Below, piece after piece: positions 1-64,000 of a stretch of 64,000 bases of DNA; position 1 is the stretch's first letter; each line of letters starts with the position of its first letter. Below the pieces are notes generated by a model. The model searched no databases, was not told the DNA's origin, and saw nothing but the letters and a program-made list of their open reading frames with translations. The position numbers and the translations under genes were made by a program. The DNA is from Tetradesmus obliquus (Eukaryota > Chlorophyta > Chlorophyceae > Sphaeropleales > Scenedesmaceae), in the NCBI GenBank assembly GCA_030272155.1, contig CP126201.1, positions 1,408,501-1,472,500 on the forward strand. Reading direction: 5' to 3'.

Positions 1-1315
1 GCAGCTGATACTACCGACAGCCGCAACAGCACCAGCGGCGACAGCATTGTCACAATCGTGCCATCTGCACTGGAAGAGACAAGCACCACAGCAGCAGCAG
101 CCGCAGCCGGCGCTGCGGCAGCTGCACCTCAGCAGCAGCAGCAGGATGGGGCCAACATAACATATGAAGATGCAACCACAATGATGAACCAGCAGGTCAA
201 TATAGTCAACGAAACAGAAGCAGAAGAGGAGGTCCCCAGCCGTCGCCTGATGGCTTCCGCAGCAGCCGTCGCAAAGCGCAACGCGCCAATGGAAAAGTGG
301 CCGACAGCAATCTACTCGGTCGATATCAGTCAGGCCGGCAGACGCTTGCCGGATACGTTGCTTGCCACATCCCACGAGTACAACCGCATTTATGATTATG
401 GGGAGGAATACATTCACGCTTGGGCGAATGTTTTTGGCAAGCTGTCATCATCTCCGATCATTCGTGTGGGCGGCGCCAGCCAGGACAAGATGAAGAAGGT
501 GCGGAGGCTGTTATATTGCCGCTTTTGTTATGTCATATATTATTACTATCAGTCAGCATGAGGCGTATTTTAGTGAACAGTGTCATCCTTTGTATGACAT
601 GTGGCGGCGGCGCCAGCCAGGGCAAGATGAAAAGGGTGCAGCTGTTACTTGACTTGTTACAAACATGTTATGCCAACCAGATGACGAACAACTGCCCTGA
701 TGCGTGCGTCCACATTTTGTCATTGTTTCATGCGGGTTCGCTGTTGCGCGCTGCGGGTTGCTGGACGTGCGCAGCTGGCACGACTGCCGCCTGCAAGGCC
801 GCTTTGTTGTACACGGGCATTGGCTGCTGTTTGCTCTCTTGGCAAAATCCTGCACTGCTCGTTATCCGTATATACTTTATCATGTATGGAATGGTATCAT
901 CATCAAGTATTAATTACTGTATGTTCTGCATCTGTCTGCGTGCTGTAGGTGCCAGGTCCGAGGGTGTGGAAGGCTCTCAAGGCTCTGCAGGAGAGAGTCA
1001 ACGCCAGGTGCGCTGAAGAACCAAGCTGTAGCTTGAGCTGCTGTGCACGTCCCATGCAAAAGGACGGCTTTACACAGTGAATGCACAGTTACGCTCCTTC
1101 AGGCATTCCTGGACCAGGACACGGGTGTCCCCCGGGTCACCGGGTGTCACTGGGTGTCACCGGGCGTCACTGGGTGTCACCGGGCGTCACCGGGTGTCAC
1201 TGGGTGTCACCGGGGTACCCTGCCATGTGGTGGTGCTACGCGTGAGCTCAGCGGTGCCGCGTGTTGCGCCGTGTGGCAGAAGAACGCAGTAGAGCTCAGC
1301 AGGGAGATCATGGCG

Positions 1316-1346
<31 letters not shown>

Positions 1347-1521
1347 AGGTACATCTTTGGGCTGCCGCTGTGGCAGAAGAACGCAGTGGAGCTGTCCAAG
1401 GAAATCATGGCACTGGCTGAGAAGCATCTAGCTCCTGGTGCTGTCATTGGTTATGAGCTGGGCAATGAGGTAAGGCAGTGTGTTGTGTGTGTCTGCTGTC
1501 ATGATTGTGTAACTGCTATCT

Positions 1522-1568
<47 letters not shown>

Positions 1569-1950
1569 TGCAGTTCCCCTGGCTGAGAAGCATCTGGCCC
1601 CCAATGCTGTCATTGGTAATGACCTGGGTAACGAGGTGAGGCGGTGTGCTGTGTGCGATGTGAGCGGATTGTATATTGTAGCTGCTTGCTGCAGCAGCAG
1701 CGGCCGCTGTAGGATCATTGGCTATGAGCTCGGTAGTGAGGTGGGGCAGTGTGCTGTGTGTGTCTGCTGTCGCAATTAAGTGACTGCCATCTGCTGTTTC
1801 AGCACCACCAGCAGCAGCAGCAGCGGTTGCTTTGATGCCATTTGCTAGGAGTTCGTGCAACGAGGTGAGTCAACGCTTGCTTTTGCCGTGAACTGCAAAC
1901 GCAGGCAATCTGATGCAGCGCAACCAGCGGTAGCAGCAACAGTACGTACT

Positions 1951-1987
<37 letters not shown>

Positions 1988-2447
1988 CAGTGCCACAACA
2001 TAGCATCTGTGCACCGTATGCAACAGCAGGAGTTCTGGCTCACAGGGCTGGGGGGCAAGAAGAGCATCCAGGAGGCTCTGCACATGCGTTTGCGCCTCCA
2101 CTGAAATTGCTGCGGCTGCTGCTTCTGCTGCTGCCGCAGCCGGAGTTCTGGCCCACAGGGCTGGGCGGGCGCAATGAGAAAGGAGAGTGGAGGGGCGGCT
2201 TTGACGCGTTTGCGACATACTTCCACAGAGTTGCACAGCAGCTGGCGCCCTGCGGCAGCGGGAAAAGGGTCCTGTCCGGCCCGGGATGGGGTGAGTTGAA
2301 AGTTATGTTGCTTTGTCATACTGTCATCTTGTTTTGTCTTGCTGTTGGACTGATCACACAAACGCGACCTTAGCATAAGCTGGTGGTGTTGAATCTGCCT
2401 AAGACGTTAAGCGGCACTCGACGACGCAGCGAGATGTGTAGACCAAC

Positions 2448-2520
<73 letters not shown>

Positions 2521-3191
2521 AGGCAACGTGAACACGCAGCCTCACAACTGGCTGGCGCGCATCATGTGGACCGGCAAAAAATGCGGCTACATGTGGGAGG
2601 TCAACGTGCACTACTAGTGAGTGTTACTTTGTTGTTATTTCTGTTACTTGTTATGATGCATGGCTTACGGTTGGGGTTCATGTTTTTGGTTGAGGATGAT
2701 TCATCATCATGTGGACTGGCAAGGACAGCGGCTACATGTGGGAGGTCAACGTGCACTACTAGTGAGTGTTACTTTTGTCGTTATTTCTGTTTTAAGTCAT
2801 GATGCAGGGCGTACGGTTGGGGTTGATATTTTTGGCTGAGAGTGAGTCATCATAATGTGGACCGGCAAGGAGTGCGGCTGCTTGTGGGAGGTCAACGTGC
2901 ATTACTAGTCAGTGTTGTATCTGAGGTTTGAATGCGCACGCGTTAGAACTGGCCACTGCTCAGCAGCAGCTGCTGCAAGCATCACTTTGGCTGCCACTGC
3001 CCCACCAGATGATGCCAGTAATGGAGTGGTAGAGGTGCTTGCTCAGTGCGAGTACAAGTACCCCTGCTGCTTGCGTTGCGGCCCATACGTTGACAACACC
3101 GCGGTCAAGGCTGAGCAGCTGCTGGCTCAGCGGCTGCAGGAGTTGGCATGTAAGATACAACACTTGAGATATCAACAGGCAGTACACTGAC

Positions 3192-3224
<33 letters not shown>

Positions 3225-5620
3225 CTTCAAACTTTGCCGCAGCCCCTACATCGACAACACCACCGTCAGTGCTGAAGAACTGCTGTCTCAGAGCCTGCAG
3301 GATGTTGGGCTGGACAAGTATCGGGAGTACCAGCGCCTGGCTGATCAGGGCGGGATGCGGCTGCGCATCAGTGAGATGAACTCGCTGTGAGTGCAGCTTC
3401 CTGCAAGTGCTCGCTGTGATGCTTTGATGTATTCATGCATATATGTTGCACAGCTTCAGTGCTGCTATGCTCTATGAAACCCGCACGCAGCTCGAGCACG
3501 AGTGCACTTCTTCAGATCACCGCCAAGTGCTGATGAGTTCCTTTTGTCGCTGCTGTTTTTCTGCTGCAGTATGGTGGTGGCAGGGCCGGCCTGAGTGACA
3601 CAGCAGCCGGCATGTTCTGGGTGCTTGCACTCTGTGGGGTTTCCAAAACACTGTATTCGCTGAACACACATGCTTTCTCTGCTGCTGCTTTCTTCTGCTG
3701 CAGGTACGGCGGCGGCAGGGCCGGCCCCGACGACACAGCAGCCGGCATGTTCTGGGTGCTTGTATGCATGTCTGCAAACCCTTCGGTTCCAACGGTATTG
3801 CATCGTGCTGTGTTTATAATGTCTGCAGGTATGGTGGCGGCAGGGCTGGCTTGAGTGAGACAGCAGCTGGCATGTTTTGGGTGCTTGATGCACTCTGTGA
3901 GTTGGCTAAGGCCGGGGCGGGCGGCTGTCACCTTCACTGGGGCATTGGGGGTGCTCCTGATGGCACCATGGGCCAGCCGAATACAGGAGTGCAGACAAAC
4001 TTTTTCTACAAAGTGGGAGATAAGCGGCTGGAGTACAAGCAGCTCAAGGAGCAAAGGGTGAGTTGGGTGCTTGTTTGGTTATTTTGTTGATTAACATGTT
4101 ACAAGACAGCACCATGGGGCAGCCGAATACAGGTGTGGTGCAGACACACTTGTTTTACAAAGTGGGGGACAAGCGGCTGGAGTACAAGCAGCTCAAGGAG
4201 CAAGGGGGTGAGCTGGTGTTTGTTTGGTGTTGTTTTGTTGCTTAACATGTTACAAGACAGCACCACAGGGCAGCCCAACACAGGAGTGCAGACAAACTTT
4301 TTCTACAAAGTGGGGGACAAGCGGCTGGAGTATAAGCAGCTCAAGGAGCAAGGGGTGAGTTGGGTGTTTGTTTGGTGTTATTTTGTTGCTTAACACGGCC
4401 GTGCTTTAAGACATGCCTGCTGCTGCCTGTCTAACCTTTGTTACAACATGCTTCCCGCAATCTCCGTGGCAAGCCTGGCTGAGCCAGTGCCATGGCCTTC
4501 TATACATGCCCCTGGTACGCCTACCTGGCCTGGCCTAACATCCTTCCGCTGCTGCCTGTCTCTTTGAATGCCTTTGTCCTTCCACCTTTCGCTGATCTCT
4601 GCGGCCAGTTTGCCGGAGCCTGCGGTCTGGCCTCCCACCCACCTGAACTCACAGCTGTCTGCTGCTGTCCGTCCATCTGTCTGTCTTGTCCTTGTAAATT
4701 CAATCTTGCAGATCTGCGCGGCCAGCCTGGCCGAGCCGTCGCCTGGCTCTCCGTCCATGCGCCCTGGTACCGCCATAGTTCACTTCACATTGGCCTTGCA
4801 TGCCCTTTCATAACAGACCCTGCTGTCCATCTGCCTTTTACGTAATCTGCAGATCTCTGTGGCGAGGCTGGCTGAGCCAGTCGCCTGGCCATCCACCACA
4901 ACCAACATACCATGCTGCTGTCTGCCTTTCTGTCCGTCCTTCATACTTTAACTCAATCCTGAAAATCTCCGTGGCGAGCCCGGCCGAGACTGTAGCATTG
5001 CCCTCCATCCATGCCCCTGGTACGTCTACCTGGCCTGGACTCACACCCTTTTTTCCGCTGCTGTCTGTCTTGTTTCTTCAATCCTTCCGCAGATTTCCGT
5101 GGCAAGCCTGGCTGAGCCGGTCGCCTGGCCTTCTATTCATGCCCCCTGGTACGCCTACCTGGCATGGACCAGCTTCGCTCACGGCGGCTACAAGAAGCTC
5201 GCAGACGCAACCTTCATCAATGCCAAGCTTGACAAGGCGCAGTTCTGCAAGGCCAACACAAAGGTGCGCAGGGGTGTTCAGCGTGATGTGGTTGGGTTCA
5301 AAAATGGTTGTACGAGGGCTTTTGCCAGGGTTGCAGAACCACCTGAATCGGTGCAATGCAATAAGGCGCAGTTCTGCAAGGATAACACAAGGTGCGCGGG
5401 GTGTGGTTGGGTTCAACACGCGTTGTACTGGCCAGGGTTGCAGAACCACCGTCATCAACGCCAAGCTTGCAAAAGCGCAATCCTGCAAGGTCAAACCACG
5501 GTGTGCGGGGTTTAACATCCAACAGCTTGAGAAGTTGCTGAGTGTGGCTCAGACGTGTGGTGAGGCTGTCACTTCACTCGCGGCGGCTACAAGAAGCTCG
5601 CAGGTTTCATGTTTATCGTG

Positions 5621-5651
<31 letters not shown>

Positions 5652-6087
5652 GCCGCCGCCGCAGGTTCATGCGCTCAAGGCCGGCAATGGCGACCGGCGC
5701 ATCATGCTGCTCAACAAGCACGCCTCCTCACTGCTGCTGCTGCTGCTGCTGCTGCAGATCCACGCGCTCAAGGCCGACAATGGCGACCTGCGCATCATGC
5801 TGCTCAACAAGCATGCCAAGGCCGACTGCAACGCGCGCATCAAAGTGCCCGCGCAGTACTGCAAAACCTCGGAGCTCACGCGGCTGCTGCCGGGCCCTCA
5901 AGGCATGCAAAGCAAGGGAGGCATCAGCTGGCAGGGGCAGACTTATGACAATGCAGGCCACGATGGCGAAATCCAGGGAGAGAAGGTTGTGCAGATGGTG
6001 CAGAGGCGCAGCTTCAAGGACGGGCGCTGTGGGTTTGAGATCGCGCTACCGGCAACGACTGCCGCGCTCATTGTGAGCAAAGCTTAA
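1..6087 (+). CDS. GH79-family glycoside hydrolase (heparanase / beta-glucuronidase-like), 5' partial
   Basis: Retaining glycosidase expected to cleave glucuronic-acid-containing glycans, probably in the secretory pathway or wall; substrate inferred. Exons (phases agree): <1-498, 949-1007, 1349-1469, 2140-2290, 2523-2616, 3243-3386, 3829-4057, 5093-5263, 5758-6087, giving 598 visible residues. The frame is open from base 1, so the start and any signal peptide lie outside. An Ala/Gln-rich leader (about residues 1-80) precedes the catalytic domain. Family hallmarks: IIRVGGASQD; GYELGNE with the acid/base Glu at residue 226, the last codon of its exon; SEMNSLYGGG with the nucleophile Glu at 352, matching GETSSAYGGG of animal heparanase; a C-terminal beta domain from about residue 430. 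Nearly every exon has tandem partial copies in adjacent introns, listed separately. Family assignment is firm; substrate is not. Confidence 0.85.
598..640 (+). repeat. Echo of GH79 exon 1 tail
   Basis: This segment repeats the end of exon 1 (about 468-500): both read GGxGASQxKMK and both run into a GTG donor (AAG|GTGCGG and AGG|GTGCAG). The copy lies about 130 bp into the following intron. Confidence 0.8.
1126..1214. repeat. 10-bp minisatellite in a GH79 intron
   Basis: About nine units alternating CCGGGTGTCA, CTGGGTGTCA and CCGGGCGTCA lie in the intron between exons 2 and 3 of the GH79 gene. No coding role is seen. Confidence 0.85.
1265..1862 (+). repeat. Echoes of GH79 exon 3 (one upstream, about three downstream)
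   Basis: True exon 3 is 1349-1469. Upstream, 1265-1312 copies the segment coding LWQKNAVELS and ends in a CTG run. Downstream, 1582-1637 copies LAEKHLAPxAVIG up to the LGNE|GTGAGG donor, 1708-1742 copies IIGYELGSE|GTGGGG, and 1846-1868 resembles a last short donor copy (AACGAG|GTGAGT). The copied tail contains the codon for the catalytic acid/base Glu. Confidence 0.75.
2028..2080 (+). repeat. Echo of GH79 exon 4 start
   Basis: A segment reading QEFWLTGLGG lies about 110 bp before the real exon 4 start (PEFWPTGLGG at 2140), with its own upstream CAG. Confidence 0.75.
2698..2912 (+). repeat. Two echoes of GH79 exon 5 tail
   Basis: Segments at about 2703-2768 and 2851-2912 repeat the exon 5 end at 2565-2620, coding MWTGKxxGYMWEVNVHYY. 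The first copy keeps the CTACTA|GTGAGT donor; the second has CTAGTCAG. Spacing is about 145 bp. Confidence 0.9.
3080..3150 (+). repeat. Echo of GH79 exon 6 start
   Basis: This segment codes PYVDNTAVKAEQLLAQ-like sequence, a diverged copy of the exon 6 start at 3243 (PYIDNTTVSAEELLSQ). It lies about 160 bp upstream, within the intron. Confidence 0.8.
3566..3768 (+). repeat. Two echoes of GH79 exon 7 start
   Basis: Copies at about 3569-3630 and 3702-3765 repeat the acceptor and first about 20 codons of exon 7 (CTGCAG|GTATGG.., coding YGGGRAGLSETAAGMFWVL, which begins at 3829). Spacing is about 130 bp. Each copy has a pyrimidine/CTG-rich lead and a CTGCAG. Confidence 0.9.
4091..4360 (+). repeat. 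Two echoes of GH79 exon 7 tail
   Basis: Copies at about 4096-4208 and 4257-4354 repeat the last about 95 bp of exon 7 (GQPNTGVQTNFFYKVGDK through YKQLKEQ) followed by a GGTGAG donor. Spacing is about 150-160 bp. Taken as a stand-alone exon from the CAG at 4260, the third copy is 94 nt, so inclusion would shift frame. Confidence 0.9.
4448..5030 (+). repeat. Four echoes of GH79 exon 8 start
   Basis: True exon 8 starts at 5093 (ISVASLAEPVAWPSIHAPW). Diverged copies of its acceptor and first codons begin near 4460, 4711, 4852 and 4966. Each is preceded by a pyrimidine-rich stretch with TGTCTGTC and CCGC/CTGC. Confidence 0.85.
5345..5730 (+). repeat. Echoes of GH79 exon 8 tail and middle and of exon 9 start
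   Basis: Segments near 5360-5395 and 5452-5512 repeat the exon 8 end (AKLDKAQFCKANT|GTGCG). The segment near 5568-5606 repeats the middle of exon 8 (FAHGGYKKLA). The segment at 5661-5730 repeats the exon 9 start (HALKAGNGDRRIMLLNKHA) and runs into the CTG tract before the real exon 9 at 5758. Confidence 0.8.
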
Positions 6088-6158
6088 ATCTGAGCTTCAA
6101 ACAGACGGCTGCGAAGGTCGCCTGTCTTCAGGTGCACAAACACCACGTGGTTGCTGTT

Positions 6159-6235
6159 GAAGGACGGGCGCTGCGGGATCGAGATTGCGCTGCGGGCGAC
6201 GACTGCCGAACACATTGTGACCAAAGCTTGAGCTG
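6159..6235 (+). repeat. Echo of GH79 last codons and stop
   Basis: About 75 bp downstream of the stop at 6085-6087 the coding end is repeated with substitutions: KDGRCGIEIALRATTAEHIV and a stop, against KDGRCGFEIALPATTAALIV and a stop. It sits in the 3' flank. Confidence 0.85.
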
Positions 6236-6339
6236 AAGCGTACCATGATGGTTGCAGTGATTGCGCAATGCGCCTGTCATTTGCTCAGGTATGGGCTCTG
6301 TTCTCGCCGCGTATCACACGCAACTTGCGATGATGTGTG

Positions 6340-6545
6340 TCATTGCAGCAGCTGCCGCTGGGCTGCTGGCAGCAGAGCAGTGAGCAGTGCGACAGCACGT
6401 GATTTGGTGTGGCATCGCAGCAGCTGCAGCCGGACTGCTGGCAGCAGAGCAGTGAGCAGTGAGGCAGCACGTGATTTGGTGTGGCATCGCAGCAGCTGCA
6501 GCCGGACTGCTGGCACAGAGCAGTGAGCAGTGAGGCAGCACGTGG
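6340..6545. repeat. About 70-bp tandem repeat, three copies
   Basis: Three near-identical units built on GCAGAGCAGTGAGCAGTG and CAGCACGTGATTTGG lie downstream of the GH79 gene. No coding potential is recognised. Confidence 0.85.
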
Positions 6546-6599
6546 TGGAGGTACTACCTGGTGTGCTTGTAGCGTGTGTACATGAAGGGACTGGCCGCA

Positions 6600-6975
6600 G
6601 GGGTCAGTCGCAGATGCATGGCATGATCATGCCAGATGTCATGACATCTGGTGACAACTGCGGTGCCACGCACGACTCGTGATGTGGTGTGCATGTATGT
6701 GTGTACGTGGCATGATAACAGGTCAGTCGCAGATGCATGGCATGACATCTGGTGACAGCTGCGGTGCCACGCACGACTCGTGATGTGGTGTGCATGTATG
6801 TGTGTACATGGCATGATATCAGGTCAGTCGCAGATGCATGGCATGACATCTGGTGACAGCTGCGTTGCACCGCACGACTCGTGATGTGGTGTGCATATAG
6901 TGTGTGTGCATGAAAAGACTGGCCGCAGGGGTCAGTCGCAGATGCATAATGGCATGACATCTGGTGACAGCTGCG
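6600..6975. repeat. About 105-120-bp tandem repeat, four copies
   Basis: Units begin near 6601, 6721, 6823 and 6930 with GGTCAGTCGCAGATGCAT and contain CATGACATCTGGTGACA and CACGACTCGTGATGTGG. The overlapping reading frames are by-products of the repeat. Confidence 0.85.
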
Positions 6976-9050
6976 GCGCGCCGCAGTTGCTGGAGTGTTG
7001 GAGTGCGTTGCTTGGAGTGGCTGCATGGCTTGCATCACTTGAGCGGCTGCGATGACGGACAGTTCTGCACACTTTTGCTCGCCAGCTCTGCAATGCTGCG
7101 CATGTGGCATTTTGTGGTTTCGAGACGTTATAACGTTATGAGGCGAAGGTGCATGTGCACTCCACCAGGTGAAGCCTAGGGGTTGCTGCTGCGCAAATGC
7201 TGAGCTGATGTTATTTCACGTGGTGTTGCATATAGCTAATCCCTGAAGCAATTAGATGAACTGATGTGACGTGCCTGCAGGCCATGGTGTTTCATTGCTT
7301 GTAGGCCTGCTCGTGCAGGCTTGGAGGTATTGCAGCAGCCACCAGGCGCAGCAGCGTCTTGCAGCTGGTCGCTGCACGTAGCTGTCAAATGACAGTTTTA
7401 GGCATGTTGAATGCACAACTGCGCACCTGCAAGCAATGCTGTGATGCCAGCTGCTGACATAGAGCTAGCTTGGCTGTATGTATGGCTAGCAGGCGGGTGG
7501 CTGTCCTCTGTCATGCAAGTGTTTGCCTTGTGTTAGTCTTGAGCCGCCAGATCGGTTGATGCAAAGCCACTGGTAGCAAAGCTAGGCAGGCTGCTTAGCA
7601 GCAGCCGCTGCTGCTTTTGGTTTCATTATCTGGTTTCAGCAGATGGCTGAACTACAGGATAGAACTAACATAGTTGTGATCAGAGATGCACCTCGGCAGG
7701 GAACCGAATCAACAGATGCAGCGTGACTGGTTACACCATCATGTCAAACTTAATCACATGTGCATGTGTGCAGTGTTGTGCCCTCTCCAATCATTGCGAG
7801 GGCTGTGCTGTGTGACACACAGCTGTTCTGCTGTTCTGCTAGAAAAGCATGCAAGCACGCATACGTGCATGCAGGTATGCAAAGGTGCAGCAGGCTCTGC
7901 ACCGCACTGAGCTGCAGACTGCTGAAGTCACTTGCTGTGCGATGCAGCATTTTGCAGCTGTGCAGCCGTGGTCTTGGGAGCACGGGTATTGACTGTGTGT
8001 GTCAAGCTGCAGTGGCTGCAGCTGTTATGTGTGCATGAGCACACTTTGGTCACTGCAAACTCAGCTTGTTTTGCTGCATTGTCCCAACTCCTACTGTGCA
8101 TCATGGTGGGCAAGCAACCTGAAGCTTAGCATCCGCCTGGTGTTTGGGGCAGCAGCAATGCCGTTTGAGCACTAGCGGCGGTTGTACACATCCCTTGGCC
8201 CAGCTGACCGGGCCAGCAAACGTGCATGTGCAGGAGTGTGGAGCGCCAAATTCTGCTGCAGTATTGTGTGTGTGCAGCCGCTGCCGGCGGCATGCAACCG
8301 ATGTGCAGTGATGCCCTGCATATGCATGCTGCTCTGTGTGCATGTGGTGCGTGGGGTGGCAGCCAAAGCAGCCAGAGATGGTTGCAGCTGCATGCTGCTC
8401 TGTACAGAGCACATGTGTGCATGTGCTTGGTGTACAACAGGACATGTCCTGTATGCATGTGATGCATACTGTGGGGTCCAGCGTGCGAGTGTGCATAAGC
8501 ACAGCATTGAGAACCCAATACAATGGGCTGTGACAGCTGCATAAAATCAATAGAGTGAACACTGCATTAGTAATGCTATAATATGCTACAGTAGACAAGG
8601 GTAGTTCTGATGATACAGCACCTGCAGGGCCCTGCCTGAAGCATTTGGCAAAAGGCAGTCCCTGATGCATTGCACTGCACAGGGCTCGACTAAAGCTTGC
8701 TGCGCTGCGAGCAGCAGTGATGCTGCCTTGGTAACAAAGAATGGGACCTGCAAGTTGCAAAGCCACGCTTTCATGTGAACTGTCAAAACGGGGAGCCAGT
8801 CACCATCTGACACGCCCCAAGCAAGCAGCAGCAGCAGCAGCAGCAGCATGCACTGCATCATGCTGGCGCACCCCTGCAGCCTGATGGCTTAAACTATCCA
8901 GTAAAGGCTCGAGCCCAAAAGGCAGCTGCCACATGTGATGCCACACCATACGATCAGCACATTCATTTGCCACGACCACATGCATCCACAGCAACAACGC
9001 CATTTGCTCAGCATGTGTTTAAAAACAGATTTGCAAGGCTCCTGGATGAA
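6976..9050. other. Gene-poor interval between convergent GH79 and ALPH genes
   Basis: This 2-kb stretch between the two 3' ends is rich in TGCATG/GCATGC words and has only short open frames without recognisable domains. An (AGC)8 run lies at 8826-8849. A minus-strand frame behind it (about 8861-8586) begins with a poly-Leu stretch from that run, and I do not accept it as a gene. Confidence 0.6.
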
Positions 9051-9396
9051 CATGTGCTCAGCCGTCAGCCACATACGTCGAGACAACCATGTTGACCAAC
9101 AGCGGTGACACAATTTGCTGAGCAGCTTCTGCTCAGCTGTCAGCCACATACGTCGAGCCGCTGGGTATCGACACCAGCACTGCCTCAAGGTCACGCAACG
9201 TGAGCGGCAGCAGCTGCCGCTGCTGATGATGCTGCGCCACCGCAGGTTGATTCCGTGAGCGCTGCTGCAGCTCCCTTAGTGGCGGCAGCAAGACGGCTGT
9301 CAGCTGCCCTCCTAGGGGGCAGCCTGTTTCAAGTAGCACCACCGTCTGCCACAGCCACTTTGACTCCCAGCCATGACGCCACATATTGCTCAACAT
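9050..9396 (-). repeat. Echo of the ALPH terminal exon with stop
   Basis: The segment at 9396-9133 repeats the last exon from [12 protein letters not shown] to SGSTYVAD and a stop. A shorter third copy of the STYVAD-stop segment lies near 9085-9060. All are 3' of the real stop at 9402 on the coding strand. Confidence 0.85.
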
Positions 9397-9401
9397 CCTG
9401 C

Positions 9402-11165
9402 TCAGCCATCAGCCACATACGTCGAGCCGCTGGGTATAGACACCAGCACTGCCTCAAGGTCATGCAACGTGAGCGGCAGCAGCTGCTGCTGATGATGATG
9501 ATGCTGCTGCGCCGCAGACAGCTTGCGTGAGCGCTGCTGCAGCTCCCGCAGTGGCGGCAGCACGACGGCTGTCAGCTGCCCTCCTAGGGGGCAGCCTGTG
9601 TCGATGCCTGTGGCGTGCGGGGTGGTCTGCAGCCGCCGCACGGAGTCGTGCCCAAAAATGATGTGCTGCGGGCCTGCAGCAGCAGCAGCAGCAGTGAACG
9701 CACGTGACAGAAGTGACAGAAGTGAGAGCTGTGCTCCTGCTGTAGCCGCGCCTCGAGCTATTTGTTATCTACTCCACAAACAGAGCTGTGGCTCTGCTGA
9801 GAATTGCAGTATGAATTGCAGCAGGGTTGCAGGATTGCAGCGCTGTGCAAGCGAGCCCTTGCTCACCCTGCCAGAAGCCCGCCCATGGCAAGCTGCCCTC
9901 CTGCGCCCGCTCCAGCCCAATGAAGCTGCAGCAGCAGCAGCAGCAGCAGCGGCAGTAGCAGCATCCGCAGCAGCGTCGTCAACTGGAAGGGGCAGTATCA
10001 TCCTCTTATGCAGCCTTTTTCAAAGACTTAATTGTACAAATGGGCGCGTCGCCTTCACCGCACACGTTGCACGACCAGCAAATGTGCGCACCACACAGCC
10101 ACGTGCCAGCTGAGGTTGACTCCAACACACACATTCCCACCTGCCGTCTGGCTGTGGCAGTACGTCCCTCAGTGCAGCGAGGTGCACCAGCTGCTGCTGC
10201 TGCAGCGGCACCCCGGGCACCAGCCCGCCATGCACTACTATGAGGTTGTAGCTGCAAGCAATGCACAAACAACAGCAATGCAGTGTGTCAAAGTGGAGTG
10301 GGGCGTTGGCGGGTCATACACATGCTGCAGCGGCACCCCTGGCACCAGCCCGCCATGCACCACAATGAGGTTGTAGCTGCAGGCAGTGCAGACAGAACCA
10401 GATGATACAGCAATTGCGTGAGTCACAGCATCGCATGGGCATGCCGTCAAGGCACAGTGGGCAAGTGTCAGAGGATAAGTTCATGACAGAAGGTATGATG
10501 GAGACAAAACTGCAGGCAGTACACCGAGGTGATATGGCAGGCCGCTCTGCTCCTGTGGGGCTTAACAACATCGTGTTGCCTTACGCAACCTTTATCCCTC
10601 TGTAAGGACAACTGTGCCGTGCAAGAGCCCTCAAAGATTGTGCTCACCCTTCCACGGTCAAGCTGAAAGGCAGCCCCATCATGAACTGCACGTGCTTTGC
10701 TGCGCGCTGCATGGTGTGCGTGCCTCTAAACCCTGTTTCCAGCAGCACCCGCTGCAGTGACGCTGAACCCTATGCACAGTCACTCCCTTGGCGGTCAATC
10801 ACAAACTCACCCTTCCACGGTCAAACTCAACGGAAGTCCCATCATGAACTGCCCTTGCTCCATGGCATGTGTGCCTCTCAACCCTGTCCAAACTGAACAC
10901 TCTACAATGGCGCTGAACCCTATGCGCAGTCGCTAATGGCCGCCAAACCCCAACTCACCCTTCTACGGTCACGCTGAAGGGCAGTCCCATCATGAACTGC
11001 ACATCTTCTGGCAGCAGTTGCCCCACCCAAGATAGCTTTGGCAGGGGCGGGGCAATGCCCTGCTGCAGGTTCCACCACGTTGCGAGCGCCAGGTCATCGT
11101 TGTTGCCGCGCACAGCCCAGGCCCTGCCTTCACTCAAGAGGCGTGCAACTGCAATGACCTGGCAT

Positions 11166-11197
<32 letters not shown>

Positions 11198-11310
11198 GCA
11201 GAAGCAATGGTGTCAGCAGCAGGCGGTGGGGGGTGCCAGGTCATCATTGTTGCGGAGCACAGCCCAGGCCCCGCCTTCACTCAGCAGACGCGCAACTGCA
11301 ATATCCTGCG

Positions 11311-11370
<60 letters not shown>

Positions 11371-11615
11371 ATGGTGTCAGCAGCAGGCGGTGGGGGGTGC
11401 CAAGTCATCGTTGTTGCCACGCACAGCCCAGGCCCTGCCTTCACTCAAGAGGCGTGCAACTGCAATGACCTGGCATCAGCAGCAGCAGCAGAAGCAGAAG
11501 CAGCAGAAGCAATGGTGTCAGCAGCAGGCGGTGGGGGGTGCCAGGTCATCATTGTTGCGGAGCACAGCCCAGGCCCCGCCTTCACTCAGCAGACGCGCAA
11601 CTGCAATAACCTGCG

Positions 11616-11672
<57 letters not shown>

Positions 11673-11773
11673 ATGGTGTCAGCAGCAGGCGGTGGGGGTG
11701 CCAGGTCATCGTTGTTGCCACGCACAGCCCAGGCCCTGCCTTCACTCAGCAGTCGTCGGCAGCGATAACCTGC

Positions 11774-11804
<31 letters not shown>

Positions 11805-13191
11805 AACAGCAGCAGACGGTGAGGGATGGCAGGTCATCGTTGTTGCTGAGCACAGCCCAGGCCCTGCCTTCACTCAAGAGGCGCGCAACTGCAATGACCT
11901 GGCATCACCATCAGCAGCAGCAGCAGCAATGGCATCAGCAGCAGCGGTAGGTTAACCTGCCAGCATCAGCAGCAGCAGAAATGGTGTCGGCAGCAGGCAG
12001 TAAAGGATGACAGGGGGCGGCGTGCGGAGGTGCTGGGGTGTCAATTTCGTATGGTGAGTTGCTTTCAGCAAAAGTGTAAGCAGCAGCTAGGTAGTCGGGC
12101 AGCATCAACTGCAGGCGACCTTGTATGTCGGTGTGTGGCTTGCAGGAGGTCAAAGAAACAAAGGCAGCAGAGTACTGCTGATAGTATGGCCCGGCCCCGC
12201 AGCGCTTGCAGGAGGTTCAACGCACAAACACAGCAGAGCAGTATTGCTGGTAGTATGGCAGGGCCCTGCAGCGCTTGCAGGAGGTCAACGAAACAAAGAC
12301 AGCAGAGTACTGCTCATAGTATGGCCCGGCCCCACAGCGCTTGCAGGAGGTCAACACACAAACACAGCAGAGCAGTATTGCTGGTAGTATGGCAGGGTCC
12401 TGCAGCGCTTGCAGGAGGTCAGACAAACAAAGACACTAGAGCACTACTCATAGTACAGCAGAACCACAAAGCGCTTCCAGAAGGCCAAACACATACAGTA
12501 GAGTACTACTACTCATAGTATGGCCATGCCCCACAGTGATTGCAGGAGGTCAAACAAACAAAGATAGTAGAGTACAACTTAAGCAACATTCAGTATGGCA
12601 GGGCCCTGCAGTGCTTGCAGGACCGCAGTGCAGCTGACTGATGCGGCGCTGTCAAGGGCAGTTGTACAAGTGTGCGCACCTCCTGCGAGCGCGGCCCCTT
12701 GTTGCACATGTCTCCCACGAGTATCAGGTTGTCTTTTGCATAGTCAAACTTGACTGCATCCAGCAGCTGGAACAGCTCCACCAGGCAGCCATGCACATCT
12801 CCCACCACAACCAGCCTGCCTGGCCCAAGCTCATGCTGCTGAATGACCCTGTGTATCACAGGGGGCAGAGGGTTTCCTGCAAGGAGTAAAGAGACATGAA
12901 GCCACGTTCAGCAGCGGTTGTGCTGCTGACAGCTGCCAATGCTGCCATCATTGCTGCGAGCAGCTGCTGAAGGGTGCAACAGCTGCTCTGCTGCGGCTGG
13001 TATCATTTCCTGATGTTTGCGAACCGTGCAGACTGCACTGTGCTCATAACAACAACATGGCTGCATTTCAACGGCCATCCCGACGTTGTACCTGCGGGGG
13101 AGAGGTTCGGGCTATGCAGCCTTTGAAGCTGCTGCTGTTGATGTTGATGCCCCTTCCTACAGCCGGCATGGAGCCCGAAGCAGTTCCCCAT
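9402..13191 (-). CDS. ApaH-like calcineurin-type phosphatase (ALPH family)
   Basis: Metallophosphoesterase related to bacterial Ap4A hydrolase ApaH. A kinetoplastid ALPH is an mRNA decapping enzyme, so a pyrophosphatase role on Ap4A or capped RNA is an inference. Minus-strand exons in coding order: 13191-13092, 12876-12680, 11158-10959, 10251-10141, 9925-9867, 9673-9402, giving 312 aa with all phases agreeing. Motifs: GDVHGC (Asp60, His62), GDMCNKGP (88-95), GNND (117-120, where most family members have GNHD), [12 protein letters not shown] (His173), [10 protein letters not shown] (His231), [16 protein letters not shown]. The chosen start gives MGNCFG, a good N-myristoylation/palmitoylation signal, suggesting membrane attachment. 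Exons 3, 4 and 6 have multiple partial copies nearby, and four acceptors are CAG/CTG-rich. Confidence 0.85.
10255..10480 (-). repeat. Echo of ALPH exon 4 start
   Basis: About 130 bp upstream on the coding strand of the true exon 4 (10251) the acceptor and first codons ([16 protein letters not shown]) recur near 10385-10330, again preceded by TGCCTGCAG. The intervening TGTATGACCC sequence differs. Confidence 0.8.
10620..10870 (-). repeat. Two echoes of ALPH exon 3 tail
   Basis: The end of exon 3 ([12 protein letters not shown] followed by GTGAG, at 10995-10955) is repeated near 10850-10795 and 10690-10640 on the coding strand. Spacing is about 155 bp. Confidence 0.85.
11162..11955 (-). repeat. 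Five echoes of ALPH exon 3 start with CTG-run acceptors
   Basis: Roughly 150-185-bp units carry LLSEGxAWAVxxNNDDLA, the segment holding the GNND motif. Each is separated by a CTG run on the coding strand (CAG on the + strand). In some copies RGNND has become LRNND, so they are not equivalent to the used exon at 11158. Confidence 0.85.
12120..12570. repeat. About 60-bp minisatellite in an ALPH intron, about seven copies
   Basis: Units share GCGCTTGCAGGAGGTCAA and AGAGTACTGCTCATAGTATG. Read on the coding strand each contains TGACCTCCTGCAAG, which looks like an acceptor, but no frame links usefully to the flanking exons. Confidence 0.8.
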
Positions 13192-13790
13192 GCTTTGCGA
13201 CGATAAGTTGACCGCTTGATTACAGATCAAAAGAACGGAGATCGCCCCTCAAGGCCGTGAGACGGGTCAAGTCAAGTCAAGCGCACGTGACGGAACGAGA
13301 CTTGATGGCAGCAGGACGCATACCGCACTTTTAGCAGCCGTCAATCTGATTGCGAGCCCCGATTGCAGCCAATGGTCACCAACTCACGGACCGTAATCAC
13401 AGCCAATGGTCACCATGGTGTTGTAGCAAAGACGTAACTGCTGAGTCATCCTGATGATGAGCGGGAGTTTATGCCGCAGGTGGGGGTGTGCACAGCAGTT
13501 GCTCTTGAACAGATTGCTCAATTCGCCAAGCTGACTTTGAAGCATGCCACTAGTCAGCGCGCTTTGCCTGTAGCGCTAGCAGCCAGCTGCATCACTAGTG
13601 CGCTGCTGCTGCGGCCGCGGCGGCGGCGGCGGCGGCGGCAATCGAAGTTGCTGTATAAAGAATTGCACCTGCTCAAGCCATCCAAAAGCATCAGGCCATG
13701 CACGTCCTCACACTCAACACGCGTAGCCAGGTGTTTGAATCCCTGATTTACCATACCACTCTGCAAGGCAGCACAAAAGGTGCAGAACAG
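13192..13790. other. Region upstream of ALPH and downstream of WDR12
   Basis: This 600-bp spacer should hold the ALPH promoter. It contains the direct repeat ACAGCCAATGGTCACCA-like (13370-13385 and 13400-13416) and a GCAGCC/GCGGCGG block at 13605-13640. No TATA element can be assigned with confidence. Confidence 0.5.
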
Positions 13791-13799
13791 AACCACCAG

Positions 13800-14068
13800 T
13801 ACAGGCAGCCCTGCTGCCGCCTGCAAAGTGTGCTGCACACTTCCGATATTTGCAACATCTGCACACCTTACGCCATGGCACACAGCATGGCCTGCTTGGA
13901 CCCTGCTGCCGCCTGCAAAGTGTGCTGCACACTTCCACCAACACCGCTGCTTCCACGCCTCACGGCATATCATACAGCTGCACCTTGCATCCTGTAGGGG
14001 CCCTCCTGTCACGTGCAACAGGTGCTGCACACTCTTATCATCACCGCTGCCATGCCCAACGGCACGCC
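13800..14068 (-). repeat. Echoes of the WDR12 coding end in its 3' flank
   Basis: Three roughly 80-110-bp units carry TGCTGCACACTT and the CATACAGCTGCA motif found at the end of the WDR12 coding region. They extend past the stop at 14069, so the gene's tail has been repeated downstream on the coding strand. Confidence 0.75.
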
Positions 14069-14384
14069 TCATGGCATGTCATACAGCTGCAGCTTGCAGT
14101 CAGCGCCGCCACTCACCAGCTGCTGCGCCCCCCACCACCCCACACACAGCACCTTCTGCTCATGCTGCGCCAAACTGCCCAGGGGAACCCCACTCCTCAC
14201 ATCCCACACCTTCACTGCGCCATCATGCCCCGCTGTTGCAAGCTGGTATGCATTGCCAGGCCTCCATGCAATAGAACTGATCCAGCCCTCATGCGCGTTA
14301 TAAGCCTTCACTGCTAAACCCTCCCCCTTGACGCTCCTCGTATCCCAGATCCGCAGCACGCGATCCGCACCGCCAAACGCCACA

Positions 14385-14416
<32 letters not shown>

Positions 14417-14757
14417 GTCTGCAGCCGCCGGCGCCGCCACGGCATAGATCGCCTTGCTGCCGTTGTACGTGTCCGTATTTGTACGGCTCTCCACATCGTA
14501 CCGCCTCACTGAGTGATCCCAGCCGCCGCTGTAAATCGTACCGCCTTCCGTCCAGCTCAGCGCTGACACACAATGCACGTGACCTGGCAGCGCCGCAACA
14601 GCCTCCAGCTGCACTGGCGCTGCTGCTGCTGTGCCGTTTGCTGCTGCTGCTGCTGCTGCCACCTTGCGCTTCTTACGCGTGCCTGCTGCTGCTGCTGCGT
14701 CCTCTGCGTCGTCGGGGGTGCTGCCGTTGGCGGCCTCGTCGAGCACGTGCTGGCCTG

Positions 14758-14812
<55 letters not shown>

Positions 14813-15378
14813 GGCAGCAGGAACTGCGTCAGGAAGGTCAGGTGAAGTGTTGGTGGCACGTCGCCAAGCCACCGCACCAGTGTGCACACCGACTGCAGCT
14901 GTTTCAAAGTTTTAGTCAGTCTTGTCCCCTGCTCATCGTCTGCACACGCCTGTTAGGTACATTGCATCACACCCACAACCACCAATGCAATGAGCAATCA
15001 ATGCATGCGTGCTTCAGAAACAGCAGATAAAAGAAGTTGATTTGTCTATTAATCACCAGGGCGTTGCTGGCCTGCCGCAGCTCACCTATGCGCCACAGCA
15101 GCAGCTGCCCATCCCAGCCGCCACGACAACCACAACTACAACCACCAGTGCAATGAGCAACCACTGCATGCTTGCTGCATGTAAAAGCAATGCATTCACA
15201 TGACTCAACATTATTGATAATAGAAACAGAGCAGCTCGCCCAGCGGCTTACCTGTGCGCCACAGCAGCAGCTGCCCATCCCAGCCTCCGCTGCAGCACAT
15301 GTCAGCAGCAGGGCTCACCACCACTGCCTGTACAGCCTCCTTGTGACCCTTATACACCACTGCACAGTGCGCATGCGA

Positions 15379-15434
<56 letters not shown>

Positions 15435-15637
15435 CCTTGCCGGCATGCTGCTGCTGCTGCATGCTGCTGCCAGCTGACACCTGCCACAGGCGCACGGCGT
15501 GGTCCTTGCCTGCCGACAGCAGCAGCGACGGCTGCTGCTGCTGCTGCTGCTGCTGGCCTGCAGCAGCTGCTACGCTGGCGAGTGCATTGACGCCTAGCTT
15601 GTGGGCAGTGAACTCAAGCACGCAGACGCCTAGGCCT

Positions 15638-15672
<35 letters not shown>

Positions 15673-16330
15673 TGCAGCAGGTGCAGCTGTTACTCATGTG
15701 ATCACGCATCAGAATCGTCAGGACACCAGCACGACAAAGTCAATCCTGCTGCTGTGGCTACCAACTGCTGCAGTCAAACTTTTGCGTCTGCATGCTTTGA
15801 CAGACCGAGCAACTCAAGCACGTCCTGAAGCGCAGCTGAGGTGTCGCCAGCAGCAGCAGGCAGCGCAAGCTGTCTGCAGTTCTCTTCGCACGTGCACTGC
15901 ATGTTTTCCTTTCAGCAGCAGCAGCAACAGCAGCAGCAGAAGCAACAAGGCAGGCGCCACACTCACTGCTCCACAGCCGCACCACTCCATCTGCTGCTCC
16001 ACTCGCAAGGCTGTTGCCTGACGCAACAGCAGCGACAGCAGTGACCCTGCAGGCACACAGCAGACACACAGCAACACTCAGCCCTTGCTATTCTGACACC
16101 CAACAGAGACATGCTTCACTGCTGTTGTCTTGCAGAACTCCATACACTCCTAGTGGTGGTGGGGGTTGGGGTGATGCTGCTGCTGCTGCTGCTGCTGCTG
16201 CTCACAGCAGATGCTGCTGCAGTGTTGCCGCAGCCACAACTGGCAACAGCTTGGTGGCAAGCGCCAGTGATGCCCTTCGCACTGCTGCTGTTGCAGCCAC
16301 CGCTGCCACCGCTGCTGCTGCTGCTGCTGC

Positions 16331-16362
<32 letters not shown>

Positions 16363-16408
16363 ACCAATCATCCTGTGGCAGCGCAGACCTGGGCTCTGGC
16401 GGCACCAC

Positions 16409-16464
<56 letters not shown>

Positions 16465-16696
16465 ACCAGTCATCCTGTGGCAGTGCCGGCTTGGGCTCTG
16501 GCGGCACCACTGCTGCTGCTGCTGCTGCTGCATACTAAAGTGCTGCTGCTTACCAAAGTGCCGCTACTGTCGCTGACGCTGCTGCTGCTGCTGCTGCTCA
16601 CCAATCGTCCTGTGGCAGCGCAATACTTGGGCTCTGGCGGCACCACTGTTGCTGCTGCTGCTTCTGCTTCTGCTGCTGCTCCTGCTTCTGCTGCTG

Positions 16697-16728
<32 letters not shown>

Positions 16729-17923
16729 CACCAATCGTCCTGTGGCAGTGCCGACTTGGGCTCTGGTGGCATCACTGCAGGCACATACTCCACCTCCACT
16801 ACCAGCTCCTGCAGTGCATCAGATACAGGATTCAAAGCATAACGTTAGATTGACAGCTTGAGGTTGATCAGCACGGGGCATTGACAAGTTTGAGCTGTTG
16901 TGCCAAACAAAAGCAGAACTAGCCGGAACGGCCAGCAGATATCTGCGGCATGCCACAGCCGATACAGCAGGCTAGGTGCGTCCCACAGACAGCTGGGCGC
17001 AGTGGTTGTGTTGCACACCTACACCGAATGCTCATGTATGTTTAACAGCAGTGGAAATGGTACGTCGCAAATAAGTGCAAATGCTCACGGGGGAGACGTC
17101 ATGGGCCAGCAGGTGTGCTGTGCCTGTTTTTTTCCTTTGTTCCACTGCTCTACCTCTTACTCTGTGTGTGATGCGTGCTGCTGTAGTAACATGTACGCCA
17201 TCATCAGCAAATGAAAATGTGCAAAATTCAAATTCAAAAATGCTTAAATAGTGCTTAGATAGTGCGCAGCTCACCGGGGAGATGTCGTGGGCCAGCAGGT
17301 GTGCCTGCAGGCTCTTACGCAGCAGCTCGCCATCAATGATGAAGTCAAATGGCCGCGCGGGATCTGTCACACAACAAATAACATGTGTAGCAGGCAGTCA
17401 TAACATCAGTAAAACAAGCAAGCAGCAGGAGACATATTCAGTGCTGCTGGTGGAGCTCACATGCCCCTGGTGGCACAGTCATTGCACTTAGTGACGCTGC
17501 TAGCAGTGCTGCTTTGGAGCAAGCGGCAGGCTATGTAATGGAGAAAGTAATGTTATCATGTGCCAGAATTTGCATATGTAACAGCATATATGTGTGCAAC
17601 AGGGCCCTGAGCTTGTGCAAACATGGCTGGTGACAAGCTGCTTGCAGCTCAGCGCAGCTTGCAGGAAAGACAGTTTTGCAAAGCCAACTGCTGCTCACCA
17701 AGCGCCAGCAGGTGGTTGATGATCTGAGAAAGTCCATAGCGCTTGAGTGATGCTGGCACCGCCTGCAGGAAAGCAGATTGTTATGCAGCAGCCGCTACCA
17801 GGGCTGCTCAGTCAGCAGCACGCAGCAGCAGTCAACAGCACCCACCACTTCAGTGGCTGGCACTTGCAGCTCCGGCGGCAGGCGCGTTGTGAATCGAACT
17901 AGAACTTGCGTTTCTTCCGCCAT
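14069..17923 (-). CDS. WDR12: WDR12/YTM1 ribosome biogenesis WD40 protein
   Basis: Nucleolar subunit of the PeBoW (Pes1-Bop1-WDR12) complex needed for 27S/32S pre-rRNA processing and 60S assembly. Minus-strand exons in coding order: 17923-17846, 17762-17699, 17363-17275, 16808-16732, 16046-15967, 15635-15252, 14892-14069, giving 531 aa with all phases agreeing. The N-terminal NLE domain (about residues 6-80: VRFTTRLPPELQVPA, AVPASLKRYGLSQIINHLL, PFDFIIDGELLRKSLQAHL) is followed by VEYVPAVMPPEP and DDWVTAVAAVASGNSLASG, then WD40 repeats (KDHAVRLW, GGWDGQLLLW, GGWDHSVRRYDVES, GGADRVLRIWDTRS, AGHDGAVKVWDVRS, SGGADCKLQLYD). A basic Ala-rich linker with GTRKKRKV sits between repeats, as in the human protein. 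The start is the MAEETQ codon; the neighbouring divergent gene starts 385 bp away. Confidence 0.93.
15060..15120 (-). repeat. Echo of WDR12 exon 6 tail
   Basis: The exon 6 end (GGWDGQLLLWRTG followed by GTAAGC at 15252) recurs about 160 bp downstream on the coding strand as GGWDGQLLLWRIG followed by GTGAGC. Confidence 0.85.
16361..16650 (-). repeat. Three echoes of WDR12 exon 4 tail separated by CTG/CAG runs
   Basis: The exon 4 end (about PPEPKSALPQDDW followed by GTGAGC, at 16775-16727) is repeated at about 16647-16598, 16510-16462 and 16409-16361. Each copy is flanked by a trinucleotide run, and each keeps the GATTG|GTGAG or GACTG|GTGAG donor. Confidence 0.85.
17075..17135 (-). repeat. Echo of WDR12 exon 3 tail
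   Basis: The segment AHLLAHDVSP followed by GTGAGC repeats the exon 3 end (AHLLAHDISP followed by GTGAGC at 17275) about 190 bp downstream on the coding strand. Confidence 0.85.
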
Positions 17924-18308
17924 GGTTTCGTGGCAGCGGATAACGCGGGATGCAGTAACAATCAAGTGCTGCTGCTGCTGCTGCTGCCGGGGCGAAAGGA
18001 TGCAATACAACGAATATGAAGTCACGCGCACGTAACAATGCAATGTTTACCATTACTTGAACCAGATGACATTAGACACAGGTAGAAAAGGGGGCCCCAT
18101 GTAGCTCGTATCATAACACATCTGACACACGCTTACACCCTCCTGACACTTCACTGTCGGAGCGCCGTTGGGCAGCACTCAAAGACGCGCTTGTGCTGCA
18201 TTCATAGTAATGTGATTGCATCAACGTACTAGCCAAAGCTACAGCATCGATGACGTGCCAATGTCCATCATGACGAAACGTGTTGCTGCTGCTGCTCAAG
18301 GCCCCAGT
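17924..18308. promoter_or_regulatory. Divergent promoter region between WDR12 and the membrane-protein gene
   Basis: Only 385 bp separate the two start codons, which point away from each other, so both promoters must lie here or overlap the 5' ends. A CTG run sits at 17970-17987. I see no convincing TATA element. Confidence 0.6.
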
Positions 18309-19367
18309 ATGCAGAGAGAGGCGAAGATAAGTTGGGGGCTCCGTGTTTCACCTGTGGAGCTAGAGAGGTAGTATCTGCAGAACGACCTCAGGTGGGAGCA
18401 TTGTCAGGCTGCCCTGCCTGCTGCTATTGCTGATGCATGTTTACTTACCACTTGCAGGATTCATCAGTAGCTGCCGACAGTTGGTTCAGCTCAACTCCCT
18501 GGCAGATGTAGTTTACATAATGTAACCCTGTTATTCATCTGAGCAGCTCAAAGCTGTGTGGCACAGGTTCATATACAGCGAACCCATGCCACTGTGCCAA
18601 AACAACTGCTGCTGCCACTGTATGCCTGCACGCCTTGGTGCCTGCAGGTTCTGGCAAGGAGCTGACACAGTAGGGCTATGCTTCTGGATCATTTGCAATG
18701 CTGTGCAGTTCAGGGCGTTCAACAAAGTCGAGCTCAGCAGCTGCAACTGGCTCTTTCATTGGCACACGCTGCCACTGATGTTGCTGGCGGCACTGGAGCT
18801 GGTGGCCCTGGTAAGCCTGGTAAAACATGGTAAAACATGGTCAAACGTAGTCAACCATGGTCCACCATGCCCAATGTGTTCCCATGAACATTGGTCAACA
18901 TTCTCAGCAGCACTTGATATGCCTATTTCCTTCTCAAGCATAGTCAAACTAACCAACGAAACCATCCTCAATCCCTGCATACCTGCAACCACTACCAACT
19001 GCCTCGTGTACGCAGGCACGCGCGCAGCAGTGGTACCGGCGCAGCAGTGGTACCGGCGCAGCAGTGGTACCGGCGCAGCAGTGGTACCGGCGCAGCAGTG
19101 GTACCGGCGCAGCAGTGGTACCGGCGCAGCAGTGGTACCGGCGCCATCGCCTAAGCGTGATGATAGCCCTGCGGCTGTCCCGCACAGCCTCGCAGCTCCT
19201 GGCGTACTGGATCCTGCAACCCAGTGACCTTTTCAAGCTTTCAGGTGGCAAGGAAACAGCTGGGGTGACAGGCTTTGCAGCGGCACTGTTGGTGCTGACG
19301 CCGCTCACTCAGATGCAGCAGGCGCTGTCCTGCCTGCTGCCGTTCCGGGTGATGCTGCCGGTGAGTT

Positions 19368-19405
<38 letters not shown>

Positions 19406-19665
19406 GCTTGTCGTGCTTGCTGCTGTCCGGCCTGCTGCCGTTCCTTGCGATGCTGCCGGTGAGTTGCAGGAGTAGCAGCAGCAGCAGCAGCGGCAGCAGC
19501 AGCAGCAGCAGCAGGGCTTGCTGTGCTTGCTGCTGGCCTGCCTGCTGCAGTTCTGTGTGATGCTGCCAGTGAGTTTCCAGCAGCAGCAGCAGTAGCAGCA
19601 GGGCTTGTCGTGCTTGCTGCTGTCCTGCCTGCTGCCGTTCCGGGTGTTGCTGCCGGTGCGTTGTT

Positions 19666-19713
<48 letters not shown>

Positions 19714-19820
19714 TGTGTTGTGAATGCGAGATTGCATATGGCATGTTGTGCACTGTGGATGAGACCACACAGTGGCAGCAACTGCAGCAGCAGCAGGCTT
19801 GGTCCAATGATGCTGCACGC

Positions 19821-19852
<32 letters not shown>

Positions 19853-20431
19853 CAAGCGCTGGTTCTGCCAACACATCGTCTGCTTCAAAATTCAACCTCT
19901 CTGCTGCTGCTGCTGCTGTTTCTGCTGTTTCTGCTGTTCCTGCTGCTGCCGCAGGTGCAGCTGGCGGCAGCAGCACTCTACTTCACGATATACCTGCCGA
20001 AGCAGCTCTGCACCCTGCAGCTTATCCCAGCACTACCTGAGCTTGCACACTCTTGGTGTGATGCCTTGGCAGCAGCAATGGACCAATGTATGTTGCTGCT
20101 GGCAATGCTGCCAGGTGCCTCTGGCATGGCTAGTGGCTGCGGCAGCAGCAGGGTTGAGGCCCTGCTGCTGATCCTGCTGTTGTTTGTGCTGCTGCTGGTG
20201 CTGTTCATCCCGGTTGCGTTTGCCTTTATGCGGGAGCTGCATCACAAGCTGCAGTACCTGCGGGAGCAGCAGCAATGTAAGGTGGTGTGTGCGTGGGACG
20301 CGTGGGGGTTGATTGAAGGCGCGCCTCCAAGGTTGTTTGTGGCAGCAGTGGTGCTACTTGTGCCGTGGCAGTTGGCGCTGGCGGGTGCAGCACTTGCAAT
20401 GCGAGTGCTGCCTTTGGGTGACTGCGCGTGA
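18309..20431 (+). CDS. Predicted multi-pass membrane protein of unknown family
   Basis: I do not recognise the family. Exons 18309-18367, 18648-18810, 19196-19360 and 19955-20431 join with agreeing phases into 287 aa. Hydrophobic segments: about residues 61-84 (LMLLAALELVALLLAYW), 94-113 (GVTGFAAALLVL), 124-143, 200-222 (LLLILLLFVLLLVLFIPVAF), and 250-275 (LFVAAVVLLVPWQLALAG). This suggests four to six membrane spans with a charged loop between the last two (MRELHHKLQYLREQQQ). The start is the first ATG whose exon joins in phase; the short first exon is the least certain part. The third exon's end is copied three times downstream and the gene end is copied after the stop. The intron after exon 2 carries GGTCAAAC-type repeats. 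Confidence 0.65.
18450..18500 (+). repeat. Diverged echo of exon 2 start of the membrane-protein gene
   Basis: CTTGCAGGATTCATCAGTAG.. resembles the true exon 2 start (CCTGCAGGTTCTGGCAAGG.. at 18648) in order and spacing. In the required phase it runs into a stop, so it is probably a decaying copy of the acceptor. Confidence 0.45.
19022..19142 (+). repeat. 17-bp minisatellite, seven copies
   Basis: Seven perfect tandem copies of GCGCAGCAGTGGTACCG lie in an intron of the membrane-protein gene. As 17 is not a multiple of three, all forward frames stay open, which explains the overlapping open frames here. Confidence 0.95.
19361..19700 (+). repeat. Three echoes of exon 3 end of the membrane-protein gene
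   Basis: Copies of LSCLLPFRVMLP followed by GTGAGT end at about 19458, 19568 and 19655, against the true exon end at 19360. Each is preceded by a CAG run. Spacings are about 98, 110 and 87 bp. The third has a weakened GTGCGT donor. Confidence 0.9.
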
Positions 20432-20454
20432 AAGTTTCCGGCGTCCACTCCCCC

Positions 20455-20880
20455 TTGCAGCTGGATCACTTGATGCCTAGATGCAGAGCAGATGCATGAC
20501 TGCGGCAAATTGTAGCAGCATCGATGCTTTGCCAGCAGAACGCGAGAGACCGTTGTTCACCTGGACGGCTTCCGGCGTGTGTTAGGCGGCGCTGCAGCTG
20601 CTGGTGCCGTGGCGGTTGGCGCTGGCTGGTGCCGCACTTGCAATGCGAGTGCTGCCGTTGGGGGACTGCACGTGAACAAGTGTTGAGTGTTTGTTGATTC
20701 TGGTGTGCAGCTGGGACACTCGTGTGATGCACAACAAACATGGAAACATATGCATGGCTGCAGCAAGTTGCTGCGACACGGATGCATTACCAGCGGCATG
20801 CAAGAGACCGTTGTTTGTTTGGAAGGCTTGTGGTGTGTTTTGGCGGCGCTACAGCTGCGCAGAGCTGCAAGTAGCGCATA
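20455..20880 (+). repeat. Echo of the membrane-protein gene end and a roughly 200-bp flanking duplication
   Basis: The segment at 20588-20672 repeats the last coding segment (LVPWxLALAGAALAMRVLPLGDC and a stop). The surrounding blocks 20457-20600 and 20700-20880 are also copies of each other, sharing GAGACCGTTGTT and GTGTGTTxxGGCGGCGCT. The repeated unit therefore spans the coding end and its 3' flank. Confidence 0.85.
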
Positions 20881-23800
20881 ACATGGCTGCTGCTTTGGTG
20901 TTTTGCATGGGGCGCCAGGGGAACTGAGCAGCGGATGTTCATGTGTTTGCAGCTGTGACATAATATGTATGTGGGGCCTGCGAGGGCATGGGGCAGTCAC
21001 CACGATTGTCGCAGTATCCGCATGCCGGCCACATGGGTATCCCACCCATAATGGTGTTGTGGTGCCTGACGGCTCTGGGGGTGGGACGGCAGAGTAGCAC
21101 ATGGCTGGGGTGGCAGATTAGCATGGCTGCTGGTTGTGTGTGATGCATGGGACGTAAGGGAACTGATCAGCGGGTGTTCTGGTGTTGCCTTTGCACCTGT
21201 GACTTGATGCTTTGTTGGGGCATGTACGTGGCTTTTTAAGATGGGGGTGTATGTGGCTTTCTGTATGTTATTCTGGGTTGTGTTTTTCTGTGTAGCTTCC
21301 CTTGTGCTGCATTTGAAGTAGGTGTGAAAATTGGCAATGTGAATTGCATGCATGCATTAGTGTGTGAACCTGTCGCAAATGTTTTTTTCCTGGAAGCTGC
21401 TGCACGTTCTCTTCTAAATCATGGTTTGTATGCTGTGCACAGGTATGCTGTGACAAAAAGTAGCGGCCAATTTTGGTATAAAGTGCTTAGGTATACCAGC
21501 CGTTATGACCGACACACTGTGGGGATGTTATGGTTACTGCTCAGTCACTTGTACTGCACCACCGCCGCTGTGCTACAGCACTGGTGCATGTGGCAACACA
21601 CCTCAGTTTATTTTGCTGCATGGCGATGGCATGGTAATGTGGTGCGCAACATGCTGGGTGGTTGCATATCGTTGACTGGTGTTGACAAAACTTTGTTGCT
21701 GCTGCTGCTGCTGCTGCTGCTGCCTCGCAGCAGCTGTCGCGGCAGCGGATGAGGCGGCATGTTGATGTGTGTGGGTTGTTTCTGTCATCTTCTTTCGCAG
21801 TCTTTCCCACAGTGACATCAGCAGAGTCGTGCTTGTGCACTACACATTTGCATCGCGACAGCATGTTGATGCCACCTGCAGCGTCATCAGATCATCCGCA
21901 TGCATTTCATTGAGCAGTACAGCAGGGCTGATGTGTTCTTCAGGCCTCACGGGACGAACGGGTAAATCCATGGGTTGGGGTGTTTTACTCATGGCGATTC
22001 TGCCAGCTGTCTTTGCTGTTGTTCCTGGGCTGTGTTCTTCAAAGTTGCAAACCACTTTCTGTGTGCTGCCAGTTGGCCGCTGCCTACAAGGCAGTACACA
22101 GGCAATTTGAGAGAGGATAGTTACATGTGGGTCATGGCACCATCTTAGATGATATGGATGGGTCCTGGCACTATATCAGATGCCACAGGCAATGCGCAAA
22201 CTTTCCAACCGCGCCGGCAGCATGTGGTGGTGCGCCTGGTGTTGCGCCTTGGTGCAGAACAGCACAACACGCCCTGCTTACAGCCCATTTGCTCACCGCT
22301 GCGGCATGATGTAGCTTCTTCATTTTCAAAAAGGCGGATGAGGATTTTGAAATGTGGAGAGTGCAGGCACAGACCACTGCAGTGCGGTGTAGGTCAAAAT
22401 ATGTGCATGTTGATGTGTTTGGCGCATGTTGATGAAGCGCAGGAGGCCGAAATAGACTGCAGGAAACGCATGCGGCCCTTTTTGGTGGCACAGGCTTGTG
22501 TACTGTGCTTCACGCATGCTTGCGGCAACCTGTGGCAGCACTGCACAGCATGTGTGGCTTGCTTTGTTCAGCTCGCGTGTGGTTGAAGTTGGGGTTTTTG
22601 GAAGGGCGCACTTGAGCAATGTGTCGCAGGGCAATGCATGAATGTATCATCTGCTCGTGTGGAAATGACTTGCAGGTATGCTGTGGGGTGAAGTCCTGGC
22701 AGCGCGGTTGCTTGCGCGGCTGCACCCTGTTGCGGGTGAGCCAGGGCGTTCTGATGTGAGGCACTGCAATGGCTATCACTGCACTCAGGCTTCTTCTGTG
22801 TCTCTATCTACTGCTCTGTTCGTAGGTCTCTGTTTGTGCTGGGTTTGTGTCAGGTGAGCTAGCAGCACTGGACTTTTTGTATGGGCACCACTTTGTGACA
22901 CAAATCGGACCTTAAATTGCACCTGTGTGTTGGTGGTCACCACCAAACATCGAGTGTTGTGAAGGGAGAGTTTTTGTTTTATGTTTTGCTGCGCGGCCCT
23001 GGCAAAGGCAGTGTTGTTTTGGCTGTGCTGTATCTGCGTCCTGCAGCAGCTTGAATGCGTGTACATGCATGTGCGCTGTGTCTTGCTTTGGTATCACTGA
23101 ACACTTTATGCATGCACATTACTCGGCGGACCTGTGCCTTCAGTGACACACACTGCTGACATGTGCTGCATGCAGCAGTGTGTGGCTGCGCAATGGTTGC
23201 AAATGCCGCACACTGAGTGATTTCAAGACAGAATGTGAAGGTGTGCAGCTGTGCATGACCAGCGTCCTTCGGGATCCAGGCTTTGTCTGAAATTCTTCAA
23301 TTTACAGAACACGTTGTTCTTTGGCGTCGACGCTATGGCTTGATGGGTAACATGATGATGCACACGTTGTTCTGGTGTAACTGACCACGTGGATTGTAGT
23401 GCTGCAGCATCATCAGCGGCTGGTGCCGCACTGGGAGGGCCTCCCAGTGCCGGGAGGCCCCTTTTAAACATGCGAGTGAGCAGTGTGATGCATTCAGCTG
23501 CTGCCAGATGTATCGTTTTCCCTGCAACTCTTGATACAGAGCTCACTGACGCACCGCAGGCACTGGCCGCCAGCACTGGCAGTAAGTTGAACTTCAGTGC
23601 TGGGGTTACAACCGTTAAGAGGTGGCAGCGTTAGTTCAGCACGCGCTACGTTTGAATATGCAGATATGTTTAGAGCCCCCGTCCAAGGTGCCCGGCACGC
23701 TGTGTCAGGCGCTGGGCAGCGATGACTACCTGATGACTACTCCTTGCGTGCCCGTCAACAAAGGGTGGAGTGCTAGACGCGTGGGCTCACGGATACGTCA

Positions 23801-24278
23801 ACCCTCACCTCAGATGTTCTACTAAAGCTTAAAATGTGCGTGTGCTACAGGACGGGATCGGTTATATCTATCGAAAAGAAGTACAGCTTGAACTACACAA
23901 CCGCTCTTCAAGCCAGTTGTTGAAGCTGCGACGCTTGTAACCTGATATGATTAGCTTATAGATGTTCATACCGTCTTTTGCCAGTACTAGCCGCAACGAT
24001 TTATACTGACACATGATTGTGTACATGACACCTGTGCTACCACATGCTCCGCAGTAATAGCATTTGGACGCAATCTGAGAACGTTTGACACGTTTTGTGA
24101 CAGGCGTTGGACGCTCATGGTGCCGGGTGGTTTTGTAACAGCCCTTACCAGTGACTCTCGTGTTCTCATCATAAGGCCCCGGGACGTATGCCGGCATCGT
24201 TCACGACATACCATATGCAATAACGCGACATAGATGCATTCTTTGAGGTCAAATAGCCAACACACTTTATGAGCAGCC
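20880..24278. other. Gene-poor interval before the first subtilase
   Basis: This 3.4-kb stretch has many short open frames and TGCATG words but no domain I recognise. A perfect hairpin lies at 23429-23449. The part from about 23600 to 24280 is lower in trinucleotide repeats; a minus-strand frame there (24197-23868) with KCYYCGACGSTG is unidentified. The subtilase promoter should lie in the last few hundred bases. Confidence 0.5.
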
Positions 24279-25429
24279 ATGATGTCCTGGCGACATGTGC
24301 TTGTTGTCCTGCTGGTGATTCTACACCAGCATCAAGCCACATCTAGACTAATTAAGCGGGCCGCCAGTGAGCTTGCAGCAGGTGAGGCGCAGCAGCTGTT
24401 CGTGGGTAAGCTTACAACCCCACGTTGCTCACTGCTTGTTCAGACCACACATTTTGGTTGTGATCAATGACAATACATCATATTGGGGCGTTGCTCGCTG
24501 ACGTCTGCTCGCGTTGGCTCTGTCGCAGGGCACCATCGGGTACTAGCAGCGACAGTGTCAGCCAGCGCGCAGCAAGGTACGCTAAACAACATAACCGTTC
24601 ACTAAAGCCCAAGCAGCTGCGGGCCCCGCTTTGTTTTGTGCTGAGCTCAACCCGGCTTGGTAAGCTAACCCTTACTGCTCCCTGCAATTGCAGGCGTGGT
24701 GGATGGACGAGTGATTGTTAAGTTCAAGCCCACGGCAGGTCCAGCAGCGTTTGCTGGCAAAAGGTGCGTCTCGCCCGGTCAGCCAAGGCAGGGTTGATAC
24801 GATGTGGTGACTCCCAGCACTGTCGTGTCTTCAGCCTTCAGGACCGCTGAAAGTAATTCATTTACCGATTCAATCTGAACCGTGTGTTTTGTTTCCTGCT
24901 GCAGGCTCATCACCCTCATTTATGATCCGTCCGCTGGTGCTGCTATCGCCGCTGCCGGCGAGAGCCAGCTTTCTTGGAGTGTTATAGGCCCTAATGCAGA
25001 CCAATCCGTTGGCGCAAGGGACAGCTCGCCGGCAGCTGCGGAAAGTGACGTCGCAGCACAGCAGGCCAGCAGCAGCAGCAGTGGTGTGCAAGCAATCGTC
25101 ATACGAGGCATTTCCGAGAGCCAGATAGCAATCATCCAGCAGTCAGGCGACGTGGAAGTTGTTATTCCGGAGCTGAGTGTGCAAGTGCCAGATGGCATGG
25201 CCCCAGCAACCATGGACCTGATGTCTATCAGTGCAGGTGAGGCCAGCCACACACAAGCTTGAACTGCCCTGCAAGCTCGCTCGCGCAGCAGTAGCAGCTA
25301 GGATTTGACAATGTTGCATGTTTGGCAGTATGCTTACCGTGCTTTTCTAAGCCAGCAGCAGCAGCAGCAGGGCAAGCGCCATTCCTGCCTAGTCACCCGC
25401 ACGATCAACCCCCCCAAACCCTGACCCTG

Positions 25430-25461
<32 letters not shown>

Positions 25462-27683
25462 CCTGCACCTACAGCGCGCCGCTGCGCCAACGCGCCAGAG
25501 ATCAACTCCGGCGTCGCTGCCAAGTCAGTGCCCATGGCGAGCCTCGGCTGGCCTACAGCACTCGCAGCATGCAGCACCGGCACCTACGCGGTCTTCGTCG
25601 CGCAGCGCTGCGGCAACAACTTCAACCTGCTCGAATACAAGGCCATATACGCAGTCAACACAGCCACAAAGCAGGTCAAAAAAGTCAAGGGCCGCGAGTG
25701 CTCACTCTTCCCGCAGCAGTTAGACAAGGCCAAATGGTTTGGCTCCTGCGGGGTTGCTCCAAGGGCTGTCTCAGACATGCCCACCATGTTCTGCAACTCC
25801 TTCCCTAACTGCGCGGGAGGCATCATCGCCCGCACACCGCCTGCTGGGGCTGCTGTTGCAGCCGAATCAGCGGCAGCACCAGCAGCAGCAGATGCGGCCA
25901 GCTCCACAGAAGCAGCAGCAGCGGCAGCTGCTGACCCCACGCGCTTCACCGCGCGCGTGACGCTCAAGCGGCCACTAAAATGCGGCGACGGCAGCACCAC
26001 AACACTCGTCCTCACTGGCTCTGCATGCGGGCCAAACCGCGCATTCGTGCAATGGACGCGCGCGCAAGCCCCCGGCTGCTCTTTTGTGCGTGATAACAGC
26101 CGTACAGGCTTCAAATCCACCCTTGCACTGCTTGGGTCATGTGGGGCTGGCCCTGCTGTGTCTGATAAGATCGTCCCCAGCGATGTGTGTCCTGGCGAGC
26201 CGCCTAAACCACCCAAGCCGAGCCCTAAACCCCCCACAAACCCTATCAGCGGATGGGCGCCGCTGGCCCGCATGCCAGTCGCTGCGGGGGAGGATGTCCC
26301 ACGGGGTGTGGCGATGGTGGAAGCTGTCACAGACGGCGGCGCGTGCGCGGGGGCGAAATGTGTGGATGATTTGAGCGACGCAGCGCCGTCAAGAAGGTTA
26401 ATCGTGGCTGTTGCAGACAGTGGGGTGGATGAGACGCATCCAGACTTGAGCTATGTGGGCGGCACCAGCTGGCTGGATGCTGGCGAGGATCAGCCAGGCA
26501 TCGACGGCTTTGGCCATGGTGAGTTCGACTGGGTTTGACCAGGTTTGACCAGTATGTTTGACCAGCTTGTGTTTGACCATGTTTGACCATGCTTGACCGG
26601 AACCTTTTGACCAGTCCTTGTGTTTGACCCGTTCATGTGTTTGACCAGCTTGTGTTTGACCAGCTTGTGTCAGGCCAGCCATGCATTCGCCGCTGTCGCA
26701 TGTACTGGCGATGGCGCCAAGCGTCTCACACTTCTGTCTGTCTACCCCTGTGACTTGTTTGCAGGCACACACGTCGCCGGCATCATTGGCGCCAAAAACA
26801 CCGGCAAGGGCGTCGTGGGCGTGTCGCCCGGCATCGGCATCTACTCGCTCAAGATCCTCGACAGCTACGGCAACGGCGTGCTGAGTGACGCAATGCGGGC
26901 GATCAAATGGGTGATCGCAGAAGGGCCCTCAAAGGGGATCAAAGTGATCAACTTCAGCCTTGCAGGACACGTGGATCCAAGTAAGCCCTATTACCAGCCA
27001 ATGGTGGACCTTTTCTGCGGTGTGTGCAAGGAAGCCAGCGATGCAGGTGAGGGAATGAGGATGGTGTGTTATTTCTTGTGTTATATGTGTTACTTTATGT
27101 GTTATTGACAGGCCGCGGATGACAGGCAGGCTGCTTAGATGTCAGCTCCTAGGCTCCTGGCCATGCACTTCCGCGCTGATCACCGCTGCATTTGCAGTTT
27201 ATTGTGTTAGACCTGAACCACCTGTGCTGCTGCTGCTGCTGCCGTCCTGCAGGCATAACGATCGTGGCAGCAGCAGGCAACGACAACCGCAACATCGCCG
27301 AGTACATCCCAGCCGTCTGCCCGACTGTTATGACTGTTACAGCGCTGGACCAGGACGGTGCTCGGGGCGCAAGCTGGAGCAACTACGCAGACGCCAGCAA
27401 TGCAGCAGCCAAAGCTCACACCTTTGCAGGGCCTGGCACAGCAATTGTCAGCACTGTCCCAAGGAGCATCATGGACGCAGGGTACCTGGAGCTCGGCGGT
27501 ACAAGCATGGTGAGCCCTGCTGCTGCTGCTGCTGCTGCTGCTGGCAAAGTCAAGAAGAATTGCTTGCTGTTTTGGATGCTCGCAGCTGGCTCTGGCTGTT
27601 GCACTGCATGTTTGGTGACAGCCCTGTGCTTCAGCAATGAATGCTGCTGCTGCTGCTGCTGCCAAGTGCTGCATCTCACGACA

Positions 27684-27715
<32 letters not shown>

Positions 27716-27932
27716 GCAGGCGAGCCCGCACGTTGCAGGCATCGCCGCGAACTGCATCATGAGCGGCCGCTGCAACGGCACAGGCGCAGACGCAATGGCA
27801 AAGATCCAGGAAGCAGCACAGTCAAGGCTCAACATGGTCAAAGGCCCAGATGGAACCCCTTGGGTCACCTACACCCCGACGCCAGTTGCTGGTGGCAAGT
27901 ACTATGGCTACCTAGTATGGTCTCAGTTCTAA
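24279..27932 (+). CDS. Secreted subtilase (S8 serine protease) with I9 propeptide, copy 1
   Basis: Predicted secreted subtilisin-like endopeptidase. Exons 24279-24405, 24694-24763, 24905-25236, 25475-26518, 26765-27046, 27253-27509, 27720-27932 join into 774 aa, all phases agreeing. Order: signal peptide (residues 1-22, VLVVLLVILHQ); inhibitor-I9-like propeptide (about 42-165, GRVIVKFKPTAG, VIRGISESQIAIIQQSG); two diverged Cys-containing repeats of about 100 residues, each ending near FGSCG or LLGSCGAGPAVSD; a Pro-rich linker (PPKPPKPSPKPP); then the catalytic domain. Catalytic Asp491 (VADSGVD), His527 (GTHVAG), oxyanion-hole Asn628 (AAAGND), Ser703 (GGTSMASPHVAG). The Cys repeats between propeptide and protease are unusual. 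The paralogue at 32901 shares three intron positions. The fourth intron holds a TTTGACC array. Confidence 0.9.
26530..26672 (+). repeat. TTTGACC array in subtilase intron
   Basis: Ten copies of TTTGACC or TTGACC (mostly GTTTGACCAG or GTTTGACCATG) lie in 140 bp directly after the donor at 26519. TTGAC[C/T] is the W-box core bound by WRKY factors; whether this is a regulatory array or simply a minisatellite is unknown. Confidence 0.85.
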
Positions 27933-29319
27933 ACCGCCCCAATCGGCGGCCAGAGCCTGTTTTCCAAAACCAGACCAGCTCTCCAGCCATCAACTACTCC
28001 TTCAAATGCCGCCGCAGCTGCGCAGAATGTGACCTGACACCGCTTCAAAAAGGCACATTCTGCGGCGCGGCTGCTGCGTGTTGCTGCACAAGCGCCGTCG
28101 GTGTAGTGTTCCCCAAGCCTGAGGGCTGTCACTGCTTGCCCTGCCTGTTAGTTGCATGCATCTCGCTTCAGCATGCGCAGCAGCAGCATGAGCTGCTGCT
28201 GCTGCGCCTGTTGTGTGGTGTGTGGCTTTGCCTGTAGCTGCCCGGTGGCCTCTGTTCACTTCATGTTCAGCCGCACAATGTATGATGCGCCAGTCTGGCT
28301 CCTAGCGGCTCAACATACCTGCTTGCACTGCCGATCCCAAATGCACTAGCGCTCCTGTACGCATCCGCTGGGTGGTATGAGTGCAGCGGGGTCCTTGCCA
28401 CCTGCACTCATGCTATGCATTCATGGTTGCGTGCTGGTGGTACTGGTGTGTGCTGCACTGCGCTGTGCTGCTCCGCTCTGGTTTGTCGATGCTCGCACAG
28501 CCTAGTGCTGAAGCTCCAGCCACAGCAGCAGCAGCAGCAGCAGCAGTGCAGTCCACGTTCTGCCGCTGCATTTGCATCTGCAGCAGGTTGTTGGGGAGGT
28601 CCATGGTTCGAATTCTGCTGTTCTCGCTTTCTGCACAGGCCTTGAAAGGCTCACGCGCCTCAGGCCGCTGACACACTTTAGCTAACACACTCGCCTTGCC
28701 GTTGCACCTCAAGCCCTGTTTGTGTTTGTGTTTCGTAGCGACTCTGTCATTGACCCCCCTGCATGGCCTTCAGGACTGGTGCTTGCTGTTTGACCAAACG
28801 GATCAGCAGCTGCCGCCAGGTTCTTGTCACTTGTAGTGCATTTGAAAGCAGCGTTGCCACGGCATTTAGGCCTGCAGGATGCCGCTGTGGCCCCTGCAGC
28901 GCCGCGTTGCATGCGTACGTGCGTGTGTGGGTGGGCGGGTTTCTTTGTCCGCGGGTGTCCGCAGGGCACCTGAAAGGACGCGTGTGTTGTATGAGCCAGA
29001 GAGGAGCGCACTTGAAAGTTCGCCCGTTTTAGGCGTTGTGCCTAGGCGGACGCTGCTAGCATAGTACCGTTTCAGTTCCGGAGGCTGTAGCTAGTTTGCA
29101 GCGCACGCTTGCACACATTCACTGGGTACACGTGCACGCACTGAGGCTGGGTGCTGCGCTCAGCGTGCATAGAATATGCTATGACGATGCATGGAATCTG
29201 GCCCCGCCACAGATTCTTTGCACCGCTGCGGTTGCACCCGCGGTTTTGGGTGGCTGCAAAACCCTCCAGATGAGCGTTGCTAAACCTCCTGGGTGCCACC
29301 CAAACCACCATTGGTGCAT

Positions 29320-29351
<32 letters not shown>

Positions 29352-32300
29352 CGGACATGTCTGGTATGCCGGATCGCCTGAAGCATGCTCCTCGCTGCGC
29401 GCTGCACAACATGCGTGTGCAGTTTGCGCATTATGCCGAGTGAGCGCTTTGGCATCTGCGCATTACTCAGATGATATAGATTTGCATGACTCAGCTGTTT
29501 GAGGCCGGACCTGTGCCTCGTATCCAGATGGTTGCACTTGTCTTGTCTTGTGGTGGGAAGGCTTCTGTGCAATGTGCATAGCATGCTGATGTATGTTAGT
29601 CGCAGGCTCCTCTGCACAATGACTGCTTTGTATACAGCACATTGGCATCAATCAGCATTTGCCTGTTTCGCTTGCGCACCCAAGCGCTCACGACACAACA
29701 TGGCATTGCCAGCTTTCAATGCCGCCCAGGGCGCGCGCTGTGCGCGGTGTTGAGCGTATGCGCGCTGCGCAATGTATCCTTTGCTGCAGCGCGTACGCAT
29801 GCATGTGGCTGATGTACAATTCTGCGGTGTTCTGATGGTTCCAACACATTACACGCACATACACACACAAACTGCATTCTGCACATGAGCTCTGCAGTCG
29901 AGCATACACTGAGATTGCTGCCGCGGGATGTGTGTGAGGCTTTGGTTCTTGGCTGTGTATGAAGTATGAATCCGTCATATTCGCAGCACAGTTAGCTGCA
30001 CTGTGCAGGGTGGTTCTGCCGTGATTCTGCTGCTCTGATGCGACGTGATTCAGGTGATTGGGCGCCATCAGACATTTCATTGGCGGGTCAATGCAAGGTC
30101 TTTTTGCAGCTGTTGCACAGCGACTGTTTCGATCGCTGTGACTTTTGTTTACGCGCGTGTTTTGCACACAGCACAGCGCCGCTGTTCCCTGCATCTCCGG
30201 TCCTTGTACAGTTTGCGCTTTGGTGCTGTTCCGAGCACTCGCACAGCTTGGTTCCAAGCACTTCTGGCGGCAAGAACCTTGCAATGCACTGGCTAGCTTG
30301 CCATGCCGCTGAGTACTAAGCACCATGTGCACAGCATGCTCGTCTTTTATGTCTTGACGATGCGTGTGCAGAAGCGTGTCAGGCTGTGCGGGTTGACGCT
30401 GCTGACGCACTGACAGCTGTGTTGACTGCAGCAACTGCTCGACGATGTGACCGCTGCTATGTTATCATGATGAATGTGTGGCTAAGCACTTGGCTTCATG
30501 TGCTTTGCAGCATATGCTCAGCTGTTTCCGCGGGCTGTTCTCAATCGCCTCAGTCAGCATGAATGGCTGAGCATGGTGCTTCTATGCCAGCACAAACTTG
30601 CAGCGGGCTGCACGGCAGATCTGCTACTGATGCGCTTGCGCGCGTGCAGGGTGTATGCACCAGACGGCTACCACAGTGTGTTGCACAGCGTGGTCTGCCA
30701 TGGTCCATTGCATTCAATGTGCAATGACAGATTCCTTGGTTGTGATCTGCTAGCTCTCCTGTCTTGCTTTGTGAGTCAGTGGGAGGCGCCGCTTGATTCC
30801 ATGAGAGGCCTCTGCGTCTTTGTGCAGTGTGTGTATGCAGCGCAGCACGCACTATGACCCGCTGCTCAGATAGAAAGGCCACAAGGCGTGCGTGCGGGGT
30901 ACTTTTTCTTGCTGTGCGTGTGCGTAAGAGATGTCGTGGCACTGCCGGGAGCTTTGATTACCAGCCGCGGATGCTTTAGAGAGCGCAAGGGGAGCACTGG
31001 TGTCCGAATGCAACTGCTGCTGTGTGTGCTGCAGCTGCTGCTGTATGCTGCAGCTGCTGCTGCAACTGCTGCTGCGTGCTGCAGCTGCTGCTGTATGTTT
31101 TAGCTGCAGTGCTGTCTAGAGCTGATCCTCGCGGGGCCTGGCTTTACCAGGCCCACAGCAGCAGCACCCCTTACCGGTGCTGCTGCAGCGACATGGTTTG
31201 ACATTGCTTTACTGAGCTGCGCCTCGCAATGCTGCAGCTTGCTGGAGCTGCTTGGAAGGCATCTGCAGGGCTAGCAGCCGGGATTGCATGGGATTGCTGC
31301 ATTGACGGAGCGTCAGGTGTGTTTGCGGGGTCGGGGTTTCTGCGGCTGCTGTGGTAGCGGCTGCAGCTCGGCCGTTTCTCCTTTGCTGGGGGTGTCTGGG
31401 TGATGCATTGCTTGTTCTTCTGCCAGAAGAACAGAACAGTGTTAGGTTATGTTCTGTGACTCATCTCTTTGGGTGTGCCGCTGGCTCGAAACCGAAGCGC
31501 GGGCGGTTTGCATAGGGTTTTGCAGGGGATTCTAGTGTGTGTGGTGTGTGAGAGCGCCTATGTGTTTTTGACAGATAGGCTGCCTTCGGAGCTGTGTACC
31601 TTTGTGTGTGCGTGTGGCACAGACATTTGAGTGCTGGGCTGGGATTCTGAGAGCACAGATAGCCAGCCACCACGTGCAACGTGCAAAATCAACGCATTGG
31701 GCAGAGCTCCGAGCAATGCGCAGTTTAAATCGCATAGGGTTTGCTGCTGATGTTTGCAGCAGCGCTGTGAGCTCAAGTTGTGCATGCATCCTTTTCAGCT
31801 TGATGGGATTGTTTGGGTTGTTTGGGGGTTCTTTGGTGGCGTCTTGTGCCTGTCTGCAGACTGAGACATAGCCGGGTTGTTTTGATGTGCTGCTGTGTTT
31901 GAGGACTGCCAAAGAGGTATCCATATTGGTAGCCCCGGGCAGCAATGACAGCAGCGATTGCTCTGCTCAAGCCTGCTTGCGTGTTGAATGGACTTGGGAC
32001 TTGTTTGTGATGCATTGCCGAAGCAAGATGGTGGGTGCATCAGCAGACAATGGCTCATTGGACTGCTGTTGCCCAGTCATCACAAGCTGCTGTCCTGCAA
32101 GCGTGCCAACAGCGGCCGCTATGCATGTCAGCTGCGAGACTCTAGCATTGGACATTAGCGGGTGGTACCAGCTCCATGGTGGCCACTTTTGAGGACAATC
32201 CTGGGTAACCAACGGCGTTGTAATGCTTGAAACATAGTTGACTGCGCAGATGCGCTGGCATCTTACTTTGCACTGAGGCAAACAACAGCAGACGGCTACA

Positions 32301-32900
32301 AGGAAGGATCAACCATCATGGCATGATGGTGTATACGCAGCTATGCATCACCAGCGTCCTTCAACATCCTGGCTTTGTCTGAACTCGTCCATATAATCAC
32401 AGGTGTAAAACTCATGGCATGATGCCAAGCTTCAGTGGCAGGGACGCCACCTGCCCATGTACACAGCAGTGAGCTGTGTTCCATACCTTGCACTATATTA
32501 GAGGGATTTTTTGCTTTGAACAGTTTGTTGAAGGGTTTCGGCCGCAGCTGCGGCCCTCGAAGCCGTTTGTCACCATCAGCAAAGATGAGCAGGTCCCCAG
32601 GATGCAATGCTGGTGATTTTGCCTATGCTGAAATAAATTTATTAACTAATTTGACAGCTTTTGGGTTGCTATGCGCTCGTATCAGCAGCGGGAGGCTGAG
32701 CTGGTGATCCGGCAGAGTGAATTACCCTACGAGGACACTCACGTCTGTGCATCCTGCAGATCAGGCACGCCTCGCCCCTTCACGCGGCAAAACACTGTCG
32801 CGTGCTATCAATCCTCACTCTATTAGATGGTTTCATCTCAATTCATCGCTTAGTAGACAATATATAAAGGTGACCCCTAGACAGCCGTCTCGTCCTACAG
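27933..32900. other. Interval between the two subtilase genes
   Basis: This 5-kb stretch has no gene I can support. Near 27960-28146, just after the subtilase stop and in another frame, a Cys-rich stretch is open (CRRSCAECD, GTFCGAAAACCC, GCHCLPC). CAG runs lie at 28521-28546 and 29320-29350, a CTGCAGCTGCTG cluster at 31015-31105 and two adjacent hairpins at 31133-31185. A minus-strand frame at 32607-32341 (MHPGDLLIFADGDKRLRG..) is unidentified. The second subtilase promoter lies near the right end, with TATATAAA about 30 bp before its ATG. Confidence 0.5.
32868..32876 (+). promoter_or_regulatory. TATA-like box before the second subtilase
   Basis: The sequence AATATATAAAGG ends about 25-30 bp before the ATG at 32901. 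It is the clearest TATA-like element in the window, although it leaves room for only a very short 5' UTR. Confidence 0.5.
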
Positions 32901-35900
32901 ATGCATCTTAAGCTATTTTTTGTTTGGGCGTTGCTGCTCTGTTTGAAGCAGTGCCACGTCGCTGGCAGCGGCCCCATTGGTGAGCTACTTGAATTTGTAC
33001 GTCTGGCTGCACGGCCAGGGCACACTACGTGGCACGCAAAGTGGCATACGTTTGCGCTGATTTGGCTAACTATAACAGCAAAAGCCCGAACGCCACAGAT
33101 CCTGGGACCCGTTTCAGCCCGGGTTTTTTGCCCGTGACTGGTGCTGACTCCAAGGCCCTGCTCGCGTTGGCCTAAATACTGTACAAACTGCGCGTAGGTG
33201 CGGTACCTGATCACTTTATCGTGCTATTAGACCCCGCGGCAGGCCTTCCAACGGCAGCGGCAGCACAGCTCCTGCAGCACACAGCAGCAGCAGCAGCAGC
33301 ATATGAGCTGCAGGTGATTACGCTGCTGGGATCTACAGCTCAGCATCAAATTGTCGACACGCTAGGAGAACAAGACACTGAGGCCACCAGCACCACGACG
33401 GCCACAGCGCGTAGCGCCCGCGGCAGCAGCAGCAGCAGCAGAGGTCTCAGCGGCCTGGTAGTAAAAGCAAGCCCTGCAGCATTGCGGCACCTACGCAAGT
33501 CTCCACTGGTCGCACTTCTGCTGCCAGATGTGTATGCCAACCCGCAGACCCGGGGCATGCGGCGCAGCGCATCCATGGATGTCAACAGCAGCCAGCAGCA
33601 GCAGCACCAGCACCAGCAGCAGCAGCAGAGGCGGCTGCAACAGCAGGACGCCGACACACTCAACAGCAGCAGCAGCAGGAGCAGGGATGATGGTGCAGAG
33701 CCATCTGTCAGCAGCCCACTGCCAGCAGCAGCAAGCAGCCCTGAGCCCGAACCAGCAGCAGCAGCAGCAGCGGCAGCAGTATGTACAGACCCTCACAAGC
33801 TTGCAGCCGGCGTAGCTATTGCAGCTGCACCCAGCACAACTGCATTCAGCTGGCCCAAATGTGCCAACAACCGCACACAGCTGGTTTGGATCGCCAAGGC
33901 GTGCACCCCTGCCGGCAGCAGCAGCAGCAGCAGCAATCTAAGCAGCAGCGTGCAGTACGTTGAGCTTCGAGCAGTGCTCAGATCGTCCGGCAGCGTTTTC
34001 AGAACTGCGGGACCTAGCAGCGCGTGCATTCTGCGGCTGAATGCATCGCGTGCCGGCTGGAGCCGCAACATGTTTGGCGGCTGCGGGTTACCTCCGAGGT
34101 TTGCGGCAAGCTTGCCGGCGCGCGTGCGAATCTGCAGCAACAGCAGCAGCAGCAGTGATGCAAGCCTAAACCCCAGCCCGAGTCCAAACCCTAAAGGTGA
34201 CCCGGAGACTCCAGTTACACCACCAGATGATGGCTCACCTAAACTACCTCGGGTCCCTGTCGCTGGAGATGATGTGCCACGGAGCTTAATGCAAATTGAG
34301 GCAGTGACAGCTGCGGGGGTAGCTGACGTGTCAGCAGCAGCAGCAGCAGCAGGGACAGGCTCTCAGCAGCGGCTGCTTGCTGCTGTTATGGACAGCGGCA
34401 TTGATGCTAGTCACTGGGATCTTGAGTATGCAGGAGGGAAGAGCTTCCTGGCGGATGATCCAGATGCTGGCAAGGATGACTTGGGACATGGTAAGTAACA
34501 ATTGTTGTTATATTGTCTGTTACATGGTTGTTAAATGGTTTTTTATGATAAAATACCCAACAAAAGATTACAAGATGCATGCCGCCGTGAGAGATTGGCA
34601 CGGCACATATGTTGAACCTCGTCTGCTGCTGCTGCTGCTGCTGCAGGCACCCATGTTGCAGGCACCATTGGCGCAAAGAACAACGGCAGGGTGAGCATTT
34701 GCTGCCCGCACTCCTGACAGCTGTCCAGCCATGATGATGGCTCTGCATGCAGCTGGGATTGGTTTCAGGCATGTTGACAGCATCAAAACGCAGCCGTGCC
34801 ATCAATTTGACTCCTTGTTGTTATTGAATAGCATGACTTGACCTCAAATCTGCCGTACGCGCTGCCACATCAACGCCTATGCTACTGCTGATCTCACCGC
34901 TGTGCTCAAATGCAGGGCATTGTCGGCATAGCTCCTGCCGCGCCCATTTTCTCACTCAAGGTGCTGAGCAGCAATCAGCTTGGCTACATGAGCACCGTGA
35001 TCGTTGCCGTGCAGTGGCTGCTGACTGACGGAGTCAAGCTGGGCATACGCGTCGTCAACATAAGCTTGGCAGCATACGTCGCTCCAGGCAGCAAGGTGCG
35101 CAGGCCAGTGCAGATTTAGGTTTTTATTTGTAGTTTCCGGCTGCCTCCACGGCAAGGCAGCCGCTGCAGGTTTGCAGCTTGTCAAGTGAAAACTGTTGGA
35201 GCGGTGTAATTCGTTGCTGTCGGCTGCCTTGGCCGTGCTGGCAACATCAGCTTGGCAGCATACGTCGCTCCAGGCTCCAAGGTGCGGGGCCGGCTGCCTG
35301 TCTGCAGCTTGTTATAACAGCTGTTGCCTTGTGCGCGTCGTCAACATAAGCTTGGCCGCATACGTCACGCCTGGCAGCAAGGTGCGCAGGGCAGGGCAGA
35401 TTTAGTGTTCTGTTGTTTCCGCCTGCCTCCACGGCAAGGCAGCCGCTGCAGGTTGTTTGCAGCTTGTCAAGTGGAAACTGTTGGAGCGGTGTATTTTGTT
35501 GTTGGCGGCTGCCTCGGACGTGCTGTCGACATCAGCTTGGCAGCATACGTCGCTCCAGGCTCCAAGATGCGGGGGCCGCTGCCTGTCTGCAGCTTGTTAT
35601 GACAGCTGTTACCAGGACATCTGATGTTGTCGGCTGCCTTAGACGCGTCCTGAACATCAGCTTGGCGGCATACGTCGCTCCAGGCTCCAAGGTGTGGGGG
35701 CGGCTGCCTGTCTGCAGCTTGGTGTAACAGCTGTTACTTTGTGCGCGTCGTCAACATCAGCTTGGCCGCATACGTCGCGCCTGGCAGCAAGGTGCGCAGG
35801 GCAGGGCGGATTTAGTGTTCAGTTGTTTCCAGCTGCCTCCACGGCAAGGCAGCTGCTGCAGGGTTGCAGTTGTCAAGTAACAACTGTTGGAACGGTGTAT

Positions 35901-37211
35901 TTTGTTGTTGGCGGCTGCCTCGGACGTGCTGTCAACATAAGCTTGGCGGCATACGTCGCTCCAGGCTCCAAGGTGCGTGGTCCGCTGCCTGTCTGCAGCT
36001 TGTTATAACCGCTGTTACCAGGACATCTGCTGTTGTCGGCTGCGGCACACATCACGTCAGGCAGCAAGGTACGGCAGCCGCTGTTTTCTGTGCCCAGCGT
36101 CTGCTGAGCTGCTACCATTCTGTGAGTGCTTTGCTTTGACACTTGACTGAACACACGCTGTGGTTGTGCTGTGCTGTTTGACTGCAGGACTATGATTCAT
36201 ACGTGACAGTGGTATGTGGGCTCATGAAGCAGCTGAGTGATGCGGGAGTGGTGGTGACTGCAGCAGCCGGCAACAACAACAGCAGCCTGCGAGGGTACGT
36301 CACAGCACGCTGTCACATCTGCTGGTGCCTCTGAATTTTGCATGGTTGCTTGGGACATGGCAGCTGGCATGCAGCAGGCAGTTTTCGCCAACAGCAGCAG
36401 GACTTTGCCTGCAAGCCCAACATACTTGCAGCGCTGTTGACATAACAATTCGTGTACAGCTGGAAGCTGCCGGAAACTTGCAGTGTGCGTGATATGCAGG
36501 TTCACAACATCATGACCGCTTCAACGACGCGTCCTGCATGCCTGCTGCTGCTGAGCCCCGTCCCTGCAGGAACCTTCCTGCAAGCTGCCAGCTGGCACAA
36601 GCTGACATCATATGACATACATCTGCACAAGATCACAACAGCTGCTACAACCTGCTTTGCCTTCCCGCTGCTGCTTTACCCCTTCCCTCGTGCAGGAACT
36701 TTCCTGCAAGCTGCCCCACAGTGCTTGCCGTCACTTTCCTCGACACAGCAGCAGCTGCCCCCAGCCCCGGTTCAAATTTCCTGCCGACAGATGCAACCGC
36801 AGAGGAGGTGGCCTCAACAATATCTGCCCCTGGCTCCTCGATTTTGTCTACATTCCCCTTGGACCAAGATGACACAGGAATCTACACACTGACTGGGTCA
36901 AGCATGGTGAGAGCGTGCTGCTGATAAAAAAGAGAAAGAAACCCTTAGAGCTCTTTATAGCCCTCCCCGTGGTGCAGCCATCGAGTTTACACTTCCGGTG
37001 TTGCTCAAACTGCGGTGCTTGCATGCTGTCCCAGTCTGGTGTGTGACAGATGGCTGTAGCAGCTGTGGCTGGCTTGACAAGCTGGCAATAGCAGCCTGCA
37101 CATGCAGCAGCTGATGCTGTCGCTGCTGCTGCTGCTGACAAGAATTGAGTGGCATCGTGGTTTCATTCATTTCCCGTTCCTTGCAGCAACAAACTAAGAT
37201 ATGCATGTTCC

Positions 37212-37259
<48 letters not shown>

Positions 37260-37459
37260 AGGCAAGCCCTGCTGTTGCTAGGGTAGCGCTAAACTGCTTG
37301 CTGTCGGGAGCTTGTCCTGCAGGCAATACTGGCGCTCAGCACATGGCTACAGTGATGGCAGCAGCACAGCAGCGGCTGACTCTGTCACCTGCATACAGCT
37401 ACGCCGATTCAGCAAGCAGGGGCAAGCTGTTGGGTCCAATGGTGTGGTCAAAGTTCTGA
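32901..37459 (+). CDS. Secreted subtilase (S8 serine protease) with I9 propeptide, copy 2
   Basis: Paralogue of the upstream subtilase. Exons 32901-32979, 33198-34490, 34647-34690, 34916-35095, 36188-36294, 36696-36906, 37262-37459 join into 703 aa with every phase agreeing. Signal peptide (LFFVWALLLCLKQCHVAGS), I9-like propeptide (AVPDHFIVLLDPAAG, VVKASPAALRHLRKSP), a Ser/Gln/Ala-rich insert, one Cys-containing domain (against two in copy 1), Pro-rich linker, catalytic domain. Catalytic Asp425 (VMDSGID), His460 (GTHVAGTIGAKNNG), Asn561 (AAAGNNN), Ser637 (GSSMASPAVARV). GSSM replaces the usual GTSM, a conservative change, so activity is plausible. Introns before the propeptide, before GTHVAG and after the catalytic SerMet match copy 1; three are unique. 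The intron after exon 4 holds about seven exon-end copies. Confidence 0.9.
35096..36080 (+). repeat. About seven echoes of subtilase-2 exon 4 end
   Basis: The exon end NISLAAYVAPGSK followed by GTGCG (true donor after 35095) recurs with donors near 35281, 35382, 35568, 35692, 35793, 35973 and, shortened, 36068. Two sub-types alternate (GCTCCAGGCTCCAAG and GCGCCTGGCAGCAAG), so later duplications copied larger blocks. The long intron consists almost entirely of these units. Confidence 0.93.
36555..36605 (+). repeat. Echo of subtilase-2 exon 6 start
   Basis: CCCTGCAGGAACCTTCCTGC.. repeats the acceptor and first codons of exon 6 (CGTGCAGGAACTTTCCTGC.. at 36690) about 130 bp upstream. A weaker copy may lie near 36470. 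Confidence 0.85.
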
Positions 37460-40400
37460 CGGCTGTCAGTCAAACATGTCATATAACATGGGTGGTTGTC
37501 AAGTTTCGGTTTGGGTGCACGGTACCCTCTTGGCTGTCAAATTGTGCTCCCAGTGCCATCAGAACCACTCTGAGCTGTGCTTTTGTGGCATTGTGCACAG
37601 CACAGCACAGCATGACACAGCGCAGCACAGCACAGCACAGTTGCCTGACTGCTTACAGAGTGCAGCACGCTGCAGCAGACGCGGCTAGGCTGCTTGCAAG
37701 CTTGTGGCTATAGCATTCTTGACCGGGCAGATATGCCCAGTTTGCTGTTGTGTGCTGCATCAAAGAGAGTGTGGCAGCTAGAGACCTGCTGCAGCTCTTA
37801 CCCGCGTGGTGGCGTTGCTGATCATCCTGCTCAACTGCAGTTTGTGCTGCGTTATGTTCTGTTACATAACAAGGTTTAGATTGTGTTACATCCCAAGGTG
37901 TGCATGTGTCCCATTCTTCTTGCTGCCCTGGGGGCGCTGCCAGCATTGCATTTTCTGCGAATCCTATCATGCAACCCATGACAGCAGCATCTTAGGATTC
38001 TTGTGTGTGTGCAAGTGTGTCTGCGTAAAGCAGGCCGCCAGTTTCCAGCGCTGTCTGCATTAGTTGTGTCGCACAGAGAGTGTGATAGCCCTCATTTCAT
38101 CTGCCGTGGTGTTTGCCCAGTGACGATGTTGGTGCTGCTTCAACATGACCACATCATGATGCATTTGTGTGTGAGTACGCGGACTCTGCATCTCTTCTGT
38201 TCCCTTTTCTTGCTTGCTGTGAGAGGGCCCCCACAGAGCCACATCTGCATAGCTTGACATGCAGCACAACAGCATCTGTGCACCACGAGTTGCGTGCTGC
38301 AGCTTTCTGTTTGCTTCTTTTGTATGGTGCTAACGCACCATGCCTTGGTGCTGAATGCAAGCGTTTGCTTTGTCAGCATAGACCTGCAGCACCTTGAGCT
38401 GTGCATGCATTCTGGTTTCAGGCCAATGCATACATTGACTGGTCGTGATTCAGCATTCATTTCTTTGAGGGTCAGCACACATTTGTGCTGGCAAGTGCTG
38501 CTTCAGCATCTGCATTGCAGTGCCACACAACAGCGTTTGTCGGTTGTTGCCAGCAGAGTGACTGCCGGGCTGTGCAACTGCTTGTCGGGAGTGTGCAGGA
38601 GCGGCACAGCGCCCATGTTTTGCATTCAAATGCAAACTTGATACAAATTGCTCATGCGTGCTTTGCCCTATCTGTCACGCAACCAGCAGCGCCAGGCAGC
38701 ATCATATGTCAGCAGGCAGCAGTGAGGTCTGCAGTACAATTCGTTTTTAGTGCATGTATTGGTTGAGCCGCCGCTTCTGCATACATGCCGGGCCGTTCTT
38801 GCTGATACAGTACCATTTGATTAGTATTCTTATATCTGTACTTGCACCTGATACTGCTGCAGCATCCTCCGCATCTGCACATCGGCTTCTGTGGCTGTTT
38901 GCTGGGGGGGGTCATTTCTGGTGGAAGGCTGCTGATGACAATCCAGCAAATGCAACAGCTAACATGGTGGCGCTTGCGCATGTGCACATGCATGTGCATT
39001 GTGGTGACCTGTGAACACCAGCAGGCTTGTTCCGGCCTCAATCTCAGCCTCGGCACTGACGCTTGCCTGCCCTGCAGCAGCTGCAATGTGCGAGCGCGAG
39101 AAACGAGGCCGTTGAGCAGCCTAGCTGGTGCCGCTGTGGCGTAGTACTACTAGTGCGGCCTGTAGACCTGAATTGTTTGTCGCGTGCTGCTTTGGGTGTA
39201 ATATGCAGCAAGTGTGTGCAGCTTGTTTGCAGACGAGTGGTTGCTCCAAGGCGCGCTGCTTGCAGCTGCAGTGCTGTGGCTGTGTTGCAGGGCAGTTGTT
39301 GCTGCATCTGCCTGTTGCATTCTTAACAGGCTGTTAACAGGCTCTTAACACCTTAATCATGCAGGCATGGACATGTTTTGGGTGACAAATTCTTAGAGAT
39401 TCCGCACATTTTATGCTCTGAACGTTGCTCCTTCCATGGGGTGCATTCGGCGCTGGGAGCTGACCTGCGCCCGCTGCTGCGGGGACTGTGGCTCGACACT
39501 GTGCAAGCCTTGCGCATTACATGTCTTCGCATGTGGCAAAAGCAGTCACAAATGTGATGAGCTTGCCGTGGTGCATCTCTGCATTTGCTCTGCATCTGCT
39601 TCTTGCATACTTCAGAGCGGTCGCGTTGGGCATGAGTCTGTGGCTGCCAGGATGCTGAGAATCCTGAGTCAGCTGCTTGCATATTATATATGTTATTTTT
39701 GTGTCATTTTTTGTAGAGCTGCCGTGAGCCAGCGCTGCACACTGGATGCTGCTCTCTGCCAAACACCACCATACTATATACTGCCATTTCATGCCGCTGT
39801 ACATGCAAGCATCGAGCACTGCTATGATGCATGAAGTATCACCTGCTATGGTTGCAGACAGTCATTCGCAACAGTGCTCCGTGCCTACGGCAAGGTCAAC
39901 CCGAATAGTGGTTTTGTTCAGCACATGGGGCACACTGGCGCAAGCAAGCCACCCTCTTTTCTCTTAGATATCAAATCAAAGTTTGACCGTATCACGCTTG
40001 CGGCTATAGAGTACTCAGAACTGCCAGGGCCTTCCGCCTGTGGTGCTTTCTTCGAGTGCTGTTAAAAGTTTGCTGCTGAGTGTGCAGCTAAGTGTGCAGT
40101 GCTCCTTGTGTTGGGGTGCAGTGGCAGTGCGTATGCAACTCAGCAAACAGTGCTGATGCGGCTGCAGCTTGTTGCCTGCAACATGCAATGGCCGCAGCCT
40201 GGCTGGCAGCCTGCAATGGCTGCAGTCTGTCACAGGCAACGGTTGATGCGGCTGCAGCCTGTTGCAGGTTGCATGACGGTTGTTGCCTGTTGCAGCCTGT
40301 TGCAGTGGGTGAGGGAGTCATGACATGCCACGGTTTGTAGTTGATTGTATGATCGTATGATTTCTTTTTGCAATGTCATACTTCAGTTCTCTGTCACGTG

Positions 40401-41799
40401 ACACTGGGTTTGAAGAAGTGACGCGCCGTCATGGCAACTTTGGCACGCACGAAGCACCTGGCATTGCCAATGCTGGCGGCCAGCCATTTCAAGTTGAAAG
40501 ATCGCGTGTCTGTTATTTATGCCATCCGTGTAATCATACGCTGCTTAACCTGACCTGCTCAATGATATGAATATCTCCCTGCTGTTCAACAGCCCAAGTT
40601 GGGCAAGGGGCGCGCTGAACCGCAGCATGCACGGCCGCACGCCGCCGCCAGGTTTCCTTGGTTTTACACGGCCACCATGACTTCTCGGGAACACGTTGCC
40701 AACACGTGTGCGCTGCCTTCCAACATTGTCCAGCCTGGCAGGCTGGCAGCTGCCAGTGGCAGTTAGCAGTTCAACCGCCTGGCCCAGCGCGCTGATGATT
40801 GGACCCAAGTAACGCCACCTAACTGGCAGCTCCAAAGAGACTTGATTGCATGAGAGGCGCTGCGGTACCTTGGTATAGAAAAGTTTGCATGCTTTGTCAC
40901 TGCTCTGTCCGCTGCAGTGTGTCTGCCAACACTGCCCCTTCACAAGGTACCTTGGCCGCCCATGTGGGCTTCTAGCATGATGCCAGCTGCCACTAAAACA
41001 CGTTATGTTCATTCACGTCATTTGAAAGCTGTGTTACCGCTTTGTTGCCGCGAGATGTCATCATGACATGTGCGGCAACACCCTCAGGGTGAACCAGGGC
41101 CTGGTTCAGCGCACATCGTTGGCTGCGAATGTGCAGGATGTGGCTATACAAGGGGAACTACGGACGACCAAACCTCTGAAAACGATTGTAGCCGACCAAG
41201 CGTTGCTGCAGAGTAGTGCGGGCGGAAAACAGCTGCGCTAAATCTTGATGATTTCCTGAAGGTGTTATGCACAGTGCCCTCATATTCACCGCCATCGACC
41301 CCTTGGCTTGGGTGGCCGATCAAATCTGTTTGGTATGCTTGATTGTTCAAACAAACTTGTGTCTGCACAGGCGTACGGCTTGCAATCTTCATACTGTACA
41401 TGAGCAACACGCTGTTTAGATGGGCTAGTATATTTAGATGTTTTAAAAACGCCTGACTAAAGTTTCAATTCGCCACTGTGCAGTCCATAGCACTCGATAG
41501 TCAGGCTGTGAAGGACTCTGCTCGCTGCTGTGAACGTAAGCTGGCTGCTTGGGCCCGTTACACCCTGTAAGAGTACATGTTTATTCATGGTTAGGAGTCA
41601 TTTGGAGCATGTGGGAGTGGGTCAGCTGATGAACGTGGCCGATGTGGAAAGTAGTGCCACTCGTTCTCTGCTGTCTACTCCAGGCACAGCACATGTACGT
41701 AACGACGCCGATCGCGTGCTGACACTGCAACATGCAGGTTTGGCAGGCATCGCCCACATGTCGCCTGCTCAAGCCAGCACTGTTGCGTAGGCTTGCTGT
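37460..41799. other. Interval between subtilase 2 and the CCCH gene
   Basis: No gene is supported in these 4.3 kb. A short AGCAC/ACAGC simple repeat lies at 37602-37640. From about 39850 to 41500 trinucleotide runs are almost absent and the base composition looks different. This part holds an imperfect 38-bp palindrome (41043-41080), a second palindrome (41091-41107) and unidentified frames on both strands (for example minus 41012-40545). It may be an inserted element, but no transposase or terminal repeats were identified. Confidence 0.45.
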
Positions 41800-41915
41800 A
41801 TGGATGAAGGCGAAGCAGGCGCTGCCAGCAGCTCGGGTGCTGCTGGCGAGGCGAACCTGCAAGATGCCTCTGCAGCAGGGGGCCCAGAGCAGCAGGAGCA
41901 AGCGCAGCAGCACCT

Positions 41916-41946
<31 letters not shown>

Positions 41947-44333
41947 GCACAGCAGATAACAACACCGATACCTGGGGCCCGCAACTATGGCTACCCAGAT
42001 GATTTCATGATGTATGCTTTCAAGGTGGGCTCAGAATTATGTGTCCCGTGGCTCAGCTGCTGTGCTGCAAGACGGCACAGCAAGCAGTGAACCAGTCCAG
42101 CTGGGCCTGCCGGCAGTCACTGAGTGCCTCAACATTCTATGACAGTGGCACTTTGACAATCATGCTTGCGGCCGCAGCGTTCCTGCTGCACGCCTACATC
42201 ACAAGAGCAGCAGCTTGGGATGCATACATAGTGCTGGTGTGACGAGACCCTTTACATCCTCCTGCCGCAGCTCCTGTCACACTACAACAGCGGCCTGCCC
42301 TGTCCTGCAAGCAGGCGCAGCTCATCTGAGACCTGTGCGCGGTGTTTCGTGTGTCTGTACATTCCTCCTTGCCCCTTTGCGTACAGGTTGAGGCTTGCAA
42401 CCGGACAGACAAGCACCCACGCGGCAGCTGCCCCTATGCGCACCCTGGCGATGTGGCCCGCAGGAGACACCCTAGCAGATACCAAGCACTGCTGTGCCCA
42501 GAAGTGCGCTCGGTGAGCAGCAATTATCTACCTACAGCACCGCTGCTGCAGCGGCACTCTCGGCATTGGTGAATGCAGCGGAGCATTAGCAAGCCTGTCA
42601 CTGGCTGGCTTGCGGCTAGCTTGCAGGAAGCACCCCTTGGTGTGCAAGTGGTGCAAGCATACTGCACGCTGGTTGCCTGCAGGACATTCTGTGCTCCTCT
42701 CTTGCAGGACAGCCTCACCTAACCACTGTCACAAGTTTTTGCTTTGCTGTTACTGTTGCTGTATTTCACTGGCTATCAGTCAGGGCGACTTCCCAGACTG
42801 CTGTACTTGCTGACCAACCTTGCCTGCCAGTTGTCCATGTCTTCTGGCACACACTGGTTGCTTGCAGTGGTGCTTTCCCCGTCGCTGCTGATCAGCATTA
42901 CAACAACCGTGTCTGCTGCGCATCTGCTCTGTGTTGCAGAAGAAGGTGTGTCCAAGGATGGACGAGTGCCAGTGCAGCCACAGGTGGGTGTTGCAACGTT
43001 CAAGATGCAGCGGGGATATGAGGCTGTTGGGTGTGCTGTCGTGCATGGCGCTCATTGCCAGACTGCGTCTACTATGCAGCCGTATGCATGCATGCACCAC
43101 TGCTGCTGTGTGCTGATGCTGCTCAGGGCGCTGCAGCAAGTGCCATGGACGCTGGTCATACCCAAATGGTCACACCTAAATGGTCACACCGAACTCGCCG
43201 CACTATGACAGGCACATGGCATGCGTTTGAGCCGTCTGCTTTGGCAGCTGTTCACTGCTGCATACAGCTTTATTAGGCTTTCATTCACCGGCCTTGCTTT
43301 CCAGAAGTCTGCTTTCAACCTCCGCCTTGCTGCTGCACTGCCACCTGCCGCATCCTCCTGCATGTGCCGTTCTCCTCGCAGCGCATTCGAGTTCTGGCTG
43401 CATCCAGACCGCTACCGGACCAGCATGTGTGAGAAAGGCCAGCGCTGCAGCCGCCCAGTGTGCTTCTTCGCACACACAGCAGAGGAGCTGCGGCCGCTGC
43501 CTGCAGGACTGAAGCCCGCAGCGCCAGACGAAGCAGGCGGCAGCAGCAGCAGCAGGTGCGGCGGCGGCGGCAGCAGCAGCGGCAGCGGCGGCGGCGCAGC
43601 CTTTTGGCAGACCTCTGGCAGCGGCACAATGGGCCAGCTGCATCCAGCGTGCTTGCCGGTGGGTCTGAGCGGCGGGGTGCGCTACTTACAGCAGCAGGCT
43701 GCGCAGCAGCCGCAGCAGCAGCAGCAGCAGGTGGTGCTGCCGCCTGGCATGCAGTTAGTGCCTGTGGCAGCTGCAGGCGCTGCTGCGGGCGGCGGCTATG
43801 CCCCGGTAGGCTACGTGCCTGTGCAGATGCAGGCTGCAGTAGACGGCAGCATGGTAGCACAGCCTGCCATGCAGTACGCGCAGGCATCCGGGCGCTACTA
43901 TGCGCCTGCTGCTGTGGAGCGGGGCGGCGCGCCCGTGCTGGTGATGCCAGCTGGGCAGCCCCAGCAGCAGCAGCAGCAGCAGCAGCAGTATGTGCTGCAG
44001 CAAGCGGCAGCGCAACAGCCGCCGCAGCTGCCTGAGGTGGTGCAGCAGTTCCAGGGGCTGCTGGTGTCCTCTGCACCAATGACCCCGCAGCACCAGCAGC
44101 AGCAGCAGCAGTATGTGCAGTTTGGCCAAGCACCCGCAGCAGGGCAGTGGCAGCATGCTAGCGGGCATCAGCAGCAGCACGGCTACGAGCAGCAGCAGCA
44201 GCAGATGGTGATGCTGATGCAGCCGGGCGTCAGCGGGCCGCAATCACAGCAGCAGCTGCCGTACGCGATGCAGCAGCCGCAGATGATGTACATGCAAGGC
44301 CCAATGGAGCAAGCCAGCTGGTCCCATGGCTAG
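41800..44333 (+). CDS. Plant-type CCCH tandem zinc-finger protein (RR-TZF family)
   Basis: RNA-binding regulator of mRNA turnover and stress or developmental responses in plants. Exons 41800-42024, 42387-42512, 42940-42983 and 43382-44333 join in phase to 448 aa up to a TAG. Domain signs in order: Gln-rich leader, DDFMMYAFK, an arginine-rich-region finger (CNRTDKHPRGSCPYAHPGD, ARRRHPSRY), a short finger (CPRMDECQCSH), then FEFWLHPDRYRTSMC and CSRPVCFFAHTAEELR. This is the order of plant RR-TZF proteins (DDFRMYEFK..PFVHPGEKARRRD..ECWLHPARYRTQPC..RVCFFAHTPEQLR). The C-terminal half is Gln/Ala/Gly-rich. The TAG falls in a CAG run, and the same frame continues open for 210 more codons to 44963, so the annotated end is uncertain. 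Confidence 0.88.
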
Positions 44334-44780
44334 CAGCAGCAGCAGCAGCAGCAGCACATGCACGGCGCAGGCTACACTTCGGCAGCAGGCGGCAGCGGCG
44401 GCGGCTACCAGCGGCAGTTTGCACACCACCATGCACACCCGCAGCATGCTGCACATGCTCACCATCACCATGCTGGCAGTGGCAGCGGCCCACATAGCAG
44501 CAGCAGTGCTGCGCTGCTACCACATTCTGCAGCTCCTGGATCTCGATCCGGCACCGCACTCATGCATGGCTCAATGGCAGTGCCAGTTGCAGCCGGCGGC
44601 CAGCCGCCACCTCCTGCTGGCAGCGCAGGTGCTGCAGGGCTGGTGCTTGGTGCGCCGCTGCTGCACCAGGGGAGCCAGCAGCTGGCTGCAGCTGCTGCTG
44701 GTGCTGGTGCTGCTGGCGGCGCTGTAGCCATTTATGCTGGCGGCCTTGCTGCAGCAGGGCAGCATGATGGGCTGCCCGGC

Positions 44781-44812
<32 letters not shown>

Positions 44813-44963
44813 GGGTGTGATGCACCAGCCTGGCGGTATGGTGGCGGCTGGTGAGGCTGCATCAGGTGCAGTTGGGCCGATGCTGTCAGCCCATGCTGGT
44901 TTGGGGCTGAATGTGCCTGCAGGAGGTATGCAGGGGCAGCAAGGGGACAGATTTGGCTGGTGA
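44334..44963 (+). other. In-frame continuation of the CCCH gene beyond TAG
   Basis: Directly after the TAG at 44331-44333 the same frame reads QQQQQQQHMHGAG and stays open to a TGA at 44961-44963. It is His/Ala/Gly-rich like the sequence before the stop. A single C-to-T change in a CAG codon would create this TAG. Read through, the protein would be 658 aa. Confidence 0.6.
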
Positions 44964-45848
44964 AAACGGGGCAACAGATTCGGGAATAGCGCTGCATGAG
45001 TCGCATGGCATGTTATGTTGTTGTTGTTGTTGTTTCAGTTGCATGGCTGGAAGCTCAGGTGTGTGGCAAACAGCAGTTGGAGGGTCTTGGGAGCACTACC
45101 TTGCATCTGATGACATGTGCACCCTCTCAGGTTGCAGCGGAGCATACCTGCGTTTGTTTGACCAGCTTACCTCCACCGACAAGTGCATGGTTGATCACAC
45201 AATGGCGCACACAATGGATGGGTGTTTATGGACAATGATTCTTGGTGGGTGCATATTATGCGATCTGTGCGGCGATGCTTGCAGGACATTGGCGCAAGGG
45301 TGATGATCAGCCCACTCTGTCTGCATGTATGTGCCGCAGCTGTTGCATTGAAACGAGCAGCCCTGAAGCCTCCTCATGTATGCATATCGTCGTGCAGCAG
45401 GCACCAAGTCTTGCTGCCAGCGCCTGTAATGGGCGGCCGCAGTTACGCTTGTTGCTTGCTGCCAGTTTGCAGCAGCTGCTAGGCAGGGTGCGGCACGTGC
45501 TGTTGTGCATACAAGCGGCCGCATTCGTGGGTTTGCATGTGTATTGCTGCATAATGTTTGCGTGCATATAAAAAAGACCTGTGTGGCCAAGCGTGGGATG
45601 TCTCGGGCGGCTCCCAACCGTGCTTTGTGAAATAGGGGCTGTTGGTTCTGTGCTGTTTGAAGTAGCGGCTGTTGTTTTGTGCTTGGGCATGTGTGGCCTG
45701 TGGTGGTTGTGTGCATGATGGAACTTCAGTGGCATGTGTTGGGGTGAGGTGGTTCTCCCTGCATCAGAGCACAGGCGGCGGGACTGTGCTGTAGGTCAAG
45801 GTGGATGGTCATAAATAGCCGGCTGGCATGGCAGGGAGCAAAGCGGGT

Positions 45849-45861
45849 GGCAGTGCTGCTG

Positions 45862-45921
<60 letters not shown>
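45849..45921 (+). repeat. CTG trinucleotide run
   Basis: A nearly pure run of more than 20 CTG units with one interruption (CTACTG near the start). It is not adjacent to a recognised exon. Confidence 0.95.
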
Positions 45922-45923
<2 letters not shown>

Positions 45924-46269
45924 AGCGGTGAGTGATGTTGGCGAGCTGGCAGCATGCGCGCTGGACAGCACTGCTGCAGTATACGAGCTAGCTGGGAGGT
46001 GGAAGTCTGGACTTTTCTTAAACCTAGCAGCGGCATGTCTGCATTGCATTGCATCGCTCAGTGTCCGTGTGTGCATCTTACTCTGAAGACTTGTAGCAGT
46101 GCTGCGTGCTTGCGCTGTTCGATGGGCAGTCTGGACTGCAGCTGGCAGCTGCTGACTATTTAGAGAGCTATGGCTTGTGAGTTATCTGCTGTGAACGCCT
46201 TGATCTGCCAGAGGAGCTGCACTCAGCTGGTCAAGCACAGCAATGGTTGCCGGCATCTGTTGCTGCTTA

Positions 46270-46398
46270 TCTTTCATGGCGCGGATCCTCTTTGCTACAC
46301 TTCACGGCATGCATGTACACTTCACGGCATGCAGGCCGGGGATCCTCTTTGCTACACTTCACGGCATGCATGTATCTAAGGCGTGCAGGCCGGGGATG
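46270..46398. repeat. About 68-bp tandem duplication
   Basis: GGATCCTCTTTGCTACACTT and CACGGCATGCATGTA are present twice, with an extra internal copy of CACTTCACGGCATGCA. Noncoding. Confidence 0.85.
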
Positions 46399-47044
46399 CT
46401 TGCTGACTGATTGTGCTGTTGACGGAGACATCGCATGTTGTTTGTCGGCGGGTGCTGTGACTCCTCAGGGCTGGGTGTTCCTCAGAGCTTCGGATGGTTT
46501 CCTGATGCAGCAGCAGCAGCATTACGCAGCCATGCACTGGCTGCTGCTGCTGCTGCTGCTGCTACTGGCTTGTTGTCGACCTGCTGAATCTGGCAGATTC
46601 ATTGCAACAATCCCATGCAGCTGGTTTGGTTATGGGGGGACTGCAGCATCGTTGGCTGTCTTCTCAACGGCGCTTGGCCTGTTGCACCTGTGAATGTGCA
46701 GCATATTGTTGGCTGGGAGGTGCGGTGTTTGCCATTGGGTGTGCGCGCTTCGCTTTCCGCGCCCTCATTCTTTTGTTTTGGGGTCCTGATGGGGGCAGCT
46801 GCCGCGGCATGGTACATGCCAGGCGCAGCTGTATCTGTTTTCTGGTGGCGGATGGCTGACCGTGCATCTGGTGTGTGAGATGTGCCGTCCCGCTGGGAGA
46901 ACAGCCTGTTATCGGTGTAGCAGCGCACTGCTTGCGCTGCACGCACATCACCTAGAACATCACTTTGAACTTCCTGAAGTGTGGCATGCATAAGGGTTGC
47001 GACAGTACAGGCATCACACAGCACACTTGGCTTTTGCTGATTGT

Positions 47045-47200
47045 ACATTCTACACTCTCAGCACAGTAAGTGCATTGCTCTGCTGCTGATGTCAAGCAAG
47101 CAGGGTGACTGTGCTGACTGTGCTGTGTGTACAGTTGTGCACTCTCAGCACAGGAGGTGCATTGCTCAGCTGCTGATGCCCAGCAAGCAGCGTGGCTGTG
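47045..47200. repeat. About 110-bp imperfect tandem duplication
   Basis: Two copies share CACTCTCAGCACAG, GTGCATTGCTC and GCTGCTGATG. Noncoding as far as can be seen. Confidence 0.75.
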
Positions 47201-47934
47201 GTGATGGTGCTATGTCAGCTTGCCACGTACGCTGCTGACTGCAAGCAGCTGCCAGGCACGTGCGTCATAAACAGCTGCTGCTCTTGGCCTGCGGCGGCGG
47301 CATGGTTTGTTTGTGCTCGATCTGCTCCATCTGCTCGATCTTCTCGACCTGCTCGACCTGCTTACAGGAGATGTGCTGCAGCTGTCTCATGTTTCTGGTT
47401 CCGGCTTCGCGCTGATGTACTTCAACTAACGCGTGCTGGCATCGCTGATGATTGGCTGCACGGGTGTGTTGGTGCCTTTGTTGCTGCCTGCTTCAGAGTG
47501 CCTCGGCAGAATGGCTCTGTGTTTGCTGCTGGCTGGTGGCGCGTCAGCTTGAGCAGCACAGTGCATGTGTGCGTGTTTATGCGTGTGTGTGGTATGTGGA
47601 CGTTGTAGCTGTGACCGTTCAATGTATGGGACTTCTTGAAGGTGTGCGGGGCGTGTTCTGTTTGGCGTATCTGTGCAGAACATGCTGGGTGGATGGGGAA
47701 AACTTAGCTGGTCAGTTGCGCCCGGAGTGTGGCCTTTACTCAGTGGGTTGCCAGATGCACTCCAGGGTTAGATTCTCGGCCGCATGCTTTGGGTCTCACT
47801 TTCACTGTCGTGCGCTGCAGCAGCTAACTGCAGAGCTTCGAACTTTGGCTGCAGGCTGCGGTTGTGGCAACCGCATGACCTGATCAAGCACTCTGCACAC
47901 TTCAGGCTTGACAGGGCAGCGCATGGCTGCCCTG

Positions 47935-48155
47935 GCGCTAGGCTGCTGCTGATCCTGCGGGCAATCCGTACAGCGGCAGTGGGCTGATTGGTGTGCAGCT
48001 CACCCATTGCTGCAAAGTACTCTCGTGCTGTGGTGTCGACAGGCTGCTGCCGATCCTGTGGGCAATCCGTACAGCGGTGAAGTTGGCAGGGGGCTGAATG
48101 GAGTGCAGCTCACCCATTGCTGCAAAGTACTCTCGTGCTGTGGTGTCGACAGTTG
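47935..48155. repeat. About 105-bp tandem duplication
   Basis: Two copies share GGCAATCCGTACAGCGG and CACCCATTGCTGCAAAGTAC, ending in GTGTCGACAG, with one short internal insertion in the second copy. Noncoding. Confidence 0.9.
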
Positions 48156-48250
48156 ATTTCGATTTCCTACACCCGTTGATCAGTCGTGGGGAGCTTTGCG
48201 GTGTGTGGAAGCTGCTGCAGCGGTGGCAGCTAGCTGGTGAGTTCAAGCAG

Positions 48251-48251
<1 letters not shown>

Positions 48252-48309
<58 letters not shown>
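48252..48309 (+). repeat. CTG trinucleotide run
   Basis: About 19 pure CTG units. Elsewhere in the window such runs often sit just before an acceptor, so an exon could follow; a CAG occurs at 48315-48317. Confidence 0.95.
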
Positions 48310-48310
<1 letters not shown>

Positions 48311-51300
48311 GTGCAGCACAGCCAATGATGATGTGGTTAGCTGTGTCGCGGCACTGGTGCTGCTGCTACACGTGTTGCTGATCACATATTGCATTCAAAA
48401 ACATAAAACTGCAGACTCATGGGCACAGTCGGAGTCTGCATGGTGGGAATGTGTGTCTCAGCTGTTGTGGTGAGAAACACGGCTTGGCGCACAGCGCGTG
48501 CGTGTGCGCGTGTGCCCTCTCAGTATGTTGTCCTTTTGTGCATGTGTGTGTTTATGTATGCAAAGTTGTGTTGGCAGTACTTTTGAGGTTGAGCATCTAG
48601 CAGCTGCAAACTTCCATGGCACAGACCATGGAGCAGATCCTGAGCTAGTGGAGCCTCAGGTTACCATGTGCATTGTACGCACTGTCCATAACGTTGCCTT
48701 TCATGCATAAGCAACCCAGCACTGTGACTTCTCACACAGAGACACGCGCGCACACGCACACACGCACTGTGTGCGCATGTGTTGGCATGCGTGTGTTTTG
48801 CGTCTGCCTGCACCAGGTCGTGCACGACTGACAGACAGCAACCATGTTGGGTCTGTGCAGAGGCTTTGCGCGCAAGCACAGCAGCACTTGAGACCGTGCC
48901 ATAGAGATGGACCACGCAGTGGTGCGTTGTGTGTCGCTGCATGCAATAGGTGGTTCTCTTGGCATTCACGCTGCTGCGGGATGCATGCAGCAGCGCTAGT
49001 CTGCCTTTTGTGTACAGGTTTGATCAGCTGTAGAGCCTGCTGCAGTTTGTAGGTCCGTTTCATGTTAGCAGCAGGTGCTTGAAGCGGCCCGCCGAGCACC
49101 ATGCAGTAGGCTTCCCGACTCATTTTGAATGCGTGCCTGCTTGCTGCTGCGCTCAACGCAGCGGCGCCAGCTACTTTTTGCAGGCGGCCGCAGCTCCGTT
49201 GCCTTAGGACTGCGCTGACCTGCCACTTTCACAGTATCGTGTGGTGTATATCCTTGTCCGCTGCTGAGCCTATGTCCTGGCTCGGCGCGCTGCACTGGGG
49301 ACTGCCAGCATCTTGTGTCTGCCGCAATCCTTCAGAGGCACGTGCTTACAGGGTACTGTTGGCCGCTGCGTGTAGGATTGTTGGCGCGTTGTCGGCTGCA
49401 CCGCGGCCAATCCACTTGGTGCGCTACTTGCGACACGTCATGAGTGTTCTGTCAGGTTATGATCCTTGGGGGTCGCCGGGTTGTTTTGGGGCGAACTCCT
49501 GCCGGGGGAATCGCTGCTGCTGAGCTTGTGCGGCTATGTTTGCAAACGCAAGTGCCTGCTGTGCTGTGCTGCTTGAGGCAACAACAGCTTGCAGCTTTTT
49601 ATGGCCTTGTATGGCTTGCTTCAAATGCCGTGTGTGCTTGCTGCGCAGGCCTCTGATTAACTTGCGTGCCGGGCCGGGGGCGTGTGTGCACGACGATGCG
49701 CTTGCTGCTCGTGTGTGCGCACCTCGCGTGCTCTGCCGTATGTCTGTTGAATGGGATGGATGATTCAAACACACCGCGTGAGTGATCTTGTTACTTCTTG
49801 GTCGTCCGCGCAGCCCCTTTGGCTGCGCCTGCACTGTGGTTGGTGCTCACAGGTTGCTGCGCTCTGTCTCTGTGCTGTCAGCGGTGGCTTAGCTGGCAGC
49901 TGCATCGCTGCAGCCAACGGCCGCTGCCTCGCTTGGCTTTTGTGCTGCAGCCGCTACTGTCCTCAGGCAGTCATGTCGAATGCAGTCATGTCGAATGCAT
50001 GGTGTCAAGACCGGGCCGTGTGGGTCGGCGGCTGGGGTGTGATCACAGCACGCATCGTGCCAGTGGCATTTTTACATGAGCAGTACATCCATGTGCATGC
50101 ACGAATGCGGGGTGCAGGCATGATGCTTGGGCAAGGCGGCTGCATTCTACTCTCTCGCGCCCCGCGGTGCGCTCGGCGCGGCTGGAACTGCCCCTGACGC
50201 GGGGTTGCAGCAAACTTGTGCATGGGCGTACTCTGGGCAGGCTGCACTGAAGCTTTGTTTGGTTATGAGATGTTTAAAAGTACAACTTCAGGGCTGCATG
50301 TGGTGGCAGTGGCGGGGCACTTTCTGGCGGGTGGCGGTGGTGGGCATACTGGGGGTGCGCCTGCTGCAAGCTGTGCATCAAGTGCAGGCCTGAGATAAAA
50401 ATTTGGTTCATGAGGGGAAGAGCTTAAAAGTCACAGCATTTGGTGGGGCCGCCATGGTTCCCTGCCCTTAGCGCAGCTGTGTGACGTTTGTCCATGGTGT
50501 TGTTGCGCGTTGTTACAATTCAGTTCACTGTGCTTGCTGCAATTGTGCTGCAGGTCAGTCAGTGTCTGCTGCTGTGGCGCACCAAAGCACCTGTCGGTGC
50601 AGCAGCCTCTTGTGTGTTGGCAAAGTGCTGGCTCTGTGCGTGCAGTTTCTGCAGCTCGCCCTAGACCTGCTGTTGACAGAGAGTTTGCATTGTGTGCATG
50701 TACGCAGACCGAAGCAGGCGTCAAAGTGATGGGCACACTCCTGTGCTCAGCCCTGCAGGGGGTTCTGCAAGGGGTAAGGCAGCTTGCAATCAACTACTGG
50801 CGGTGTGTTTGTGCTCAGCTTTTGGCTCGCGTGCTTGTGCGTGTGTGCCTTGTTCTGCGTGTTTTTGAGTGTGTGCGAGCTGGCTTGCCGTGCTGCCGGC
50901 TGCATGCATGCCGCAGCGCATGTCTGAATAGACAGCTGGCAAGCAGGGCGTGTCCTGCTTTGCAGCACAGCTGCTCTTGCATGCCACTCTGACGCAGAGG
51001 CTGTTGGTGCATGTGCTGTTGCATCACAAGGACTGTCTATATGGGCTGCAGCATCGTCTGTTGATGCGCGCTGCATCAATCGAACGTGTCCGACGTGTCG
51101 CCGTACTGCTTGGGTTGCTGGGCAGTGCGGCAGCAGTCGTGCATTGACAGCTGCTGCAGCTTTTCCAACGTCACCTGGTAGGCGATGTTTTTGCAGTTGC
51201 GTGCGTGCCATTGCTGTGTTGCAGCAGTTGCCCCTGCTTGCTGTGCCTGCGGTGTGGTCTGCGCAGCACAGTGTGTTGTTCAACAGGCCAGCAGACTGGT

Positions 51301-52316
51301 CCCGTCTGAGCACTGCGCAGCACGCGGGCTGTGCCGGACATTTTCATGGAGTTGGTTGCATCCAGAACGTCGGGTGCTTTGATGATGAACTGGACACAGC
51401 ATCACCGAGAGAAGCCGCAATGCAGGAATGGTATGTTCCTGTTGTGGGTGTCTCTCGCCGCTGCCTGTCGTCCTTGGCATTGGATTGGAGATAGGAACGG
51501 CATGAGCATATGCCATGATGGGACATCAAGCAGCAGCAGCCGTTCAGTGTCAGCTGCGGCTACTGTGTGCTTTGGAATGTCATGTCATGTTTAGCTGTGG
51601 TGTCAGAACTGTCCATGTGCTGGCAGATGAGTTGAGCCGGCGATCTAACATTGTCTATCGCAGCGCTTGCTGTCATGGTGTCTGCTGTCAGCGCTCCGCC
51701 GGCTGTGATGTTTCTTTTTGCCGTGACATCAAGCTGCGGGACGCTGCTGTTTGTGACTCATGGCAGGGGCTGTATGCTGCATGGTACCCACCCTGCCTAT
51801 TTGGCCGCTGGATGACTTGCAGATCGGCAAGGTCCGCGGCTGCCACACAGGTCCTGTGTTCGAACCACGTGCAATGCATGTGTTGGATCCCGATCTGTGC
51901 TGGCCTGGATTCCGTGTTGCACAGATGTTGCTGCTGCGGTCTACGGCAGTGCTGTCGGTTCAGCCTGTTGTTAGTCTGGCGTAACTGCCCGTCTGTAGCT
52001 GTTACTGACAGCACAACCCTGGCATGCCCTGGGTAGGGTTTCAGGATTGGTGATAGCTGCACAGATGGCTGCTCGAGAAACTTTCAAGTAAAAATATACA
52101 AGCTTGAAGTGTCGTGACATACACACACTGCGAACACTGCACCTGTGCTTTCTGCCACCCTTCAGACAAGCAAGCTCAGCAGCAGTAGCACTCCTGACTG
52201 CACACACGTTCGTATTCGTTTGCTGCTATTTGTATGCAAAGAACGCTTCAAACATTTGCGTATATCATAGTTGCTTCATCGTAATAGTGTGACTGCGAGT
52301 TCTCTGGGCAGCTTCG

Positions 52317-55300
52317 ATGGCGGGGCAGCTCGAGAGTGTGCCGCTAGAGCCCTTGCCCCTGCCAACACAGATCACAGCAAGCGACGGCACGCGGTTAGAT
52401 GGACGAGGCTACGAGGAGTTTAGAAGCGTGTGTAAGTTGCAAGCTGCGCCACTTCACAGCAGCAGCATACAGTCACACTGTAGCAGCAGATGCAGCAGTA
52501 GCAGCAGCAGACATGCCGGCAACTTTCGCGACGAGTAACGTTGTATGCTACTGCTCGGCTCTCTGCAGTCATAGACACCAAAGTTATCAGCAGAGCTGCT
52601 GGCTCGGCTTATGTGGAGCTGGGAGACACCAAAGTCATGGCAGCAGTGTGAGTGACGCAGCTGTCAACAGGCTGGCTTAACTGTGCTCTGCTGCCCTGTT
52701 CTACCCAATCAGTCATTTGCTTAATGATGTTTTGACTTTTCTCAGTCCTGATGATTTGCTTTTGAGCATCTCAAGCTTCAGCAGCTGTAGCACACCATCA
52801 TACGCTGCAGCCTGAACTTATTCACAAGCACTGCACGCCTTGCATGTACCACCTCACCATAGCTGAGGTATGGCTGCTGCAACTCTTTGTGCTTGTTTTT
52901 GGCTGACAAAGAGCTTTGCTTGTTGCATCTGCAATTGCAGGTATGGCCCGCGGCAAAGTGAGCGCAAGTTTGGGTTCAGCGACAGGGGCAGGCTGAACTG
53001 CGAACTGAACTTCACATCAGTTGCCCAGAAAGTTCGCGGGAAGCAGCAGCAGGTGCGGCACCAAGCTCTTGTCGAGTGACGCGCTAGCCGACAGCCTGCC
53101 GTTCATTCGGCTCAGCACTGCTCGCGTACTGCATGCAGTTGTACTGCTGCATCACTGTCTGGCTTCCTGCTGGCAGTGCCGGCTGCCAAAGCCTGTCAAA
53201 GCAAGGACCATTAGTCCTTGTAACAATCAACACTATCACACTTCATCCTGGATATCATCCCAGATGGGGCCACATAGCGGTTCGTGGTCACTGTCTGGCG
53301 TCCTGCTGGCAGTGCCGGCTGGCAGCACACAGCAGCCTTTCTTTTGGCAGTTGTAAAGATGGACAGTCTAACATGAAAAAAGCAGATCTGCGCACGTTAA
53401 AGTTGTGGTACATCTTACAGTTGCGACACCGTTGCATGACAGCCTGCAGGCGTGTTATAACGGAGCAACGGCAGCTGATGCACTGAGTAACAAGGTGGCA
53501 GTGATCGCATGGTTCGTTTTGGATTGTGCGGCCTGCATGCCATGCGGCTGCTGCTTGCTGGTCTGCCTGTCGTCCCTGCAGCGGGCGTTCCTCCAGGAGT
53601 TGTCAGCGCAGCTGGTAACCACGCTGCATTGACGATTGCACAGGTCAAGAAGCTCAGGTGCCTGCCTGCCTGCTTGTATGCCTGCCTGCCTCACTGCTGC
53701 CTTCCTCTTTATGCTGCAGCGGGTGTCGCGCAAGGAGTTGTCAGCGCAGCTCACAACCACGCTGCAAGGGGTGGTTGACCTCGACAGGTTCCCCAAAGCT
53801 GTGGTTGATGTGGCGGTGCTGGTGCTGCAGGTGTGCAGCATGTTACAATCAAAGCAGTGGTCACTTCGGCTAGTGTACTGTGCTGTTTGATTCTTTTGAG
53901 CTTCACCCCTGCTTGCAGCGTGGTTAGGCATTTACGTTTTACCTTAGACAGTGCTCTGCATGTCCTGCCCAAGGCATGGTTATGTATGGTCGGTGTTCCC
54001 ATGCAGCGCGTCAGCACTGTGCGCAGCTGCCTGCATGAAACAAATGCATGCCTTTTCCAACACCAACATGCTGTGCTACGTGTGCTGTTGCCTGTTGCTT
54101 GATGTTTCCTTGCCTCAGGCTGACGGAGGGGAGCTGGCAGCAGCAATCTGTGGAGCATGATTTGGCCACGTATATGCCGTGCTATGTCAGCTTTAAGTGT
54201 TGAGAGTTCACTCAGTCACCTGGTATAGACCAAACACGTCTTCCTTTCCAACACTGACATGCTGCGCCGTGTGTGCTGCCGCTTGCCACTTTGATTCGTG
54301 TCAAAATTGTGCATGTTGGCTTCCCCCAGGCTGATGGAGGGGAGCTGGCAGCAGCCATCTGCGCAGCCAGCGCAGCTCTTGCAGATGCGTCAATCGAGCA
54401 GACTGACGTGTTGCCTGCATGCTCAGTGGTGAGCGGCAGGAGTTGCCTGATGATTGGATGTCAGTATACTCATGGCTCTGCAGGGTGGGCGGGCCTTTCA
54501 GCTGCATGCATATTGAGGTGTGTGCTGCCAGACGGCAACGTGCCATGACAGTTTGCCATGTCTGCTGTTCAGCGGTAAGCGTTGCTGTCGGCATGACTGT
54601 GAACCCCACAAGATACAGCTGAATGTGCTGTTAGTGTTATTCAGGGTGTCACTATTGTCATTCTGGCTGCAGGCGCTGCTGGAAGGCAAGCTGCTGCTGG
54701 ACCCTGTGCCTCAAACCTGTGCATACTGTTCACAGAAACATCACTCTATCAACATTAAGATATGTATGTTTGCACTGCATAATCTTGCTGCTGCAGGCGC
54801 TGGTGGAAGGCAAGCTGCTGCTGGATCCTGTGCCGCACGAGTCAGCGCAGCAGCAAGGGTCGCTGCTGGTGGCCTACTCCTCAGCAGCAAACCAGGTGGG
54901 AGCTGCTGCAGCTTGTATAGACACGCGACGCAGCATAGTGAATGCCACGCTGCGCACCTCTAAGCTGCGCACCTCTAAGCACAGCTGGACCAAGAGGCCC
55001 CCGCTTGTGCTTGTGCTTGGTGTCGCATGAGCCAAGTGTGTACTTACGACTGGCAGTTCTTGCTGCGCCGTCCACGGGGCTTGTTTAGATGCAGGTTTCT
55101 TGTAACTTTTAAGTTGTAAGTACTGTGGCGGGGGCTGGCTGCCCTCCGTTTCTGTGCATGGCATGAAGAGGCGACTGCCAGAGCATGCTGTCGCCTGATG
55201 CTGGTTCTGATTGATTGCTGCTAAGTTTTTTTGTCTGACGCGATTATTGCATTGTTTGCAGGTGATGCAGATGCACCTCACTGGCTCCTGGTCTGCTGGG

Positions 55301-55441
55301 CAGGTCAAAGAGGGCCTGGAGTTGGCCATGGGCGGGTGCCAGCAGCTGCGCGGCCTGATGCGCCAGACGCTGCTGGACGCAGCAGCAGATGATGACGAGG
55401 ATCCGGATGCAGCTGGTGGTGATGCCATGCAGGAAGGCTAA
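52317..55441 (+). CDS. MTR3: Exosome core RNase-PH-fold subunit, MTR3/EXOSC6-like
   Basis: Subunit of the nine-component RNA exosome ring, used in 3'-5' RNA decay and rRNA processing. Exons 52317-52431, 52569-52647, 52941-53052, 53720-53830, 54330-54428, 54797-54895, 55262-55441 join in phase to 264 aa. RLDGR at residues 26-30, VISRAAGSAYVELGDTKVM, VYGPRQSERKFGFSDRG, RLNCELNFTSVA, KELSAQLTTTLQGVV, FPKAVVDVAVLVLQADGG, SAALADASIEQTDVLPACS, KLLLDPV and a C-terminal MHLTGSWSAG helix, then an acidic tail (DDDEDPDAAGG). The GRLNC-type strand and FPK..VDV fit MTR3/RRP41L better than RRP41. No phosphorolytic site is expected in this eukaryotic ring subunit. Partial copies of exon starts lie upstream of exons 4, 5 and 6. 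Confidence 0.88.
53100..53345 (+). repeat. Intronic duplication in MTR3
   Basis: CACTGTCTGGC(T/G)TCCTGC followed by TGGCAGTGCCGGCTG occurs at about 53153-53187 and 53296-53330. The copies lie within one intron and match no recognised exon. Confidence 0.8.
53565..53640 (+). repeat. Echo of MTR3 exon 4 start
   Basis: CTGCAG followed by a copy of the first about 17 codons (RxxxxELSAQLxTTL) lies about 140 bp before the true exon 4 at 53720. The copy soon reaches a stop in that frame. Confidence 0.88.
54110..54165 (+). repeat. Echo of MTR3 exon 5 start
   Basis: CAG followed by ADGGELAAAIC codons lies about 210 bp before the true exon 5 at 54330. It diverges into a stop after about 14 codons. Confidence 0.88.
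54668..54715 (+). repeat. Echo of MTR3 exon 6 start
   Basis: CTGCAG followed by ALLEGKLLLDPVP codons lies about 125 bp before the true exon 6 at 54797 (ALVEGKLLLDPVP). Confidence 0.9.
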
Positions 55442-55494
55442 TGATGCACGGCAAGGGCGTCAAAGGGGTTTGGTTTGAAGGCAGGCCCGGTCTT

Positions 55495-55620
55495 TGTAAC
55501 TCAAGTTGACTGCAAACCCTGGTGCAAGCAAACCTAATGGTTCATGACATCAATTCGGTGTGAAACACCAGCTGAGCCAGACCATGGTATGATGTAAGCG
55601 AGAGTAGTTGGTGAATGTAA
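55495..55620 (+). terminator. TGTAA cleavage/polyadenylation signals after MTR3
   Basis: TGTAA, the usual green-algal nuclear poly(A) signal, occurs at 55495-55499, 55593-55597 and 55616-55620. The first is 54 bp after the stop. The next gene starts at 55741, so the MTR3 3' end and the next promoter are tightly packed. Confidence 0.6.
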
Positions 55621-55740
55621 GCAGGGACGCGGCTGCACGTTTGAGGGCGTAATGTCCTTATGTCCAGCGTGCTCGCCTGGGCCTGCTTGAGTTGCTCATG
55701 CATCTGATCGGGTTAACGCTTAGAACAGGAAATATTAAAT

Positions 55741-58700
55741 ATGGTAGAAGAACTATCGGACCTGCGGCTGCTGCAGCTGCCCAGCACAGTGCTGGTAAGC
55801 AGCAAAACAGCACAGTCCACAGCAGCGTCAGCCTGAAGCCAGCCAGCTTCCTTGTTCGATTTCTGTCACCCGACTCTTGCACACCTTTATGGCAAAATAG
55901 CAGCTTAAACACGTGCCGCACGCGTAGGTGGCGATACTTGACTACCTGGGTGATGCTGCTGAGGTGGTGAGAGCAGCAAGCTCCTGCAAGGCCCTCTGGG
56001 CCATCAGCAGCAGCGCTCACTTTCCAAAGGTGTGCCCTGTAGTTTAAACCTGGTTTACGCTGTATCTTGTGCTGCTATGTGCCTTGATCTGCTTCGTATA
56101 GCTCCCTGGCCCTGCTTCCAAAACTACTGGCAAGCTGTTGGCATTGCTGCAACTGCACCAAAGATGCACCCGCTTGCCTGCCAGCTGACCACCACATGTG
56201 GCAAGCGCAGCATGCAGGAACACTATCTGGTCAACTGCACTGCTGCCACATCATGTAACTCCTGCTCGCTGCACTCTGGCTAATGTGAGTCTTCCCGCCC
56301 CTTCATGTGAAGCCAATCAAACCTGCCTCATACACTGCTCACACACTGCCCACCCATCCCTCACTCAACTCCCACACATGTCTCACACTTCGCTGACCTG
56401 TCCCATACATGTGCACCTTACCCACCCATCCCTCACTCCTATCCACACAGGTCGCCAGCATCAGCTTCAGCTGCTTCCACCCCCAGCTAATCCACAACAT
56501 ACCGGCCTTAGTATCCCGCTTCCCAAACATCCAACATGCCAGCCTCGCACACTGCAGCGCATTGCCAGAGCAGGCCATGCTGCCCCTTCAAGCTTGGCCG
56601 TTACAACAGCTAGATGTAACAAACATGTGGCACTGGGTTGGAGCCAGCAGCAGCAGCTGCTTGGCTGCTTGGGGACCCACGCTGACTCAGCTGATAGCAG
56701 ATGGCACTGCGCTCCGCATTGCAGCTGCAGTGGAGGCAGCAGCAGCAGCAGCAGCAGATGGCCTGCAGGACGAAGCCGGGCTTGCCAACAGCTACCCACA
56801 GCAGCAGCAGCAGCAGCAGCAGCAGCATGTTGCTGCTGATAATCAGTTGTTACGAGCGGCAGGTACTGCATTGCAGGGCCACAGCGGAAGCAGCAGCAGC
56901 AGCAGCAACAGCAGGCAAGCGATGCACCAGCAGGGTGCAGTATCAACAGCTGCACCTCAGCAGAAGCAGCACCGCAGCAGCAGCAGCAGCAGCAGCAGGG
57001 ACTGGGTGTCGCAGACAGGCCAGCTGCAGCAGCTGCAGTTGAGGAGGCTGCTGGTCGACAACCCCATCAGGTGCAGAAGCCATGGCTCCAGCGACTGCGA
57101 GTGTGCGGTAGGTGTGATCTCATTTGGTTATCCTCGTGTGGTGCCTCAGCGGTTGCAGCCCTGCGGCAGAGCCAATGGCTCTACTAGTTTAGGGTGAATC
57201 AGGCAAAGGCAGTGGCATCCCCTCCCTAGCTGCGCTTGCAGCCTTGCTTCTGCTTGTGCATGCTGCCACTCGCTACAGCAAGACTGGCCCTGCTGATAGA
57301 ACCCATGCACCAGAAGCCATGGCTCAAGCGACTGGGAGTGTGTGGTAGGTGGTCTTATGCCATAGCATTGTCCGTGTTTAGGGCCTTGGTGCTTGCTCCT
57401 TTTGCCCAGATATGGGTGATCAGGGGTTGTTAGGCAACAGAGGTGTTATCGTTTCCTAAACTGCACTGTAAGCCCTACTCATTTATGCTGCATGCTTGCT
57501 GTAGCAAGACTGGCCAGCCATGGCCCTGCTGTCACAACCCATGCACCTCACTCATTGCTGCTGCTGCGGCGGCGGCGGCTGTGGCTCTTATGCTTAATCT
57601 TTGCAGGAGGACACCCTGCTGTCACAACTGCTGCAGCGCAACCATCACCTCACTCACCTCGACCTATCAGGCAACACCCGCATGCCGGATCGGCTGTTAC
57701 AGTGGGCGCTCACCGGCCACTGCGCGTTCATGCAAACCCTAAACCTCAGCGGCTGCGAGCTGCTTGAACCTGGCTACGTCGGCGGCTGCTGCCCAGGGCT
57801 TAGGGATTTGAATCTTGCAGGGACAGCTGCTGGGGATGCTGAAGTGGCCCTGCTGGCTGCTGGCCTGCCAGACCTAACAAGGCTGGTGCTCAATGGGTGC
57901 AGGAAGGTGGGTTGGCAAGGTGTGGATGTATCACTTCCTTGGGCCAGGAATTTGAATCTTGCAAAGACAGCCGCTGGGGATGCTGATGTGGCGCTGCTGG
58001 CGGCTGGCCTGCCAGATCTAACCAGCCTGGTGCTCAATGGCTGCAGGAAGGTGGGTTGGCAGGGTGTGGATGTAACAAATCCTTGGGCCAGCAATTTGAA
58101 TTTGTAAAGACAGCTGCTGGGGATGCTGATGTGGCGCTGCTGGCTGCTGGCTTGCCTGATCTAACCAGCCTGGTGCTCAATGGCTGCAGGAAGGTGGGTT
58201 GGCAGGGTGTGGATGTAACAAATTATTGGGCCAGGAAGTTGAAACTTGCAGAGACAGCTGCGGATGCTGATGTGGCTCTGCTGGCTGCTGGCTTGCCAGA
58301 ATTGAGCAGGCTGGTGCTCAATGGCTGCAGGAAGGTGGGTGGGCAAGTTGTGGATGTAACAGATCCTTGGGCCAGGGATTTCAAGCTTAATAAGACAGCT
58401 GCTGATGATGCTGATGTGGCCCTGCTGGCTGCTGGCCTGCCAGAATTGAGCAGGCTGGTGCTCACTGGCTGCAGGAAGGTGGGTTGGCAAGGTGTGGATG
58501 CAACAGATCCTTGGGCCAGGAATTTGAATCTTGACAAGACAGCTGCTGGTGATGCTGATGTGGCGCTGCTGGCTGCTGGCCTGCCTGAGCTGACAAGGCT
58601 GGTACTGACTGGTTGCAGAAAGGTGGGTCAGCACAGTATGATATGTAACCTAGCCTTGGCAATTGTGCTGCAGCATGGTGCAGCAGTTGGCCGCAGCTGC

Positions 58701-58868
58701 AGCAAGCTCTGCAGTGATGCATCACGACATATCACGTGTGCACTGCAGCGATTCATGTTGCGTCACAGCATCAACATCGCAGCTGCTGCAGATGGGCAGC
58801 TGCCAAGCCTCAAGTACCACTTCAACCCTCAAGCCTCACAACCGATGCTCGCTATCCCTAATGCACTA

Positions 58869-58913
<45 letters not shown>

Positions 58914-60607
58914 TGCGCAGGTGTCTGATGCAGGCCTGGCAGCGCTTGCAGCAGCACCTGCCCTGCAGCGCGGCCGCCTGCAGCACTTGGACCTTGGCTG
59001 CCTCACGCGAGGCACAGCAGCAGCAGTGACCAGGCTGGCAGCAGCATGGGCCAACGGCAGCAGCAGCAGCAGCAGGGGTGGGCAGGCTGGTGGTGCATTG
59101 CTGCATGTGGCGCTGTCACATACAGCTGGGGTGACAGATGCGTGCCTTGAAGCCCTGACAGCAGCAGCAGCAGCAGCAGCAGCAGGGTGTTATGAGGAAT
59201 GCAGCAGCAGTGCAGGGGCAAGCGCCGTGCACACAGGCAGTACTGGCGAGCAAGAACCCGCCGCAACGCTGGCGGCACAACTGCATGACACCCTACTGCT
59301 TGATGTTGATGATATCATTGCAGCACCACATGCAGCAGCAGAAGCCAGCAGCAACGTGTTCAGTAAAGCAACAGTGCATCGCCGGAGCAGCGCAGGCCTT
59401 GCCGGCTTATCAAGGCTTGAGCTTGCAGGCTGTAACAGCGTCACTGCTGCTCCACATGTGGCTGCAGCACCAGCCAGCAGACCAGTACACGGCAGGGAGT
59501 TGCAGCAGCGCAGCAATGCAGGCCTTGCCGGCCTATCAGGCCTTGAGCTTGCAGGCTGCCACAACATCACTGCTGCTCCACATGTGGCTGCAGCACCAGC
59601 AGGCAGACCAGCACACAGCAGGGCATTGCAGCAGCGCAGCAATGCAGGTCTTGCCGGCCGATCAGGGCTTGAGCTTGCAGGCTGCAACAATATCACTGCT
59701 GCTCCACATGCGGCTGCAGCACCAGTATACGGCAGGCAATCGCAGCAGCGCAGCAATGCAGGTCTTGCCGGCCTATCAGGCCTTGAGCTTGCAGGCTGCA
59801 ACAACACCACTGCTGCTCCACATGTGGCTGCAGCACCAGCTAGCAGACCAGCACACGGCAAGGAGTTGCAGCAGCGCAGCAGTGCAGGCCTTGCCGGCCT
59901 ATCAGGCCTTGAGCTTGCAAGCTGCAACCACATCACTGCTGCTCCACATGTGGCTGCAGCACCAGCTGGCAGACCAGCACACAGCAGGGCATTGCAGCAG
60001 CGCAGCAATGCAGGGCTTGCCGGCCTATCAGGCCTTGAGCTTGCAGGCTGCAACAATATCACTGCTGCTCCTCAAGTGGCAGCAGCACCAGCCGGCAGAC
60101 CAGTACACGGCAAGGAGTTGCAGCAGCGCAGCAATGCAGGGCTTGCCGGCCTATCAGGCCTTGAGCTTGCAGGCTGCAACAGTGTGAGTGGCTTTGCACT
60201 GCAGCGCCTGGCTGCTGCAGGCCTGCTGTCAAGCCTTCAGGTGCTGGACTTGTCTGATATAGAGGCGCTGAGGCAGCCGGGTGCTGCTTGGAATGTAGCA
60301 GCAAATGTGGCAGCAGTGGCTGGCATGGCAGGGTGCGAAGGGTCTGGAGCAGCAGCAGCATCACAGCAGCAGCAGCAGCAGCGGTTAGGTTACAATACAG
60401 CAGCGCATCCGCCGCGGACAGTGCTCGGCTGCGTGTTTGCCTACTGTGGCCAGCGTCTGACAAGCCTGACGCTGGACGGCTGTCACATAGATGACGTGAC
60501 AGCAGCATTTATTGGACTACGCTGCCCACAGCTGCACCAGCTCTCGCTTGTCGGTTGCAGGGGGGTTGGTAGCGCTGGCTTGCACGCGCTGCTGAGCTGC
60601 TGCGGAC

Positions 60608-60654
<47 letters not shown>

Positions 60655-60877
60655 GCAGCTGGCAAGGACAGCAGCAGCAGCAGCAACAGCAGCAACGCAG
60701 CTGGCAAGGACAGCAGCAGCACTGGTGGTGATGCAGGGGATGATGATAGGTGTATTACCAGCAACGGCACCAGCAGCAGCAGCCAAACCGGCAGTAGCAG
60801 CAGCAGCAGCAGCCAAACAGACAGCAGTAGCAGCAGCAGCAGCCAAACCCGCAGCAGCAGCAGCAGCAGCCAAACCC

Positions 60878-60909
<32 letters not shown>

Positions 60910-61926
60910 TTGCGCAGCCTGCAGCTGGGCGGCTCCGGCTGCCGTTGGAAAGAGCGGGAGGCACTTTGCGGCCTCACAAGCCTCACTGAGCTTCGGCTGC
61001 TGCGGCGCAGCAGCTTGCAGGACGCTGATCTGGCCCCTGTGCTGGCTGCTAATACGGGCTTGCGGCGGCTGGTGCTGGTGGGATGCTACAGCCTGAGTGA
61101 TGCGCTGTTTGGCTTGGTTGCTGCTGCTGCTGCTGCTGCTGAGGAGGTGGGTGGTGCAGGGTGTAGCGGCAGCAGCGGCGGAGCTGTCACTGAGTGCAGC
61201 CGCAGCAGCAACGCAGTGCAACGTGCGGAGCCAGCCGCTGCGGCTGGAAAGCACAGTGTTGACAGCAACGGGCTTGACAGTGCACGTAGCAGCAGCAGGG
61301 AGGCTGGCTACTGCCCAGAGGGCACCACACGAGCTCCTCAGGCTGCCAGCTTGCACCAGCACCTCACGGCACTGACGCTGACAGCATGTGCCGGCAGCAG
61401 CAGCAGCAGCAGCAGCAGCAATGCAGGGTTCATGCCAGGAGGCCTAGGCCTGCAGCGGGCCAGCTTGCACCAGCACCTCACCGCACTGACGCTGACAGCA
61501 TGTGATGGCATGACCGGCAGTAGCATCCCGCTGCTGCGGGGCCTGCGGCAGCTGCGACTGTCCTTTTGTGCGTCTGTTACTCGACAAGCAGTGCAGCAGG
61601 TGGTGCTGAGCTGCAGTAGGCTTGTGCTGCTGGAGCTGCCTGCAGGCCTGCAGCAGCAGCTGGCTGCAGCGCCTCCTTACAGCAGCAGCAGCGTGGTGAC
61701 ATTCAGGGCTGCCAAAGGCACAAATGCATCTGCACATGCGAGCGGCGGTGTGTATGGCAGTGGCAGCAGTAGCTACAGAGGAAGAGGTCCAGCGCAGAAG
61801 AGGGCTGGCAAGGGTGTTAGAGGGGCCGCTGCTGCTGCTGCTGCTGCCGGACGTCAGCAGCAGGCCGGTTTGCCGCTGCAAGGACCTGGCGGCCATTTGC
61901 ATGGGCTGAAGGTTGTGTGCGCATAG
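55741..61926 (+). CDS. F-box / leucine-rich-repeat protein
   Basis: Probable substrate-recognition subunit of an SCF ubiquitin ligase. Exons 55741-55794, 55928-56029, 56451-57107, 57607-57906, 58921-61926 join in phase to 1372 aa. The first two exons give an F-box-like segment (LPSTVLVAILDYLGDAAEV, then VVRAASSCKALWAI, residues 14-45). LRRs of the Cys-containing FBXL type follow (HLTHLDLSGNTRMPD, TLNLSGCELLEPGYV, RLVLNGCRKVSDAGLAALA, SLTLDGCHIDDVTAAFIGL, QLSLVGCRGVGSAGLHAL, RLVLVGCYSLSDALFGL, QLRLSFCASVTRQAVQQVV). Long Ser/Gln runs interrupt the domain. Residues about 530-810 are seven 42-residue repeats encoded by a 126-bp minisatellite. The donor of exon 4 is one of six tandem copies. The exon 3 end is the least sure junction. 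Confidence 0.83.
57295..57355 (+). repeat. Echo of F-box/LRR exon 3 end
   Basis: CAGAAGCCATGGCTCxAGCG, ACTG.GAGTGTG and GTAGGT occur at the exon 3 end (57074-57113) and again about 235 bp downstream. The copy keeps the GTAGGT donor. Confidence 0.85.
57907..58630 (+). repeat. Five 141-144-bp echoes of the F-box/LRR exon 4 end
   Basis: The block coding AAGDADVALLAAGLPDLT, then LVLNGCRK and GTGGGT donor, occurs six times in all. Potential donors follow 57906, 58050, 58193, 58334, 58478 and 58622; spacings are 144, 143, 141, 144 and 144. One 143-bp step breaks a continuous frame. Splicing from the first copy to 58921 gives a clean LRR (RLVLNGCRK joined to VSDAGLAAL). Confidence 0.92.
59395..60265 (+). 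repeat. Coding 126-bp minisatellite, seven units
   Basis: Units start near 59395, 59521, 59647, 59761, 59887, 60013 and 60139; one is 114 bp. All are in frame inside the F-box/LRR exon 5. Each codes an LRR-like core (GLAGLSGLELAGCNNI) and an Ala/Arg-rich spacer (TAAPHVAAAPAGRPAHSRAL). Confidence 0.95.
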
Positions 61927-62350
61927 GTGCAGCCCGCAGCTGGTGCAGTTGGTGGAGCAGCTGTGCATAAAGTTAGCTGGCAGGTGCTCGGTTTTTTTTT
62001 TGTTACCAGGGGGGACGAAATCCTACTGGCTAGTCACACGCAACAGTCAGGCGATCCTGACTGGAGGGGACACAAAGGTGCTCGGTTTGCCGCTGCAAGC
62101 GCATTTTGCATGGGCTGAAGGCTGTGTGCGCATTGCACAGCAGCTGCAGTTGGTGGAGCAGCTGTGCATGAAGTTAGCTGGCAGGTGACCGGTTTGCCGC
62201 TGCAAGCGCATTGGCATGGGCTGAAGGCTGTGTGCGCATTGCACAGCAGCTGCAGTTGGTGGAGCAGTTGTGCACTCATTTGGCTGGCAGGTGGACGGTT
62301 TGCCGCTGCAAGCGTATTTTGCATGGGCGGGCGTCTGCATGCCACCCAGA
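61870..62350 (+). repeat. Three to four echoes of the F-box/LRR coding end in its 3' flank
   Basis: A roughly 110-bp unit with GGTTTGCCGCTGCAAG, GCATGGGCTGAAGGTTGTGT, CAGTTGGTGGAGCAG and AGTTAGCTGGCAGGTG starts in the last codons and repeats to about 62330. A T9 tract at 61992-62000 lies inside the first flank copy. Confidence 0.9.
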
Positions 62351-62395
62351 AGGCTGCAAGTTGTGTGTGCATATGTAGGCGCCTGCACTTGACAG

Positions 62396-62400
62396 TGTAA
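62396..62400 (+). terminator. TGTAA poly(A) signal, F-box/LRR gene
   Basis: TGTAA at 62396-62400 comes right after the echo array, about 470 bp past the stop, and is the best candidate end of this transcript. Confidence 0.5.
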
Positions 62401-62651
62401 AGCCTTTTTAAAATGTGCTTTTGTAGGCGTACTCAGCAGGCCTCAGCCGCTGAGCCATACTGGATGACAAATATGTTATATAACGTGTGACATGACACAC
62501 GGAAGTATTACACCCAGTGTCTAAAAGAGCCAAAACTCATATGTTGTAACTGACGGCCCTCTGCTTGGGGTTTTGAAAAGGTCTCACAGGTGCTTCTGAA
62601 GGCCGCGAACGATTCACATGCGGCACACGAACATGCATGTACTGGGACATG

Positions 62652-62701
62652 CATAGGGTTTAGGGTTTGGGGTTTGGATAAACCCTAAACCTACCCCTAT
62701 G
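62652..62701. repeat. Telomere-like TTTAGGG inverted repeat
   Basis: CATAGGGTTTAGGGTTTGG, a spacer, then AAACCCTAAA and CCCTATG. TTTAGGGTTT at 62659-62668 is an exact inverted copy of AAACCCTAAA at 62680-62689. TTTAGGG is the plant-type telomere unit; this short block could be an interstitial remnant or a telo-box. Confidence 0.75.
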
Positions 62702-62925
62702 TCCGAGTACGTGCATGTGATCATGGCCTACAGCCCCCACCCACACCATCGAACCTTCGCAGTGGCACTGAGTGCAAGCCTAAAGGGCGGTACCCGGCGG
62801 TGCCACAGCCAGCCCCAAGCACAAGAACATGCATGTAGCATACCATGCATGCAACCATGGCCTGCAGCCCCCACCCACATCATCAAGCCTGTGCTGTGGC
62901 ACTGAGTGCAAGCCTCAGGCTGTTG
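62702..62925. repeat. About 130-bp tandem duplication
   Basis: Both copies hold CATGGCCT(A/G)CAGCCCCC, ACCCACA(C/T)CATC and GTGGCACTGAGTGCAAGCCT. Noncoding. Confidence 0.85.
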
Positions 62926-63257
62926 CACACTGTGCTGTGCCATAGCACGCCCCAAACACCACTCACAACGTCCAGGACTCAGCAAGGGTTTCTCACCCTT
63001 GCTCAAGCAGCCAAAGCAACCCACAATCACGATCATCACCACCTTCGTGTATACAAACTACAAGCCATAATGCATTGCAATACGGGCCGAAACAACGCCG
63101 CACCCCAATGTTGCTGAAAGCGGAAGCCACCCAGCCAACCGTGCCAATATTCAACATAAATGTAACATATATAATACAATACATATCAAGTGGTGGAGAC
63201 AGCAGCATGATGCCTGTGCGGCCCACCATGCTGTGGATGACAATGCATGGTGGGCCC

Positions 63258-63286
63258 GAGCTGATCTAGGCGGTCTAGATCAGCTC
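63258..63286. other. Perfect 12-bp hairpin
   Basis: GAGCTGATCTAG, five-base loop GCGGT, CTAGATCAGCTC. It lies in the gene-free right end of the window; function unknown. Confidence 0.85.
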
Positions 63287-63554
63287 CTAATTAGTTATAA
63301 CAAGCTGCAGATCTGCTCTCCCCCCAATCAAACGAAGCTGACATGACAGCTGACATGCTGTCATGATAGCAAAGGGGCGCGGCCTGTGTGCGTGACTGGG
63401 GCACTACAGATGAAGGGTGCAAACTGAGTTTGAGTCAAGTGTGGTTGCGTGGAAGCCGACTGTACGTGTACTGTACATGCAGTACGCACTAGTAGTACCA
63501 GGCAAGGCAACGGTACCAAACATATATGACGATCGGTTCAGCGGCAGGCACGGG

Positions 63555-63935
63555 ATGATGCCAGCATGCATGAAGCAAGCTGCCAGCTTGACTTGACAAA
63601 ATGCAAGCACGGCGCTGGCAGCATGTGACGCTACAAAACATTCGTATGCAGAGGAGCGTGATAGAAGCGAGGGGGCAGGCAACCAATCAAGCCACCGCAT
63701 GGCGCATGCAGCTGCCAGCTTGGCTTGACAAAAAGCAAGCACAGCGCTGGCAGCAGTGACACTGAAATGCATGCATATGCAGAAGAGTGTGATGTATTCA
63801 ATGGGCGCAGCCAAACAAGCTTTTAATCTGTGTGGCACGAAGTTGCCAGCTTGGCCTGACAAAACGCAAGCAGGTGACGCTGGATACGCATGTGTATGCA
63901 CAAGAGTGTGATGCAAAAGAGTGTGATGAGCTCGG
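63555..63935. repeat. About 135-bp imperfect repeat, three copies
   Basis: Three units around 63570, 63711 and 63842 share TGCCAGCTTGxCxTGACAAA, GCAAGCAC, GCTGGCAGC and GAGTGTGATG. The open frame on the minus strand here is a by-product of the repeat. Confidence 0.85.
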
Positions 63936-64000
63936 CAGCATGCGTGCAGGCTAGATGCATTGTAGCCGTACAACAGAAACAACTGGTTTTGAATACCTCA

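Follow-up and report, generated by a model that had tools for sequence, protein, structure and literature searches.

Gene models and features of the window

The window, meaning the whole 64-kb stretch of Tetradesmus obliquus DNA analysed here, was studied together with 19 further 10-kb samples of the same genome, giving 254 kb for cross-locus comparison; sample L013 consisted of N only and was left out. Genes were predicted with an unsupervised HMM (47 genes, 328 exons; splice consensus CAG/GTGAG at donors and CTGCAG/G at acceptors), and the junction statistics rest on these predicted models. Pfam backed the models that were scanned, namely RNase PH, two subtilases, a mitochondrial carrier, NLE/WD40, a metallophosphatase, a sugar-transporter/MFS protein (Sugar_tr above and MFS_1 below the cut-off) and GH79-C (match below the cut-off). 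The minus-strand model of 14 exons at 9402-17923 is probably two genes fused, one WD40 and one metallophosphatase. The "used site" of each junction is the exon-continuous one by construction of the models and carries no evidential weight.

An echo was defined as a direct copy of an adjacent exon edge inside the neighbouring intron. The echoes and related arrays of the window were as follows.

2560..2916, + strand: donor-side echo array with a 145-bp unit in 3 copies, carrying 57 bp of exon end and the donor; the real donor follows 2616
3078..3308, + strand: acceptor-side echo at d 161 with 66 bp of exon; its AG is lost, and the real exon begins at 3243
3549..3899, + strand: acceptor-side array of three exon-start copies, each preceded by CTGCAG, spacing ~125-135 bp; the middle copy (3704-3748) was called exon by the HMM
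3963..4395, + strand: donor-side echo array with a unit of 146-148 bp in 3 copies, carrying 95 bp of exon end and GTGAG; the real donor follows 4057
4419..5169, + strand: acceptor-side echo array, four scored echoes, separated by diverged spacers, upstream of 5093, where the real exon starts
5173..5603, + strand: donor-side echo array in which two echoes, at d 128 and 237, reach the junction; real donor after 5263
6335..6985, no strand: two tandem arrays of 72- and 101-bp units outside predicted genes
10198..10398, - strand: acceptor-side echo at d 125 with 54 bp of exon, in the metallophosphatase-like gene; codon changes 3 synonymous, 0 nonsynonymous
10643..11002, - strand: donor-side echoes, d 148 and 311, GTGAGT/GTGAGC retained
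17083..17304, - strand: donor-side echo in the NLE/WD40 gene, d 186, GTGAGC retained
19324..19851, + strand: donor-side echo array, d 98, 208 and 295
35047..36043, + strand: donor-side echo array in a subtilase gene, six echoes, two intron-flank types; real donor after 35095
36490..36715, + strand: acceptor-side echo at d 126 with 20 bp of exon and CTGCAG; the real exon begins at 36696
53576..53766, + strand: acceptor-side echo in the exosome RNase PH gene, d 138
54102..54367, + strand: acceptor-side echo in the same RNase PH gene, d 211
57074..57351, + strand: LRR gene with a donor-side echo at d 237, which includes 34 bp of exon and retains GTAGGT
57802..58659, + strand: LRR repeat array, unit 144 bp, across predicted exons and introns

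The units of the two arrays at 6335..6985 are near those of the echo arrays in size, yet these arrays lie away from exons.

Local direct repeats and their placement at splice junctions

Repeats were called by self-BLAST with simple repeats masked, and direct repeats with spacing of at most 1500 bp were grouped into clusters. We found 96 local clusters, 39 of them in the window, where they held 26% of the bases, and 57 in the 19 other samples (0-9 per sample, with 0 in 6 of the 19). Inverted matches within 1500 bp numbered only 3 in the window, against the 39 direct clusters, and when all sequences were simulated three times with an order-3 Markov model, 0 clusters appeared. Spacing ranged from 68 to 528 bp with a median of 127.5 (92 clusters, the 4 longer than 1400 bp excluded). 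When the 94 clusters with spacing up to 700 bp were divided, leaving aside 2 above it, the whole unit including its spacer was duplicated in 53 (full-unit) and the copies were partial in 41; unit length was 72-163 bp in 45/53 and 68-166 bp in 34/41 respectively, and was similar in exonic, intronic and intergenic arrays. As direct local copies with a unit above 10 bp, the 8 youngest full-unit ones spread over several kinds of location, the clusters resemble minisatellites and local tandem duplications, though on duplication of the whole unit they divide as just described.

The preliminary description had reported copies of exon-intron borders, and such copies proved to be real: 61 of the 96 clusters straddled one junction (starting in an exon and finishing in an intron, or the other way round), compared with ~27% under random placement, and four held-out samples agreed (11/16). 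By boundary label the clusters were IE 31, EI 30, NN 12, II 8, EE 8, EN 3, NE 2, IN 1 and NI 1. Coding-only clusters were under-represented (6/92 observed versus 15.7% expected), and arrays ended mostly within the intron and not in the next exon (EI+IE 59/92, EiE 1/92). The straddling excess was seen in partial copies (29/41) and in full-unit duplications of all identities (32/53, 14.2 expected). Full-unit duplications with at least 85% identity straddled one junction in 9/19 cases, where about 5 were expected, and the youngest, with at least 90% identity, comprised 8 cases labelled NN 2, EN 2, IE 2, IeI 1 and II 1. Because these 8 youngest duplications show no clear junction preference, persistence of copies at junctions is likelier than targeting of junctions. 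Weak targeting may nevertheless operate, since duplications at 85% or above tend towards junctions and the youngest class has few members.

Echoes of exon edges in introns

Echoes of an adjacent exon edge were present in 61 of the 275 introns. Most of them (110/125) extended to the splice junction, and 97 of these 110 retained the dinucleotide, GT in 42/48 and AG in 55/62; in the held-out set GT was retained in only 1/3 donor echoes. Up to 6 echoes lay beside one real edge (the donor after 35095), and identity extended 20-130 bp into the exon. Echo and real sites were mostly 90-170 bp apart, with no multiple-of-three bias (remainders 0, 1 and 2 in 37, 34 and 39 cases). Introns with echoes were longer than the others, with medians of 434 versus 239 bp. 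The copies differed in divergence, as had been described, and their mean aligned identity to the real edge was 0.89, a difference of ~11%; because they diverge in this way the echoes are not simple assembly duplicates.

The same description placed such copies in eight of nine gene models, in nearly every gene, and saw in them a genome-wide habit. We counted junction-straddling clusters in 6/9 models of the window, or 7/10 if the fused one is split, and found none in the models at 24117-27932, 41800-44333 and 44358-44963. "Nearly every gene" was likewise too strong, as one gene had echoes in 0/21 introns and another in 6/11. The habit does extend across the sampled contigs and held-out samples, but it is patchy, and loci varied far beyond chance (matched in 0/5000 permutations).

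Flanks, splice signals and codon pattern of the echoes

The intron flanks of 95 echoes were homologous to the real flank in 34, unrelated in 50 and in between in 11. Similarity in the unrelated-flank class ended at the splice consensus: for its 35 ungapped echoes, the first 50 bp of exon were 0.88-0.90 identical, and by roughly the eighth base of the intron similarity had dropped close to background. Divergence of exon part and flank was uncorrelated (Spearman 0.09, p 0.64, n 32). Six of the 50 unrelated-flank echoes were 95-100% identical in the exon, one of them with 24 bp of extra intron match and one with a near-threshold flank score, and their exon parts were therefore renewed or copied recently.

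Echo sites retained good splice signals. Among acceptor echoes, the 34 with unrelated flanks (a set that includes held-out ones and is not independent) carried a pyrimidine tract of their own, which scored 0.77, compared with 0.39 at real acceptors and -1.15 at other AGs in the same introns (p 5e-7). The nearest echo tended to be the weaker site, both at donors (the real site was stronger in 20 cases, the echo in 4 and neither in 10) and at acceptors (the real site in 23, the echo in 10). A second splice site was not enriched at the other end of the echo or between echo and real site in two tests (p 0.74 and 0.84 in one, p 0.81 and 0.44 in the other), and single echoes with a strong second site numbered 8/48 and 3/62. 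A reading as mini-exons, cassette exons or mutually exclusive exons was thus not supported.

Differences between echo and exon fell at codon position 3 in 57% (group bootstrap CI 0.50-0.63), where a neutral echo beside an exon is expected to give 0.44-0.46 at an assumed omega of 0.1. Part of this bias could be due to the mutability of synonymous sites. The share was alike for homologous (0.56) and unrelated (0.58) flanks, so codon bias cannot separate the flank classes, and the idea of two echo classes differing in it was dropped. The closest unrelated-flank echoes (identity at least 0.92, n 17) had a neutral-like share of 0.45, and echoes with an ungapped intron match of at least 26 bp showed little bias (17, 20 and 24 differences at positions 1-3). 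In 18 groups, 30, 35 and 69 of the changes specific to echoes fell at codon positions 1, 2 and 3, a count in which older echoes include exon-lineage changes. Plain selection on coding echoes, which the codon-position bias had first suggested, was weakened by calibration, in that the real exon alone predicts much of the bias; a residue remains. Gaps numbered 41 among the 95 echoes, 28 of them of 1 bp, and the gap/substitution ratio was 0.069 in echo exon parts versus 0.11-0.14 in non-coding repeats.

A paralog as the source of diverged echoes was rejected for two genes: in the L023 gene the segment matched its own locus alone (6/6 matches), and in the L028 gene sequences elsewhere were 29-43% identical versus 62-93% for further matches at the locus itself.

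A proposed origin of the echoes

We propose that duplication, survival of junction-straddling copies and exon-anchored exchange together explain the echoes, an account to which we give a probability of about 0.5. The repeats in exons, introns and intergenic DNA suggest a general mutational process that would produce direct tandem duplications of ~70-160 bp in all three. Patch-mediated duplications were reportedly described by Vaughn and Bennetzen in 2014 and by Schiml in 2016. Selection would presumably purge purely coding copies, and those in free DNA would decay. A copy straddling a single junction would be harmless under exon definition, because its spare exon edge would be intronic and have no partner site across an exon. 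It would also stay recognisable longer, because its exon half would be tied to the real, constrained exon. Part of that tie is probably an exon-anchored exchange between copies, by gene conversion or unequal exchange, as read from one assembly. Exchange would refresh the exon edge and the splice consensus, and the intron flanks would drift and sometimes alternate as the real flank; why exchange would stop at the junction is a matter of argument. The outcome would be a stock of candidate spare splice sites and longer introns, the latter in line with the length difference observed. A bolder form of the account, offered tentatively, is that splice junctions turn over as small arrays, in which unrelated working flanks queue beside an exon-edge recombination anchor and exchange picks the real flank. 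If so, introns would lengthen and splice sites would be replaced whole, with the protein unchanged.

The main rival holds that selection keeps the echoes as functional alternative splice sites, which yield regulated or nonsense isoforms; it draws on the retention of GT and AG in junction-reaching echoes, on the pyrimidine tracts beside unrelated flanks and on the coding-like bias of the differences. We consider it unlikely, however: second sites are not enriched, spacing shows no multiple-of-three bias, the real site more often outscores the nearest echo, the echoes contain gaps, mostly of 1 bp, and identity reaches further into the exon than a splice site needs. Neutral random duplication with survivorship only, without exchange or function, would account for the missing junction excess in the 8 youngest full-unit duplications, for the weak codon bias of echoes with long intron matches, and for the gap/substitution ratio, which is close to what a neutral echo would show next to an exon free of gaps. 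What it does not readily produce is exon edges 95-100% identical beside unrelated flanks, pyrimidine tracts within such flanks, or the third-position share, and we regard it as distinctly unlikely.

Copying limited to the edge would place an exon edge ~125 bp inside the intron, by a mechanism such as RNA-templated or splice-complex-guided insertion. It would explain why similarity ends at the splice consensus and why six very similar copies match in the exon only. It appears improbable, as the copies are spaced much like ordinary tandem repeats, also those outside genes, and a copied edge should not bring a different working pyrimidine tract. The preliminary description favoured intron gain by tandem duplication of AGGT-containing segments. 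Tandem duplications of exon-containing segments are indeed present, but the arrays mostly stop in the intron, and unit-exact splicing, with GT upstream and AG downstream at the same offset, is possible in only 9/110 junction-reaching echoes (a raw count); as a general account it is very improbable. Least credible of all are an assembly artefact and the insertion of a small mobile element that resembles an intron and makes long target duplications. The flanks of copies are often unrelated, as such an element would have it, but the copies differ from the real edge as noted above, and one intron searched genome-wide matched, among the scored candidates, only itself and its own exon edge. Cross-locus matches numbered only 6 in 254 kb after removal of simple repeats, and a family of introner-like elements was rejected on the same count.

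Relation to known systems

Tandem repeats near intron ends and duplications at intron-exon borders are known, and judged from the sequence our case would be a variant in which exon edges are copied with their splice site. In Chlamydomonas reinhardtii and Volvox carteri, also green algae with repeats concentrated near intron ends, tandem-repeat density is highest in introns, and repeats are significantly more numerous near intron-exon junctions (PMC3887541). The part of that account used here deals with repeat motifs and densities; exon-edge copies with a splice site, similarity delimited by the exon and independent acceptor tracts go beyond it. In potato RdRp an intron was gained through duplication across an intron-exon boundary (PMC4974935). 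As excerpted, that was one event giving a new spliced intron, whereas we found 125 echoes on donor and acceptor sides, and the further splice site on which a new intron depends is not enriched among them. The AGGT model, as cited there, resembles our case in that the duplicated sequence includes splice signals, but it requires AGGT within the duplicated exon segment (PMC4974935), and the matching GT/AG arrangement is confined here to the nine echoes above. In Drosophila, novel introns arose by sliding or tandem duplication (PMC2891723). Exon-intron structure is altered there too by local tandem duplication, but the cited portion concerns new intron positions, and ours are retained copies of existing exon edges. 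Fill-in of breaks by Pol alpha-primase/CST leads to small tandem duplications (PMC8355091); these are likewise small and direct, and according to the cited portion were demonstrated in other organisms.

The echoes provide natural tests of how the spliceosome chooses among similar nearby sites and of whole splice-site swapping by recombination. Why introns in Chlamydomonas relatives far exceed the minimum length is, in the portion cited, an open question (PMC8226300). Echoes suggest a concrete mutational route for such growth, because the introns that contain them were about 1.8 times as long as the others and made up 34% of the intron bases examined.

Local repeats at splice junctions

The genome (104.66 Mb, 17 contigs) was sampled in the window (C11:1408501-1472500) and in 19 further 10-kb stretches, a 20th (L013) being dropped because it was all N. 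The sequence appears green-algal in its composition, splice consensus and trinucleotide repeats. After masking of simple repeats, self-BLAST identified local direct-repeat clusters, 39 of them in the window and 57 across the 19 samples; inverted repeats were few, and simulated sequence yielded no local clusters in the same search. An HMM, trained unsupervised on all the sampled sequence, predicted 47 genes and 328 exons, which served as gene models. Pfam backed all eight predicted proteins or parts scanned, with GH79-C below the cut-off; the MFS protein was supported by Sugar_tr, with MFS_1 below the cut-off. PDB alignments spanned residues 17-253 of 275 in the RNase PH protein and about 80 of 129 residues in a mitochondrial carrier fragment. 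A single minus-strand model at 9402-17923 fused a WD40/NLE gene with a metallophosphatase-like gene.

We found that 61 of the 96 clusters ran from exon to intron or from intron to exon. With 92 units placed randomly on the collapsed sequence (four clusters longer than 1400 bp were omitted), 26.8% were expected to straddle a junction versus 59/92 observed (p 8e-14), which upheld the preliminary description in its claim that repeated segments lie across exon-intron borders. Junction-straddling repeats outnumbered intron-only repeats by 59 to 8, the expectation being 2 to 1 (p 8e-5). In four samples held out of training, with the gene model frozen, 11 of 16 clusters straddled a junction, four were non-genic (three of these satellite-like arrays), one crossed an outer gene edge and none was intron-only.

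The local tandem repeats had a preferred size, mostly 70-170 bp and alike in all locations, and accumulated at junctions. The junction excess grew with divergence, the youngest class being small. Classed by where they begin and end (E, exon; I, intron; N, non-genic), full-unit duplications at least 90% identical comprised NN 2, EN 2, IE 2, IeI 1 and II 1. Junctions were straddled by 9/19 at 85% identity or more, by 32/53 of all full-unit duplications (14.2 expected) and by 29/41 partial ones. Young duplications were not clearly aimed at junctions.

Copies of exon edges within introns

Each exon edge was aligned to its adjoining intron, and a direct copy found there was termed an echo. The main set held 109 echoes from 248 introns (34 introns with donor-side and 33 with acceptor-side echoes), 95 of them reaching the splice junction; the held-out set held 16 from 27 introns, 15 reaching it. 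Altogether 61/275 introns carried an echo. As controls, 3/516 edges matched introns of another locus, and 11/550 matched their own intron in reverse-complement orientation, with no masking. Of 252 introns, 33 and 29 were matched by edge 45-mers; reverse-complemented 45-mers matched 1 and 1, and shuffled versions 0 and 0. Control segments 75-120 bp inside exons matched in 4/131 and 4/133 cases. For far exon ends, taken from the same exons, the counts were 1/184 and 2/184. Among junction-reaching echoes of both sets, GT was preserved in 42/48 on the donor side (held-out alone, 1/3) and AG in 55/62 on the acceptor side (held-out alone, 12/12). Echo-bearing introns were longer. Echo frequency was strongly uneven among loci (0/21 introns in sample L026, 0/16 in L024, 6/11 in L037), a heterogeneity reached by 0/5000 permutations.

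Two classes of intron flank

When the intron flanks of the 95 junction-reaching echoes were scored against mismatched pairs, they were clearly homologous in 34, not homologous in 50 and intermediate in 11. The homologous-flank class is much like plain tandem duplication. In 35 ungapped echoes with unrelated flanks, exon identity was 0.88-0.90 across the first 50 bases, 0.81-0.95 deeper and 0.26 past the outer end, while successive intron bases gave 0.97, 0.94, 0.83, 0.91, 0.71, 0.54, 0.51 and 0.31, and low values thereafter. This class was defined by low flank score, a definition that does not force the sharpness of the identity step. Exon and flank divergence were uncorrelated.

In half of the echoes similarity was delimited by the exon, and these had acceptor signals of their own. 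The 34 unrelated-flank acceptor echoes (held-out included) kept the core consensus, with AG in 29/34. Their pyrimidine tract was correctly placed and scored 0.77, compared with 0.39 for real sites and -1.15 for other AGs in the same introns; the signal was absent 20-30 bp upstream. Tract identity was only 0.41; these echoes therefore seem to possess their own acceptors. The array at 35047-36043 contained two intron-flank types, which differed in serine codon family (AGC, TCC) at one residue, hinting at old separate lineages.

Alternative readings and a possible mechanism

The strongest rival explanation is that echo sites are used splice sites. Echo and exon differed at 118 first, 105 second and 293 third codon positions. 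The position-3 share was 0.57 (CI 0.50-0.63); 0.44-0.46 would be expected if the echo were neutral and the adjoining exon constrained, taking the mutation spectrum from non-coding repeats and assuming an omega of 0.1 for the exon. It is as if echoes were about half constrained; however, the most similar unrelated-flank echoes had a share of 0.45, and both flank classes were alike in codon-position bias. Gaps per substitution were 0.069 in exon parts and 0.11-0.14 in non-coding repeats, the former being roughly what we calculate for an echo that is neutral and an exon that is free of gaps. Two stop codons occurred in 962 ungapped codons. A second splice site was enriched neither near the echo's other end nor between echo and real site; echoes therefore do not look like mini-exons. 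Intron gain by tandem duplication of an AGGT-containing exon segment, as proposed earlier, was rejected as a general account, the required GT/AG arrangement being present in only 9/110 junction-reaching echoes. The sequences were not widely common to different loci; one intron tested was unique among scored candidates, and no close paralog was found for two genes tested.

We propose that spare exon edges would be tolerated through exon definition, and that junction-straddling copies may owe a longer life to their anchored exon half. Copies could exchange sequence, anchored in the exon edge, and intron flanks might alternate as the real flank. Repeats are reported near intron ends in C. reinhardtii and V. 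carteri (PMC3887541), a new potato intron arose from a duplication spanning an intron-exon boundary (PMC4974935), and break fill-in produced small tandem duplications (PMC8355091). By titles and abstract openings, no description of genome-wide exon-delimited echoes was found in the open literature among the matches listed.

Further repeats

In the exosome RNase PH gene (54666-54837), EGKLLLDP occurred twice in the predicted protein at 124 bp spacing. The segment is an insertion relative to the PDB relatives shown, and is either an echo miscalled as exon or an in-frame gain. Other repeats were as follows.

19022-19144: minisatellite, 17-bp unit, 7.2 copies, 100% identical
59312-60185: tandem repeats of a 126-bp unit in an LRR-like gene, within a long open frame; unit size like that of intron echoes
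L025:1-2832: direct pair, 98% identity, spacing about 1456 bp, non-genic in the gene models
L039:1383-8800: satellite-like array, spacing about 333 bp
L040:1-3959: satellite-like array, spacing about 274 bp
L040:4086-6039: satellite-like array, spacing about 351 bp
L026:8051-8113 and L028:1001-1063: 63 bp identical, on different contigs
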